Source: Cymbomonas tetramitiformis
Taxonomy: Eukaryota; Chlorophyta; Pyramimonadophyceae; Pyramimonadales; Pyramimonadaceae
Assembly (NCBI GenBank): GCA_001247695.2
Contig: LGRX02027621.1
Location: forward strand, 24,307 to 88,306
Direction of reading: 5' to 3'
Length of the DNA: 64,000 nucleotides
The position numbers were made by a program, and so were the translations under genes. Positions 1 to 64,000 of the stretch are shown here, one piece after another. Positions within the stretch are counted from its first letter, which is position 1. Every line of letters begins with the position of its first letter. The notes beneath the pieces are model-generated. The model was given only the letters and a program-made list of their open reading frames with translations, did not search any database and had not been told where the DNA came from.

Positions 1-152
1 GTCCGTGCGGTGATAACGATAAATGGACGCGAGCGCTGGACCATCTCATGTGCAAGGAGCATTCCGTGTACGCAACCATGGTCGACGCCTACCCGACGGA
101 CCTCGTGCAGCAAGCTGAGGCGACGACGATGCTGTGTTTTCTGCTGCAGTGA
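1..152 (+). CDS. 3' end of a gene entering from the left (partial)
   Basis: An open frame (codons from position 3) is already open at the window edge and ends at TGA 150-152, giving the last 49 residues of a protein. The segment has natural composition (acidic and hydrophobic residues mixed, ending in MLCFLLQ). The tail starts with PCG, and the regulator that leaves the right edge of the window also contains PCG close to the cut, so the two could be related C-terminal regions, but this is too short to assert. Function unknown. Confidence 0.45.
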   Translation, partial: PCGDNDKWTRALDHLMCKEHSVYATMVDAYPTDLVQQAEATTMLCFLLQ

Positions 153-397
153 CTTGGATTGTACGGCAACGTCTCTCACAGTAGAGCGAGCGCGAATAAA
201 AGCGTGCGGAATCGGATTTTATCCAACTATAAAAAATCGGTTAATCCGAGGAACGATTGTAAGGTTGCTGAGGTTAGAAGATGTGTGTATGCCAATGATC
301 CGGCAAGGATAGCGGTATGGAGGCACCGTAATGTGTGCAGTACTACCTGCTAAACGGTACAAACCGACCGATCATACTAAAATTAATAAAACTTGTA

Positions 398-2389
398 TTA
401 ATTGGCGTTCCGCCACGACCGATACCAGTCGGGTACCGTGGTACACAGCAAAGCACATACATTGCTTTCATTGGCGCCGATTGAGGCCCATGGTAAGTTA
501 TATCGCAGCAGGCTACGATCCACGTCACCCCATTTGAACGCCCTCACGAAGTTTAAACGCTCTTTGCGTTCTTCTGTCTTTGAATGCCATTTCATGTACC
601 AGCTGTGATAACTGGTAAATTTGGAATCGTACTTGAAATTCTTATAGTCCGATCCGTTAAGAGCGGCGGTAGGATAACGGGACGCGGGTCTCAAAAATGA
701 CATGAGTCGGTCAACGTCGGTATTTCGGGGGCCGGTACGATAGAAGCGCCGGTAATCGAAGCAAAGCACCAAAGCGTCCACCAGAGGACCCGTGGCCACG
801 CTCCATATTTTTGCGCGTAGGCGGTGCAGATCATCCATTCGGACAGCATCGGTGCATAATCGGCGGCCCGCGTCGCAACTGAACACGGAAAGACACTCCA
901 TTTGATGGTCTCGCCCGACCCGGAGCAAAAAGTCCTGTACGGACATGGCGTAAAAACGTTGCAGCTCCAAAGTGCCGAGACAATCCGAAACGCGTATGCG
1001 GCGCTTGCGGATTTGAGGTGTCGAAAATGCCACGCCTTCGCTTTGAGCTTGCGCTTCGTAATAGACGACAACGCTGCGATATAGGTGTTTGCAAGTCAGG
1101 CTTAAAAGTGCGAGGTCCGTGTCGTTCAACACTTCGTACAGGCAGCTGTGCAATATGGTATCGTTCGCGCACACGCGCTGTATAAAACGTGAGAAGGGTG
1201 CTGGCTTGCGGCCCCGCTCCATAAAGGACCGCTCGACGGGGGGCTCGCCGTCAGCGTATTGCCGCGGGTAAATCCTAAAGTCCTCGTCGGTCTCGATCGC
1301 CAACTGATGCGGCTCCATGGCCATCTTGTTGGCGTGCAGGTCGCTCGATACCTGAAGGCTATTTTTGGTGTTCCCCGTATTCATTTCGCGAGCTTGTTTT
1401 ATTTTCACCTGCTCCAGTTCGTGGTCTTTGTTCAGGTGCCGCTGCTCGTCGTCGAATTGTCGCTTCTGTGACGCAAGTCCGTGCGCTTTAGCTTCAGCCC
1501 CGGAAGCGCGTTTGCGCTTCAACTCCGGATCTTCCTGGCGCAACACCCGCTCGTCGTCGGCTGCAGGCCGGCACTCGCGTGCGAGACCTACCGTACGCGT
1601 ACCACCAAGCGTGTCGTTGCGCTCGAGCACCTCTTTGGCCTGCGTCACGGCGCCTTCGCCGTGTAGCTTGTGGACGAGCGCGACCTCCGCATGCGACATT
1701 CGCGCGATATCGGCGTGCGCGTGCGGGCGGAACTCGGCACCTCGGTAAATCACTTTGGGCACGACCGCGCGCACCTCGCCCCGCGACGGACCCCCCCCCG
1801 CGTATACCACGGGCTCGTTTGCGGCCGCGTCGCTGCTGCCGTGTTCGGTTGGTTCAGGCTCCCGTTCAAGCGTGCACGAATTGGAGAATATGCCCGGGCG
1901 TACTGTGGCGCCGTCAGCGTCCTGCGAGGCTGCGGTGACATTGGCCTCGGCCGCGCCGGTGATTTTGGTGTTGCGCGTCTGTCTCGCGCATCTCGCAATT
2001 TTGAAGGTTAACACGGGATTGCGCTCGACGCATCCGTTCGCGGCCCACTTGTATACGTCTCCGGCGGCGTCGTGCGCGGTTTCGTACATGCACAGGTATT
2101 GGGCCAGTTCTGGATTGACGTACACGATACCCGTGGACTTGTCGTGGTCGCAGTGCGCCCTCCAGTCGGTCGTAAAGTAGGTTGACAAATACGTACCGAG
2201 CTTGTTGGGTTTGTCTTTGGTGTACGCGCACAAGAGGGGGTTGTTCGCGGCGAGGCGGTGTTTGGCGCGGGTGTCCTTGAGGTGTCGCAGATCGTCGAGT
2301 AGCCGCGTGCCTTCGATGACGTACGCGTATACGGCACTCTTGATACAAGGCAAGTCGCGCGTGCGCAGGGGGAGCTTGGATTCGATCAT
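398..2389 (-). CDS. KilA-N-family middle region fused to an F-box-like C-terminal half
   Basis: 663-residue protein starting at ATG 2389. Residues about 225-330 match the region after the KilA-N domain of the regulator at 59969-61969: both have HAEVA followed by a TLAKEVLER-like motif (TQAKEVLERND here), then a (R/E)CRP.ADDE..(L/V)RQ block and a charged coiled-coil. The C-terminal half carries an F-box-like motif (LYEVLNDTDLALLSLTCKHL, about residue 430), as in the other F-box genes of this window. F-box proteins normally bind SKP1 and recruit substrates to Cullin ubiquitin ligases; the KilA-N tail region suggests a DNA-linked or oligomerising part. The fusion of these two modules looks chimeric. 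The N-terminal 140 residues are unrecognised. Confidence 0.75.
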   Translation of the reverse strand: MIESKLPLRTRDLPCIKSAVYAYVIEGTRLLDDLRHLKDTRAKHRLAANNPLLCAYTKDKPNKLGTYLSTYFTTDWRAHCDHDKSTGIVYVNPELAQYLCMYETAHDAAGDVYKWAANGCVERNPVLTFKIARCARQTRNTKITGAAEANVTAASQDADGATVRPGIFSNSCTLEREPEPTEHGSSDAAANEPVVYAGGGPSRGEVRAVVPKVIYRGAEFRPHAHADIARMSHAEVALVHKLHGEGAVTQAKEVLERNDTLGGTRTVGLARECRPAADDERVLRQEDPELKRKRASGAEAKAHGLASQKRQFDDEQRHLNKDHELEQVKIKQAREMNTGNTKNSLQVSSDLHANKMAMEPHQLAIETDEDFRIYPRQYADGEPPVERSFMERGRKPAPFSRFIQRVCANDTILHSCLYEVLNDTDLALLSLTCKHLYRSVVVYYEAQAQSEGVAFSTPQIRKRRIRVSDCLGTLELQRFYAMSVQDFLLRVGRDHQMECLSVFSCDAGRRLCTDAVRMDDLHRLRAKIWSVATGPLVDALVLCFDYRRFYRTGPRNTDVDRLMSFLRPASRYPTAALNGSDYKNFKYDSKFTSYHSWYMKWHSKTEERKERLNFVRAFKWGDVDRSLLRYNLPWASIGANESNVCALLCTTVPDWYRSWRNAN

Positions 2390-2423
2390 GCCCGCCGTTT
2401 ATCGTACGTTAAAGTAGAGTGCG

Positions 2424-2639
2424 GTGCCTATTTTGTTGGATGGCGACGTTTTGGCAAACGCGTGCGTGCACACGATCAGCGTTTCATTTGCTTTCTTGCG
2501 TGTCGTTACCTCCGACGCGCTTTTCGTATTTCAAGATCCCTACGCGCACGAGCTGTACGTACCGAGTTGTCAGCACGAGTTACATTTGACCGATTTCAGC
2601 CTACCGCGATCCCTGTCACAAAACGCTCTGGAGTTTTAA
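2424..2639 (+). CDS. Doubtful short open frame, no ATG
   Basis: A 71-codon frame between two TATA-rich intergenic parts. The translation looks protein-like (hydrophobic N-terminal third), but it opens with GTG directly after a TAG stop and has no ATG. It may be an exon, a gene remnant or chance. Nothing is recognised. Confidence 0.2.
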   Translation: MPILLDGDVLANACVHTISVSFAFLRVVTSDALFVFQDPYAHELYVPSCQHELHLTDFSLPRSLSQNALEF

Positions 2640-2782
2640 GCTAGCGTCCCAGCCTCGTAATGGTCGCGACCCAGCTGGCGACAAGCTTTCCGGAGCTTGT
2701 CTTTCGGATAGCGGTAGATACTCTATCTTATTTCTCGATTTTGCTAGACATTATATTATCCCATACGCCGATATGCGTACAG

Positions 2783-2790
2783 TATAAATA
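2783..2790 (+). promoter_or_regulatory. TATA box upstream of 2801 gene
   Basis: Perfect TATAAATA 11 bases before the ATG at 2801. The same octamer or a close variant precedes many genes here (17554, 52912-52919 on minus, 54295-54302 on minus, 59929, 62840), so it is probably the main promoter element. Confidence 0.65.
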
Positions 2791-2800
2791 GGCGATTTGG

Positions 2801-4125
2801 ATGTTAGGCAAGGCAAGTTTGAAAACCACCAAACTGTCTGTGACCTGCATGCCGGTGGGACCTAATTCTGATACCGCCAAACATGTGTTAAAATTGGGAT
2901 TGGATATTGGCGGATTGACCGTTGAAGACTTGCAAAATATCAGTCAGGTTGATAAAGCCAGCAACAGCATAGTAACCGCCTTTATACCTAGTTATATTGA
3001 TGCATATTTCAACTGCCATAGCAATGCCTTTAAATATTTGTGCCGTAACGTAGAACCCGACACTGCGCGCAACACGACCGTAGAAGTCGAACGATTGCTT
3101 TGGCGTAAACAAAGCTATTACAAGTACTCGAGCGAATGCTCTGCTGACGTGCGTTCGTGCTACATACGCACCGATCTTATCAATAAAGACATGTGTGTGG
3201 ACGTAAGCAAATTAATACATCATAAACGTACGCTAGAAAAAAAAAAGTAAAATACTTTATAATCGACAAGCTGGTGTTTACCAAATCTGAATATTATGAT
3301 CCTAGAGAAATACCTTACGCATGTGGAGAACCGTGGTCCTGCCGTGTTTATTTGGTCAAAAAAGAGGACAATACAATACACAAGGGAAATTACGTATCTT
3401 TGTTTCACCTGGTAGCAGTGAACGAGTCACGTTACGAAGAGATTCTAACAACTAGATTGGGTTTCGAACCGCTGTTTACAATGTCGGATGGTTGGTCGCC
3501 AGAGACGTATAATCGGGTAAAGCTTGACCAGAGCGTAACAAATATAGACACTTACTTTACTTCCTACTCGGACGCGGTGTCTTTAATTTCAAGAAAAGTC
3601 GAAAGATCGACATACAACGGCCGAGAAGTCGAAAAACAGATTAACAGGAAAAATAAATGTGAATATTCATTTGACACCACGCACGAATTTACAATCGCTG
3701 AATGTTATTTACAGGACAGCATTTTTAAAGTATTATGGAAAGAATATAATGATGCATTTACACGAGGTAAAATGTTTAAACAGTATCAACGGTATAAACA
3801 TGAAGATGTGGATGTGGAGTATGTCAAGCTACACAGCCTTATACTTGCAGGTAAAGACAGTTCACCATATAAACTAGATAACAGGCCAGGTAAAAACTGG
3901 TTTATCACCGTGCAAGCTCTCGATCAAGCATCTAAAAACAAAAAAAAGGTAGCTTATTTTGAAAAAGTACCCGAGCATAACCTTCTTATCTTCCCACTGA
4001 GGCTTTTGGTACGCGAGACAACAAACACCAATTCCGAATTTGAAAAATATTTACGTCTCTACTTTGGGGTGCAAATTGAAACAAATAAAATAGCAACAAG
4101 TATAAAAATGGAACAAACCGTTTAA
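2801..4125 (+). CDS. Unknown protein split by a shift at an A10 run
   Basis: The gene starts at ATG 2801 just after a TATA box and reads 149 codons to TAA immediately after a run of ten A (3237-3246). In the next frame the reading is open from that same A run to 4125 (at least 283 further residues, no ATG at its beginning). One additional A, or a -1 slip, joins the two frames into one protein of about 440 residues without any stop. Both halves share the same AT-rich codon use and lysine/tyrosine-rich style. No domain is recognised. Either the run is miscalled, the gene is broken, or slippage on the A run is used to express the long form. Confidence 0.65.
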
Positions 4126-4827
4126 TAGTTTGGTTTAATAGTTTGGTAAGATTATAGGTCGTTGCGATGCGCGTATTTATTAAACTTACGCGATTGCGCG
4201 TCGTTTGCTCAATTAAATACAGTTACGACTGAACAGGATGAGTAAAGTGCTGCGCGTTTACGGTACCGTGCTTCGTGCGTGCTGGCGATCGGCGACGGGC
4301 GCGGGTAAATGCGAATACTGTGAACCGGCGCCCGCGGCGTTGTGACGACGGTACCGCGCTATCGTCTCATACGCTGACGACGTCGCGGTGATGTGCTGGT
4401 GAACGATTTTTTTAAGGTTCCGTTAAACTGTGCTCGACACCGCGTCGCAGGAAACGCACGAACGGGAAAATACCCACCACGATCGTAATCGTACCGCAGT
4501 TGGCGTATTTTACCGGGTCGCACGGCGCGTAATCCCGACGTTGAAAAAGCGCTCAGCACGCTCAGTCGTTTGGATATAAATTTCAATTCCCGCTTCGGAT
4601 GTCGGGCATATTTTACTCACGCCAGCTGCCCATTTTAGGTATTTATACCTAAAACGTGAAATGCGCGCGTCGCCTATTGGCCACCGGTTTACTGCTGCAA
4701 CGCAGGGTTAGTAAAATCTGTGGGCACACGTGGACGGTCACAACGCCCTATAAAGTTGGCAAACTTCACAAAATCGCACCATTTCCCAAAACCGCTTTCC
4801 TGCAAGCACCCTTCCTTATCAAGTACC
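4126..4827. other. Intergenic region without a convincing gene
   Basis: Contains a direct repeat 'ATAGTTTGGT' just after the 4125 stop, a palindromic TATA-like element (GGTATTTATACC, about 4638-4649) and a second TATA box (TATAAAG, 4749-4755) that probably serves the gene at 4828. A basic 75-codon minus-strand frame (4359-4586) starts with TTG and is not supported. Confidence 0.4.
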
Positions 4828-5166
4828 ATGACTCTTGCCTGGCGCAAACGCCCTCCCCTCCCGCCCAGAGGCGCCATGAAGCGCGACGATAATGGCAGAA
4901 AGCATTCCTATTTGCTCTTCAGAACGTATAAGGCGCAGCACGACGTGCACGTCACCGCCATGAGAACGCTGCAGAAAATCAACAACCTGGTCGAGCAAGC
5001 GCGTACTTACCGCCACAACGGGCGGGAGTGGTACGACTTCGAGCGCTTCTGCGCCGAGGTTTCCTTCGTACCTGGCAACCGCGTCGAACAAACTCGGCGC
5101 ATGCGCAGGATGTGGCAACTGCTGTGCGGCGCCAGACCCATTGACGTGTACGCGACCGTGCCGTGA
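4828..5166 (+). CDS. Small basic protein, unknown function
   Basis: 112 residues from ATG 4828, placed 73 bases after a TATAAAG box. An internal ATG at 4876 is an alternative start. The middle (KINNLVEQARTYRHNGREWY then DFERF) loosely resembles the I..IIEPW......W.DF...Y pattern of the two small cysteine proteins at 50666 and 54604, so it may be a distant third member of that family; it lacks their NCGT motif. No known domain. Confidence 0.5.
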   Translation: MTLAWRKRPPLPPRGAMKRDDNGRKHSYLLFRTYKAQHDVHVTAMRTLQKINNLVEQARTYRHNGREWYDFERFCAEVSFVPGNRVEQTRRMRRMWQLLCGARPIDVYATVP

Positions 5167-5551
5167 TCTGGAAACTGGAACATCGTCGCATAATCGCGAC
5201 GCGTGCTAACGGTTCGCGGTTTCAAATCAGTTTTGCACCATACCGTGCACTATCTTGTGATACCGTCGTAGGCAAATACGAGACCTCCGTCAAACAGTGT
5301 AACCGGTTACGATGCCATTGTTGACATCCACTGGCAATAAAACGATCGAGCCCCGTACGCTAACTGCATGTTTTACGTCAGAGTGATAGCCTGCTACGAC
5401 CGATACGTTACATCAGTTTGTAATAAAGTTGCTATCTTGTTTGTACGTGTTGAGAATTGCGTCGCGGACGCGTAATAATAATATTATGAACGATGCGAGG
5501 AGTGGCGAAATCACTTTCACGGTACGTCCATTAGTCATCTAACATAAACTC

Positions 5552-6169
5552 TTAAACAAAGCTTAATTCAATCTGGTTGACCCTTTGAATGAAGCGCAAC
5601 AACGTACGAAAAAAATCGGACTCGAGGACTGTATCGCTCGAATACAGTTTTAAGTTCCTCTGCGCCTCGTCGGACCGCGCTCGACCAAACTTTATGTCGT
5701 GCATGCACCCTAAGCTGGTCCACATAGGGATTTCGTGTCCATCGAACCAACGACGTAGAATCTCTTGTCTTTTGTGCACGTCGGTGTATTTGGCTTGTGA
5801 GATACGTGTGATGACACCGGAGGTAGGTAGGAACAGAGTGGAATTTTGACTCTTAAACACATTCCAATGATAGGCGTTCAGTTCGCGCGTGGTGTTGTGG
5901 GTGTTGATGTCAATCAAAATTTTGGCCAGTACACGCACAACATCGGCGTCGTCGAAACAGTCGACCACTCGTCCCACATCGATAGCTCCGTCGTTGGTTG
6001 CACTGTTCACATCTATATGTGCGAGCGTTTCCCCTCGGTGCATATTTTCAACGGCGTACGATAACAAACGTGCGACGTGTTTTAGTTTTTGGTGCGTGGT
6101 GGCGTGCACCTTTAGACATTCCGCGGCTAGCGTCACGTGCGTCGCGGTCAAGGATTCTGCGACCGCCAT
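5552..6169 (-). CDS. Unknown protein, 205 residues
   Basis: The frame is open from 6385 but the best start is ATG 6169 (MAVAESL...), because the upstream extension is arginine/threonine-rich and looks untranslated. The protein is mostly helical in appearance with regular hydrophobic spacing and no cysteine clusters or membrane segments. It is transcribed divergently from the F-box/ankyrin-like gene at 6510. No family recognised. Confidence 0.55.
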   Translation of the reverse strand: MAVAESLTATHVTLAAECLKVHATTHQKLKHVARLLSYAVENMHRGETLAHIDVNSATNDGAIDVGRVVDCFDDADVVRVLAKILIDINTHNTTRELNAYHWNVFKSQNSTLFLPTSGVITRISQAKYTDVHKRQEILRRWFDGHEIPMWTSLGCMHDIKFGRARSDEAQRNLKLYSSDTVLESDFFRTLLRFIQRVNQIELSFV

Positions 6170-6509
6170 CTGAAAACTTGTCTTGTCAATTAATCTAGCT
6201 TGTTCGTCGGCAAGGAGGCTATTCGAAGGCGTATCACGTGCGTGCGCGTGTTTACATAACCACGCGCGTGTCGTTGTGTTAGTGCGTGCAAGGGTGCACG
6301 ACAAATACGCGCATCGAGTCGCGAGGCGTTGGGCGGTCGTTTTTTTTTTGCATGGGCGCGCGTGCACCCCCACAAGCTTACGCACTTTTGAATCAGACTG
6401 CGCGTCACAAAGCGAAAAAAAACAACTTCAACGTTGGTGTGCGAACATTCGATGTATTTTTGCACCGCTGAACCGCCGCGTCGCGCTTTCGTTTCGCACA
6501 GTCAACACG

Positions 6510-7130
6510 ATGGAAACAATGCTCTGGGTTTTGCTTTTGGATAACAGTTTGGTGGTGGACTACTTGGATGAGACAGATTTGAGCTTGCTTAGGATGACCT
6601 GCAAGATTGCGCGACGCCGGTGTGCCATCCATGGAACCTTGCAATTGTCGAAATTTATACACACGACGAGCATGCTTAGATACGCCATGACCTTTACACA
6701 CGCGCGCGTGCCGTACCAGCTCCGGATTTTGACCGCGAGTCTCGATCGTGTGGATATTTTCAAATTGACGTTACCCGCAGGCCGCCCAAACGCGCTAACG
6801 CAACAGAGGATGTGCGGATTGACGGCTAAACACAACGGCGTTAAATGCCTTTCGTACCTGCGCGAAAATGGGTACGCGTGGGACACTTCGACCGCGGTGG
6901 GGGCCGCACGTTTTGGATCTCACGAGTGCTTGGACTACGCCTTAACTCACGGATGCCCCCGCGACGAAGAGGCGATCACGCGTACAGCAACGCAAGCGGA
7001 GCATCTGGACTGCCTTAAGTGCGCGTTAAAACACGGTTGCCAATTGTCAGAACAAATACGCGAGCAGCTGCGTATGTTTCAGGTGGATGAGGACAACCCG
7101 TGCGACGTGTACCTGCGTACTTTGTTTTGA
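6510..7130 (+). CDS. F-box-like protein with ankyrin-type repeats
   Basis: 206 residues from ATG 6510; the open frame extends upstream to 6183 but that part is arginine-rich and has no other plausible start. Residues 10-40 form an F-box-like helix pair (VVDYLDETDLSLLRMTCKIA). From about residue 100 there are repeats of the type seen in giant-virus ankyrin proteins: GVKCLSYLRENGYAWD, SHECLDYALTHGCPRD, HLDCLKCALKHGC, each with (L/V/E)(C)L.(Y/C)(A/L)..(N/H)G. Likely role: substrate receptor that links host SKP1-type ubiquitin ligase to a target bound by the repeats. Family knowledge only; no partner is visible here. Confidence 0.7.
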   Translation: METMLWVLLLDNSLVVDYLDETDLSLLRMTCKIARRRCAIHGTLQLSKFIHTTSMLRYAMTFTHARVPYQLRILTASLDRVDIFKLTLPAGRPNALTQQRMCGLTAKHNGVKCLSYLRENGYAWDTSTAVGAARFGSHECLDYALTHGCPRDEEAITRTATQAEHLDCLKCALKHGCQLSEQIREQLRMFQVDEDNPCDVYLRTLF

Positions 7131-7563
7131 AATCGGTACCTCACTGCGTCGCGCAACCGTGTGGCGTTTCCGGCACGACGTGCAGCTCGAAGGAAACCAC
7201 GCGTTGTCGGCTTTGTTTCACGAATTTCGTCGTCGCTACATGCTCGACCAGCTCAGCACGCCCGTCCCACGCATCGCGTAGTGTTCGCCGGTTGTTCTCT
7301 GCCATGCAACGTGTCAACATTCGTCGCTGACCGAATTTGGCTACAGTCTTTTCCATCGCGCGTCGCGAAGCGAGTAAAAGAGAACGGCGCCGTCTGTATC
7401 GTGGACTCTTTGCAACGAAACGCCAGAAGTTCGATCGCCGTTCGCCATACATACGCGACTATCGTTCGTGATTCGCGATCGTATCGCAGAGAGGGACCTT
7501 TATAATCGAACGATTCGCGCGACACGGCGGCATCGCGTCGACATCGAAGCAATTTGCAAAGTG

Positions 7564-7570
7564 TATAAAC
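7564..7570 (+). promoter_or_regulatory. TATA box upstream of 7619 gene
   Basis: TATAAAC about 49 bases before the ATG at 7619. Distance agrees with other TATA-ATG spacings in the window. Confidence 0.45.
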
Positions 7571-7618
7571 TTAGAGAACCCAGAACACAACTTCATTCCG
7601 GGTCAACCTTCCAGTAAT

Positions 7619-8404
7619 ATGTTTAGCTCAACACAAGTTACCTACGCGAGCGTACCTATGGAAGTTTGGAACGATCGCATACTTTGTAACAACAACGCCT
7701 ACCAAATTTGCATGCTCAGCTTCACGTGCAAGCACTTTTATGTCAAATTTTTCAAGAGCTCGGAAGGAGTTCCCTTGCAAGACGCAAGGTTATCATCTCC
7801 TCGCAGATTGCGACAGCTCCTCGAGACGAACTGGGGATGCGATACCGAGAACCCTTGCGAAGGTATGCCGACAAAGATTCTCGAAGAGTGCATGAGCTTT
7901 GTGGACGAGCATTATCGTAAGGTCGTGTGCAAATGTGCCACGAGTTCGACGGCCAGTGAGCGACCACGTTTGGTGCTTTCGTTGACCAAAGTGCGCGCGA
8001 ACGTGCTTCGCGTCATCTGCGCTTTTTTGAGATTCTCTCCCTGTATGCCGCAATTGGAACACGGCGACGCGAAGCGGGCCTTCTTGAACGTGGCGCATCT
8101 GGTGTTTAAAAACAGCGCTTCCTCGAGATCGGATATCATGAAATTGCAACGCCAGAACCGAAAGAACGCTTGCGAGACCTGTTACGTTCAGCGTACTGTC
8201 TGTTTCGATTGCCGCGCTCGCGGTCGTTCGCAAACCGAGTCACTGTCTCACGATAACTTGGTGAAGCTTCAAGCTAACCTGGTCGCTGGAAACGTGCTCG
8301 TAAACAAAAAACTCGACGATCTGTTTGGCAAAGCATGGTTGACCGAATTTGTTATCACGCCTCAGGATTTCGACTTGAAACTGCACGGTATGAACAGGAA
8401 GTAA
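7619..8404 (+). CDS. F-box-like protein with CxxC pairs
   Basis: 261 residues from ATG 7619. The N-terminus has the F-box-like pattern (VPMEVWNDRI, then YQICMLSFTCKHFYVKFF). Two CxxC pairs (CETC and CFDC, about residues 182-194) could bind a zinc ion. The region between is unrecognised. Probably an adaptor to SKP1-type ubiquitin ligase, as for the other F-box-like proteins in this accessory arm. Follows its own TATA box and is not in an operon. Confidence 0.65.
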   Translation: MFSSTQVTYASVPMEVWNDRILCNNNAYQICMLSFTCKHFYVKFFKSSEGVPLQDARLSSPRRLRQLLETNWGCDTENPCEGMPTKILEECMSFVDEHYRKVVCKCATSSTASERPRLVLSLTKVRANVLRVICAFLRFSPCMPQLEHGDAKRAFLNVAHLVFKNSASSRSDIMKLQRQNRKNACETCYVQRTVCFDCRARGRSQTESLSHDNLVKLQANLVAGNVLVNKKLDDLFGKAWLTEFVITPQDFDLKLHGMNRK

Positions 8405-9070
8405 TCCACAACACGGCTCAAAGATGAGCGCATTCTTGAGCTACAATTCGAGTAATATTATATATATTGCAAATGAAAAGTGGGACATCGCGAGTATGCT
8501 GTGAATTTGTGCACGTATTTGCAACGCAACTCGTACTTACGTGTGGGTGATATCCCCTGGCTCATGTTTATTTAGAGTTTTTTAGGAATGGATACGCGCA
8601 TACTAGTAGATACACTAGGCTTTTCTCCAGTTTTAGAGGGCGAACCTCCTTGAAGTTATTAGGCTAAGCAAGCACGTCTAAACATCTTCGGTGTTACACG
8701 TGCTTATGTACAAGGACAATTAGCAATATTTCAACTACAACCCACTCTCAAATAACAATTTGAATACAGAATATGCCAAGTCCATTGCTATCCGCTATGG
8801 CGCATAGCAACACATTTACTGTCAGGTGGAGTGTAGGATCATCCTAGTGAACTATTTTCTTAATTTTAACAGAAGAAAGCAACTGGCTATTGCCTATAAA
8901 ATTTCTCATAGTCGAAACTAACTCCATTTTCAGCTCCTGCGGGCCAAAATATTTGTTGATGCCGTCCTTTACCCTAGTATCTGGTGGTGAAAATGCAACA
9001 ACAACCACATTTAAAACCTATTTACCAAATTTAATACCCAAATGTGTAACTCGTGCGGTTTTTTTAAAAA
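8405..9070. other. Intergenic region with decayed gene copy
   Basis: No intact gene. 8618-8975 is a diverged copy of 12808-13166 (see repeat entries), and its right part corresponds to the C-terminal coding end of the gene at 13035-13622 but lacks the rest of that gene. The short plus-strand frame running to 9387 is a shadow of the 9071-9577 gene. Confidence 0.55.
8618..8975. repeat. Diverged duplication, copy 1 (with gene remnant)
   Basis: About 358 bases resembling 12808-13166 at roughly 85-90% identity by eye, including the shared block around 'TATCCGCTATGGCGCATAGC'. In copy 2 the right end encodes the C-terminus of the 13035-13622 gene; in copy 1 that coding end is degenerate and the gene body is missing. 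Together with the perfect repeat at 9663-9942 it brackets a segmental duplication. Confidence 0.75.
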
Positions 9071-9577
9071 CTAATCGATGCCTAGGTTTTGCAAGTCTGC
9101 AGCGAGGTCAAGACCCCAATCCTTTTCCAGCCGTTCGTAAATATTGCGGCGGTGCTGATCTTCAACCGCGAAGAACGGAGTGGCCGCACGTTCAACCCAT
9201 CCTGCCAGTGCGCTGTCTGTGCAGCCGCTGGAATAGAAGTATTGACATAAGGCGTCGAGGTTGTAACAAGCGACGCTTAGCATTGTGCTTTGGGGACAGA
9301 CGCTGTTGCACAGTTTCAGTACGTTCGCAAACACTTCACCGTGGAAAATTCCCTTTAACGTTGGAAGATCCGGGGACTCGCATTTGACGGTAAGTCGGTT
9401 TTGATCCGGTAGTCTACCTAGGGGACAAGTCCAAGGTTCTAATTTGGACGTGAAGCCAACCACGCGGTACCTGCGCTCACAAAACATGCCTGAAAGAATA
9501 GCCAACGCCAAACTTCTACACACCTCTTGGACCTGGGCAGGTGTTGCCACAAATTCTAGTTGAAATTCGTAGTGCAT
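9071..9577 (-). CDS. Unknown protein, 168 residues
   Basis: Starts at ATG 9577, ends at 9071. It sits between the same two repeat blocks that flank the 13035-13622 gene, and shows one short similarity to it (LKGIFHGEVFANVL versus LKAMFDSEVFAEVL), so the two may be far-diverged duplicates or members of one family. Seven cysteines, no obvious zinc motif, no membrane segment. Function unknown. Confidence 0.55.
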   Translation of the reverse strand: MHYEFQLEFVATPAQVQEVCRSLALAILSGMFCERRYRVVGFTSKLEPWTCPLGRLPDQNRLTVKCESPDLPTLKGIFHGEVFANVLKLCNSVCPQSTMLSVACYNLDALCQYFYSSGCTDSALAGWVERAATPFFAVEDQHRRNIYERLEKDWGLDLAADLQNLGID

Positions 9578-9662
9578 GTTTCAAGAAAATAAAGAGTCGG
9601 CGAGTGATACTGTAAGACGATCGCTGTCCGTGATATATATGCCCGCTCACGGCCGCCAACGA

Positions 9663-9942
9663 TGCTCCGATTATTTATCGTGTCGTGTTTTGCTGCACCG
9701 GGTGCAGCATCTACGATAACCAACTGTAATTTAAATATTATAACACATCGGCTTGCTGCACCTAAAATTGCACACGTCGGATTATACGTCACTGTGCAGC
9801 AAATATGACTAATCGCAAATCAAAAGTCATAGTCGCGTCGATATTCGATCGTGGTACGATTGATGCGAATTGCACGATTTCAGATTTCGATTTTTCATCT
9901 CCGATCTCAGGTTTCGATTATATCATACATGTCAAACCAGTC
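9663..9942. repeat. 280-base perfect repeat, copy 1
   Basis: Apparently identical to 13729-14008 (offset 4066). It contains the nested palindrome GCTGCACCGGGTGCAGC and further GCTGCA motifs. The open frame read from it on the minus strand is the same in both copies and is best explained by the identity of the DNA, not by coding constraint. Confidence 0.9.
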
Positions 9943-9985
9943 ATACATGTCATACCTGTATAGGGTACAAAAAAAAGAAAAAAAA

Positions 9986-10040
9986 AACCACGCCCTTTGG
10001 GCGTATGAGTAAATTAATTTCCCCGGCCCTACTCTGGGCC
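9986..10040 (+). repeat. Dispersed double-hairpin element, copy 1
   Basis: Consensus: A-rich start, ACCACGCCC..GGGCGT hairpin, ATGAGTAAATTAATTTC, then a second hairpin GGCCC-tactct-GGGCC. Copies also at 14628-14688 (plus) and 57178-57243 (minus). The conserved spacer and A-run edge suggest a MITE-like or RNA-hairpin element. This copy ends about 70 bases before the F-box gene at 10109. Confidence 0.7.
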
Positions 10041-10108
10041 TAACCTATTCACAGCTTGGCGGCGTCAGCGTTGTTTAAGGCAAGCTTCTTCTTACAGGTT
10101 TAAAAAAA

Positions 10109-11710
10109 ATGGACCCGCCAACAAAGGCTCCCAACCCAGGCGTAGGTTCTAAAAATGCTTTCGACAACAAGGTGTTGGCCGTGGTGCTGCCATATCTTTC
10201 ACCGAAAGATACAGCCAGTTTTACTAGCATAGATACAGCGTCTTATGTACATTACGTCGGGCACATCTGCACAGGTTCCGTGCTGAACGATGTGGTCGCC
10301 GCTCTTAAGAGACTGGACGAAACCGTTGATACGCTTTCTCATTTTGCAGACTTGTGTCGTATGGCACAAGGCGTTTACCGTGTACTATCTTGGAACCGCG
10401 TAGCGCGTGAATCCCTCGCGATACCTACGCAGGATTCGTTTAGCTTACTCGACCAGCGTGTCAGCGATTTTTTGCACGAGCACTTCTTTGGGTATGTTGG
10501 TGACGTTGATAACGACCAGCTTCAGTGCGCAGAGTTTAGAAACTCCGGGCAACCAAACAGTGCAGGACGCCTGCGTGCAGTACTGTTAGCTTTAAAGGCC
10601 AACCATCCCCTGCGCGAATCTTCCCCCCTAAAAAGGTTTATCGATAACCTGCTCTGGGTAACCGTGGACGACACCCGTGACCGGTTCTACCTCACGGAAA
10701 CCTGGTTTCAAAAAAACATGCACGCAGGTACGTGAGCAACCTGGCATACGCGACGTGTGTTTTTTTACTCTTGCTGACGGTAAGCTTACAAAGGTGTTTG
10801 ACTTGCAGCCATGTCACGAACTGAAGAGAATCAGGCGACATACTTTAAACGCCTGCGGATAACCTGTCCGTACCCAGCCGAGTTTCGTAAACAAGTTCGC
10901 GAAATCGACGAATTTGGACACTATTCTTTCTTTCGGAACTTGAAAGTTATGCCGGTGTTGTTTAGTTTGGGTCCTCTTTCTTTTAATGTGCGTTGGGCGT
11001 TACTACCAGAAGTACGCAATATACGGAGGTTGTCTGTGTTGTACCCGAGTTCAGAAGAGTACATGGCAATGGTCCGCGAGCTATCGAAGGAGGACCCGTT
11101 GTTTGGCAGGCTTTATTGCAACAACGAGTTGTCCTGTGAAGGCGTCTTGACAAACGTTTACCAGGCACAGGAATGGTGCGACGTGTGTCACGAGCTGCGC
11201 CTGATGTTTTCGTCGCATTATCTCGAACCAGAACAGCATGGAGACGAATTTGTCGTGTTTGAATTTGAGGCCTGTCGTCACCCAAGAGTAACCAGGGGCG
11301 GCGAAAGTAGACAGGAAATACTAAAAAAGTATCTGCTTCACATCAACTACGTTTTGGACCACGTGTTCAGAAGCCAGGCAAACCCTAACGACGTTCCCGA
11401 TTGGGCGCAACTCTTTTGGCTGTGTTTAAGTTATAAAGAATGGGTTGGAAGACAACCAGCGCTACTGTGTGCACGCTACTGCTACAGCCGTTTTCAGGGT
11501 CCTCTGGATAAATTCACGCCACCCGATACAGTTAAGCAGGATCCCGCAGTGTACCACGCTTTAGACTCAATGCTTCGTATCGCAGAATGTGGAGGAATCG
11601 CCTCTGTATTCCTGCAACAAGTTACTGTTGAGTTTCGTGATATTTTTGAAGCAAGCGTCACTGCTCTCGAAGCTCGCGCAAGATACAGGATAGTTGAGAC
11701 GGTGAAATGA
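10109..11710 (+). CDS. F-box-like protein, two exons
   Basis: Exon 1 10109-10727, exon 2 10809-11710, predicted 506 residues. Exon 1 starts at ATG 10109 with an F-box-like region (VLAVVLPYLSPKDTASFTSI). It would stop at TGA 10733, but a GTACGT donor at 10728 and a pyrimidine-containing CTTGCAG acceptor ending at 10808 define an 81-base intron; joining is in phase 1 and restores one frame through exon 2. The last exon is a helical region with no recognised repeats. A TTCTTCTTACAG just before the ATG could be the end of a 5'-UTR intron. Role by analogy: ubiquitin ligase adaptor. If the intron is not real, these are two separate genes. Confidence 0.65.
10728..10808 (+). other. Predicted spliceosomal-type intron (81 bases)
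   Basis: Begins GTACGTGAG after CACGCAG and ends TTTGACTTGCAG. Contains an in-frame TGA near its start. Length 81 is divisible by three, but the stop means it must be removed for a long product. Similar size to most introns of the giant gene. Confidence 0.6.
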
Positions 11711-12807
11711 AAAGTCACAGCTGTTTTAGACTAGTCCAAATGGCCTAAGACAAGTTTTAGACGTCTGGGGTATTTGCGTAGTTGCAGTACGAAATGTGCG
11801 TATTGTATTTGGCACGTACACCGCAGTTGGGTGTGACCGGTTTTGGAAAGTTTCATTTAACAGTAATTATGCTTGCTTTGCACGCAAACCTTGCAAAAAC
11901 TGCTTGCCCTAGTGCTGCCACCTACGCAACATTTTGGTTGCGGCACAGTTCGAGTACTTGGCATTTCGCACCCCTAATATGACTGGTGCTGGCATAGTGA
12001 ATATGCCTCCCCCTGTAGTGTTTTTGGGCAAACCGCACCCTTATACGACTGGTGCTGACATAACGATTATGCCCCCCCTGTAGTAATTTTGGCAACTCGC
12101 ACCCCTGATATGGTCGTTGCTGGCATAATAGAAGTGTATCCCTGTAGCTTCCTCAGCATTCCGCACCCCGGTTATGACTAGTGATAACACACTTAAGCCG
12201 CAATCCTGGACTTGCCCTAACCCAAACTGAGGCTGAAAACTTGAACCTAAGCTGTTCCGGACTTAGACTGAAAGCTTGGACCTGGGCTAACCCAGACTGA
12301 CTGTTATAGTTATTATCAGTAAACTGGCTTGCTTTGCACGCAAACCTTGCAAAAAGTGCAACCCCTGGTGCTGCCACCTACGCAACTATGCGAGTGCGGC
12401 ACAAGCCGAGTCTAAAGTATTCTTAGCAATATGCAACCTGATATGGCTGGTGCTGGCATAGTAAATACCCCCCCCCCTTTAGTGTTTTTTGGCAACCCGC
12501 ACCCTAATACGACTGAAGCTGACATAACGAATGTGCCCCCCTGCAGTAATTTTGGCAACTCGCACCCCCGATATGGTTGTTGCTGACATAATAGAAGTGT
12601 ATTCCTGTAGCAGTCTCAGCTTTCTGCACCCCGGTATTGACTAGTGATAACACGGTAAAGCCGCAACCCTGGACCTGCCCTAACCCAAACTGAAGCTGAA
12701 AGCTTGAACCTAAGCTGTTCCGGACTTAGGCTGCCTCCCTGGACCTGAGCTAACCCAGTCCGAGGCTGCCTGCTTGGATATAAACTAACCCGGACTCAGG
12801 CTAATTC
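11711..12807. repeat. Tandem 455-base duplication with 60-70-base subrepeats
   Basis: No gene. Two large units begin near 11873 and 12328 (both with GCTTTGCACGCAAACCTTGC). Inside each unit, 60-70-base subrepeats follow the pattern CGCACCCC.ATATGACTGGTGCTG.CATA...TGCCCCCCTGTAGT..TTTTGGCAA, followed by a second type built on CTAACCCA.ACTGAGGCTG. An isolated subrepeat lies at about 15015-15085. The units end just before the 12808 repeat. Confidence 0.8.
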
Positions 12808-13166
12808 AGGCTTTCCTCCAGTATTAGAGGGCAAACCTTCTTGAAGTTATTGGGCTAAGCAAGCAAGACTAAACATCTGCAGTGTTACACGTGCTTATGT
12901 ATAAGGACAGATAGCGATATCTCAACTACAAGCCGCTCTCAAATAACAAAATGTATACAGAATATGCCAAGTCCATTGCTATCCGCTATGGCGCATAGCA
13001 ACACATTTACTGTCACGTGGTGTGTAAGATCAACTTAGTGAACTATTTTCTTAATTTTAACAGCAGAAAGCAACTGGCTATTGCCTATAAATTTTCTCAT
13101 AGTCTCAACTAACTCCATTTTCAGCTCCGCCGTGCAAAAATATTTGTTGATGGCGTCCTTAACCCT
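12808..13166. repeat. Diverged duplication, copy 2
   Basis: Partner of 8618-8975. Here the right end is the coding 3' part of the 13035-13622 gene, so this is the copy with an intact gene. Confidence 0.75.
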
Positions 13167-13622
13167 GGCATTATTGAAAATTTCGACGTAATCTTTATCG
13201 AGCTTTGCGCGAAGAGCCGGACAGGCAACAAATAACTTGTTCACTGCTTGGTATTGAGGAAGTGTTACGCCTGTGTCGTTGAGTGACAAAGCCAAATAAG
13301 TTTGACCCGTAGCTTCTTGTGCTCGAATTGGGCGTGTTTTGGTGACAAAAAGGACGTTAGACTGTTGTAAAACCTCTGCGAAGACCTCACTATCGAACAT
13401 GGCTTTCAGAATCTCACGTCTAGTGTATCGATTCGGACTTCCTGCCTTGTACACCTTATGGGGCAACTTCTTGTTACTACCATCGGCCTGTCGCCTTTTG
13501 CTTGTTACTTCAGGTTGGTTATCAACCGACGCGTCTTCTTGAACTGCGCAATCGCAAGTTGTCGTCACTTCGGTCGTAACAGGTCGAGTTTCACTTCCTT
13601 CCTCTTTTGTAAAATTTGCCAT
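13035..13622 (-). CDS. Unknown protein, 195 residues
   Basis: Starts at ATG 13622. The first 75 residues are polar and basic (acidic/threonine-rich, then lysine/arginine-rich KRRQADGSNKKLPHK), likely disordered; the remainder (from YTRREILKAMF) is helical. The C-terminal coding sequence is duplicated as a decayed fragment at 8618-8975. A weak match to the 9071-9577 protein (EVFAEVL) suggests an old duplication. No domain recognised; the basic tail could mean nuclear or nucleic-acid contact. Confidence 0.6.
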   Translation of the reverse strand: MANFTKEEGSETRPVTTEVTTTCDCAVQEDASVDNQPEVTSKRRQADGSNKKLPHKVYKAGSPNRYTRREILKAMFDSEVFAEVLQQSNVLFVTKTRPIRAQEATGQTYLALSLNDTGVTLPQYQAVNKLFVACPALRAKLDKDYVEIFNNARVKDAINKYFCTAELKMELVETMRKFIGNSQLLSAVKIKKIVH

Positions 13623-13728
13623 ATTGCTTGTCCGGAAAGCGTCACCGTTTACTCAGCTGCGGATACAAACGTCTCACAAGTACTTCTATTACTCCAAAGG
13701 TTTGCTCTTGCTAAATAGACTGTGAAGT

Positions 13729-14008
13729 TGCTCCGATTATTTATCGTGTCGTGTTTTGCTGCACCGGGTGCAGCATCTACGATAACCAACTGTAATTTAA
13801 ATATTATAACACATCGGCTTGCTGCACCTAAAATTGCACACGTCGGATTATACGTCACTGTGCAGCAAATATGACTAATCGCAAATCAAAAGTCATAGTC
13901 GCGTCGATATTCGATCGTGGTACGATTGATGCGAATTGCACGATTTCAGATTTCGATTTTTCATCTCCGATCTCAGGTTTCGATTATATCATACATGTCA
14001 AACCAGTC
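13729..14008. repeat. 280-base perfect repeat, copy 2
   Basis: Identical to 9663-9942. Perfect identity next to diverged flanks (8618 versus 12808 blocks) implies recent copying or gene conversion of this part only. Confidence 0.9.
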
Positions 14009-14116
14009 GTTTGGGTATATCCGGATCCCGGCTGTGCTGTGGGCTGTATTATTAAAGTAAAAACAAGGCGTATCCATAAAGTCTATACGCATAAAGAGGC
14101 TTGACCTTGAAAAAAA

Positions 14117-14263
14117 ATGACAGAAAACGCCCTCAGCAGTCTCGTGCGTGGCAAGCAATCGATTGGCACTCCACGGTTCTTCGGTTTCGATTGCGTCGAC
14201 CGTTGGGATTCGAGCTATGCTGCTGTCGTTGCTGGTGGTGTCGCTGCTGTCGCTGCCTATTGA
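14117..14263 (+). CDS. Possible 48-residue protein with hydrophobic tail
   Basis: ATG 14117 follows a run of seven A. The frame ends at TGA 14261-14263. The C-terminus is a small-residue hydrophobic stretch (YAAVVAGGVAAVAAY), compatible with a membrane segment. No TATA box is obvious and the length is marginal, so this is tentative. Confidence 0.25.
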   Translation: MTENALSSLVRGKQSIGTPRFFGFDCVDRWDSSYAAVVAGGVAAVAAY

Positions 14264-14309
14264 CTAAGCAGTTTGAACTGATAAATGTCAGTAGTTTGCA
14301 CGGACGGTT

Positions 14310-14632
14310 AAGGTCTCCGATTTCAGGTTTCTGGTTTCTGCTTCCTGGTTTCTGGTTTCTGGTTTCCGGTTTTCGATTTTCGATTTATGGTTTCTGGTTT
14401 CTGTCGTTTGGGACTTCTGGTTTCTGGTTTCCGGTTTCCGGTTTCCGGTTTCCGGGTTTCCGGGTTTCGATTTCCGATTTCTGGTTTCTGGTTTCTGGTT
14501 TGGTTTCTGGTTTCTGGTTTCTGGTTTGGTTTCCGGTTTCCGGTTTCCGGGTTTCGATTTCCGATTTCTGGTTTCTGGTTTCTGGTTTCTGGTTTCTGGT
14601 TTCTGGTGTCTGGTTTCTGGTTTCTGAAAAAA
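14310..14632. repeat. TTTCTGG/TTTCCGG heptamer tract
   Basis: More than 30 imperfect copies of the heptamer TTTCTGG and variants (TTTCCGG, TTTCGAT), in a single orientation. All six frames look open here only because the repeat lacks stops. A shorter tract with the same unit is at about 15143-15245. The tract abuts the double-hairpin element at 14628. Confidence 0.9.
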
Positions 14633-14688
14633 AACACGCCCGTTGGGCGTATGAGTGAATTAATTTCCCCGGGCCTGCTCTGGGCCGG
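14628..14688 (+). repeat. Dispersed double-hairpin element, copy 2
   Basis: ACACGCCCGTTGGGCGT, then ATGAGTGAATTAATTTC, then CCCGGGCC-tgctct-GGGCCGG. Same structure as copies at 9986 and 57178. Confidence 0.7.
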
Positions 14689-15806
14689 TACCGTATGGAA
14701 CCTCTGCTCCTTATGATTTCGAACCGGACCAAATTACCTTACTTACTTACCTTACTTACTTACTTACCTTACTTAATCAGCAGCAGCAGCAAAGCGCGAA
14801 TCCCAACGGGCGACACAGACGAACTTCCGATCTCACGATCGCCAGACGCTAACGATGACAGTGCCACTGCATTCGCGTACATTTATCGCGACGTCACCCT
14901 CGCGTTGTGGCATGGCATGTTGGGATGGAAAAGCGAAGTATTGTCGCGCACATGATCCTACGGTCAGATGGCCTAGTGGAGTTCTCTTTTTGAGGTCGAT
15001 CCGCCTAGTATACAGTAAATATGCTCCCCTGCGATCGTCTTGGCAACCCGCACCGTTATACGCTTGGTGCTGACCATTCGATATCGTGGGCGATTCACGG
15101 GCGCCGCGTCAGCCGCTGCGCGTGCACGCGAGCGCGCTCGTGGTTTCAGGTTTCTGGTTTCTGGTTTCCGGTTTCTGGTTTTTCGGTTTTCGATTTCCGA
15201 TTTCTGGTTTCTGTTTTCTGTCGTTCGGGACTTCTGGTTTCTGGGTCCTGTCACAGCACGAGTCCACGAGTCTCGGTACGTCAGCAAGTATTTATTAACT
15301 GTCAATTATTTGGCGGCAGCGGCTTGCAACTCGATATTGTCAAAGGTGTGAAACCTCGAAATTTTGGTAGCCAAAGGCGCCCAACACGAACTAAACAAAA
15401 TTTGTAATTAACGCTGGTCGGCGTTCCGTTGTCCAGCGCGCTTTGTTGTAATAAACGGTCCAAGACCGTACGCCATGGTGAGTAACCTTCTCAACTATGT
15501 TGCGCGGTTGCTTCCGCCAGATTGCACGCAGCAAACTAGGCGTGCGCAGTTGTGAGGCTGGATGGACCCAACCACAGAGCACGCATAAACGTCTTTTTTA
15601 CGCTTTTTATTAGCTCCAGGCATTCGTAAATTTGCTGTCTGCTGTGCCCTTACCACGAGGGGCGTCGGCAGGATAAACGTGCACACGGCAGCGGGGCTGC
15701 CGAACCAGCGCCTAAGAAGTGCCGACCCACCGAGGTGTTAACGCCACGCCCGTAATTTGTTATTCTTTTTGCAAACACGCTACGTATTTTTACTGTTACC
15801 TACGCG
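14689..15806. repeat. Repeat-rich intergenic region
   Basis: No supported gene. Holds a TTAC microsatellite (about 14734-14775), a CAG run (about 14780-14791), an orphan unit of the 60-70-base subrepeat (about 15015-15085), and a second TTTCTGG tract (15143-15245). Frames of 60-128 codons across this region are made of repeat. Confidence 0.65.
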
Positions 15807-16701
15807 ATGAATACATGTGTTGGTGAAAGGTGCCAAGCTCCCGGTTGTACTGTTTTCCTGCATATTGAAGTGTGCAATAGGTGCAGGAACCTTTCCGTTA
15901 GGATGTCTTCAGAGCGTATGGCAGCTACTTGTTATCATTGTTTCAGTAATTTAAATTGAACAATATTGTTTGATTTTAGCTTTGTATTTACAGGACGTTG
16001 AGAGCAACATACAGGAGTTCAAGAAGTTTGCGATACCCGAGACCCCTGTGGAGCCTGACAGTGAACCAGAACCCATTACCGAAGACGAGTATGATGAGCA
16101 GGTGATCCGCTGCATGCTGTACCATGCCAAGTATGAGGTCTGGGCAAAAAAACTGTCACCGCAGTTCCGAAGAACGACCAGGTTGCAGCCTGCTGTGGTC
16201 TTCCAAGACTTACAAGAAGATCCTGTTTACCAAGAGCGTCTGAAACCTTGTTTGAAGGCTTATAGAGAGGTAGCGGAAGCATTTATGAAGCAAGTCCGAT
16301 CTGGACCAGTCGGTCCCAAAACTTTGGAAGTTTGGAAGCGTGAAGCAACGAACCACTTACAGCCGTTCGGAAAGCTTGCAAAGCCTGAGTCTACTGCGGA
16401 GTCCGAGAGTGAAACAGAACATTATACCCAGGACAAGGAAGATGAAGAGGTGATCGGTTGCATGTTGTACCATGCCAAGTTTAAGGTTTTGGCGGACCTT
16501 ACGTCACCGAAGTTACGAAGAAAGACCAGACTGGTGCCTAATTTGGTTTTCAAAAACTTTCGTGAAGATCCTGTTTACGCAGAGCTTCTGAAACGTTATT
16601 TGATTTCTCTTAGAACCGAAATGGATGCTTTCATGAAAAAAGTTGCACGTGGTGAAATCAATCCCGATACCCTTCGTGGTACGGAGAGTGCAGGAAAGTG
16701 A
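15807..16701 (+). CDS. Cysteine-rich N-terminus plus internally duplicated protein (possible 34-base intron)
   Basis: The main frame reads without ATG from about 15970 to 16701 and contains two similar modules of about 100 residues: each has an acidic lead, then VI.CMLYHAK, L(S/T)(S)P..RR.TRL, VF..(L/F).EDPVY, MKQV/MKKV. So the protein arose by tandem duplication. Directly upstream, ATG 15807 opens 46 codons with CxxC-type cysteines (VCNRC, TCYHC) that end at TGA 15957. A GTAATT donor at 15946 and TTTTAG acceptor ending 15979 would join them in phase 1, giving 286 residues with a zinc-finger-like head. The 34-base intron is unusually short, so the join is tentative. Function unknown. Confidence 0.5.
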
Positions 16702-16805
16702 GGATGTTGAAGGATATGACCACCGTTGTAACAACTGTAGCAAACTTCTATGTAACAGTTATGGAATAATATTTTTGACTGTGTTCAGTGCCAGCACATA
16801 CCTGT

Positions 16806-16884
16806 AAAATGGAGCGGAGGTCGCGATCCGATATGGTTACAAACTGCGCGTGTGTTATTCCGTTCCAAAATCCACCTCCCGTTG
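16806..16884. repeat. Diverged duplicate of 18931-19020
   Basis: About 75% similar by eye, including 'GCGCGTGTGTTATTCC' versus 'GCGCGTGCGTTAATCC' and CC.CCCGTTG at the right end. In one place it is the 5' end of the zinc-finger gene, in the other the 3' end of the giant gene on the opposite strand. Confidence 0.6.
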
Positions 16885-17159
16885 GGACTACAAAAAGGCG
16901 GGTTTGTCCTATTTTGTTGCAGGGGTTCAAAGACGACGAGTCCGAAGCGAGTTCGGAGTTACACTGTAAGAAGTGTAAGACGTTCGTGTGGGATCAACCG
17001 GCGTATGCCTGTTATCTTTGTGCAGATGACTTTTGGTGCCAAGCTTGTGCCATAAACATGTTTTGCAGTAAATGCCTTGTGTTTACGTGCGAGGAGTGTC
17101 GGAGCGGTGCTGACGTTATTCTGTGTAAGGCATGTGGGCAAGGTAAGCTTTTTCATTAA
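16809..17159 (+). CDS. Zinc-finger-like small protein
   Basis: 116 residues from ATG 16809. Residues about 53-110 carry repeated CxxC pairs (CKKC, CYLC, CQAC, CSKC, CEEC, CKAC) with aromatic spacing, a pattern of double zinc-binding folds such as PHD/B-box/ZZ types; exact class not assigned. The first 30 residues are encoded by DNA that resembles the antisense of the last 60-90 bases of the giant gene (see repeat at 18931). A GTAAGC donor-like site overlaps the last codons, so the C-terminus may continue through an intron. Could act as a protein-interaction or ubiquitin-related factor. Confidence 0.6.
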   Translation: MERRSRSDMVTNCACVIPFQNPPPVGTTKRRVCPILLQGFKDDESEASSELHCKKCKTFVWDQPAYACYLCADDFWCQACAINMFCSKCLVFTCEECRSGADVILCKACGQGKLFH

Positions 17160-17553
17160 TGCCTTAAACCTGCCAGTGTATTCGATAATGTGACAGTTGC
17201 TTCCGTAAAATACCTTTGATCTATTTCGACACACCTCACCCACCGTACCAAGTTTGTCCCTCGGTGTGTGCATCTCATAGTCGGTGCATTACGCAGTTGC
17301 GTGCGTCTCCCAGTGAATGCGTCCCTCAGTCAGTTTGTTCACCGGTTAATGCGTTTCGAGGTCGGTGCGTTACACAGAACGTGCGTCTTTAGGCAAATGC
17401 GTCCCTTAGCCGGGCAGTACATGGAGAATATGAAATATATGTTTCAGACCCTGGTAATTATCACCGAGTGTTGCACAAGTACTGCCACATTTACTGTGTG
17501 AAGGTCTACCGTAGGGCCAGGTCATTTAGAAACCCTTATGCTTAACGACGGTT
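17160..17553. other. Intergenic region with imperfect tandem repeat
   Basis: No gene. 17279-17330 and 17363-17413 are imperfect copies of a unit with GTCGGTGC.TTAC.CAG, GTGCGTCT, AATGCGTCCCT.AG, period about 84 bases. Confidence 0.5.
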
Positions 17554-17561
17554 TATAAATA
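17554..17561 (+). promoter_or_regulatory. TATA box upstream of 17603 gene
   Basis: TATAAATA, 42 bases before ATG 17603. Confidence 0.6.
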
Positions 17562-17602
17562 CACCTCCGCGCGTGACGCGCGGCGTACAAAAGCACGCAG
17601 AG

Positions 17603-17824
17603 ATGTCGGTATGTATGCCTTATATTACGCACGCACAAAACGCAACATGCTCTTCTCCTGAGGACCCACTGCATTGCAACAAAAGAAACGACGTGATTGA
17701 TACCGAAAAGCGCGAAGCTTGTTCCGTGTGTCTTGTCTCGAGTTTCTTTTCAAAGGATCCGTGGGCACGCGATTCGGCGCATCCAAACTGGCTTGCGGAC
17801 ACGCGTATATTCTCGGGTGTATAG
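17603..17824 (+). CDS. Small cysteine-containing protein, 73 residues
   Basis: ATG 17603 follows a perfect TATA box; an in-frame GTG lies upstream at 17573 but before any likely transcript start is far. Six cysteines, including ACSVC, but no recognised fold. It overlaps another frame of the open region preceding the glycosyltransferase-like gene, whose own TATA element lies beyond this stop. Function unknown. Confidence 0.5.
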   Translation: MSVCMPYITHAQNATCSSPEDPLHCNKRNDVIDTEKREACSVCLVSSFFSKDPWARDSAHPNWLADTRIFSGV

Positions 17825-17914
17825 GCCGCCATTTTTTTGGTGGAGGTACGAGTACACGCACACCTCTCGCGCGCGTATCTCAACGTGTACGCAAAGAAGT
17901 GCGAAGAGCAAAGC

Positions 17915-17929
17915 AATATATATATATAG
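17915..17929 (+). promoter_or_regulatory. TATA-rich promoter of 17944 gene
   Basis: Alternating (AT)n stretch AATATATATATATAG ending 15 bases before ATG 17944. It supports 17944 and not the upstream part of the open frame as the start. Confidence 0.5.
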
Positions 17930-17943
17930 CAGTGCATGGCGTA

Positions 17944-18816
17944 ATGGTTCGTGTATCAATTATGCGATACTTGGCGCTGTGCGTGGTTGGTTCCATTCGT
18001 ACATTTTTCACGGAGCAAATCTATACAGGCATATACGAGAATTTGCTGAATGTACAAGGCCCAGAATTACGAATAAACACGTTTCTGCGACTGTCCCACA
18101 CCGATTTGGACAAAGGCGGCCCCCCGACGTCACAGTACGATTGCACATCCTGCTCCCCAACGGCCTTGGATGATTGCTTCAAACTTGTCAAGCCGGTAGC
18201 TGTTACCGTCACTGACAACAACACGTGCAGTAGCGCGAGCGTGTGTTCGTCGTGCCATGCAAAATCGCCCCATACACGTCTAAATACCTCTAGATCTTTT
18301 ATGCAATTTGTCTCAATCGATAGTTGCTTCCGCACGGTCGAGAGATACGAGGTTAAACATGGTATAACACACGACATGTTTATAAGAAGTCGCCCAGACA
18401 TTCTGATATTCAAAAAGACACTTTTTTTTCAGCGGCTTATGCAAGAATCTTCAAGTACGATAATCAGCGCGATTAAATTCGACTCACGCATTTCAGATCA
18501 GTTTTTTGCAATCCCCAGATCCTTATACTTGACGCACTGGAAAACGCGCGGCGAACGTTTTCTGAGAGATTGCGTGGATCCGGGAAATGGTCAAGGGTTG
18601 GAATATGGTCCCATGTTTCGTAACACGAACGTTTCCCAAAGCTTAAGCGGTGTGGGGTTACTTCGACGGCCTGGTCACACGGAATGCTGGAGTACTCGCG
18701 AAAGAGAACCGTGTCGAGGTTATACGAAGTTCATTTTCAACCGCTTTTTCGCTGATCGAAGGTGTTGCTCCTCACCGACGTTCGATGCCCTCAAACTACG
18801 CGAGTTGGAAGTATAG
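17944..18816 (+). CDS. Glycosyltransferase-like protein with RPD motif
   Basis: 290 residues from ATG 17944 (ATG 17962 also possible). The N-terminus has the pattern typical of a widespread sugar-transferase-like family (LALCVVGSIRTF, then IYENLL, compare 'i.l.GqlRtf...ni'), followed by the family's core motif MFIRSRPDILIF and later SDQFFAIPR. A second copy of this family is at 55300-56562 (LYLSGLYRTF, LTRPDVIF). Likely acts on a nucleotide-sugar donor in the host cytosol or secretory system to decorate a virion or surface glycan; the substrate cannot be told. The open frame extends upstream to 17719 but the TATA-rich promoter argues for 17944. Confidence 0.65.
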   Translation: MVRVSIMRYLALCVVGSIRTFFTEQIYTGIYENLLNVQGPELRINTFLRLSHTDLDKGGPPTSQYDCTSCSPTALDDCFKLVKPVAVTVTDNNTCSSASVCSSCHAKSPHTRLNTSRSFMQFVSIDSCFRTVERYEVKHGITHDMFIRSRPDILIFKKTLFFQRLMQESSSTIISAIKFDSRISDQFFAIPRSLYLTHWKTRGERFLRDCVDPGNGQGLEYGPMFRNTNVSQSLSGVGLLRRPGHTECWSTREREPCRGYTKFIFNRFFADRRCCSSPTFDALKLRELEV

Positions 18817-18930
18817 AAAGGTTGTACGACCTAGCAGATTTGTAAACATCGGTCAGTACAAGTATTACACGACAGCTTTCACCACCACCACCACCAATCC
18901 TATCACGGTCGACGCGACGTCCATGAAAGA

Positions 18931-19020
18931 TGGGCGATGGTCACGCGATCGGCTCAGGTGACTATCCGTAATGGCTACGAACCGCGCGTGCGTTAATCCA
19001 TTTTGAATTCCACGTCCCGT
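18931..19020. repeat. Diverged duplicate of 16806-16884
   Basis: Covers the end of the intergenic gap and the last codons (antisense) of the giant gene. See partner entry. Confidence 0.55.
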
Positions 19021-22000
19021 TGAGCATCCTGCAACGTGCGCGCGTACACCCGGTTTTCGTTGACGATCAGCGCGTACTCCATGACCTGCCGCAGCTCCGA
19101 GTACACCGCCATGAAATTGACTGTCAGGAGCAAACCCGCGACGATGGCGTACGCTGTCGCCACGACCAGACCGCCCACGAGCATACCCGCGGGGACGTAA
19201 TTCAGCACGGTACGGTCGTGGCAGGCGTCCATGCGATGGCGCGCGCGCTCGTTCATATCGTGTAGGCCGTCGTAGTAGTGCGCGTAGCTGGTGAAGATCT
19301 TGGCGATCCACCTGGTGCTTTTGCGCGTGCGAAAGCTTTCGAGCGAGTCCGGATGCTCGCGCTCCCAGATGTAGACCGCGTTTCTTAAGCCGTCCACAAA
19401 GCCGTACGGATCGGAAGCGCAATCGATGTTGTCGTGCAACCGGCCGCTGACCGGATCGCGCTTCGCCCACGTCTCCGGCCAAGCGATGTGATCGGGTAGG
19501 AGGTACGTCTCGACGTCCGTGGCGATGTCGTCCATGAGACAGGTGGGCAGAGCTGGGTAGCAGTCCAACTGCCATTCGTAGGTGGTCTGCAGCGTGGCGT
19601 GCACAACCAGCAGGGCGTCCACGGTGGCCACGTACGGGGCGCTCGAGGAGCCGCCCACGTAAATCACCGGAGCGCCGATCGCAACACCGATCAGCGCGTT
19701 GAACATCGCCGTCGGAAGGATCGGCCAGTCGAAGCGACGGCGCCCGCAATCCAGAATGCCGCGTTGCTCGCACGTTCCAGCGCTGCGATCGCTGCGCTCG
19801 GCCGCGTGAACTGCGCGGAATGGGCGATTGGAGGCCAAGGTGTCGATGTTACGATGATACACCGGGTGGCACGCGCGCCGATGCCACTCGTCCGAGGGAA
19901 ATAGCGCGCGCGCGCCGCGACAATCCCACCACACGCCGTGATCGTACACGAAGGCGTGGGTGGCGTTCGCGCGCACGGCGGCGCAGATGCGCTCAGCGAG
20001 GCACCTGTCCTGATCGGCGACGGTCGACGAATACCGGTCGGGACACGTGCACACGTAGGCCCTGGAGCGTACCGACGCGCTCTCGTAGTAGTCGGACGCG
20101 TAGTCGTCGTACCGTAGTATGGTGGAATCGGCGCTATCGTGCCGCAGACGATGCGGCGGGTCGGGATAATCCAAATTTGCCACAAGCTGCGCTAGCCGCC
20201 GGTATCTCGCGCTGTTGCGCAGGTCGCCAGTGAAATCCACTTCGTCCTTGAACCAGTAACCCGAGGAACGGCTACCGTAACCCAGACTGGCCCACGCACC
20301 GAGTGCGTCCGCGCCGTAGTAGGTGCGGTTGCAGAGTGTGCGCTCGTCGAACTTGGCGGTGGGGTCGTTATCGCGCAATTCGCACGCCGCCGCGAAGATC
20401 TGCGCCGGCACAAACCCTCCGCGCGCGGCCAGATCGTTCGCCCAGTACGTTTGGTTCGGCTCGATCTGTCGGTACGAATAGAAGTTGAAATCGACGTACG
20501 TTCGATCGTTACGATCCTGCACGACCACCGTGGACACGCCGGCGACGTCCGCGTAGCCTTCCTCGGCCCACCGCGCGTACCATCGCGCCCACTCGTTCGT
20601 TTGAACGGCGGTATCGGACGGCCAATTGCCCAGCGGTCTTCGTACGTCGCGCATGTGAAATCTCACCGCGTCGGTTTGCGCCAAATGCTCGGAGTGCAGC
20701 CCGATACCGAGGTCGTTCACGTAGTACACCCCGATAAAGTCCGTGTCGTAAAAGGATAAGTTGTTGATGGACCTGACGTCGTCGTCCGCGGTGGAATCGT
20801 TATTCTGCTGAAAAAGGTTGTTCACGAAAAAATCGGTCACGTCCGTGTCGAATGCGAACGTCGGAAAAAAGTTGCGGAGCAGGCTCTCACCGTAGCACAG
20901 AATCATGCGCGTCGCCGTCTGTTCATCGCACCTCTCGGCATCGCGCGCCTTCACACCGCGCACCGTGGTTCGCGTCAAATCCTCGATAACGCGGTTCTCG
21001 CTGTTGCCGGATAAGGCCGTGTCCACCCAAGTGCTCGCGTGTTTGAGCTCAGCCACGGCGAGCTGATACGGGGATCGTCCGTCCAAGGCGCGCAGGTTGC
21101 CTGTCGGATCGGTATGACACGACCGCGCCAGCCGCGTCGCGGCCGTTGGGAGCGGCAGAAAGTTGGCCGCACGAAGCAACGCGCAAACGCTGTGCTGAAA
21201 CGTGTGATTGCGTTTCGATTCGGTCAGATCGTCCTGCACGCCGTAGTAACGGGACGCGTACGTGACGACGTCGCCGACCCCGTCCATGACGCGATTCGTT
21301 ATTGCGCAATCGGCCGTTCGGGAGTGGGAGTACAGCGTGCCGGTACCGCTCGTGGAGTTCAGGTACTGCGTTAGGCGTCTGCTCGCCGGCGCGTGTCGGT
21401 CCGGTCCGTGCGTCGCCACCGCCAAATCACCGGTCACCCGGGACTGGACCGCTCCGGGCATCGCCTTCAAGGGGTGCGCCCCGACGAGCGGGTACTGCTT
21501 TTTAAAAAAATGCGCGTAGTCGGCATCGCCGTACACGCGGCTCCGATTGAACCAGCGGCTGTGCACGGCGCGGATGCCGGCCGCTATCGCGGAGTGCGCC
21601 GTGTTGAACGCCGCGGTGAAGTCGAACTCCGAGATGCGTGGATGCTTCGAGGCGACGTGCTCGTGTATTGCGCGGGTGAGGTTCAGAGCGCCGGTGATCA
21701 CCTCGACGGAACCGTTCATCGCTCCCAACGCGGTCACGCTGATGGCGCCATCGGGCACGGCGAACGTAAAGTTTTTGAGATGAGCGACCTCCCCGTGCCA
21801 CATGGCGCGCATGGGGTCCACCAACCCGGTTCGCACGCGCACGATCATCTCAGCGTCGAGCCCGTGCGCGTCGTACAACGCCACTTCCGCGGGGAGCGTG
21901 GCGTTTTCGGGGAGCGAGAAAGTCATAAGATAGACGCCCCACGCGACGCTCCGCGCTAGATCGATGGGTCGCATCGTATTATAAAAGACGTCCGCCGGTA

Positions 22001-23344
22001 GACTGGGCATGTCCAACGCGGACGCGAGCTCCATCCCGTAAAAACGCATCCGGACGCAGTGCCACGCAAGACTCGCCTCGACGTCGTCCAAACCGCGCAG
22101 GGTGGTAGGCGGCGGGCGCGTGGACAGCGCGCGCATCAGGTGGTCGCACTGAGTGTCGCCCGGCCAGAGTTGCGCGTCCATCACGTACTGAAACCGCGAC
22201 TCCTGCGGTGCCCCGAAGACGGCGCTGGTCGGCGCCAGATCGTCCGCCTGGTTCGGCGCCCCGCATACGCACACCTTGTAGACGGCGTCGCAACGCCGCG
22301 ACGCGGGGCCGCCGGCCATGACAGACCTGGCGCAACCCGCGCACAGCGTGACGGTGTTGTTGTACGTCATGTGGTTTTGGCACACCGCGTCCGCGCGCGT
22401 GTGGCAATCTCGGTGCGTGACGCACGGGCTACCGGCGACGAGCGTCCTACGCGCGTGCCGTATGGCGGAGGCGGTGAACTCTATGCCATCGGTGGCGTCG
22501 TCATCGACGAGCAGGCGTCGCGCGCTCGTGGAACCAGCCGGCGGCGGCGGGGGCGCGTCCACCTTGCGAGCCCCACCGGTTTCCGCGTCGTGGGTGACGT
22601 CGTTTGTAGCATCGTCCTCGCCGGCGCGCGTGGCCTCCTGCAGTATGGCCAGCAGGTTGAGATCGCAGGTGCACAACGTGGTGACGGGCACCTCCGACGT
22701 CGTCAGTTTCGCGTTCTCGAACAGGTCTAAGTTGCCGGAGGCGCGCAGATCGACCACCGCCCCAGCGAAGAGCAGATTATCCTCGTTGGTCACGGACTTG
22801 TCGCAATGGGACGCGCACGGAAAGGGTCCCATCACCCTGAGCGCCGCCAGGCAATCGGACACGCTCTGCATCGCCAGCCCCTCCCCGACGCGACTGCGGT
22901 ATTCGCGAGTGCACATCTCCGCCTGCCTCACGTAACACACGGCGTCCCGCGCCGATCCCGTGGAGGCGAGGTCGCGGACGCCTCGCGAGGGGCACTCGCC
23001 GCAGCCCTCACCGGGCACGCCGGGCGCGCGCTCGAAGGTGGTAACGCCCGCGTCCACCACGCGCACGTAGGAGGGTGCGCACTCGAGGCCCAAAGTTAGA
23101 TAGGGGGGCGCGCCGCACGTGCAGTAACCGCTGCCTCCGCAGTGAACGCCCGCGGCGCACATCTCGCACAGACAAGGAGTGCCGAAGTACTCGGCCTTGA
23201 CGGTGCGCCGTCCCAGGCACGCCTCGTACCCCTCGTCCCAGTAACATATGGCCATCTTGTAAAGGCCGGTGACCTCCGCCTCGCACGTGTCCTCGCGCGT
23301 GTGCCGCCCGCATAGTTGCAACGAGTCCATCGCCGCGTGCGTGC
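18993..23344 (-). CDS. Giant gene exon 12 and C-terminal anchor (residues 7971-9421)
   Basis: Acceptor GCGACAG ends at 23345. Cysteine-rich with EGF-like spacing near the start (CEMCAAGVHCGGSGYCTC). Dibasic SARRLL, SRRL and YRRL occur. Near the end, a strongly hydrophobic segment (AGMLVGGLVVATAYAIVAGL, about 19130-19195) is followed by about 40 charged residues and TAA: a type-I C-terminal membrane anchor with cytoplasmic tail. Confidence 0.75.
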
Positions 23345-26300
23345 CTGTCGCGGATGCACGCGGTGCTCAGTGAACAACGGCGTAGGCAGATAGAGTCACG
23401 CGTCGGCAGCACAAAGCGATCACGACGCACCTTCGCCGTACATGTCCCAGACGCGCCCTCGCACGTTGTTGGCGTTGCCCACCCCCGTCTTGGTTTCGAG
23501 GCACATCGCCTCGGACGTGGCCCAGCAGACGCTACATTCCGTCATCCACGCGGGTTCGTACGCGTTTCCGTCGATAACCGGAAGCTCGTCCGTGCGGTAC
23601 ACTTTAAAAACCCCATCCAGATCACGCGTTTCACACATGGACGCTTCCATGGGGCGGTAGAACTTGTTGTCGCCGTCGTCCGGCGCGTGACATTTTAGCT
23701 GCTGATGACACTTGGAGTACCTAGCAAGACGTTTTGAACACCGCGTGAAACCAGATGCGTACGGGCGTGCGTTGTTTTACGGGCAAGAAAACGCGTGTAA
23801 TCGTGGAAATGAGGGGGCGGGGCACCTTTCCGCGGTGTATCGATCCGGATGGTCGGATAAGTCGCGTGGGGTGGGACAGTCGCAGCCCATAATGTCCAAA
23901 AAGTTGTTACCCAGTACGTCCCCCAGTCTAAAATTTGGTAGACGAACCATGCAGTCGCTGAAATGCAGTTTGATCGGCAGCGGTACGCTCACGCCTGCGA
24001 TATGGACATGTTTGATGGACAAACTTTCCGGTATTCGTACGCACTCCCCGCCGAAATTGAATTGCAGTATCGCACATACAACAACGGTGTAATCGTAGGC
24101 GAACGTCTGCAGCATTATGACGGCCTCGCACGTGCCGTTGATGATCGCGTTGATTATTTTGCCCAGGGGCGACTCGAACACAATACGGTACAACACCGTT
24201 TTGAGGACGGCGCCGTACTCCCTCAGGAAAGTCATTATAGCATGGCCCACGTTTTTCCAATCGTCCGCGTTCTCCTGACCGGTCAGCGCGTCTATGACCG
24301 ACTTGAACAGCATGTAAAAAACGTTGATCAGATCGCTCAGCAGCCGCACGACAGCGCTACCAAACATGTTGCACACGTCCTCGATCATGGACACCAGGGC
24401 CATAGTGTCGCGCTGAAACGTGAAGAAATCGTTGTTGCCCTCGGGGTACAGCACCAACACCAGCGCGCGTATGTACTGCATGAACGCGACCAGCACGTCG
24501 CGGCAGTACAGCAGCAGTTGCGACCGGCTGAAAAGGTACGAGGTTAAGAAGGTGCCAAATTGGCTGGTGCCCCCGACGATATTTTGAAACGTCGCGCGCG
24601 CTCCGGCCTCCGCGGTGATCGTGCCATCGGCGACGCCGCGGGCGCTGTCCAGCATGCGCTGTATGTAGTACACGAACGTCTCGTTCGTCGCGATGAGGCT
24701 GCGCTGCACCATCGATCCGTAGGCCACCAGCAGCGTGGCCGTGGCTGCCTCCAACGGGTACGCCTGCATGTGGTGAACGTCGGTGGAGCAGGAGTCGCCG
24801 CTGCCGCCACCGACGCACCCCATCCGCAAAAACAAGGGTGGCACCCCAACGACAAAACCGTCATCGGAGGTGAGCGTGAGCAGATCGAGCTCGCGACCGC
24901 ACCGAGCGCCGCGCAGAAGCTGGCACACGGACACGCAGGAGCCCTCGGGCGCGTAAAGCCAGTACGGAAAATCCGCGCGGTGCTTCAGCAGCACGTTCGC
25001 ACTCTCGCTCGCGTCCTCGCTGTAACCGTTGTCGGTGACGTGCGACCCGTGCGTGGACGTTACGTAATACTCCAGCACGTCGTCGGTGAAACCGCCGAAG
25101 CCGAAATGCGACGCCTGTTCGACGGTCGCGGTGGTGTACGCCCCCGTGGCGTGATCCCGCTGGGTCAGCGCGCCCGTGGCGGCGTCTCCGCGGTAAGCGG
25201 TGAACTCGTCTAACGTTTGCAGCCACGCGCAGTGGCAGTAGCCGTCCCTCTCGCACCCGTGCACGACGTACGTGACGCTATCGCGCGTCCACAAAAACAC
25301 GTGTCCACCGGGCAGCGTGGCGTTCCCAACGCCCTGCTGCACGCATCGCGAGTGCGTCAGCCCGACGCACACGGTTCTGGGAAGCAGGCTGCGCTCCCCG
25401 ACATTCGACGTGGAGTACCACCGCGAGTTTATCCCAAATATTTCGGCGTACGAGTACAGCGAAGGGTCGTAATTGGCTGCGTAATATATCGGGGCGTAGA
25501 GGTACGGCGTGAAAGCGGTCAAGGCGTTGCTGAACGCCACCTGCGCCCACACATTTGCCGGTATAAAAGAACGCCGAGAGCTAAAAAGCAGTCACTTTTG
25601 TGTTGCATCACGGCCCAACAATGTCGAACGCTTTGAAAAAATGTAACTTTGGGCAGTACGGCCTGGCCGTGCTCGACGCCTACGAAGTCTGTATGGAGTA
25701 CACCTGTCGCGAGCTGCATCTGCACCTACGAGGCGGACGACGGCGCTTCCAAAATCTTACAGGTCCGAGCAGCAACACGCTGCACGGGCTGTTGACTCGC
25801 ATGTATCAAGCCAGGCTGCTGACGCGCAGTGTGCGCGTATGCACCGTGACGCGGCGCAGCCTGTACGCGTACCGCTGCGAAAATCCTAGAATGATAACTT
25901 GCTGCATCACGTTGTCTCAGCTGTCCCGACGCAACGCCAACCCGGCTAAGGGGCGTGAAAAGGATCCCCAACGTCTTCGTCCGACGATCCGCTGTCCGCG
26001 TCGTCGTCGTCCGCGTGAGCCTCCCCTTGACTATCCTCTCGCACGTCCAGCCTCACGCGGTGCAGAGACGCCAACGTCGCGCCGGGCATGCAACACCAGC
26101 AATGCCACATTTGCGTCCGTGAGCACGTCAAGTGCCGCAGTTTGACCATACCGGAGATGCCGTGCATCAGCTTGACGGCCACCGTGCACCGCGTACCGAG
26201 CAACACCAGCGTTTGCAACTTGGAATGCGCGCAGATCGCGTCGTGCTCTACGGGCATCTCGTTCACAGCGAGATGCAGGAACTCTAGAGCGGTAGCATCT

Positions 26301-29300
26301 CTTAGGGCAGCGTAATTGATCGGACCGCATGGATATTTAACTGTAAAATGTTTTAGCCGCGGCATGTGCGCGACGAAACCGACATGCGTAATGCCACGCA
26401 CGTACATCAGGCTTAATCGCTCCAGCGCCTTGGCGTGGTTCAAGGCGGTCGCGCGTTCGTCGTCGAGTAGTGCGAGCATGTCGATCGTAAGCACGCGTAG
26501 GTTGCGCAAGCAGGGCAAGGAGCCAAGACTCAGCGCGACGTTCACACGACCCCAGCATTCGAGGTGAAAGTGGCGCAACCCTGTCAGCGCACCGCGCAGC
26601 TGCACGCACGCGTCGCCATCGCTGACGTCCCGGCAGTTGTCCAGGCGCAGATCGGTCAGGGTCGTGTACCCGGCAAAACTTGAAAGGTCGAGGTCGGCGT
26701 ATCCTATCAGCGTCAACCGAGTCAAAGACGTCAGCGTATCGGGTACGCAGCGCGTTCCCCGCGCCTTGCTCCGGCGCGAGAGGTCGCTCTCCAACAGAAG
26801 CGCGCGGAGCTCGGTCAGGTGATCCAGTCGCGCGGGTGCGCATTCACCGCGTTTAGCGCGCACGTCAAGCTCGGTCAGCCGCGGCAAGCCGCGCAGATCC
26901 AGCGCGGACGCGTCGTCAATCACGTACAGGCGCAGGCTCGTCACTGTGCGCGAGTGAACCGCGTTGACCACTTCGATGGGCACGCAGTGTAGCGAAATTC
27001 GACGCAACGACGCGCATCGCCGCAGCTCGTCGCAAAGCGGGCGCAACAGCGTGTAGCTATTCTGCGTGCGCCTACAGCACATGGACAAATCAAAAACGCG
27101 CAGCGAGGAAAGTTTGGGTAGCTGCGGGACGACGTGCGTCTCGAGGTAACGCCAGAACGGTTTCACGTTCAGCTCGCATTGAACACACACCAACCGGCGC
27201 ACGAACTTAGCGCAAAACTCCGGATAGCGCGCCGCGTAACGCACATCCCGTAGCGTTCGTGTCTCATCGAACTCCGGACCGAGTATTGCGCATGACTCCT
27301 CTTCCAATGCGATTTGCGCGTAGATCCTCAAAAACTTCCCAGACAGCTGTTTGCTGATGCACCACCGCTCTTGCGTGCTGTAATCGTAGTCACAAAGGCG
27401 TCGTCGCGGGTTGGAGCGAAAGTGCGTGTCCGGATCGAGCATGACGCAATCGTCCAGACCGATCACGCTGATCGGCAAAAATGATTGTATACGCAGAATA
27501 AAAATTTGGCGTCGGATTGCCTCGGAGGCACGACCGATCCGTGAAACGGCGCGCAGACACAACAAACCCGACGTGCACAGTCGCATCACGATTATGGGTT
27601 CAAAAACCGGCAGGTCGAACAACGTGGGTTGCATGGTTAGTAAATCGTAGGGTGGCAGGGGGGTACGTTCGGGCGCGTTTACGGTCGCGCCAACGATCGA
27701 GCTATATATACGAGCGCGTGCGTTTAGGCATTTTGTGGGCTTCACCGCACCTGAGCCTCAAAGCTTAGCACCACGACGGTGTTCACGATGGCTGTGGGGT
27801 AGAGCATGTCGTCGAAGACTCGCTCGCACTCGCGGTCCTTCTGCGTTTCACCGACGCCGAGGTTAAACAGGTCCGTCATGCAGTTTGCGATATCCACGAC
27901 GTAGTTTATCAGCAGTTGCAGGCTGCTCTGCACCGCCCGCGTTTCGGTGCTGGTGACGCCGATAATCTCCGCGTGCTTCAGCACCGCCTGCTCCATCAAC
28001 TGCGCGTTGGACATTTCAAGCAGCTCCGTCGTGGACGCGGATTTGAAAAGTCGCTTTATGCTGGCCTGTTGCGACCTGAAAAACTCACCCATGCTCGTGC
28101 TTGATACAGGCGTGTTAAGCGCGTACGTTATTGCGCATACGGGGTTTAGGTTCATGCTGGTGTCGATCTCGTACGCGCCCGCCGCGCAGTTGGCGCTGAG
28201 CGGGTTGCACGCAATGGATTCCCCTGTCAGGGGGCTTGGATATTGCGCGTACCTGCGCACCCGAACGCGCAGGTTTCAGGAGTGAAACCTATAACCGCGT
28301 AGCGAAAACGTGCGCGCGATACTCACGTGGAAACGGCGTGCACGATTTTCAATGACTCCTGCATAAGGTTGTTGTGAATATCCGACTTGTCGCACATTAG
28401 CGTGGTCGTTTTGTCCGCGTACGCCTCCACGGCCCCGATCGGTCCGTACATGAACATGTGCACCACCTCGTACAAGCTGTGTGCCGCGGCCATCTGCTCG
28501 TCCAACGCAGGCTCGACCAAGCCCCATAACGTGTCTTTGCTTAGAAGCTTACCCTGCGTAACCTGATTGCCGGTGTAGGCCACACCAATTATCACGGTGC
28601 GCAGCGCGTTGGCGTACATGCGCAACGAGTGCCGAGCGAAATTCGCCGCCCCGGGCAGGTACGCGTCGAAAAAAACGTGCGCGGCGTCGGCGCTCTCTTC
28701 GTGCAGCACGTCGTGCAGAACGTGGTACTCGCCGCCCATGCTGACGCTGATATTCCAAAAGTCGTTCATCCAAGTGCGCGCGATCGTGCGCTGGCTTTGA
28801 CTATCGGAGGCGGTCTCAGCCGCGAGCGTGGCGGAAGCGCTGTCGTCGGTTATGGTAACCACCGCGTGCACGAAAAGCTCATCCTGCGTGGCACCGTCCG
28901 GATCCGAAGCGTGCACCTCCGCGTCCTCCTGCGCCCCTTCCGACTCTGCGCTTCTTGTCATGTACAGCAGCAGATCGCCACCCATGCCGGGAGTTTTGGC
29001 GTCCGCGTATTGCGCGCGCAACGGTACGCGATCCCCTAGAAGCAGATGCGACTCCAGGCACAGCATGTCTGCGTTGTACGTGTACTCCGCCGTATCGCAC
29101 GTCGCGGATCGTCGGCCCTCGGAGCCCACGCTGCATCGTGTGCTGGCAGGTGGCGGCTCCAACGGGGTGGGGGGCGGCGACGGCGGAATCGACGGGGGCG
29201 ACGCGGGCGTGGGTGGCGACGGCCTATCCGGAGGCGCGGGCGGCGGCTGGTACGCGCTGGGAGGCGGGCTCGGAGGAAACGGTGGGAACGCATACGGGGG

Positions 29301-32300
29301 CAACGGGGGCGGGCTGGGTGGGGGTGGAGGCAGCCTAGGTAGCGGCGGAGGCGTCCCGGGCGGACCCGGCGTCGCAGGCGTGTTGGGCGGCGGTGGCACG
29401 GGAGGTTCGGGGGGGTGCGTCCACATGGAAGGCGAATACGGCGGAGGTGCCACCGCGGACGACGACGGCAACGGCGGTGAAGGTGGCGGTGGCGGTGGCG
29501 GTAGCGGTGGCGGTGGGGGTGGGGGTGGCGGTGGCGGTGGCGATGGCGGCGGCGGTGGCGGTGGTGCTGGTGGTGATAGCGCCGGAGGCGGGCTGACGAG
29601 CGCGCCGGGTGGACTGGGTGTCAAGGGGGGATACGGCGGTGGCGGTGGTGGCGGCGGGTATCGTGGTGGCGGAGGTGAAGCAAGTCCCTCGCAGGCGAGA
29701 CTGCACGCGTAAAGCGTGTTGGGATGCGTGTTGTAAAGCTGGCATCCATGCGGTACGCTGTGGTAGGCCAGCAGCTCCTCGTCGCTCGTTTCCACAACGG
29801 TTTCGTCCGACACCGGGTCCGCGCACATGTACGCCTCGTCCGTCGTGATCACGGACGGCCCTCCGAACGCGCGCGTGACGATGTTTGCGCAGCAACGATC
29901 CAAGGAGTCGCCGCAGGCATTCGCCCGATCACTGCTTGCGAACTGCCGCAGCAGCGCACGCGCCGAGATTGGCCTCGCCGAATCGTCCTCGACGCGCGCC
30001 AAAGTGTTGCCCGTAAAGTCGATGGTAAAGTTGGCCCACTCGCTGCCTTCGAGGTCGCCGTGCATGTAGATCGGTATATGCACGCCCGAGTCGTCCAACA
30101 GCACCTCCGAGTCGGTACGCTCCGCCCCGTGCCACTCGTCGCCCGACAGTGGCACAATCAGCGAACGTCCGACGACGTTCTCGCCCACGGAGTACAACGG
30201 GTTTCGGGACGTGCTTTGGTGCATGCGCACCGTGTAGCTCTCCCCGACGAAGAGCCGGAGCTGGACGTGTGCCGCGCCGTCGACCAGGTACGCTAGATGC
30301 GATCGAATTCGATCGTCGGAGGCGTCGACGTTGCTGCAGGTAACGTAAGCCGCCTTCACCTCCATCACCTGACCATCATCTACCGTCCGCGTGTCGTCGC
30401 ACCGAACCGCCAACGGGCGATCGGCGTACGTACCGTCGTTGTACGTCAGCAGACGCCGCGCCCCTGGCGCATCTTCAAAATAAACGTGATGGTAGGCCAA
30501 GGTCGATTCATCGGTCGGGACGCAAGGCTTGCCATCCTCGACGACTCGACAATCCGTCCCCCCACCAGGCAGGTGCGTCGCGCAATGACCTTCGCCGGAC
30601 ACAGTAAACCAAGCGCACCCTTTGGTCGCGTCGCACTTTGCCCGCGTGGTTTCGGTGCAATCGACGTTTGTGTCTGGTTGGCACCGCTGGTGCGTCGTGG
30701 AACCTATCAGGGCGTCGCATCCTAAGAAGCGCTGCATGCAAAGCGAGGCGTCGGAGTCCCATTTGCAGGTGCGAGATCGGCCGCGCGCCTCGCACGTGGC
30801 CTGCGACGTGCTGTGATCGGCGCACACCCCGAAGTCCGGAAAACATTCCACTACCCACCCTTCGTGCACCTGTTGAGTGCACAGAGTACGCCCGTCGTAC
30901 ATGGGTGGCAGCGCCGTGTTCTCGCAGAATTGTGCGGTTTGGCCGACGTTGGTATAAGCGCAGCGACTGTACAGATTGTCGAGCTCCTCCGGTGGTACCT
31001 CCGGTATTGTGCCCCCACCCGTGGCGTCCGCGGCGGTGGTGCGCGGTTTGTAGTGCCCGCAGACCTGTTACGCGTAACGCTCACCCCCCCCCTCCCCCTC
31101 ACCCTTATCGCAACACAGGTTGAAAGCTTCCCCGCAAATAAAACGCCTTCACAGTTACTCTACGCAACTTTGCTCATCCCCGCACGTGTCGTGACATACC
31201 TTATAACCCGTGGAGTAATGCTCCAACGGGTGGTCCACGCCGGTGTCTGTCTGACATACACAGTTTACGTCGCTGTCGTTGTTCTGCACGACGTACACAT
31301 CCGCGTTCGTGCGAGCGACGTCGCCCAGCAATGCCACCGTGTCGTTCGCGTAAAAGCGGTCGCCGAAGTCGCGCACCAGCGTCCAGTACTGCCACCCGAC
31401 TCGATCGTAAACGCGCGACCTGCGCACGAACTGCAGCGGCGAGACGCCGTCATCCCCGAAAGCCTCGGCCAGAGGCCGCGCACCACGGTACCGCGTCTCC
31501 GGATCCCACACGCTCGGCATCATCCAGTCCGCATAATTTGTGCGCTTGTCCGCGAAGGTGGCGTCGCCGAGCACGCATATCAAACGTTTCTGCTGCCCGT
31601 TCGCCGAGTTCGCGTCGCGCGGAACGTACATACCCAGCCACGGCGCCACCTCGCTCTGATACACGTCCCCGGTCTGCAGCGGCCGGTTTATGACGTCCTC
31701 CACCACGCTCATGGAGGTGCAACGGAACGCGCGGTTCGCGTACACGTCCCGCACCTTGCGCATGTGATGCTGACCGTACCGAGTCCGTTCTGCTTCGGAC
31801 ATGCCACGCTGGTTGCGCTCCACGTTAAAAATCACCTGCTCGTCCTCGAATTTGTCCGCGGGCCGTTCGGCGTCCATGCACGCGTCGAAGCACATTTGCA
31901 GGAACGCGTCGTCGTCGTCGCGGGTGCTGCGACTGGAAGAGGCGGCCGCGTCGGTCGACGGGAGAGGAACGTGCAGATTGTAAGCCGTGGCGACGTGCTT
32001 GTTGGTCCCACCGTCGTACCCGTAGAACTGCGTTACCGGTGGGTACTCGCATTCGCCGGGGGGCATGTCGAAAGTCGCGTCGCACGGTTTCCCTTGGTAG
32101 ATGATCATCCTCCAGGTGTTCGGTGGGTGCATGACGTTCACGCTGGGGCGCTCCGTGACCGTCTCACCATCCGGAACCACCGCGTCGGCCGGCTTGAGAG
32201 TGTACGCGTCTGATGCCTCGTCGTACCGCTCCGTCACCGCCGCGAAGCACTCGTGCTCCAGGCGCGTTCCGTCGGCAGCGTGCTGCGCTTCGCTGGTCGA

Positions 32301-35300
32301 CGCGTAAAGCTCCGTCACGTACCCTGGCACCTGCGAGGTGTCGTCCGTCGCGGAGAACGACTTGTAACCGAAAAGGGGCCGAAGAGCCAGAGTCGCGTTG
32401 GTCACCTCCGGATCGCTGTCCGCGTACGCCGTGTCGCCCAGCACGGCGTCCAAACGCGCGTCGCCATACGTCATAAGCTCGCGGCGCAGACGCCTGGCGG
32501 CGTAGGTTAGATCGTCGCCCCTGAATGCGCACGAGCGCAACGTGTCCCCGGCATCGAGCGGTACGTCGTCCAAAAAGCCAAGCGCCTGCGGGTGATCCGC
32601 GGCGGCGTGCCACAGGTTGTAGGCGTGCTGAAGGGCCCAGTAGTTGTACATGGCAAGAAACGGCCTGACGCCGAGCGCCAAGTCGATCTCGTGCACGCTG
32701 TAATTTTTGTTCGGGTCGAGGTAATTCAGCTCGGAACGACTGAACAGTGTGCCACGCATCTTTGTGCCGATGCTGGCCGCTGTCATCCCGGGCAACAATC
32801 GCTTGAGCGCATCGTCCGCGTGCGACGCGGTTTCCGCCTCGGCGCGGCTGAGTGCGGTGCACGGTCCGTGAGGATGCTTGTTCAAATCGGCGTATCTGCG
32901 ATTTACCGCTTTATTGTTACCGCCCGACGCTATCTCCTGACCGCTCCACGTAAACGCCATGTGTTCGTTAGTATCGTAACATTCGGTCAACAGCTGCTCT
33001 AGCGTTGTAGATTTTTGATCGTGCAGCTCCGTGGGAAAGGCTTTGGGGCGGTCGTAGAAGGATCTTCGCCGCTCTTGGCTATCGCCAGCGAGCGAAGCCG
33101 GCTCGATCCCGACGTAGTGGTCGGCGGCGTCGACGCTGCGATAGACGCGGAGCTCGGACCCCTCCGCGCACACGTGCTCGTTCGGGGTCGGCGGCGTCAC
33201 GATCACCGCGTGCGCGTGGTCCCCGCTCACGCGATACGCGTTCACACGCGCGTTGCCCTCCCGGGATCGTTGCACCTCCAGGTAGGCGTTGCGATAGGGG
33301 CCGTGCACAGGCGCGTCGACGAGATCGCTCGGGGGTTCGCACTGGGTGGCGACGTCGCGACAGGTGAACTTGTACCGCACCTCCCAGTTGAACGTGTCGT
33401 ATCGCTCGGGTCGGTCGCTGATGTCGTCGGCGCGGGCGCCAAACGTCTCGCAGAGATCCTGCAACACGTCGCCCTCCTCGCGGTCCAACATTTCCGCCAT
33501 GCTGCCGCCGTTGCCCACGAACAAGCGCGCGCGGCGCGTGGCGCCCTTGAGCGACTCGTACTCGGAGCTGGCGGTGTAGAGATCGCTGGGTGGGGGCGGA
33601 GGCGGTGCGTATATCTCGTGGTCGTACATACCGCGATACCCCGCATCCAAACCCGTGACTCGATCGTGAGCGACGGTTTTCAAGTCGTCGTAGCGCTGCG
33701 CGGTGGCGTTCCACACAGTCTGACACGGCGATTTGCACTCGTATATCGGATTGGTGTTGGTGTTTGTGAAGGGCCCGACGTATTGCGGGTCGTCGTCAAA
33801 GTCAAACGAGACGTACAGCGAATCCGCCCACCCGTCCACGGCCACGTACGCGGACGACAGCGCGCTGCGTGAAAAGCCTCGCCAGCTCCGCGCCGTCGCG
33901 TACGAATATTGGTACGTGTTGTAGCCCCCATCACCCTTGTACGGTCGACGCGCATTACCCTCCGCGACGTGCACGTCGTACATGTCGTACATAAAAACCG
34001 GCAGCACCGCGCGTTGCAACCGAGCGTGCCGTTTCTCGTAGCTGGTGCTGGTCGCGGAGTCGGGGGACGCGTACAGAACGCCCCTGCCGCGCGCGCCGTT
34101 CGAGGTGGCGCTCACGTTTAGAGCTCGCCCCACAGTGGAAAATTTGTACGTCCCCGGAAAAAAAGCGGTGGGTATGCTGCGCGTCACGGTAGTGTTTAAC
34201 CGGGGCTCAGCGTCCGTGGTCCCGTACGTGGCGCCCTTCGGCAGGGTGGCCGAGTACGCGGTGTCGACGTACTCGACGTAGTAGGGGTCATCCACATCGA
34301 CGCTGTCCTGTTCTGGGCCGTGGCTCGACATTCTGGTCAGGTTGTCCGCGCTGCTAACGGTTGGCCCCCACAAGAAACCGTGATCACTGACGAACAAACG
34401 AGGGTGCGGAGGAGCCATGTGCGTCGCGCAGCTACCTATGGTCGGCACGTCGTTCGCCTTGGCCGTGAACGCGCTCGCCGGGCATGCGCCGTCTGCGCAA
34501 AGCCGATTCGAAATTTCGTGCGTGCGGTCAAACTCGTCGTTCACCGTCATCGTCAAGCTTTGTCCGCGCGCCGCGTGGTAAGCCTTCTCCACGCTCGCGC
34601 GCACGGTCTGGCACAGGTTGTGCTTCGTGTTCGTCGCGCCCAACTTGTTGTCCATGCCGTCGGACACGGTGTAACTGTCCTTGGTTGTTGACTTGGTTGT
34701 CGGCACCGGTGTGTCAGCCAGTATCAGGACGCTGTCGCAGGTGCCCAGTGGTGTGGCGACGTCGTACCCATGCACCCACGACGCGTCCACGACGCCAGCC
34801 CATCGCTCCGTCGGACATTTAGTGTACACCAGTTTGCGTCGTTCGGCGTCCTGGTCGCTCGCATCGGGTGCATAAATATTCTGAGGATCGGTTTCGTCGG
34901 CGTGCTTGGCGCGCAACGCGTCCAGTGCGAAACCAACGGACACTTCCGTGCTGCTCGGGGTGGCGTCCGAGCTGGGATCCGTCAGCACGGACACCGTGAA
35001 GCCCTTGCACACGACCCACGCGGGCGGTATCAACTTAACGTCCTCGGAGTTGACGGGGTCCACGTCGACGTACGACTCGGGCATATTAGCATTCAGACCG
35101 TCGCCAGCGGCCACCTGCGTCACGGTGTTGTTGTTGATAGCGCGACAGGTCGAGCGGCCGACCTGCGACAGTTCGGCCCACAGCGATTCGCCATCTTCCA
35201 CGTTGTGGGGCAAGTTGAACACCACGCGGGGTCCGACCACCTCATAAGCCGCGGCGGTATCGCTGTCAGGGGCCCACCGCCCAAACGCTTCCATATCCGC

Positions 35301-38300
35301 CAGCAGAGCGTAACCGCATATCGGGCACGCGTTTTGCACCTGCCCGAGCGCCAGGGACAACCCTTTCGCATTCCACAGCGCGGAGTAAGTGTCGTTCGTA
35401 GTTGTATCTGTGTTTGGCAAATAATCGGGTCGTCGCATGATGTCCGCGTAGTACCCCGCCATGGAAACACGGTATTCTTGCAAAGCGATATTGCTGGGCG
35501 CCGATTCGGGCCAGTGCTCGTGCTTCGCGTTCTGCACCCACGAGAAGCTGGCAATCTGCCAGAAAGCGGCGCCGTCGATGTACCCGCCTCGGTGTTCGGG
35601 GAAGAGCACCTCGTCGGTGGAGGCCTGGTTGCCAGCGACGCGATACGCGTAGTCGTCGACCAACCCGTCGGTCGCCAACGCGTATCCCCAGTCCTGCCTG
35701 CGCATGCGCTCGTGACGCTCCTGGTAGTCGGCGAACGCCAGCGGACGGAACGGTTGGCTCACCCACCGTCCTACGTAGTTATTGCCGTGAGTTGTCGTGC
35801 CGTTTGTCGGGGAGGACAGTCTGTCGATGGAATAGAAGTACACCGTGGCGTCTCGGTGAAACACCGTTCCGGTTTTATCTTGCTGTATCTGTAGTAGTAA
35901 AAAGGCGCAGGAACTCAAATCCAGGCACACGCGCATTGGGTGCGTGTAATCGATGTCCGGGGCCACCGTTGTATCGTACGTATGCTTGGAAAGATAAGCG
36001 GCCTCGGACCGGATGTAGATGAAGTAGTTCGGACTTGGTCCAGTGTCCGTAGTTACTTTTATTGTTTTTGTTTTCAAATAGTTGGATGAAAGGTCGTAAG
36101 CGCCAAAGTGCCGGCACGTAGCTGTCAAGTTAAAACATGTGAAGTAGTACGATGCGCAAATAAGATTCTGCTTGCAGCCATTTTCGCAAACAACACTTGA
36201 CGTTGAGCAATTTGCTTGTTTGGGTACTTTTATTATTTCTTCAAAAATATTAATATCGGTATAGTAAACATCCACAACGCTTGGGGGGTTTTCGGTTTTA
36301 GGTGTATTTGGCCATAAAGATAACTCCGTAAACTGCAAACAATGCGTGTAATAACCTCCAAGTAATCCAATGGGTGTAGGCTTGCATTCGTTGGCGGGGT
36401 GTCCTAAAAAGGACCGAGGTCCGTAATGGATTTGGTACAAGGGATAAGTCGGTTCTCTAACCCCCAACCCGTCCGCAGTCACCAGATCCTGAGAATTGTA
36501 GTCGTGCGGTATGTTTGCGGTGCTTGGGTCGAAGTAATTTCGCACGTCGTACGCAAAGTTTTTCGGGGCGGCCTTCGACCCGTACGTGTTGATCGTTTCC
36601 CCGTACTTGGACGCGCCGTCCTGCCGAACCAGATATACCACAGGCGACACGTGGGAATAGATGCCGACCTGCGGGCAGTGATTCTCCAACTGGGGCTCGA
36701 CGTCCACCTCCGTGATGCGCACGGGCTCACTGGAGTTGCGCACCGCCAACAGCAAGCACGCCAGCTCGTAAGCGCCGGCCGTACCCGAAAAAGCCCGGAA
36801 GAAGTACGTGACGTACAGGTCGCACGACGCATCGTCGCGGCAGCGTCCCAAGCACGTGGTGTTGGACGCGTCGGACAGAGAGTCGTTATAGTTGACGCTC
36901 TGCAGCTCCGCGCAGGACAGGTTTTGAGTGGCCCGCAAACTCGCGGCCGGCTTGTACTGACCCAACGAGTTTTGCTCCGCGTCGTTTACGTCGGCCATGA
37001 TGATCCTCTCCAGCAGAATGTACGGCTTGTCGCAACCATATGTGCCGTTCACGCACATCACGCGCTCGGCCTGTTCGTACGTGAGCATCGCTTCGGGCAC
37101 CGTACCGGTGGCCGGTGGGTCGACGGAAGCCACCAGCGCGCTAAGATTGTACACGTGGTAATTTTGATGCAGGGTCGTCCACTCTGGGAGCCCGGACGCG
37201 GACGCGGGTGGCACGGGCGGAGGCGACGGCGCCGGATACGTGCGTGTCTGCGCAAGCACCATCCACGAGTTCGTTAACCCCATTCCCCCCTGCCCGAGCG
37301 ATTTTTCTTTTCAAAAATGCGAGGGATAGGCTGGTCGGGCGCACCTGCTCCGCTAGCGCGTACACGGCGTGGTAACCGCCCGTGATGTTTGGTGCGTCGT
37401 CGGTGGTAAAATTTGTCCACAGGTTGCCGCTTCTGTGCGCCGTGTCGCTCTCTATAAGCTCGTCGGCGTCGGTGGTAAACTCACAGGGCGCGTTCGTACC
37501 GTGATCACCCGCGCCGCAGGAGTATAGCACGCACGCGTCCCGCACGTAGTGGGACCCCCCCTGCGTGTCCTGCCCCACGTACAACGCCATCTGGAAGGTG
37601 CGACACCACACGGTGTCGTCGCATCGCGTCCTGCAGAGGACGGCCAGATCGTCGCGGTAACAGGCGTTGTCGGGGTCGTCGAGCACGTCGCGCCAATCCG
37701 CACCGACGCGGCACCCGTAGCCCGCGTGGTCGCAAGTCGTGTTGTGCGTCACGTCGTTGCACGCAGCCAGGTTTAGGTGATACTCGTACTGAACGTCGTT
37801 GCTCTGGATGAAGGCGCGGAGCACTTTGTGCGACTCCGTCGCGTAGGTGGAATTTCGGTAGGTCGATGAGGCAGTTGCGTGCTCGTGGGTGACGTGCGCG
37901 TAGGAGGACGTCGGCGGACCGTTCGGAAACGGTGGCATGGGCGGAGGCGCGAGCGAGGCAAGATCGTTCGGACGATCCGGGCCAATCGTGGTATCGCCGA
38001 ACACCGGTTTAAGCTGGTCGCAAGGCGAATCGTCGTGCGGGGTTTTGCGCGAGTAGTAGTTCTGATGCGGGCCGTCGTGTACGCGGTAGCAGGTGGGTAT
38101 GCGGTTGCGCAAGTAACGGTTCCAGAGAAACCCAAAATCCGGCGGCACGTCCAAATACACGTCCGTTGTGGCCTTGGCCGTCACCGCGGAACCCATGCCC
38201 AACCCGCCGTCGCGCACGCCGTCCGCGCTGTCCGCACTACCCATGCCCGCGCGTTTGTGATCGGTCGGGGCGCCTTGCAACACGCGATTTACGCCGTTTC

Positions 38301-41300
38301 GTTCATAAAACGTGTCGGTCGGTGTGAAACCGGAGCCGAACACCTCATCCCCCGACGCACGCATGCGAGGCGTCTCGGCCACGCGCGACCACAGCGTCAC
38401 CTCGGGCGGCGGCCACAGGATCTCGATCGGTGCGGCGTTCGACACGCCGTAAGCCGTAGTGCGGGCGTTCGACATACCCAATTGCGTCAGGTCGTTGCTA
38501 TTGATCGTGCGGTAGTAAAACGCGGGATAGTAGTGGCGCCTCCGCAGGTCCATCGCCGTGTGCGTCGCGTACAGATGCCCGGAGTGTCGCGTGTGTACGT
38601 GATCGGCGCTCGAGGCGTTCGCTTTGGCACCGCCCGTGCGGCCCGCCGGGGTGAACCCAGCGTACGGGACCTCTTTAAGATCAAACCGGTCGTCTCTTCG
38701 GGGCGCCCCTGAGCGGGCGGACCGCGCCTTGATGTCGTCGTCGTACTTCCACGCAAAGGGAGGCGCCTTCGTGGTGTGCAGCGCGTCGTACACTCGGCGG
38801 CGATCCACCCCGGTGTTTTTCGCCGCGTACCTGCCGAGAGGCTCCGCCCCTCGCAACCCCCGACCAACTTACGTGTTGGACAACGCGCTCGGATGGCTAA
38901 AACGAAAACGTGCACATGGTGACGTGGCTGAGAATCTCCAACTATCAAATGCAATATGACAAGCTCAAAAATTACCTTTGAGCACCGTACAGTGTGAAAA
39001 TAAAAGCGCGGATGGCCTTTTTGCCGCGCAGGTCCGCCTCATCCTGCACGACGGCGTCGTTCACGAAGGAATTGTCGGTGGGCTGGACGTACAACTCGTC
39101 GGAGGAGGACTTGTGTTGTTTTGCGGTGTCAAATCTGTATGGCGAGTACGTGCCGTGCGGCGACCCCACCGCAGTGCGGTTGAGCACATAACCAAGACCG
39201 TCGCGCGCGGCGGAGTAGCCTCGGTGCGCGTCGCTGTCGCTGTCACCTTTCGCTTGGTAGTACGACCAGGAGGCGTAGCTCGGGTAAAAGCGGTTGGTCT
39301 GCATCTCGTAAAGCTCCTGGCTGCCGCATTTGGTCTTGTCATTGATGCAGGCGTCGAGCGTCGTCTTGTCGTAGGGATGACCGTCGTAAACGTACATGTC
39401 CTGGGAGGCGAAGCCGAGGCAGGGTTGCGCGTAGGTGGCGTCGACTTCGCGCTGTTCTACCACGCGCGGGGTTGAGTAGGTATACAACGTTTCGGAAATT
39501 GACAATGAAAATTCGCATTTTGTAACCTTTTTAAGTGTTCCATCATGACTCCTTGTAGTTGGACATAAATATTTATTTTTGTCGTTATTTGGGCGAAAAT
39601 AATTTTTCGAGTAGTCCGTTGTTTTGGTTGGTATGCCCGAAAATATTTGGCATCGGCATGGTGTAACATCAACGTGGCGCGTGCTTGCAGATGCGTATGC
39701 TTTCCAAGAATACGCCAAACATATAATACGGTAAGCCGTACACGTGGTAGTTTGTCTACATTTGTCTTGGCAAGAATAGCTGTAAGAGCTGGTTGTTATA
39801 TCATGCGTATAATCATACGTGCCCAGAATCGTCCCCTGGTAGAATGTAGCAGAGTCACTGGTAAAGGCTGCATCATGTTTGTCTTTAGTAGGGTTGCCGA
39901 ATGTGGATACTAACACAGGTTCTGTATTGCTATCAAGAAGTTCTTTGCTGTAATCCAGCAAAAACTTTGAACGCGTGATAGGTTGCATAATAGGAGCATC
40001 ATATTTACGATGCTGCCTGGTGAAATCGTCGCACAGCCCGGCCACCAAATCCGAGACGCGCTTGAACGTCTCCTTGTTGTTGAAATCGTCCAGCTCCTCC
40101 ATGTCCACGCCGTAAGCGCGTTTCGCGGACTTGGTGTACTGCTCTGGCATCGTGTTGCTGGTGGTGGTCTTTCGTGCTCGCTCCGTCTTCCCGGGGGTGG
40201 TCACGTCAACAAGGTCGCCGTCCTCGTTGTTGGTCGGTAGCAGCACCAGCACGCGCGCGGGGCCGCGGTTTCCCGGATCCTGCCGCCATCCGGACGACCG
40301 CGCATCGTCGTGGTTGCTCTGCCGCCAAGCGAACGCCGTGTCGTAGCGGAAGCCGCCGTGCGCCCCGTCGTCGTTCCACATATCCACGATCGGCACCACC
40401 TTACGCTCGCCCTGCCTCACGGGCACGGTTTCATCCCACATGTCGTAAAAGGCCGTCATGAATCGCATCTCCGGGGACTCTACGCCTTTGACGTTCGCTG
40501 TTGTTGTGGATTCGAGGCGCGTGGTGTCCACCGAAATGCAATTTCCGTCGGGGAAGGTGTCCTCGCACGTGCATATCGCGCGACCGTCGCCCGTGTTGGT
40601 GCGGCTGGCGAACTGGCTTCGCCAACGCGAGCTTCCGTCGTACGGTGTCTGTTCATCGCACAGGCCGCACGTTCGGTCGCAATTTCTATCGCCGCAGATT
40701 TTGCTCCTAACGGAATTCACCGCCAGCAATAATTCGAGGCACCCTGGCCCCTTGTCTACGCAGCCGTCGCCCGTGGGTGGAAATTTGGAGCTCGCTTGTT
40801 CAGGCAGGTGGCACGCGCTGTCGGCCTTGTATTCCGGGGAACTCTTAAACTCCGCCTGGCATCGGGCGTCGTTCCAGTCGTCACTTACCGCTCGGTTGCA
40901 CACCCCGGTTTTGTCACCCGAGTAACCGTGACTCCATTTCGTGTATATGCTTTCATCGCCGCTCGGCACGGTTCCGAACGCACCCGTGTACGCATCCGGA
41001 AGCTGTATCTGCGGACCGGACACGTAATGCAGATCGAAATCCTCGATGAAGTTTTTCTGGGCGTTCCCTCCGTGCAGAATGTTGTAGTTGCTCTTCACAT
41101 CATCAATATTGCGAGCGTCTTCCATCGCCGATTTCATATTTTTGCACAAATCCGAATAAACATGGTCGCACAGCCACGCGGTCCGGTTACGCAGCGCGGT
41201 GTTGCCGTAGGCCACGGTCGCGGCCAGCGCGTTCGGGCCGGTAAACCCGTACGTGTTGTATGCCGACAGAGGTATCGCCTGCGGACACGCCGGAAAGTCA

Positions 41301-44300
41301 GTTACATCCGTGACCAAATGCGCAACCCATATTCACATGGGGGTGGAACATATGGTACGCCATTGTTGCCAATGATGCGTGTTGGAGCGCACGTTTTGAA
41401 AGTCGTGCGCCTGTTCGCGCATCTCGATGTCGCCGTTGGTCTGGGACGCCACGTAGGCGTTCGCGTCCTCCCGGATACTCACGGACTCGTGCAGATCGTT
41501 CACGGTCAGCAGTTCGCCGCCCGCGGTCACCTGCGGGCGTGTCCACCTTACTCGACAACGACACGCAAAACGCCTCCGCTACGAAACGGTACGATCGGGC
41601 GGGTAGACACCTGGAATCGGGCCACGTTCGTGCTTATCTTATGGTTGGCGGGTGGCGCTTCCGGCGCTGGCGGCGTGGGCGGGTTGTCCAGTTCGATGGA
41701 TGGCTCGAACGCCAGCGTTTCACCAGCGCACGTGTACAGCCATCCGTTCGTGTGACTTTTTTGATCCACCTTCGATTCCTGCCTCTGCGCGACCATGTCG
41801 TCCCTGACGTGCTCGTCGATGGGGTACCACAGCGCGGTGCGATTGCTTGTGCGTGCCAGTTCCTCGGCGACGTAGTCATCGTAACTCTCCCGCATCATGT
41901 CCGGAGCTGGGTAAGTGATCGTATCGCCGTCGGAATCCACCTCGTCGTGGGGCCACGCCGCGTCCAGCCGGCGCAAACGCACGCGCCGCGCCGCGTCCTT
42001 TGGCGTGGCGTGAACGCCGGCCACCATGCCGAGGCGTCGCCCGGTGAGCATCGCGGGCAGCATGCAGGCGTCGTCGTTTTCGTCATCGCCCTGCACGCCG
42101 CAACTGGAAGGCGCGATCACACGGCCGATGTTCGGTGCGCTTGGCCGGCCCTTGGTGTCGCACAGTTTATCGCTGTACGGGAACACCTCGGTGCCGGCGT
42201 TCAGGTTTTGGCACGGGTACGTGGACTCGTTGAGCGCCCGCAGGTACGTTCCGTAGTGCAGGCCACCGTGGCCGCCCGCGAGCACCGTTGTGGCGTCGAA
42301 TCCGGCGTGCGTCGCGCCGAGATGCGAGAGGCTCACCCCGGGCGGGTTGGCTGACTGCAACGCGTCCCGAGTGTGGTAGCCCGATGTGCTGTTGAAGGCG
42401 GATGTTTCGCCCGACAGCACGCCGTCGGCGTCGCGCGTAAACACCGTCTCGCTACTGATGTTGCCGTTCACGTTTGTCATCGCAACCGCGTCGGCCCGCT
42501 GCCACAACGGCTTGGAGTACGCGGGGTCGCTGGCGCGGTGCATCGTCATCCTGGGTCGGTCGTAGACCAGATCGGGCTGCATGCGCTCGGCGAATTCGGA
42601 CTCCGTCTCGCCGTCGACCGGCAGTAGCACGTGAGCGGTGGACGTCACCATCGAAGTATGCATTACGACGGACTCGCATCGCTCGACGGCGTTGGTGCAC
42701 ACAACCACCTGTAGCGCGTGGGTTGCTTTGGATCCCGCCCCGCGGACGCATCGCCCCGCGCGCGCGTCGGAGAGGTGCACCGCCTCACGGTCCTCCGCTA
42801 ATTTCAGGGTGGTGGCGTGCGCGAGCCAGTTGCGCGTGTTTAGCACGTGCTCCTCATCCAGGTAGCCGTCCCGTTGCTCGGCGTCCAGCATATCAGCCTG
42901 CGTCGGTTCGGTTGAAGTCCATGCTCCCAAATCCTTCATCACTTTTAGGAAAGCTATCGCGTTGGATTCGGCGTGGTCTCCACTATCGAAGGGGTGCTTA
43001 ACCTGCTGCGTCACCACCACCATGGCCCGTCCGGTCTCGTCGGCGCCCACGATCGCGTATTCGTTGCCTATGCGCGCGTCGCTGTCGGTTTTGCACGGCA
43101 CCACCTCGAAGGCGCTCGTGTTCGCCATACCGTCGTCGGTGTTGTCGCACGCACCGTAGCGTTGGTCTTTGAAGCCGGCGAAGCCGCGCGGACGTCGAAG
43201 CCCGATCCACACATCCCCGTACACCAGGTTGTAGTCGTTCTGGCCCTTCTGCATCAGTATGCTCGCGGCGAGCTCGGATGATTCTCCGTAGCTGCGGTAT
43301 GGATTCGCTTCACGTCGGTAAACTCCGGCATGGGGATGCGAGTCGGCGTCGCAGGCGTCCGGGCTCAGATCGAGCACGTACGTGGGCGCCGCGAGGTTAT
43401 GCTGCAGCTCGAGCTTCACGCGCACGAAAGCGCCCGGTTCCGTGCAATTGGCGTATCCGCTTTCCCCGACTTGCACCCCACCGGGGAGACTGTTGGACCA
43501 CGAGGGCACCGCGCGCCGAATCTCCGGGGAGGTGGTGCTGTCGCACGCGCTGCTGCTGTACGGCTGTAACACGTGGGCGTCGCAGAGCTGCGCGTGCGCT
43601 TGCACCGCTAAGTTGCGATTGGCGATGGCGTCCCCGGGGGGTGGGGCGAGAATCATGCCCATCGCGGCGCAGCGCGTGCGCGCCTCGTCAAAGGTAACCG
43701 GCTCGGCTTCGATCTGCAGATTGTTGCCCTCCGCATCGGCACAGGCGTACGGCTTCACGTGATCGCAAGGCAGCGCGGACCACTCCCCGAAGACGACGCG
43801 CATACCGATCGCGCAAGTCGCGCTGCGTGCGTCGTCGCCATCATCGCCCTCAAGCAGGGCGCATCGAGACCCCGCGAGCACGTTGAGGGCGACGCAGTCG
43901 TGCACGCTCGCCTCGAACAGGGCGCTCGCCAAATCGGTTGTGTCATCCTGCGACGAGGCAATCGGCTGGCCCTCCCCCCAGTTGCTGTACACGGCGCGCT
44001 TCGATTCGTCGCAATCGCCAACGTCCACGCGTCCGTCCTGCGTGGTCGTGGGCGCACCGACCGTGGCACGCGCTCGCGCGCTGGCATCATGCACGCGAGT
44101 GCACGCCAGACGCACGTCGTTGGCATCCTCGACGGCGACGAAGGCCATGCGTTGGGTGCCGCGTTCGAAAGAGTCACGAACGTTGGGCGAGTCACGGTCA
44201 CGTAGCGGCGCCTGCGCGTCGTCGCCGTGGCCTTGAAATCGTCCGTGCATGCCGACGCCACCATCGGGGTCCACGTCGCCGGAGACCCCGACGTCGGCTC

Positions 44301-47300
44301 GGGCGCCGGTGGTCAGGCGGAAGTCGCCCTCGAACAGGTAGCCTGTCGCGTCGTGCGTGTCGTACGCGCCGGCGCGCAGGGTCTCACGCTCCGGATCGCC
44401 CCCGTAAAGCATGTACACGTGCGACGAGATGGTCTCGTCGCCCGAATTGTTTGTGAACTGTCCTTGCAGGTAACGTTCGGCGTCGTGGCTGGGATTGGCC
44501 GCTCGCGAACTGGTGCGGCTCATCGAAGGGTACTGCGCGCCCACAGACCGAAGCTCCCAGGACGGCATGGCCGGGTGCGGGCCCACTCCTTTGGCCTGAA
44601 GAAAGCGATTGTCGAAGGCGCTGCGTATGCGCAGCTTCCGGCGCGCGGCGCCGAGCAGGCTGGCGTTGCAAAAGTCCGCCACGAGCACCTGCCCCGCACT
44701 GAGCGCGCCCCCGCCGGCGGCGGCGAAGGCGTCGTTCGTTGGCAGGTCGAACTCCGGGTGAGTGCCACCGTACGTCACCGGGTCGGTACGCCTGTCCCCT
44801 AAGGCGTTACCGCGCAGACCGGCGGTGTCGCGCGCGGTGATGCGCAGAACCGCGGTATGGCCGCGACCGCTGATATTCACCGCGGCTCTGGTCCGTCCAA
44901 AGGTGTTTAGCTGCGCGTAAGGCGTAAATTGGTCCGTGCTCCAAGCGGTAGGCATCTCGAGCACCGTACCCAACGTGAATCGCACAGGTCCGCTCGCGGC
45001 TGCCCCGCCGCGGCGTGTCCACGGGTACGGAAACCATCGTTTGCGCGACGCGGCCAAGCGTTCCGCCGCGTTGGGCCTCGCCGCCTCCGGCGGTGCGACA
45101 CCCATAGGAAAGGTGACGCCCTCCAGATTTAAAGCGCATTTCGTGCCAAACTTTTGCAGCTCCTGCAGGGCTTCGCGCGCGGCGTTCAGGTGCGTCCCCG
45201 CAAGGTCGCGCGTGCCGTCGGCGAGATCGCCATCGGATTTCACGCTTTTGCGAACGATGGAGGTCGGTACTTGACGACTGCAGACCGCCACGTACTGCGT
45301 GGTGTCAGTCTGGTCGGCGAGGCCGAAATGTGATTGGAAAAGGCTACTTTTGGGAACGGCCGCGTCCAGTCCATCCAGCACACTGTTGTAACTGAGGTAA
45401 CTGCGATTGTGCCGCGGCTCCGTGCGGTACACTATGGGCACGACACCGGAGTCGAACAGAAATCCGTGCGGCACCGCCGCGCATCCCGACCTGGCTCGAC
45501 TGGCGCGCAGCGCGGCTTCCACCACCGAGACGCCACAAAAAGTCGCCGCCTGGCCCATCTCCTCGGGGTTTAAAAGGTTTGCGTCGATGCACAGCTCGAC
45601 AAGATCCGACGCGGCGTCGGTCGGCGCGCAGTCTGTGATGCCTGGTTTTATGGTGCGCCGCGGCAGCAGCGGTTTGCCGTAGGTGTAACGCGATTTGGGC
45701 ACGTTCGTGTCGGCCACCCGCGCGCTCCGATGCGTCAGATCCACGTACATCCCGCAGTAATCTGTTTCGGCCTCACGCTCGTTCACCACGGGTAGCGCGC
45801 ACTGACGCGGCGTGGCCGAATTGACGGTGACCGCGCCGTAGCGATGGTCGAGCAGCAAGCTCCGTCCCGACATCGACACGTTGATGAACATGCCCACCTT
45901 GGCGTTGTCGTCCGGGCCGGTCGCGTTGAGCACGGCGGTTTTACTGTTAGCCTTAGCGCGCAAGTGCATGCCGTCTCCCGCGGAGAAGGGCAAGCCATCG
46001 GCGTCGCTGCTTAGCGGATCCGCGCACGCTACGGCGGTGCCACCCCCCGTTATCTGATAATATTGGGTGTCGACGCAATGCTGTTTCGGGTCGTAATCTT
46101 TGAAGACGGCGCCGTCGAACAGCGCGCTCAGTCGGGTCGTCTGGACGCCGAGACCGTTCAGCGAATCGCTGCTGACGCAGGCTGTATCGGTGAGACCCTT
46201 GTACGTCACGGTGTTCGGCAGCAGCGCCTGCAGCTCCGCAAGCAAAGCCTCGCGGATGTACGTCTGATCCGAGACCGAGTAGGGTCCCGTGCCGAGCGGT
46301 GCGGCAATACGCTGAAGCGTTCGCGCCGGATTCAACGCCGCGCGTTTTTCTTTCGTCGACGGATCCGCGCCGTGCCTGGCGCGCATCCTCGGCGGTAACT
46401 GCACGCGGTAAACGCGCGCGCAAAGAGGATGCGTGTCCATGATGGGGGAGCCAACACCGGATGAGGTGCGGTCGTTGATGTGCACGTTCAGCGCGGTCTG
46501 CAGCATGCTCCGATACATTTCCGTTTCGCCGGCGACTGGAGCGTGCAGCGACCATCCCGATCCGAGAGTGTCCTTGCAAACGGTTTGCGCCCGGGTTCTC
46601 GTAGGAAACCGCGCGTCGGCATCGTCGAAGTTAAAGGAGTAGGCGTACTCGTACTCGTACTCGCTGCTGGTGACGTCGGTGCTGGCCACGTCCACCGACA
46701 GCGCGTCCGCCGCGTCGTCCACCGCGGTCTGCACCTGGCTCGCGTTCGCGGTGTTGTTGATGGAGGGTCCGCCGTTGGCCGTGGCGCGCAAATCGTCGGC
46801 GTCTCGCGCCCGGCACACGCAGCTTGGACCGTCCACGATCGCGTCGCCCACGCAGGTGGTCGGGCAGTACATCACCTCCGCATCCTTCTGGCCGCTGATC
46901 GTGGATATGGGTTTGCGATCCGTGTCGGCGCACACACACTCGGAGGGGTAGATGTTCTGCGGGTTGTGCTGCATTCGATACCCGCGCAGCACGCTGCCGT
47001 AGGCGTCCCTGCAGACCGTCGCGGAGGTCATCGGCGGGTTGGATGGCGCATCGGGCGGTGGACCTGGCGGTTCCGACATCGGGGGCGGGGAGGCTGGCGC
47101 GCCCACCAGCGTCCTCGGCATGCAGCGACGGACCTTGTGCAAGGGCGTGGGCGACACGAACTCGTGGGGGTCGCACGAACAAAGCGGCTGATGCATCGCG
47201 CCGTACGTGCCACCGATGGTTTCGTACGCCCGCCAGTCCGGCTGGGGCTTTTCGGTGACGTTGTACCCGGCGAACACCTGCTCCGTGTAACGCGCGGTCC

Positions 47301-50300
47301 ATTCCGGGGAGGCGCCGATCAAATCTTTGGGCCGCGCCTGACCTTCCACGACTTCGCGCTCCACGATGCGCACGGGGAACCGCATGACGCGGGCGGGATC
47401 CTCCAATAGGAAGGTGGCGGCTTGGCGGTCTTCGTCCTTCGCGATGTCCGTCACGGCCACAAGCGCACACTCCGCCTGCACGCCGTAGCCGGAGGAAACC
47501 AGACCGTCCGAGTACTGAGCTTCGGTCATGCGACACCGTTCGCGGTGCGGCATGCCGTACGCGTACGTCAGCTCGGCGTCCGTCGTCGCGTCGCCGTCCA
47601 GTATCGCCACCTGCAAGACGCGGCAGACCGGATATCGCACGTCACCCGCGCCCTCCAGGGTCGCGCCGTCCACGTCCGCGAGATAGGATCGCACGCCGCT
47701 ACGCCCCGTGCCGAAGGTGATCGTCCTGGAATCGTACTGCGCGGCCGTTGGGCAGTTATAATAGGTGGGCGTGGCATCCGAAAACGATCCGTCCGAGTCG
47801 CAGGTGCACTGCTCCTGTTCGGTGTCGTCGAAAAGGTAAACGTTTGGGGACGTGCGCAGGTCCGTGGTATCGACGTTGCTCATGTCGCCGTACGCGGGGT
47901 GCCCAGATATCACGCACTCGCCGTCCTCGTATCGGTTGGCGCACTCGTCCGGTGGCAGAAGCGCGCTGTAATCGCCGTACGCGTCCAGGAACGAGCAATT
48001 CACCGTAAGGTCCTGCGGATCGGTTCCATAAGCTGATCTGTGCGCGCCGATCTTGTGCACGGCGTACCCTTCCGCGGCATGCGACTTGATGAATTCTCTG
48101 TAAACAGCGGAGATGCCGACTCCGCAGCCGTACGCGACCCACGCGTCCAAGCCCAGGTGCACGGTCGTTGTGTTGTCCGTATCGCCTGTCGTGCGCACAA
48201 TTGGAATCTTGCACGGGGGCGGCGATGGTGGAGGCGTGGGCGCGGGCGGCGGCGCAGGGTAGGACGGATTCGCCGGTGGCACCTGCGCGACGCCATCCAG
48301 CGCGTCAGGTGACAACGCTTGGGGCGATGCCAATCCAATCGCTCACCGGGGACCGCGACTTGCCTGGTATGCTCCGAATATCAAGGTGGCGGCGTAGCGG
48401 TAGGTGAAACGCATAGCGGCGAACGCCGCGTGGTGGCCCGCGAGGTACAGATTTATAGTTTTGGTGATGTTGAAGGCTTTGGCGTGATCCGTCACCACCA
48501 GCGCGGGCAAGGACATCTGATCGATGACGTAGTTGCGCGCGCAATAGTTGAGCACCTGCGGCGTGAAACGAAACAAAACGCGTGAGGCACGCGTCCCCTG
48601 GCGGCGTACGCATCAACCGAGCACAGCGCGCACCGTGACATCCACGTTTTCCGTGCCGCCGGTGCTGGTCTCCGGGTACACCGAGTCCGAACGCCGGCAC
48701 CCCTGCGTGTTCGGCGTTTCCAGAAGCTGATGCACCAACCCCTCACGGTCGCGCGCGCGGCGAATCTGTGTCGCGTCTTCGGACGCGTCGACGAAAAATT
48801 GCTCCCAGCGATCGCGCAACTCGTACACGATCACAGGCAGGTACGCCAGCAGTCGCGCGCCGATGCGGACTCCGCCGATCACGGCCTGCGCGGAGGCCCT
48901 CACGGCCAGCGCCACCGACGGCGGTGTGGCGACGCAGCGTTTCCGCGTTTTGTCCCAGGAGGGTGGATGCACGGAAAAAAGATTTTCGCAAACGCCGGCA
49001 TCGTCGAGGTCCACGGCGTGCGCCATCGCGTACTGCATGTAGTTGAAACAGCCCATGTACCATCGATCCAAGCTGTCGGCGGTAAACCCCACCGCGTCCG
49101 CCATCAGCGTGATCACACCGTCGAAGTCGAAGGTGCGGTAGTACTCCGCGTAGTCCATGCACAACAACCAGGGCGGATGATGCAGGTACGGTTCCGCGGG
49201 CACGCCGTACGGGTACTCGCCGTCGGACCCGGTGTACCCGTTCCAGCACACGGAGTATTTGCGTTCGCTGCCATCGAAGGTGCCGAACGCGCCGTATCCG
49301 CCTTCGCTGTCGCGCGCGTCCGACGTTAGCTCTCCGGCCATCAGGGCGTCGCCATCGTCACCACCGGCGCTCGCGTCGTCGTTGGCGTCGACGCGCACAC
49401 CCCCCGTCCGCAGGATGTACTGCGCCGGCACCTTGATCATCATGCAGACCGACGCGACGATCGCGTTCAAAGCCAGCGGCGCGTGATAGTTGTACGGCAG
49501 ACAGTCGGATCGCACGTCCGAGTCGAAGTCGCACACCCGGCAGTACCGCACGTTCGCCTCGTACGCGTCGACCACCATCGTCGGATCGTAGAGTTTTTGG
49601 CGGTAGCAGAACTTGTTAAACGTCGGCGTTTCGGCGGCGGCGTGGGCGGAGGGCGCGTAGTAGTCCGCCAGCTGCACCGGCGAGTGGGCGGCGGGGGGGT
49701 AGTAGTCCAACGGGGAACCCAGCGTTTCCCATAATAGGCGCGCGAAGCCGCACGGCACGATCACGGATTCGCGCACGGCCCACATGCCGCGTTGCAGCGC
49801 GAGGCAGGAGTGCAGAAAGTCCGGCGACGCGTCCACGAAGTGTTGTTTGACGACCCAGTCGTAGATCTCTTGGCCGAGGTGCGACAGGAACGCCGACCAC
49901 GCGAAGACGAGCTCCAACAGCACGTCCGCCGTCAGACGCAGAACCGTGTCCCGCAGAATTGAAAACGCGCGCTTGCCCGCCAGTACCACGACGTTGAACG
50001 CTCCCGCAAACGCGGAATACAGGGTGGCCAAAAATCGCAGGTACATCTTCAACGGATAGAAGATGGGTCGGTGCAGCTCATCGTACGCGACGTTCGTTTT
50101 ACTCACGAGCGTGTGCCCCTCGAACGCCAGCACGAACGCCGCGACGGTCACAAGCATGGCTATCAGCAGAAAGTACCGATAGGTGACCATCGCGTTGACG
50201 CACGCGGCGACCAAGTCGGAGGCGTACTTTAACGCATTGCTCAAGCCGTTCATGACGTACATCGTCAGGTTGATAAAGTGCTGCCGCAGATGGTCCTGGT

Positions 50301-50463
50301 TGAAATCTTGAAACAGGACGTCCCGTTTTACGGTGCGATTTACGTCGGTCGCGATGTCCACCTGTACGATGGTGGCAAACAGGTAGAGTCCGAACGACCA
50401 TAGCGATCCGAGCGTAAAGCCGGTGGTGAGTGTTAAGAAGTACCATGCGTACGCGTTGCTCAT
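18993..50463 (-). CDS. Giant split gene: about 9,421-residue cysteine/proline-rich membrane glycoprotein
   Basis: I read nine-plus long minus-strand frames as exons of one gene, 12 exons: 50463-48634, 48555-48364, 48282-41611, 41530-41393, 41278-38976, 38830-37345, 37247-31200, 31064-28327, 28252-27751, 25540-23826, 23720-23431, 23344-18993. Coding total 28,266 bases. Each junction has GT (once GC) and CAG or TAG borders and all phases agree. The protein begins with several membrane segments, continues as a huge ectodomain with hundreds of cysteines, N-x-S/T sites, proline tracts, PAN-like and C-type-lectin-like modules, has a second membrane-rich region at residues 7,300-7,880 and a C-terminal membrane anchor. 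Repeated (A/S)RRL(L) dibasic sites suggest proteolytic maturation. Probable role: virion surface or host-attachment glycoprotein, by inference. Alternative: two genes (50463-27742 and 25540-18993), but the latter has no start codon. Confidence 0.6.
23431..23720 (-). CDS. Giant gene exon 11 (residues 7875-7971)
   Basis: Acceptor TTGCTAG ends at 23721; the exon encodes YSKCHQQLKCH and further cysteine-rich sequence (CSVCWATSEAMC) and ends GAAG before GTGCGT (23430), phase 1. An ATG-based call would miss the first 70 bases. Confidence 0.6.
23826..25540 (-). CDS. Giant gene exon 10, membrane-rich (residues 7304-7875)
   Basis: No in-frame ATG for the first 270 codons; the frame opens at GTG 25552 four codons before a splice acceptor. 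Cysteine-rich ectodomain first, then a long hydrophobic helical region (LLLYCRDVLVAFMQYIRALV, VVRLLSDLINVFYMLFKSVI) resembling the exon 1 membrane region. Ends GAAAG before GTGCCC (23825), phase 2. Confidence 0.6.
25562..25568 (+). promoter_or_regulatory. TATA box upstream of 25621 gene
   Basis: TATAAAA about 55 bases before ATG 25621. On the plus strand only; it does not serve the minus-strand exon at 25540. Confidence 0.5.
25621..26145 (+). CDS. Small gene nested in the giant-gene intron
   Basis: ATG 25621 after a TATA box. The first 110 residues look natural (MSNALKKCNFGQYGLAVLDA, six cysteines); the last 60 codons are arginine/proline-rich and antisense to the 3' end of the F-box/LRR gene, so the true end may be earlier or the overlap may be real. 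No domain recognised. Convergent with the 25946-27634 gene. Confidence 0.45.
   Translation: MSNALKKCNFGQYGLAVLDAYEVCMEYTCRELHLHLRGGRRRFQNLTGPSSNTLHGLLTRMYQARLLTRSVRVCTVTRRSLYAYRCENPRMITCCITLSQLSRRNANPAKGREKDPQRLRPTIRCPRRRRPREPPLDYPLARPASRGAETPTSRRACNTSNATFASVSTSSAAV
25946..27634 (-). CDS. F-box-like leucine-rich-repeat protein
   Basis: 562 residues from ATG 27634; the frame extends to 27745 but the TATA box (27701-27710) lies inside that extension. N-terminal F-box-like region (LPVFEPIIVMRLCTSGLLCL), then from residue about 160 many LRRs (LPKLSSLRVFDLSMC, LPRLTELDVRA, LTSLTRLTLIGYADLDLSSF, TTLTDLRLDNC and others). Acidic serine-rich tail (DDDDADSGSSDEDVGD). F-box/LRR proteins recruit substrates to SKP1-Cullin ligases. 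It lies wholly inside a predicted intron of the giant gene on the same strand. Confidence 0.75.
   Translation of the reverse strand: MQPTLFDLPVFEPIIVMRLCTSGLLCLRAVSRIGRASEAIRRQIFILRIQSFLPISVIGLDDCVMLDPDTHFRSNPRRRLCDYDYSTQERWCISKQLSGKFLRIYAQIALEEESCAILGPEFDETRTLRDVRYAARYPEFCAKFVRRLVCVQCELNVKPFWRYLETHVVPQLPKLSSLRVFDLSMCCRRTQNSYTLLRPLCDELRRCASLRRISLHCVPIEVVNAVHSRTVTSLRLYVIDDASALDLRGLPRLTELDVRAKRGECAPARLDHLTELRALLLESDLSRRSKARGTRCVPDTLTSLTRLTLIGYADLDLSSFAGYTTLTDLRLDNCRDVSDGDACVQLRGALTGLRHFHLECWGRVNVALSLGSLPCLRNLRVLTIDMLALLDDERATALNHAKALERLSLMYVRGITHVGFVAHMPRLKHFTVKYPCGPINYAALRDATALEFLHLAVNEMPVEHDAICAHSKLQTLVLLGTRCTVAVKLMHGISGMVKLRHLTCSRTQMWHCWCCMPGATLASLHRVRLDVREDSQGEAHADDDDADSGSSDEDVGDPFHAP
27701..27710 (-). 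promoter_or_regulatory. TATA element of the F-box/LRR gene
   Basis: Alternating TATATATAGC, about 67 bases before ATG 27634. Sits just beyond the TGA that follows exon 9 of the giant gene. Confidence 0.45.
27751..28252 (-). CDS. Giant gene exon 9 (residues 7136-7303)
   Basis: After a TGCGCAG acceptor (ends 28253). Mostly helical with two cysteine pairs. The frame reaches a TGA at 27742-27744, which would be the end if this were a separate gene; but GCTCAG then GTGCGG at 27750 is a donor of the same type as the others, phase 0, matching exon 10. Confidence 0.6.
28327..31064 (-). CDS. Giant gene exon 8 with long proline tract (residues 6224-7136)
   Basis: The frame upstream of the first ATG (30902) is open to an acceptor CGTAACAG ending 31065, giving cysteine-containing in-frame sequence starting VCGHYKP, so the exon is longer than an ATG-based call. 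About 190 codons at 29140-29700 are a P-rich tract with SPPPP units, like algal hydroxyproline-rich wall proteins. Dibasic GARRLL is encoded near 30455. Ends phase 2 before GTGAGT (28326). Confidence 0.65.
31200..37247 (-). CDS. Giant gene exon 7 (residues 4208-6223)
   Basis: 6,048 bases after a CTTGCGCAG acceptor (ends 37248). Starts with TRTYPAPSPPPVPP. PAN-like cysteine groups CLGRCRDDASC (about 36820-36860) and CENGCKQNLIC (about 36150-36200). The stretch 35850-36420 is AT-rich relative to flanks. Many N-x-S/T sites; another proline patch (APPPPPPSDLY) near 33590-33610. Ends at TATAAG before a GTATGT donor at 31199; reading through would stop at 31155. Confidence 0.7.
37345..38830 (-). 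CDS. Giant gene exon 6 (residues 3712-4207)
   Basis: 495 codons, phase 2 at the start and 0 at the end (EQ, then GTGCGC donor at 37344). Includes a proline patch (APPPMPPFPNGPP) and a PAN-like cysteine motif (CRTRCDDTVWC) around 37600-37650. Ectodomain. Confidence 0.65.
38831..38975 (-). other. Predicted intron, possibly holding a 24-base microexon
   Basis: Read as one 145-base intron (GTAATT...CGGCAG), phase 2 fits. A 24-base microexon at 38896-38873, flanked by TTTTAG and GTAAGT, is also phase-consistent and would add 8 residues; the sequence cannot decide. Confidence 0.5.
38976..41278 (-). CDS. Giant gene exon 5 (residues 2945-3712)
   Basis: Acceptor CGTGTCCGCAG (ends 41279) with GTAACTGAC as branch-like site. 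Cysteine-rich; contains a PAN/apple-like pattern (CQDKCRQTTTC, then C.AY.) near 39690-39790. The part encoded by about 39475-40020 is distinctly AT-richer than its surroundings. Ends phase 2 before a GTAATT donor at 38975. Confidence 0.65.
41393..41530 (-). CDS. Giant gene exon 4 (residues 2899-2944)
   Basis: 46 codons after a CCCGCAG acceptor (ends 41531). The peptide is clearly protein-like (LLTVNDLHESVSIREDANAY). The 3' border used here is AAC then GTGCGC (donor at 41392), phase 0, matching exon 5; another donor-like site 58 bases later (GTGAAT) gives phase 2 and does not fit. Confidence 0.5.
41611..48282 (-). CDS. Giant gene exon 3 (residues 675-2898)
   Basis: A 6,672-base exon. Begins with a proline-rich leader (YPAPPPAPTPPPSPPPC), then a cysteine-rich ectodomain. 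A C-type-lectin-like module is encoded around 43735-43990: NWGEGQP, then DCVALN, then GEWSALPC and PYAC, matching the usual W/GQP/DCV/W..xC/xYxC order. A second proline patch (SPPPMSEPPGPPPDAPSNPP) is near 47040-47100. The exon ends TTCCAG before a GTGTCT donor at 41610; the frame runs on to a stop at 41548. Confidence 0.7.
48283..48363 (-). other. Predicted GC-AG intron (81 bases)
   Basis: Starts GCAAGT after TACCAG and ends GTCGCGCAG; contains CACCTGACGC, a good branch-site-like motif 30 bases before the end. A GTGAGC lies inside it, but using that donor gives the wrong phase. Confidence 0.5.
48364..48555 (-). CDS. Giant gene exon 2 (residues 611-674)
   Basis: 64 codons between a GCCGCAG acceptor (ends 48556) and a donor reading CAG then GCAAGT (48363). 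Contains NITK (glycosylation site) and a hydrophobic stretch AATLIFGAYQ. No ATG is needed because it is internal; phase 0 on both sides. Confidence 0.6.
48634..50463 (-). CDS. Giant gene exon 1 (residues 1-610)
   Basis: ATG 50463 was chosen because a TATATATA element lies at 50507-50520 and the protein then starts at once with a membrane segment (WYFLTLTTGFTLGSLWSFGL). Further membrane-like stretches: FLLIAMLVTVAAFVLAF, FLATLYSAFAGAFNVVVLAG and ALNAIVASVCMMI. Cysteine-bearing loops lie between them. Ends before a GTGCGC donor at 48633; reading on would give a stop at 48613. Confidence 0.7.
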
Positions 50464-50506
50464 CCTCACCGCAGCTCCGTGTAGCACACACGCACGGGGA
50501 CGGGGG

Positions 50507-50520
50507 TGTATATATACACA
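50507..50520. promoter_or_regulatory. Palindromic TATA element between divergent genes
   Basis: TGTATATATACACA is nearly symmetrical and lies 44 bases before the giant gene's ATG (50463). It probably drives the giant gene; the gene at 50666 in the other direction may have its own signal (GGTATAG near 50598 or GATAAAAG at 50649). Confidence 0.5.
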
Positions 50521-50665
50521 CGCGTGTGTTATAAACAATATTCGAAGAACTTTATTTCTGCGTCACGCAGCGCAACTCACATAAAACACACGCATCGCGG
50601 TATAGACACGCGCGCCAAGCGGCACCTAATCGCATTTTGGCGTGAGAGGATAAAAGACGAGCATC

Positions 50666-51088
50666 ATGTCTGTCCACGTACCAACGTCACAACCTGTTAT
50701 GCATATGGGTTTTTTTAGCGGGATAAAAAAAGGCTTTAAAAACATGCTTGGTCTCGAAGGTATAACGGAAGCCGCACTGAATATGCGTATCGAAGGTAAA
50801 GAAACTCTAAATGATTATTGGGTAAAAAATGACTGTAAAGTTGAAAAGCTAAACCGTCTTGAAGCTTTGCAAGCAGAGTATAAGAAATTAAGTTGTTTGA
50901 CAGAACCAACTCCTTGCAAAGATTGTGTCAACAGAATGTACGCTGAAATTTTCAAGCCGTGGTGCGAAGCGGAAAACATCAAGTGGCATGAATTTGAAAA
51001 AGCGTTTAACTGTGGCACTAAAAAAGAGACGCGCTCTTATCTATGCGCCCGTCTTCATGAGGCGTTCGAAGCGGATGGCAATGTATAA
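50666..51088 (+). CDS. Small cysteine protein, paralogue of 54604
   Basis: 140 residues from ATG 50666. A short N-terminal hydrophobic/glycine part (GFFSGIKKGFKNMLGLEG), then a C-terminal domain of about 65 residues that matches the 54604 protein: C..(C)...(I/V)N.(I/M).AI(I/F)(E/K)PW, W..F...(F/Y)NCGT, (R)(S/T)YLC...(H/D)EAF. The pair shows a small viral family, function unknown, possibly zinc- or disulphide-stabilised. Transcribed away from the giant gene. Confidence 0.65.
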   Translation: MSVHVPTSQPVMHMGFFSGIKKGFKNMLGLEGITEAALNMRIEGKETLNDYWVKNDCKVEKLNRLEALQAEYKKLSCLTEPTPCKDCVNRMYAEIFKPWCEAENIKWHEFEKAFNCGTKKETRSYLCARLHEAFEADGNV

Positions 51089-51198
51089 TTCAAGACCTGT
51101 CGCGTATTATAGCCGCGGCTTTTTATGGCAACGTAGCAGGTATCTTGACAAAGCATTCAAAAACCACGGCAGAAGCGGTAAACAACGTTAACAATAAA

Positions 51199-51384
51199 CT
51201 ATATCGCCACGGTGGACGCAACGCGATGTCGGTGTGGTACGCGAATGAGCGCCAATGCAAGTTTCGTTAATAACGTTCCGAAGGTGTACACGGTCATGTA
51301 CACTCGACGCGCACGCCGCGTGCGCTGTCGTAGGAAGTGTTTTGTTTTCTCAATAAACAGCCGATAATAAGTTTTAGTACGCAC
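51199..51384 (-). CDS. Doubtful 61-residue frame with a membrane-like segment
   Basis: Basic N-terminus (RQRTRRARR) followed by VYMTVYTFGTLLTKLALALI. No TATA signal recognised. Listed as possible only. Confidence 0.2.
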   Translation of the reverse strand: MRTKTYYRLFIEKTKHFLRQRTRRARRVYMTVYTFGTLLTKLALALIRVPHRHRVASTVAI

Positions 51385-51399
51385 GCGCTATCAGCACCC

Positions 51400-51907
51400 G
51401 CAACTGGTTTCGCAATTTAGAAGCTGCCTTTCACGAGTGTAAGACTCGCCGAATTTGCGTTTGTGCTGGGTCGTACAAAGCACCTGCGAGCGTCACCGAG
51501 CACTATTACATGCCGCAACAATACATACACCTCCACGGCGACGACGATGGTCGCAATGTACTGATGGTTACTGATGTTGCACGGTTCCACTGAGCAGCCA
51601 TTAATTCCGCGACAAACGCGTCACGCGCGCGAGTTGCACCGGCCATTTTTTTGCGCGACACGCGCAAAAGTGTTCTCCGTTAAAATCGTCGGGGCGCGGT
51701 GTGGACGCGAACGCAGCGTAGCCCCAAGCTCCAGCTGCACACGTATCAACCCGAACAGTAAAGGGGTATTTTCCGCTTTTTACTTTAAAGTGCAACACTT
51801 TTACCTGACGCCACCTTCAGCCGCAACTCCGGTACCCGTATCACATCGCTATCTACCCGCTTGCGCGTCGACTGCACGAAGTGCAGCCGCTGCACATGCA
51901 CGCCGTG
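51400..51907. other. Intergenic region
   Basis: No supported gene. A 113-codon plus frame (51574-51915) is alanine/arginine-rich and overlaps the stop of the HAD-like gene; not called. Confidence 0.4.
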
Positions 51908-52854
51908 CTAATTGATTTTGTGTCGCTTGTTTGCAGTAGATAATGTATTTAATTCATTCCACGATTTATCCAACCGATTCTGCGTATCAACAGTAGCTTC
52001 TATAAGTGATTTTTCACTGTCTTTAGAAGATACTATTGCATCCCACGTGTCCCGACACGCTAGCAAGGCGTTTTGAGAGTGATCATCAAAGCCCCACTCA
52101 ACCGCAAAACGTTTTTTGTCGTCTTGAAGGACAGTGTGCATGACGTCACTGACATATTCGCTTATTTTGGGTAGATTTTTCAATTCCTGGTATATAATTT
52201 TTGTGTCGTGTCCAAAGGTCCGCATCACAATTTTAATTTTTTTTTCTTTTGCTTTTTCGAGCAATACGAGAAAAGCATCTTGAATACCGTCTTTTAAACC
52301 TTCTAGATTAAAAGGCGCGTTTGGGTAAATGGCATGGAAAGCTTTTTCAAATTCTTTCGACCATTTCGTACCCGAAGTGGAATCGGTCGGAATAATGGTT
52401 CCATTTATATCCATATGAACAACTTTCGTCGCACTAGTTAATTTTTCTACAAAGTAATCTCTGTTTTGGGCGACTTCGTATATATTGCATTGGTATAGGT
52501 GTGATGTTTCAGTATTAGGATCCAGCACAGTACATATAGATGTTTTAATTGTGGTCTCTGCACCTTCAAAAGGCGACGGAATTGCTATTTTTACATTGTC
52601 ATCGAACATCACGTGTGTCCCAATAATATCGGGTTCAAACTTTTTGCCATATTGCCAGTGCCCTTTGGTAATTTTTTTTTGGTAATTTCACCAAACTTAT
52701 TTTGCGCGCGCATGCCGTATATCCAGTAGACCCAATCGTCTTGTACAAAGTGAATCAGCTTTTTGTCGTCAGCTTCAATCGCTGATAGCAAGGCGTCCCA
52801 TTCTGCGCATTTCAGTCGGGTGGAGTTTTCCGATGGCATAAAGGCGATAGACAT
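51908..52854 (-). CDS. HAD-like protein interrupted at an A9 run
   Basis: ATG 52854 with TATAAATA on the minus strand at 52912-52919. The first frame ends at 52609, but at a run of nine A (minus strand; 52672-52680) the reading is taken over by the next frame, which carries on to 51908 with no ATG before VMFDDN. The takeover sequence (ITKGHWQYGKKFEPDIIGTH) fits as one protein of about 315 residues if one A is added. Motif VVHMDINGTIIPTD is HAD motif I (DxNGT), and IVMRTFGHD could hold the motif II Thr. So a HAD-superfamily phosphatase-like protein, the downstream frame starting at ATG 52609 being the alternative. The same direction of shift occurs at 3237-3246. Confidence 0.6.
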
Positions 52855-52911
52855 AGTTAATCGGTATGATCTTTACCCGCGCCGGACGTACACGCGTCCA
52901 CACGCGCAGTG

Positions 52912-52919
52912 TATTTATA
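52912..52919 (-). promoter_or_regulatory. TATA box of HAD-like gene
   Basis: TATAAATA on the minus strand, about 58 bases before ATG 52854. Confidence 0.6.
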
Positions 52920-53028
52920 CTATAATAACGTCACCTATGATGTCAATCTGTTCATCGTCGTGGAAGAGCAGGGTATATAGATGATCGACACGTATTAGTA
53001 TATATTACAAGAAGTAAGGGGAATAGGC

Positions 53029-53229
53029 TTAATATGTTGTGTAGCCTACATAGGCAGCTATTATGTCTGCTGCATTGGTCAGCTCCGTGGCTTTGGCCCA
53101 GGTGGCATGTTCAGGGCCGTAGCCTGCATATCGCACTAAGCAGTGCTTGACACCTCTAGTGATCTTATCCGAAAGAATGTGTGATATCTCGAATAATGGT
53201 TGCCCTTCTTCGGTGCTCGCTTGGACCAT
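53029..53229 (-). CDS. Chromodomain mini-protein
   Basis: 66 residues from ATG 53229 that are almost entirely a chromodomain: FEISHILSDKITRGVKHCLV, then RYAGYGPEHATWAK, then L.NAADIIAAYVG. This matches the usual order (hydrophobic E/F..(I)L..., YLV(K/R)(W/Y)xGY....TWE, L..A..(L/I)). Chromodomains read methylated histone tails or, in Ty3/Gypsy integrases, direct integration; here it stands alone. Possible roles: viral chromatin factor or remnant of a retroelement tail. No integrase or other retroelement part is visible nearby. Confidence 0.7.
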   Translation of the reverse strand: MVQASTEEGQPLFEISHILSDKITRGVKHCLVRYAGYGPEHATWAKATELTNAADIIAAYVGYTTY

Positions 53230-53393
53230 TGCAAAAACTGTTCTCGATGATGGTCAATGGAGTGGAACTTCGTTGCAGCAAATAAATAAATAAATAAGAC
53301 ACTCCTTTCGGGTTGTGTGGCTTTTTCCTTTGGGGGAAAGCTTAAACCTCATACCCATATTCTCGCCGAATAAAAGCGAGTTCATCTTATTTT
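53230..53393. terminator. Hairpin and A/T-rich intergenic gap
   Basis: Contains AAATAAATAAATAAAT (about 53280-53296) and a possible stem-loop CTTTCGGG...CTTTGGGGGAAAG. It separates two minus-strand genes; could be a transcript end, weakly supported. Confidence 0.25.
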
Positions 53394-54230
53394 TTAAGGC
53401 ATCTGTTTCCATAGTTCTTCTTGATGAGTTTGAAGGTTGGCAATTTCGTCCTTAAACTGTTTAATAGATTCCGTAGAATCGATTTCTAAAATATGTTGCT
53501 TTAAAGTAAACCATTCTATCAGTATGTTGAGTAGGGCGAATTCAAAATCATAAGCAGACCGATCGAAATTAAATTGTTTAAACCCTGTCTTTTTCGTTAG
53601 ATTTATTATATTCTGAATTTTATTTCCGTTTCCAAATTTTCGGACATCTTCTTTTAATTTGTTCATGTTAGTGTTATGCTCCAAGTTAATTCTATCTACC
53701 GTATTCTGCTCTATTTTTTCACGTCGTAAACGGAAATCGTCGAGTATCCGTTCTATAGGACGCGCCTCCTCTACTATTTGTTGCAAGCGTCCGTCTTCCC
53801 ACCCTTCGTGCACGTATTCTGTTTGAAGGTAGGCAATTTTCTCGGTAACTTGTTCAATAAGATCCTCAGCATCGATTTCTAAAATATCATTCTTTAAAGT
53901 AAACCATTCTTTCTGCATGTTGAGTAGGGCGATTTTCAAATGATAAGCATACTTATCGAAAAAAAATTGTTTATCCTCTTTCTCATCCGTTAGATTTATT
54001 ATATTCTGCATTTTATTTCCGTTTCCAAATTTTCGGACATCTTCTTTTAATTTGTTCATGTTAGTGTTATGCTCCTTGATTCTATCTACCGTATTCTGCT
54101 CTATTGTTTCACATCGTATACGGAAATCGTGAAGTATCCGTTCTATAGCACGCGCCTCCAAGGTATCCATTTCTTGCGCAGGCATTATTACTTCAGGTTC
54201 TGACACGGACTTCGGCATCAACACCGACAT
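53394..54230 (-). CDS. Coiled-coil protein with internal duplication
   Basis: 278 residues from ATG 54230; the frame is open to 54419 but upstream of the TATA box (54295-54302 on minus) the sequence is a gene fragment on the other strand. Two copies of a unit of about 125 residues: (P/A)IERIL.DFR(I/L)R.E(T)IEQNTVDRI, then EHNTNMNKLKEDVRKFGNGN, K(M/I)QNIINLT, and a (F)(A)LLN..(I)EWFTLK..ILEID ending. The high similarity of the two copies, also in DNA, suggests a recent tandem duplication. Heptad-like, so probably a coiled coil. Unknown function. Confidence 0.65.
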   Translation of the reverse strand: MSVLMPKSVSEPEVIMPAQEMDTLEARAIERILHDFRIRCETIEQNTVDRIKEHNTNMNKLKEDVRKFGNGNKMQNIINLTDEKEDKQFFFDKYAYHLKIALLNMQKEWFTLKNDILEIDAEDLIEQVTEKIAYLQTEYVHEGWEDGRLQQIVEEARPIERILDDFRLRREKIEQNTVDRINLEHNTNMNKLKEDVRKFGNGNKIQNIINLTKKTGFKQFNFDRSAYDFEFALLNILIEWFTLKQHILEIDSTESIKQFKDEIANLQTHQEELWKQMP

Positions 54231-54294
54231 GATACCGTTGTACGTATTACTGCACGATACTCTCGACGAATTATATTTGCTTTTTCGTCGCGTG

Positions 54295-54302
54295 TATTTA
54301 TA
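54295..54302 (-). promoter_or_regulatory. TATA box of 53394-54230 gene
   Basis: TATAAATA on the minus strand, 65 bases before ATG 54230. It directly abuts the MSV199-gene fragment at 54303. Confidence 0.6.
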
Positions 54303-54441
54303 CGGTAACCAGAGCGCGGTGTGGGACTTTGAGGGCTGGACCCGGCAGTATCTCAAAGAGAACGGCGTTCGGGTCAACGCGGCCGCGAATGCGATGAACA
54401 AAAAACAGCGATCGCACATAGGCTACGTCGACGGCGTATAG
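54303..54441 (+). pseudogene. Fragment of MSV199-type regulator
   Basis: About 115 bases nearly identical to 63690-63800 of the regulator at 62880: both encode NQS.VW(D/N)FEGWTRQYLKEN, then GVRVNAAA.AMNKKQ. The fragment has no start and is cut just after KKQ. Evidence that regulator genes get copied and broken in this arm. Confidence 0.8.
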
Positions 54442-54477
54442 GCCACGCCCGATTTTATGTATGTGCCGCGTACATAC

Positions 54478-54590
54478 TATGCGTAATCGTACGTACTTAT
54501 ACGTCAAACCGTTTTTGCACAACCCCTACCCATCATCAAAAAAATCGTACGGCGCGTTCGATTAAGAATACGGTGACCCGATCCGCAACT
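54478..54590. repeat. Duplicate of 56625-56760, copy 1
   Basis: Shares 'CTTATACGTCAAACCGTTTT', 'CCCTACCCATCAT', and 'AAGAATACGGTGACCCGATC' with copy 2, with an insertion of CA-rich sequence in copy 2. On the minus strand both encode a peptide N-G-L-T-Y-K-Y-(V/L)-R-L-R-(I/L)-V-C-T. Each copy lies just before (plus) or at the 5' side of (minus) a gene. Confidence 0.65.
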
Positions 54591-54603
54591 CAATGCTTTG
54601 GAA

Positions 54604-54804
54604 ATGGAATATAAGAACGAGTTTTGTGCCACTAGCGAGAAGTGCAAAGGAATAGTGAACCAAATTAACGCCATCATCGAACCGTGGCGTAAACATCATT
54701 CCATCACCTGGACCGACTTTAAAAAGCAGTATAATTGCGGAACGGTTTACTTTACTCGCACCTACCTCTGTAGGTACGTGGACGAGGCGTTCTATGCGAA
54801 ATGA
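54604..54804 (+). CDS. Small cysteine protein, paralogue of 50666
   Basis: 66 residues from ATG 54604 (an upstream TTG at 54598 is in frame but not needed). Contains C......C...VNQINAIIEPWRKHH, TWTDFKKQYNCGT and RTYLCRYVDEAFY, matching the C-terminal domain of the 50666 protein. So a stand-alone version of that domain. Unknown function. Lies after the repeat 54478-54590. Confidence 0.6.
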   Translation: MEYKNEFCATSEKCKGIVNQINAIIEPWRKHHSITWTDFKKQYNCGTVYFTRTYLCRYVDEAFYAK

Positions 54805-54943
54805 TCTGGTAGGAAATGGTAGTACCACCGCATGTCACAACGCACGTTTTTTTGTTACGTATGTAAGATTTATACAAAACCTGGTGTCCCAAACAAAACT
54901 GCCACGTCTGCGAAAATAACGCCCCGCGCTGTCGATGTTACTC

Positions 54944-55290
54944 TTAAAGCATGTCCCAATTGCCGGTCGCGCAGGTGTTCTCGGCTTCTTCGATTTCTTC
55001 GGGATATTTAGCAAGCACGCCGTCCTTGGTCAATTTGCGACGCACCCTGCCGGCGCTTTATCTTGTCGGATCAGTCGGCAGCTTGACCGTAAAACCGGTG
55101 TGGCCAACGGTGACCACCCGCACACCAACCTTCTCGTAGTAATACTTTATGATCTGCTCCACATTTATTAGGTTATCTGGTTGGGTTCTCCAGCGCGTAC
55201 TTACCAAAGCATACCAGTGTTGCCGGTCCAGCACGAAGTCGTCGGTGACGTTTAAGGCCACACGCAGCAAACTGGCAATAAGCAAGCAAG
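54944..55290 (-). pseudogene. Gene fragment with an in-frame TAA
   Basis: Minus-strand frame without ATG near its start (first codons overlap the 3' end of the glycosyltransferase-like gene). It reads protein-like (FVLDRQHWYALVSTRW, IIKYYYEKVGVRVVTVGHTG) to a TAA at 55058-55056, then continues in the same frame with another protein-like stretch (LTKDGVLAKYPEEIEEAENT) to TAA 54946-54944. Either a nonsense mutation in a decaying gene, a small unrecognised intron, or readthrough. Not recognised. Confidence 0.45.
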
Positions 55291-55299
55291 CCTGCCTGC

Positions 55300-56562
55300 C
55301 TAAACAAATTTCTTCCACGACTTTTCGATAACCTGCTCTAATGGCGAAACTTGCTCGCACAGGTAGTATTGAGCACCATGGTTGAGCATACGAACCTTTC
55401 TGGCCCGACCCCACAAGGTTTCCGTGAATAGGGGGGCACGGCTATTACAAGCACTTGTTTGCGTCGCGGAGTCAAAACCCGTAACGCATTGAAGTGTTTC
55501 TGCGACGTCCGTCGTATCAGCCAGGTAAGCGTTCGCTTCAGCCATATGTGGACCTAAGCCGTTGAACCCGCGACGCATACCGTGTAAACCGTGCAAACGC
55601 AGGCGAAGTTTCGCCCAAGGGGTGTAAAATACACTGATGTTTCGTGTGGTGGCTGCGTGGATCAATAGCGTCACAAAAACGTGTCCACAACCCTGCCTTT
55701 GCATCTGTGCCACATTTTGAGCGTTTAGGCAAGGCGCATTCTCAGGGCAAAGAGCGTCATATGCTCCTCTGTCGAGGAAGAGAGCCACCTCCGATGGGTC
55801 GTTCCCGATGATGCCGACCTCCGGGCCGTGCCTCATCAGAAATGTGAAGTGCGAATTCAGCCGCCTCGCTGCCGCGAGCAATACGGGGAATTTGATCGGG
55901 TGCGCGAATATGACATCCGGTCGTGTTAACATAATGACATCCTGTGGGTTCGTTGATAGATTGTGAAATCGGGCAACTGCTCGTCCAACCATAGCGCAGG
56001 CAGCCCAGTTTTGCACGATACCTTCTGCGCTGTGTGGGGGGTCGAAAGATCTGTTCGCAATTGCGTATCCTAAATGATGCTGAAGAGTCCCTGAGGCGTT
56101 TCCTAAGGTATCCATAATCGACAAGTTTTGAAAAGTCTTGTAATACTCATCACCGTGCCACCACCCTTTATTCCGAGTTTCTATGTCACTGGGAGTGAAA
56201 AGTATCACAAACCAACAGCTAGCTGATCCTTGCAAAAACTCAAGCACGTTTCTCGTATGCATACCGAATGTTCGATATAGGCCGCTTAAATACAGCCAAA
56301 AGATGGGCTCCTTGGCGTCCTTCGCACATTCTGGGAGTTGGCCCGGGCTGGCGAAGACTATACTGAGACCCGGAGGTCGCGCTTGGTCGGTTCGAGTTGC
56401 AGCGGGCCAAACTGCGTCAAAATCACTTTGCAGACCGCGAGAGAACAAGGGATGATCAATTGGCTGGTCGAAGATTTCTTGTTTGTTCTCGTCCGAAAAA
56501 GGCTGACCGGTTACTGTATCACACAGTTGCAGCAGGAAAACTACCGCATACCACAGACTCAT
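55300..56562 (-). CDS. Secreted or ER-targeted glycosyltransferase-like protein
   Basis: 420 residues from ATG 56562 (frame open to 56667 but the start at 56562 gives a clean signal peptide, MSLWYAVVFLLQLCDTVTGQ). Motifs: FWLYLSGLYRTFG followed by NVLEFLQG, then DVIMLTRPDVIFAHPIKFPV and a conserved (H)GPE.GIIGNDPSEVALFLD, matching the family of the 17944 protein (LCVVGSIRTF, RSRPDILIF). The signal peptide points to the host secretory system. Likely modifies glycoproteins or glycans, donor unknown. Cysteine-containing C-terminal part. Confidence 0.65.
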   Translation of the reverse strand: MSLWYAVVFLLQLCDTVTGQPFSDENKQEIFDQPIDHPLFSRGLQSDFDAVWPAATRTDQARPPGLSIVFASPGQLPECAKDAKEPIFWLYLSGLYRTFGMHTRNVLEFLQGSASCWFVILFTPSDIETRNKGWWHGDEYYKTFQNLSIMDTLGNASGTLQHHLGYAIANRSFDPPHSAEGIVQNWAACAMVGRAVARFHNLSTNPQDVIMLTRPDVIFAHPIKFPVLLAAARRLNSHFTFLMRHGPEVGIIGNDPSEVALFLDRGAYDALCPENAPCLNAQNVAQMQRQGCGHVFVTLLIHAATTRNISVFYTPWAKLRLRLHGLHGMRRGFNGLGPHMAEANAYLADTTDVAETLQCVTGFDSATQTSACNSRAPLFTETLWGRARKVRMLNHGAQYYLCEQVSPLEQVIEKSWKKFV

Positions 56563-56624
56563 CCTAAGGATGTATGATTTATTATATTGTATCGAACCAA
56601 GATGTGAGAGAAAGGTACAGACTA

Positions 56625-56760
56625 AGCGTAATCGTAAGTACTTATACGTCAAACCGTTTTCGCGCAACCTCTACCCATCATTAAAAAACCTGCGCCGCGT
56701 GCACGCGCACGTCCACCTGTCCGTCGCCGTCCTAAGAATACGGTGACCCGATCCGCTTGC
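56625..56760. repeat. Duplicate of 54478-54590, copy 2
   Basis: See partner. This copy carries an extra CG-rich insert (about 56694-56725). Its minus-strand peptide would be the N-terminal extension of the glycosyltransferase-like frame, which may therefore be repeat and not protein. Confidence 0.65.
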
Positions 56761-56820
56761 ACGAAAATATAGATACACACACGCGCGCGCGATAATGGCC
56801 TGCACGCGACCGCCGTAGAC

Positions 56821-57139
56821 ATGTCCGTTTTCATGACGAGTGCGCACCGAACCGGTTCTGGCACACCAGAACATCCCATGGTTATCGTTATCGGCCTCGG
56901 CATCGGTGGTATGCAAATCGCGGATCTGGTCTCGGAAGACAACGTCGATTAAATAAGTGGTGTACACGCACATATGTATATAGGCGTTGGGACATACGAA
57001 GGCGTCAGGCCGTCCTCGTTGACCAACGATAATTTCGGTTTGCTCGCCAGAAACTTTCAGGTCCCCAGCCCACGATCGCCGCAAAAGGTGGCGATCGTGC
57101 AGAGCGGGCTTTACCAAGCGTGGATTACGCGGAGCAGGT
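56821..57139 (+). CDS. Possible small gene split by in-frame TAA
   Basis: ATG 56821 opens 43 codons (MSVFMTSAHRTG..., with VIVIGLGIGGMQIADL, a glycine-rich hydrophobic segment like a Rossmann first strand) to TAA 56950-56952. In the same frame, after 8 codons, ATG 56976 opens 54 more natural-looking codons (MYIGVGTYEGVRPSSL..., to TGA 57137-57139). These may be one gene with a stop between, or two tiny genes. A 162-codon minus-strand frame (56671-57159) competes; I consider the plus reading more protein-like but uncertain. Confidence 0.3.
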
Positions 57140-57177
57140 GATGTCGCGAAGGTTTTCATATATATATATATATATAC

Positions 57178-57243
57178 CTTCTCCGGCCCAGAGTAGGGCC
57201 GGAGAAATTAATTTACTCGTACGCCCGACGAGCGTGGTTTTTA
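57178..57243 (-). repeat. Dispersed double-hairpin element, copy 3
   Basis: Reverse complement of the elements at 9986 and 14628: CCGGCCC-agagta-GGGCCGG stem, AAATTAATTTACTCGTA, CGCCCGACGAGCG, with T-run after. The spacer AAATTAATTT is identical in all copies. Flanked on both sides by (TA)n tracts (57158-57176 and 57251-57269). Confidence 0.75.
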
Positions 57244-57318
57244 CTTTTACTATATATATATATATATATCTTTTCATCCCACGAGCCGCAGCAAGCGCGA
57301 CCTTTCTCAGCCAACAAC

Positions 57319-58704
57319 ATGAGCTGCATATCCGAGTTCGATCGTACCGAAGCGTCCACCGCGGCGCGTAAGCTTCCTTGTATGAATATCTGGTGTGAAG
57401 AGGCGCGAGACGAACACGACGAAGAAGAGACCGTCTCGTACGATCTATCCGACACGATTAATATGTTGCTGGAAGAAGGGCCCCTCAATTTGCCGGGGGT
57501 ACCAAACACTCTCATGGTAGGTAGCAAACGATACGTGCGCACGGAAATACTGCACCGCACCGATGATATCTTACCCATCGAGTGGAATAATTGGATTTCC
57601 GCAGTGGAGGTTCACATGTACGAGCTGTCGAAGGAAGCCCAGGAACTCCCTCCCGTACCCACCGCGGAAAGATGGTCCGGCACGCCAGTAGTGGACTACC
57701 CGCATTTGCCTCTTCCGGAAATCGGCCTCGACCGAATTTCGCTGATACGACCGTATGATAAGCTCGTCCTGAAATTCACGGCAGGCTTCTGTGCAAGATA
57801 CGACGGTAAGAGCAGGCTGCATCGCGCGTGCCACATGGACGTAATTCAATCAATGCACGAAGGGATCCAAAATGCCAGAGCTATAGATTTATGCACTCGG
57901 GACGGCCAAAGGTGTGACAAAACTTTCACACCCATCCGCGTTCCGCAAATACGTCCAGACGTACCGCTCCGAACGGTGAACGATTTTGCATGTCCAACCG
58001 ATGACAACCGCGCGTTACAGGATCGCTACCTCTTCTGCGCTGCGGTCATGCCGGGCTACGACTTGACCTTGAACGAGTATGTCGCTTTAGTGAAGCTAAG
58101 CGCCGAGGATTCGCTACATCTAGTGATCGCGATCGTGGAACTCGTCGCCTGCGTCCGCGAGCTTGGTCACACATACTTGGATATGAAGACCGTCAACATT
58201 GGCGTATGGTGCAATCGCGAGGGTGATCTCACGCTCACGCTGATTGATTTGGACGACATCGATAAAGGCCCTTGCACCTTCGCGCATTACAGCGTGCCGT
58301 TCGAAGACGCCGCCGACACTCCGATCACCGATCGAAACTTCATGTGGGCCGTGGCGGCGTGCATCTGCGAGGTCATCACTAATGGACGCGAGGATTGTTT
58401 GTATTACAACGAATCGGGACAGACGCGAAAAGATTGTATGCGAAGCATAATCGAACACTTGTACATGTCATCGACGGGACCTTTCTCAGAGCAGTACGGG
58501 AAAATCACCGGAGACCTATTGGTGGAATTGACATCTGAATCGAGCGAGCTCTGCAGCGGATCTGCAAATGTGGTTGACGTGTTGAGACGACAAGCCGCGA
58601 CTCTACGCGAAGCGCTATCTTCCAACCCGCCCACTGGAAAACGACTTAGGCCCTCCTTTCCAGTTACCGTCGCTTTACGTTCGACCCGCGGACCGGTGCC
58701 ATGA
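57319..58704 (+). CDS. Divergent protein kinase-like protein
   Basis: 461 residues from ATG 57319, preceded by (TA)n. Kinase-like landmarks: possible ATP-site lysine in LVLKF (about 152), hinge-like CAAVMPGYDL (240-249), catalytic-loop-like YLDMKTVN (D288, K290, N293; HRD replaced by YLD), and metal-site-like LIDLDD (D310, DFG replaced by DLD). Key acidic and Lys/Asn residues are present, so it could be active, but the glycine-rich loop is not evident. The N-terminal 140 residues are unrelated. Possible role: viral Ser/Thr kinase or pseudokinase; giant viruses often encode these. The stop overlaps the ATG of the next frame (ATGA). Confidence 0.6.
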   Translation: MSCISEFDRTEASTAARKLPCMNIWCEEARDEHDEEETVSYDLSDTINMLLEEGPLNLPGVPNTLMVGSKRYVRTEILHRTDDILPIEWNNWISAVEVHMYELSKEAQELPPVPTAERWSGTPVVDYPHLPLPEIGLDRISLIRPYDKLVLKFTAGFCARYDGKSRLHRACHMDVIQSMHEGIQNARAIDLCTRDGQRCDKTFTPIRVPQIRPDVPLRTVNDFACPTDDNRALQDRYLFCAAVMPGYDLTLNEYVALVKLSAEDSLHLVIAIVELVACVRELGHTYLDMKTVNIGVWCNREGDLTLTLIDLDDIDKGPCTFAHYSVPFEDAADTPITDRNFMWAVAACICEVITNGREDCLYYNESGQTRKDCMRSIIEHLYMSSTGPFSEQYGKITGDLLVELTSESSELCSGSANVVDVLRRQAATLREALSSNPPTGKRLRPSFPVTVALRSTRGPVP

Positions 58705-58952
58705 CGCGCTTCGGACTGACCTTGAGCGACGCGCGACGGCTGTCGGACGGGTCGCTCAGTTTCACGCGCTCCTACTGGAAAGGCGGGCACCCACGTCCGC
58801 GGAACGAAGATTTGTTCGTTTGGGCCGAAAAGGAATGGCACGCTTCGACCAGGGGTAAACGCGCGCACGAAACGGTCGTCGTTGCACTACGACGCGCTGG
58901 TGATTGTGGTGTTTGGGGTGGTGATGCTCGTTTTGCAAGTGCGGCAGTATAA
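58701..58952 (+). CDS. Short overlapping gene, possible frameshifted membrane tail
   Basis: 83 codons starting at ATG 58701 inside the last codons of the kinase-like gene. It reads naturally to about residue 65. From there the +1 frame looks better: it encodes HYDALVIVVFGVVMLVLQV, a clear membrane segment, then RQYKT and a stop, without an own ATG. A single-base shift would give a tail-anchored protein. Whether this is real is open. Confidence 0.4.
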   Translation: MTRFGLTLSDARRLSDGSLSFTRSYWKGGHPRPRNEDLFVWAEKEWHASTRGKRAHETVVVALRRAGDCGVWGGDARFASAAV

Positions 58953-58996
58953 AACCGTAACCGCGTGAACATGTTTTATTAATAATTTAAACGCGG

Positions 58997-59338
58997 TCAA
59001 ATGCAGTCTCCCAGGTTGATCACAAGCAGAGGCCCGACGATGGAGCCGCCGCACACGTGCTCGCCGTACACATCGGTGGCTTCGGCGTTTGAGGGCAAGT
59101 TTTTGTTGCGCCCGTCTTCGTCCACCCACAAACCCAGCTCGCTCTCCGCCCATTCGTCGTCGTCGATGACGGGCACCATCTGCACCATGTCACAGTCGCC
59201 CAGTAAGGCGCGCAATCGTTGCAGATCGAAAGGGCCGTCCACAAGATGCGACGACCCTCCGACGAGCTGCAGCACGCCCTTCCCACGAGGCGGTGCGTCG
59301 TACAGCCTCCAAGGTGTTTCGCTGCGCTCTTCGGTCAT
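58997..59338 (-). CDS. DUF3846-like protein
   Basis: 113 residues from ATG 59338; the open frame continues to 59590 but that part is arginine/histidine-rich and probably untranslated. The order LQLVGGSSH, then a central acidic stretch, LWVDEDGRNKNLPSNAEAT, YG..V.GG.IVGPLLVI matches the DUF3846 pattern (L..LVGG..., NE.G....P.N..AT...., IVG..(L)(V)). These occur in phages and large DNA viruses; function unknown. Alone between divergent and convergent neighbours. Confidence 0.65.
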   Translation of the reverse strand: MTEERSETPWRLYDAPPRGKGVLQLVGGSSHLVDGPFDLQRLRALLGDCDMVQMVPVIDDDEWAESELGLWVDEDGRNKNLPSNAEATDVYGEHVCGGSIVGPLLVINLGDCI

Positions 59339-59928
59339 GACGCGACCGCACGGGCGTCGCTGTTGGTGATGCGAGTGAGTGTTTCGCGTTTGTAGAGCCC
59401 CGAGATGGGCAGTGCCGACTCTGCGTATGTTTACCGTAACGAGGGACGGCTGTTTAATATTTGGGCGTTCGTATAAATGCGTACGGGACGAGCGGTCGAA
59501 TCGCAAATGTGCCCGACCGTGCAACGATGATAAGTTCATCGACGTTGCGTATTTGGATTTAAGAGCTAACTTTTTGCGCGTTGTATGCAACTTTGTGATC
59601 GCACGTCACGTTTTGTAGGGTTAGAAGTCGTGCATGACCGGCGACTGACGCTGTTTTACCGGTGACAAATTTCTCTCCCCGCAGGGAGAGAAAATGTACG
59701 ATTTTTTGCCAGTGCCAAAAACAGTGGCAAGCTTGCGTTTTCCCGCCCTAAGCCTTATTTTTTGCGCGTCTCACGCAACGTCGCCACGGTTGGTCAAATT
59801 TGTATAGCACCCGGAAAATTCCCGATTCTTGAAGCTACGATTTTTTGTCGGCGCGTGTGAAACTTAACTTCGCGTGAAAAAAGTTGCACCCGTACATCTG
59901 AACAAAATGGTAAATTTTTATGTGACGG
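59339..59928. other. Intergenic region with hairpins
   Basis: Two hairpins: CTCTCCCcgcaGGGAGAG (about 59672-59690) and TTGCCA...TGGCAA (59707-59732). A matching hairpin (TTCTCC...GGAGAA) is at 62585-62610 before the second regulator. They may end a transcript or be part of the duplicated upstream unit. Confidence 0.5.
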
Positions 59929-59968
59929 TATAAATACACGTGCAAAAGATGTCCCATAAACGGAAAAC
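59806..59968 (+). repeat. Duplicated promoter/leader, copy 1
   Basis: Matches 62716-62879 (about 85-90% by eye) up to the start codon: GGAAAATTCCCGAT, GAAGCTACGATT, TTCGCGTGAAAAAAGTTGCA, GAACAAAATGGTAAATTTTT and TATAAATACACGTGCAAA are shared. Indicates common regulation of the two regulators. Confidence 0.8.
59929..59936 (+). promoter_or_regulatory. TATA box of KilA-N regulator
   Basis: TATAAATA, 33 bases before ATG 59969. Confidence 0.65.
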
Positions 59969-61969
59969 ATGTCTAAAAATTTTGTGAGTACAAAAATCGC
60001 TACGTCGAAACTCGGCATTTCAGCCCGGATTTTGCGCGGGTGGAGTGACAAAGGATATATAACTACAAAACGAACACCTGGAAACACGCGGTACTATGAC
60101 GTGAATAAGTTTCTTGCTGATCATGCCGACGGAAAGTTAAGTTTGCTCAATACCAAACTGTTCACTGAGGATGCGGATACGCGCGAAGACGAGGTCATGC
60201 ATAGCGAAGGCGACGTGACGCTCGCCAAGGAGGTGCTCGAGACCGACGACCCCGCCGTCGCCATCGATGATATGGACGCTGTGGACGAAGAAATTGTGGC
60301 CCCAAATCTTGTACTTCCGACCGCGAACACGTCCGACTCGGACGGGACACATCGCCGATGGAAGAGAAATGGCAAGGTGAGTGTCATTCGTGTCATACAA
60401 ATGATGACTGCCACGTGTATTGTTCTGATTGGTCATCATGCAAACACGTACGGTATACTCAGATCTGAGGTAAGATGTTAGATGTTTTTTCAAAAATCTG
60501 ACCCCCATTTTTTTGTGTTATGCAACGATTTAGATGTTCAAAACTGAGATGCGCTGTGTACAATATAGGTGTATGAATACAACTGCGACATCGACACAGA
60601 TATTTGTATTGATAACAATTATGCGAATGTTCATTTGTTTTGTCGGAATAATGGCAAACGTTGGGAAAATTATATTAGACTTGAAAGTACCAAGAAAGTT
60701 GTCAACGAGCTTGAAACGCGTCTGGAAAAGCCGATTATTGAACGACACTATGTGGCTTCTGGAAGACACCCTACCATCTTTGTACACCCCGTGCTTTTCC
60801 TCTGCTTGGCCCAGTGGATCTCGCCCGCCAAGCACGCTGAGGTGGCGATCGTCTATTATCGCTATAGCCAAGGCGACGTGACGCTCGCCAAGGAGGTGCT
60901 TGAGCGCCACGATCTGCTTTATGGTACGCACACGGAGGGTCTTACGCGTGAAGGCCGACCCGGAGCCGACGACGAGTGGGTGGTGCGACAGACCGATTCG
61001 GAGCTCACGCGCAAACGCGACTCCGAACTGGTGGATTGCGAATTGCAAGAACGCAAGCGTCAACAGGAGCGACTCGACGAGGAGCACGACGTTAAGATGC
61101 AGGAACGCAGACTTCAGCTGCAAGATCACAAAACCAAAATGCAGGAACGAAGTGAGGAACACCAACGTCAGCAGGAGCGACTCGACGAGGATCACAAAAC
61201 CAATTTGCAGGACCGAAGTGAGGAACGCAAGCTTCAGCTGCAGGAACGAAGTGAGGATCACAAAACCAAGATGCAGGAGCGAAAAATCACTTTTGAACGC
61301 GACTTGAAAATCAAGAATTCTTTGGACATCAAATCCATGCTCGAGAGTTGCTTGGAATTACCGGGCCTCTCAGAAGCTGAGCGGGGCGTATATCGTGCGC
61401 ACATACACAACATGGTCACGAACTTGGTGAAGCTGGCGACCGGTGTGGACGCAAGTTCGGCGCTGCCCGCGATCGCAGCACCGCCCCCCGCGCCCCCCGC
61501 GCCCCCCGCGCCGGCCGTGAACGTGACGGTGAACAACAGCCCCACCAACAACCCCAGCGTGACCACCACCAACAACAACACCAACACCAACGAAAACGAG
61601 GCCGTCCCGGCCGCCAACGCCGACGGCGCTCGCGAGGTGACGCCCGAGGAACGTCGATGGCTCGAGCTGTGGCACAAGCGAGGCACCCCGGAAAACGCGG
61701 ATCTGACGATCGCGGATTTTTTGGCGGATCCGAGCGAGCCCGAACACGCACGATATTCGGAGATGCTCAAATCCAAACCCGGCATCGTGAACACGTTCGG
61801 CCGCAGGCTGGCAAAAACCTGGCGCAAAACGCACGGGGTGCAAAACATTCCGGAGCAAGTCGGCACGGTGCAAAACGTGCAGACCGGATTTCACGCGCCC
61901 GGCTGCAAACGCTACTTCGAGGCGGATCGGCCGTTGATGCGTTCGGTGGCGGTCGGTTTACTCAGGTGA
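59969..61969 (+). CDS. MerR-like HTH plus KilA-N regulator, two exons
   Basis: Exon 1 59969-60376, exon 2 60569-61969, predicted 602 residues. Exon 1: residues 1-60 form a MerR/IS607-type HTH (KIATSKLGISARILRGWSDK, then TTKRTPGNTRYYDV). The frame would end at 60481, but a GTGAGT donor (60377) and an AATATAG acceptor (ends 60568) fit in phase 0. Exon 2: KilA-N-like domain (RWENYIRL...IFVHPVLFLCLAQWIS), the GDVTLAKEVLERHD motif, a coiled coil with repeated (D/E)H(K)TK(M)QERSE, a proline/asparagine linker and a C-terminal domain. The GDVTLAKEVLE motif also stands near the end of exon 1. A DNA-binding accessory regulator, by family. Without splicing it would be two genes, the second without ATG. 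Confidence 0.65.
60377..60568 (+). other. Predicted intron (192 bases) in KilA-N gene
   Basis: GGCAAG then GTGAGT at the left and TACAATATAG at the right. The KilA-N frame opens exactly at the right border behind an in-frame TAG. Confidence 0.55.
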
Positions 61970-62250
61970 ACGCGGGGGAATCCGCTTGGTGGCGCCGCGG
62001 CACGCCCGCGAATCCGACGTTAACCATCAGTCGGTTTCTGACGGAGAATGGCATTTCGCCGAGCGCAAACATCCTGAAAAAATTCGGCTCGCGCATGTCT
62101 CGCGCGTGGACGGAGGCTCACGCCGATTTCGAGCTGCCGCGCAGCACTCGCAAGGTTGGCGGCAACACGAGGCAGGTTGCTCAATATTTCAACGCGGATC
62201 GAGAGATTATGCAGCGGATCCTGGAGGGTTTGCGGCTGGGAGCACACTAG
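61966..62250 (+). pseudogene. Tandem copy of the regulator's C-terminal domain in another frame
   Basis: After the TGA of the KilA-N gene, the -1 frame encodes about 90 residues that repeat its C-terminal domain: W.(R/K)RGTP.N..LTI..FL, (I)(L/V)..FG.R(M/L)(S/A)(R/K)(A/T)W, YF.AD(R)..M..(I)..GL. There is no ATG. Either a decayed tandem duplication or a domain lost from the protein by a one-base shift near GGGGG (61973-61978). Confidence 0.65.
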
Positions 62251-62839
62251 ATGAGGTGTCCGCAGTGCCCGTATAATATGTTTTTACATGTATTCTTCTA
62301 CGTCGCCACAGATCAGTCCAACTTCTGTAGACTGAGAACGACTGTGTGCATAAGTACACTAAACGATGTCGCGAGCTAGCAGAATGGAGACGAAAAAACG
62401 AACGCGGTATGATGTAAACGCGGCCTGTGCTGTATGCTTCACCACTTACCGTCATTCACTTTGACAAATTCATTGACAAAACGTGACGTGCGATCACGAC
62501 TTTGCACGACACGCATAAAAATAAGCGGTCGCGTCGAATTAGGCAGCGTCGATACCATTTATTCCGCTGGTAAAAAAAATAACATTTTCTCCGTCTGTCG
62601 GGGGAGAAAATGTAAGATTTTTTGCCGATGTTGTAAATGGTATCCACGCTGCGCATTTTAACCCGAACGTTGATTTTTGTGCGTGTTGCTCAACTTCGTG
62701 ACACGCCACGTTCTGGTAGCACTCGGAAAATTCCCGATACGTGAAGCTACGATTGTTCGTCGGCGTGAGAAATTTTCACTTCGCGTGAAAAAAGTTGCAA
62801 CCGTGCATGTGAACAAAATGGTAAATTTTTGCGTGACGG
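62251..62839. other. Intergenic region with hairpin
   Basis: No gene supported. Contains an ATTTTCTCC...GGAGAAAAT hairpin (about 62581-62611) and the left part of the duplicated leader. Confidence 0.5.
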
Positions 62840-62879
62840 TATAAATACACGTGCAAAGCAGGTCTTATAAACGCAAGAC
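62716..62879 (+). repeat. Duplicated promoter/leader, copy 2
   Basis: Partner of 59806-59968. The duplication continues into the coding start: the first 70 or so residues of both genes are nearly the same. Confidence 0.8.
62840..62847 (+). promoter_or_regulatory. TATA box of MSV199 regulator
   Basis: TATAAATA, 33 bases before ATG 62880, same spacing as in the KilA-N gene. Confidence 0.65.
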
Positions 62880-64000
62880 ATGTCTCAAAAATTTGTAAGC
62901 ACAAAGATAGCTACGTCGAAACTCGGCATATCAGGCCGGATTTTGCGCGGGTGGAGCGATAAAGGATATATAACTACAAAACGAACACAAGGGAACACGC
63001 GGTACTATGACGTGGATGGGTTTCTTGCGGATCATGCCGACGGAAAGTTAAGTTTGCTGAATACCAAACTGTTCACTAAGAACGCGGATACGCGCGAAGA
63101 CGAGGTCGTGCATATTTGGAAAACTGACATAGAGGCCATGTTTAAAATGGTGCACGAGAAGACAAAGCAATGTGCTTGTTTATTCGTCATCGATTTTGAC
63201 AAGGCGTACGGGTGGTTGGGGTTCACCCAAAAAATTAAGGCAAAAGCTCACCTGCTAGAAAATTGTGAGGAGGACGTGGATTACACCATGAAGCTGGAAA
63301 ACTTTGCACCGGACATCACCAGCCCGCTTGAAAAACACGGCAATTGCGAAACGATCATGATCACCGCGGACTGCTTTAAAGCCATCTGCATGTCGGCGCG
63401 CACCGCGCAGGGCAAACGCGTCCGCCAATACTACCTCGAACTGGAGCGTCGTGTACGCGAGGGCGATCTGACGCTCGCCGGAGAGGTTGTGCAAAACTAC
63501 GACAACGCGAACGGCGTGCACACCCAGGTGCTGTTGAGGACCGACACCAGCGCGACGAACGGCCCGCCGGAATGGGTGACTCTGTGGAAGGAGGCGCGCG
63601 GCGACCAGAAGGAGATGGGAAAGGTGATGCGCGGCATCATCAAGGCGAAGGGGGCCAAGGATCCACGCGTGTACCAGGAGGTGGAGAACATCCACAACCA
63701 GAGCGTGTGGAACTTTGAGGGCTGGACCCGGCAGTATCTCAAGGAGAACGGCGTTCGGGTCAACGCGGCCGCGGAGGCGATGAACAAGAAACAGCTCAAC
63801 GTACGCGAGCAATTCTCGGACACCTTCTGCAAAAAACTGATCGACATGGACGCGCCGACCGCGCAAAGCATTCGGAAACTGGCCGAGGAGATTAAAATAG
63901 CCACGCTGCCCTACACGAATTTTCACCAGCTGCAGGAGTACAAACCCAACCACGACGACAAAGGCAACCCGGTACCGTGCGGTAAACGCGTGCGTCAACT
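62880..64000 (+). CDS. MerR-like HTH plus MSV199-domain regulator (runs off the window)
   Basis: Starts at ATG 62880 and is open for 373 codons to the window end. Residues 1-60 are a MerR/IS607-type HTH nearly identical to the KilA-N gene's head (KIATSKLGISGRILRGWSDK). Residues about 85-180 match MSV199: DFDKAYGWLGFTQKIKAK, DYTMKL, ITADCFKAICMSARTAQGKR, then YYLELE.RV. A REGDLTLAGEVVQ motif follows, equivalent to GDVTLAKEVLE in the relatives, and then a longer C-terminal region with FEGWTRQYLKENGVRVNAAA, of which a fragment is found at 54303-54441. MSV199 proteins are DNA-binding-associated in iridoviruses, poxviruses of insects and other large DNA viruses. The end of the protein is outside the window. 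Confidence 0.8.
   Translation, partial: MSQKFVSTKIATSKLGISGRILRGWSDKGYITTKRTQGNTRYYDVDGFLADHADGKLSLLNTKLFTKNADTREDEVVHIWKTDIEAMFKMVHEKTKQCACLFVIDFDKAYGWLGFTQKIKAKAHLLENCEEDVDYTMKLENFAPDITSPLEKHGNCETIMITADCFKAICMSARTAQGKRVRQYYLELERRVREGDLTLAGEVVQNYDNANGVHTQVLLRTDTSATNGPPEWVTLWKEARGDQKEMGKVMRGIIKAKGAKDPRVYQEVENIHNQSVWNFEGWTRQYLKENGVRVNAAAEAMNKKQLNVREQFSDTFCKKLIDMDAPTAQSIRKLAEEIKIATLPYTNFHQLQEYKPNHDDKGNPVPCGKRVRQ

Follow-up and report, generated by a model that had tools for sequence, protein, structure and literature searches.

A split gene predicted to encode a giant membrane-anchored protein in the green alga Cymbomonas tetramitiformis

Cymbomonas is a bacteria-eating green alga used to study the coexistence of phagotrophy and photosynthesis, and its genome is rich in virus fragments. 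One locus in this genome raises two questions: whether a long series of minus-strand frames forms a single gene, and whether such a gene belongs to the alga or to a virus. The analysis covers a 64-kb window (the whole stretch of DNA analysed) of an 88,306-base contig.

Gene model and splice junctions

The gene model runs on the minus strand from an ATG at 50463 to a TAA at 18993, without internal stops. It has 12 exons and 11 introns (28,266 nt coding, 9,421 residues), in agreement with the split gene of about 9,400 residues in the original prediction. That prediction gave the phase of each junction and the outer limits of the gene; the coordinates of the introns were set in the present analysis and reproduce its phases (0,0,0,0,2,0,0,2,0,2,1 from J1 to J11), its single GC-AG intron among ten GT-AG introns, and its CAG or TAG acceptors (ten and one, respectively). 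The frame is kept at every junction. Ten introns are 74 to 145 nt long and intron 9 is 2,210 nt. The features are listed below; ranks are those of the adopted splice pair among the in-phase, stop-free pairs of the same gap, scored against protein relatives.

50507..50516, minus strand: TATATATA box, 51-53 nt 5' of the ATG
48634..50463, minus strand: exon 1, with the ATG; P0003 to P0006 align; hydrophobic segments start near residues 84, 98, 144, 328 and 528
48556..48633, minus strand: intron 1, GTGCGC...CAG, phase 0; first of 27 with P0003, second with P0004 and P0005
48364..48555, minus strand: exon 2
48283..48363, minus strand: intron 2, GC-AG, phase 0; first of 35 with three relatives
41611..48282, minus strand: exon 3, 6,672 nt, proline-rich spacers
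41531..41610, minus strand: intron 3, phase 0; first of 90
41393..41530, minus strand: exon 4
41279..41392, minus strand: intron 4, phase 0; first of 7
38976..41278, minus strand: exon 5
38831..38975, minus strand: intron 5, phase 2; first of 55 (single relative)
37345..38830, minus strand: exon 6
37248..37344, minus strand: intron 6, phase 0; first of 57 (single relative)
31200..37247, minus strand: exon 7, 6,048 nt
31065..31199, minus strand: intron 7, phase 0; first of 51
28327..31064, minus strand: exon 8, longest proline-rich tract (P 14.8%)
28253..28326, minus strand: intron 8, phase 2; first of 40
27751..28252, minus strand: exon 9
25541..27750, minus strand: intron 9, 2,210 nt, phase 0; first of 30; absent from P0008, P0009 and P0010
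23826..25540, minus strand: exon 10, hydrophobic segment near residue 7777
23721..23825, minus strand: intron 10, GT-TAG, phase 2; first of 35 with three relatives
23431..23720, minus strand: exon 11
23345..23430, minus strand: intron 11, phase 1; tied first of 56 with P0009, sole first with P0010 and P0008
18993..23344, minus strand: exon 12, TAA stop; C-terminal transmembrane segment near residue 9360

Further TATA-like sites on the same strand inside the gene are found only at 48457 (exon 2) and at 27708/27710, the latter belonging to an ORF nested in intron 9. The sequence TGTAA is located 123 nt 3' of the stop. The simple branch-point motif CTNAY occurs within the last 60 nt of three of the 11 introns.

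An in-phase chain of this length had been considered unlikely to arise by chance. A scripted count, within its limits, found between 7 and 90 splice pairs per gap that keep the phase and leave the frame open, so phase agreement alone is little proof. Because in-phase chains come easily, phase matching by itself was rejected as strong evidence. The comparison with relatives that the original prediction proposed was more informative, as relatives read through all 11 junctions. Scored against the highest-scoring relative, the adopted pair was the sole best at ten junctions and tied at J11. When as many as three relatives were used at a junction, 26 of 28 tests placed it first (counting its tie with P0009 at J11), and the other two, with P0004 and P0005 at J1, placed it second. 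Every junction is crossed without a gap, within five residues, by at least one relative (27 of the 33 relative-junction rows have no gap), and non-self relatives cover 26,187 of the 28,266 coding bases. No relative covers the 12 exons singly. Overlapping relatives jointly cover all of them: P0003 spans exons 1 to 3, P0004 and P0005 exons 1 to 5, P0007 exons 3 to 8, P0010 exons 7 to 12, and P0009 and P0008 exons 8 to 12 (P0003 and P0007 meet in exon 3 but do not overlap). The relatives confirm the series of exons and support a model in which one split gene encodes one giant protein.

Host or virus origin

We lean slightly towards a nuclear gene of C. tetramitiformis, a spliced member of a family of at least four, encoding a secreted, membrane-anchored surface scaffold for binding or adhesion. 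The GC content is 0.618 in the gene region and 0.52 to 0.67 in the introns, as compared to 0.485 and 0.494 overall in the left and right flanks (unevenly distributed, 0.39 to 0.56 in 2-kb steps). GC3 is 0.775 in the giant gene and 0.35 to 0.70 in 14 other ORFs. With GC at 0.62 against about 0.49 in the virus-like flanks, the composition speaks for host DNA; one study reports that host flanks exceed viral fragments by 10.4 GC points on average (PMC10675990). The presence of at least four copies in the genome and of relatives in another eukaryote also speaks for the host. Against it stand the low intron density, the short introns, the virus-like flanks and the low frequency of CTNAY (3/11 introns). 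The giant gene has 0.39 introns per kb coding, about 17 times below core algal genes (about 6.6). Cymbomonas core genes are reported to carry 7.40 introns per 1,127.7 bp CDS with a mean intron of 297 bp (core-gene means only), a pattern from which the giant gene departs in both density and intron length (74-145 nt in 10/11).

Given the low intron density and the short introns, it is a serious, though less probable, alternative that an endogenized large DNA virus, a relative of mirusviruses or nucleocytoviruses, brought the gene, and that the product is a giant surface protein of the virion or the infected cell. The flanks look partly viral on both sides. On the right are a KilA-N gene (E 1.6e-9) and weak matches to MerR/MSV199-type genes; the left flank matches F-box (E 0.013) and ankyrin (E 0.014) weakly. 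The flanks hold long intronless ORFs, and one repeat element occurs in both (9978-10040 and 57185-57247, inverted, 89%). According to PMC12768974, mirusvirus introns peak at about 80 bp in length, are 14-fold denser in virion genes, and reach group densities of 0.025 to 0.65 per kb, on a per-kb basis that may differ from the one used here. In the giant gene, GT-AG introns are likewise few and short, near 80 nt; the trait is not specific to mirusviruses. Mirusvirus-like elements and an Algavirales genome are present in Cymbomonas, according to PMC10675990.

The higher GC of the gene and its introns relative to the flanks argues against the virus. So, less clearly, does the absence of Pfam matches to capsid, portal, terminase, polymerase or heliorhodopsin, and of any nucleocytovirus marker gene, in 17 of the 21 flanking frames that reach 200 aa: Pfam coverage of such genes is possibly poor, and the window takes in 64 kb of the 88,306-base contig. 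Neither tRNA genes nor Rfam families at gathering threshold were found in the window. Searching IMG/VR with pieces of the gene gave no relative, although records from the alga's own genome may be left out of it; this absence is weak evidence because two genes from the flanks, like the nested ORF, found no relative there either. Among at least ten listed relatives, seven are labelled Cymbomonas and two EukProt, labels that endogenous viruses could also carry. As to the original, conditional suggestion of a viral protein, the flanks are virus-like, but the sequence lies in the Cymbomonas genome and the gene pieces found no relative in IMG/VR. A narrower version, which makes the family the giant surface protein of a mirusvirus-like, nuclear-replicating large DNA virus that is so far undescribed and repeatedly entered prasinophyte genomes, appears rather doubtful.

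If viral, the product would be, to our knowledge, the largest from any DNA virus as a spliced single chain of about 9,400 residues. It would be among the largest virus proteins, as originally suggested, and would be an extreme case of virus genes that depend on the spliceosome. It would still rank below the planarian nidovirus polyprotein, likewise a giant single product, which reaches 13,556 aa and comes from an RNA virus (PMC6211748; compared by length only). More than 41,000 huge proteins of over 5,000 aa are counted in UniProtKB with viruses left out, and the giant protein falls in the same length class (PMC11573180).

Protein features and proposed role

The membrane segments predicted at both ends and in the middle agree with hydropathy, the middle one (near residue 7777) being weaker. 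The cysteine- and proline-rich character is borne out by 2.8% cysteine and by proline-rich tracts. Together with hydropathy, the N-glycosylation motifs and proline tracts fit a secreted, membrane-anchored protein, and an algal cell-surface or secretory protein is the best reading of the predicted sequence.

No Pfam family was found in eight large exon frames (all but the small exons 2, 4, 9 and 11) or in seven of ten relatives. The PAN-like and C-type-lectin-like modules of the original prediction are a resemblance at motif level, without profile support. Segments 39392-40069 and 35991-37055 gave no Pfam match at E<=5, PAN families included; segment 43717-44277 gave none at E<=5 either, nor a PDB match at E<=10. 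The sole hint is a match to botrocetin, a C-type lectin, at E 0.64, obtained beyond exon 1 with alignment A1, in which profile positions are filled by relatives. By eye, a C-type-lectin-like motif is seen in exon 3 near 43.7-44.3 kb. A similarity between the N-terminal membrane block and the exon 9-10 region was unsupported (hhalign probability 1.7).

In the host reading, the ordinary spliceosome would splice the transcript and the product would enter the secretory pathway. The N-terminal hydrophobic block and the C-terminal helix would hold it in the membrane, with cysteine-containing modules and proline-rich spacers exposed on the cell surface, vesicles or scales. It may act there as a binding or adhesion scaffold, used to catch prey, to make contact between cells or to assemble a coat. 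In green algae, giant surface proteins such as sexual agglutinins, the flagellar membrane glycoprotein and pherophorins are long chains that are secreted or anchored in the membrane and carry proline-rich spacers. The giant protein shares such spacers, is presumably longer, and differs in having no Pfam match; the pherophorin domain was absent from the same eight exon frames and seven relatives.

It is unlikely, we consider, that the product is a precursor (polyprotein) from which cleavage at basic sites releases several surface chains. Basic motifs (e.g., ARRLL, SRRLT) occur around residues 6426, 8247 and 8627, and similar sites are found at similar places in some relatives (P0007, P0010), but they are partly conserved and a strict pattern finds none in P0008 and P0009. 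Such cleavage is compatible with the best explanation.

Relatives, public models and the nested gene

Relatives were found among 7,999, 7,999 and 7,995 scored candidates in three protein searches, so that further ones may exist; most are computed gene models. Exon 12 is 100% identical to CYMTET_41522, the public model of the same locus (P0001). This model matches exons 10 to 12, starts within intron 9, and uses another donor at intron 10 and the same intron 11. At least four different Cymbomonas proteins (P0001, P0002, P0009 and P0010) cover exon 12, which points to at least four diverged genes of the family in this genome. The other Cymbomonas members (CYMTET_8296, 41439, 44508, 6689, 35663 and 3694) are about 27-74% identical to the giant gene per aligned piece. 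With CYMTET_41522 they account for all 12 exons, but these Cymbomonas members are modelled as separate hypothetical proteins of 1,263 to 3,889 aa, none full-length. P0008 takes 7,554 of the 8,267 bases of its contig; with no more than about 710 nt to spare for introns and ends, that copy is probably one uninterrupted frame. EukProt gene144-260_t and gene588-989_t belong to the same family (33-34% identity to exon 3) and begin with the same N-terminal membrane block; unlike the giant gene, the predicted models stop in exon 5. Model gene588-989_t is probably faulty, with one piece out of order.

It is highly improbable that several neighbouring genes with their own starts were chained in error: the start of CYMTET_41522 within intron 9, the partial models of all relatives, the plentiful chance splice pairs and the TATA-like site in exon 2 would allow it, but relatives align ungapped at each junction (27/33 rows), P0004/P0005, P0007 and P0010 link exons 1-5, 3-8 and 7-12, and the gene has no same-strand TATA-like site beyond those of exon 2 and the nested ORF.

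No description of the family was met in titles and abstract openings with the terms searched. Bacterial and archaeal genomes queried with the C-terminal alignment gave no confirmed relative, and a phage collection queried with exon 1 gave nothing useful. In our searches, the giant membrane proteins that this bacteria-eating green alga appears to keep, in at least four diverged genes, match no described family. If cellular, the family offers a concrete, localisable candidate for a role in prey contact, the coat or sexual recognition, and copies that have diverged within one genome would be in keeping with diversified binding parts. Whichever its origin, public models fragment the giant genes and hide the family.

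Two stop-free, lower-GC stretches bear on the length of the product, and a third stretch is a separate ORF:

39401..40045, minus strand: stop-free stretch in exon 5, 645 nt, GC 0.447, starts GT, ends CAG
35694..36629, minus strand: stop-free stretch in exon 7, 936 nt, GC 0.494, starts GT, ends CAG
25946..27634, minus strand: nested leucine-rich-repeat ORF inside intron 9, intronless, 562 aa

The exon 5 stretch is absent from P0005 and P0007, and its core from P0004; it is possibly an in-frame facultative intron or an inserted domain. PAN-like Cys spacing was noted in it by eye. The exon 7 stretch is absent from the gene model of P0007. Since the relatives' models lack these stretches wholly or in core, the product may have 8,894 instead of 9,421 residues if both are spliced out. 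Frame 25949-27757 was rejected as part of the giant protein because all three relatives spanning intron 9 omit it. Family relatives cover none of the bases of the nested ORF, which carries its own TATATATA box. A viral reading of the locus would include this further gene, nested in the longest intron of the giant gene.

Exon structure and support for the junctions

The giant gene, a candidate on the minus strand, runs from an ATG at 50463 to a TAA at 18993 with 12 exons and 11 introns, whose borders were located in the sequence. The coding length is 28,266 nt (9,421 residues) with zero internal stops. The intron phases are, in order, 0,0,0,0,2,0,0,2,0,2,1, and the split-gene chain proposed with these phases in the original prediction is present as 12 open pieces. 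Ten of the 11 introns are 74 to 145 nt long and the remaining one is 2,210 nt; donors are GT in ten and GC in one. CTNAY is a branch-point pattern. It was found within the last 60 nt of 3/11 introns, which neither supports nor rules out splicing. As a sequence feature, the giant gene is real and large.

The phase matching put forward in favor of the chain turned out to be a weak argument. Frame-open GT- or GC-to-AG pairs near the exon-exon junctions J1 to J11 (numbered from the 5' end) number 27, 35, 90, 7, 55, 57, 51, 40, 30, 35 and 56, i.e., 7 to 90 frame-keeping pairs near every gap. The chain stands because relatives support the junctions. Exon 3 and exons 10-11 served as the queries that retrieved these family proteins.

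Relatives and the exons that they span
P0003 (CYMTET_8296): exons 1-3
P0004 (CYMTET_6689): exons 1-5
P0005: exons 1-5
P0007 (CYMTET_41439): exons 3-8
P0010 (CYMTET_3694): exons 7-12
P0009 (CYMTET_35663): exons 8-12
P0008: exons 8-12

Compared with the highest-scoring relative, the adopted donor/acceptor pair was the sole best at 10/11 junctions and tied at J11 (P0009), where it was the sole best with P0010 and with P0008. Of the 28 junction-relative tests, it comes first in 26 and falls behind only with P0004 and P0005 at J1. At a score threshold of 60, the alignment is ungapped within five residues of the junction in 27 of 33 relative-junction rows, with at least one such row per junction; the P0008 row at J2 is probably a chance proline match. 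Support at J5 and J6 comes from a single relative only. Non-self relatives cover 26,187 of the 28,266 coding bases.

P0008 (2,518 aa) lies on an 8,267-base contig. Since only about 710 nt are left over for introns and ends, this copy is probably one uninterrupted frame, taken either from a transcript or from a gene with few introns. Most of the other relatives are computed gene models and may carry common model errors; the 2015 annotation is described as using MAKER with transcript evidence, SNAP and AUGUSTUS (PMC5741210). The public model of the locus, CYMTET_41522 (P0001; hypothetical protein, Cymbomonas tetramitiformis, 88,306-base contig), shows 100% identity to exon 12 (query 18996-23330). 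It differs at the intron 10 donor, where the adopted donor is backed by 3/3 relatives.

Nested ORF and in-frame stretches

25946-27634, minus strand: leucine-rich-repeat ORF, same strand as the giant gene, inside its 2.2-kb intron 9
39401-40045, minus strand: stop-free stretch in exon 5 (645 nt, GC 0.447)
35694-36629, minus strand: stop-free stretch in exon 7 (936 nt, GC 0.494)

The intronless leucine-rich-repeat ORF (562 aa from the ATG at 27634) is contained in the open frame 25949-27757 and has its own TATA box, TATATATA. Its best Pfam match (E 2.4e-5) is below the curated cut-off. P0008, P0009 and P0010 jump from 27745 to 25546 and omit the ORF, which rules out frame 25949-27757 as part of the giant protein; the phases originally listed already implied that the ORF is intron 9 content, and the relatives agree.

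The 645-nt and 936-nt stretches are multiples of three with GT at the start, CAG at the end and lower GC. P0005 and P0007 lack the former and P0004 lacks its core; P0007 also lacks the latter. By eye, PAN-like cysteine spacing is seen in both. They may be inserted (acquired) domains dropped by gene finders, or in-frame introns that are spliced sometimes.

Protein features and family members

By hydropathy analysis, exon 1 encodes five hydrophobic segments; further ones lie at about residues 7777 (weak), 9180 and 9360 (strong). Proline reaches 14.8% in exon 8, and cysteine makes up 2.8% of the protein. Pfam searches at E ≤ 0.01 (two frames) or E ≤ 0.1 (six frames) detected no family in the eight large exon frames, nor did those at E ≤ 0.1 in 7/10 relatives (P0003-P0005 and P0007-P0010). 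A solved-structure search with the C-terminal alignment gave no match. The alignment of exon 1 with full-length relatives matched only botrocetin (E 0.64) and a bromodomain (E 0.99), both where the relatives fill the alignment beyond exon 1. The predicted PAN-like and C-type-lectin-like modules are therefore motif-level only. The gene would most likely be expressed as one very long, spliced transcript, and the protein chain would be membrane-anchored at both ends. Its exposed cysteine-containing modules, set apart by proline-rich spacers, would make it an adhesion or binding scaffold at the surface or on vesicles. RRL-type sites are partly conserved, and the product may be processed at them into several chains.

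Exon 12 is covered by four different Cymbomonas proteins (the window gene, P0002, P0009 and P0010), and there are therefore at least four family genes in Cymbomonas. P0002 is 58% identical in the exon 12 comparison, and P0009 and P0010 share 49% identity. P0003, P0007 and P0002 may go together, and P0004 may represent the front half of one of the other copies. P0005 and P0006, from another EukProt eukaryote, share 80-88% identity over all aligned pieces but one (71%), and either shows 57-61% to P0004 (one piece 56%). No description of this giant-protein family was found in the literature searched. More than 41,000 UniProtKB proteins (viruses excluded) are reported to exceed 5,000 residues (PMC11573180), and a reported nidovirus polyprotein of 13,556 residues (PMC6211748) is longer than the giant protein.

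Cellular or viral setting

We lean toward a cellular gene. GC is 0.618 in the gene region (introns 0.52-0.67) versus 0.485 and 0.494 in the flanks, which are uneven (0.39-0.56 per 2-kb step), and GC3 is 0.775 versus 0.35-0.70 in 14 other ORFs, the nested ORF included. Host flanks in Cymbomonas are reported to average 10.4 GC points above viral fragments, in an assembly of 914 Mb and 51.4% GC (PMC10675990). Five scans of IMG/VR with pieces of the gene found no relative; this negative carries little weight, since the nested ORF and two of the flanking genes likewise had no match.

A viral origin, raised in the original prediction, is possible but unproven, and we consider it the less likely of the two. 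In its favor, the right flank carries a KilA-N gene, together with MerR/MSV199-type genes that gave integrase/resolvase and antirepressor hits among cyanobacterial phages. The left and right flanks also have one repeat element in common, which connects them to a single type of element. The giant gene has 0.39 introns per kb versus about 6.6 in Cymbomonas core genes, and its short, sparse introns resemble those reported for mirusviruses (PMC12768974), for which the density may be counted on a different basis. The Cymbomonas genome is described as holding an Algavirales genome, many polinton-like viruses and mirusvirus-like heliorhodopsin elements, its viral elements being mostly silent (PMC10675990).

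60569-61969, plus strand: KilA-N protein gene in the right flank, with a long charged repeat region and 33/66-nt tandem repeats

The shared element is about 60 nt long with a CGCCC/GGGCG inverted repeat, and is found at 9978-10040 and 14627-14686 on the left and, inverted, at 57185-57247 on the right. The left flank has a 280-nt direct repeat (100% identity, 9663-9942 and 13729-14008, 4.1 kb apart), a second pair (91%) at 8617 and 12808, and telomere- or satellite-like arrays of the 7-base unit TTTCTGG at 14321-14626 (about 44 copies) and 15141-15244 (about 14 copies). On the right, a MerR-type gene start is duplicated (90%, 59864-60163 and 62775-63074) with differing tails, one of which has an MSV199-like part matching cyanobacterial phage genes.
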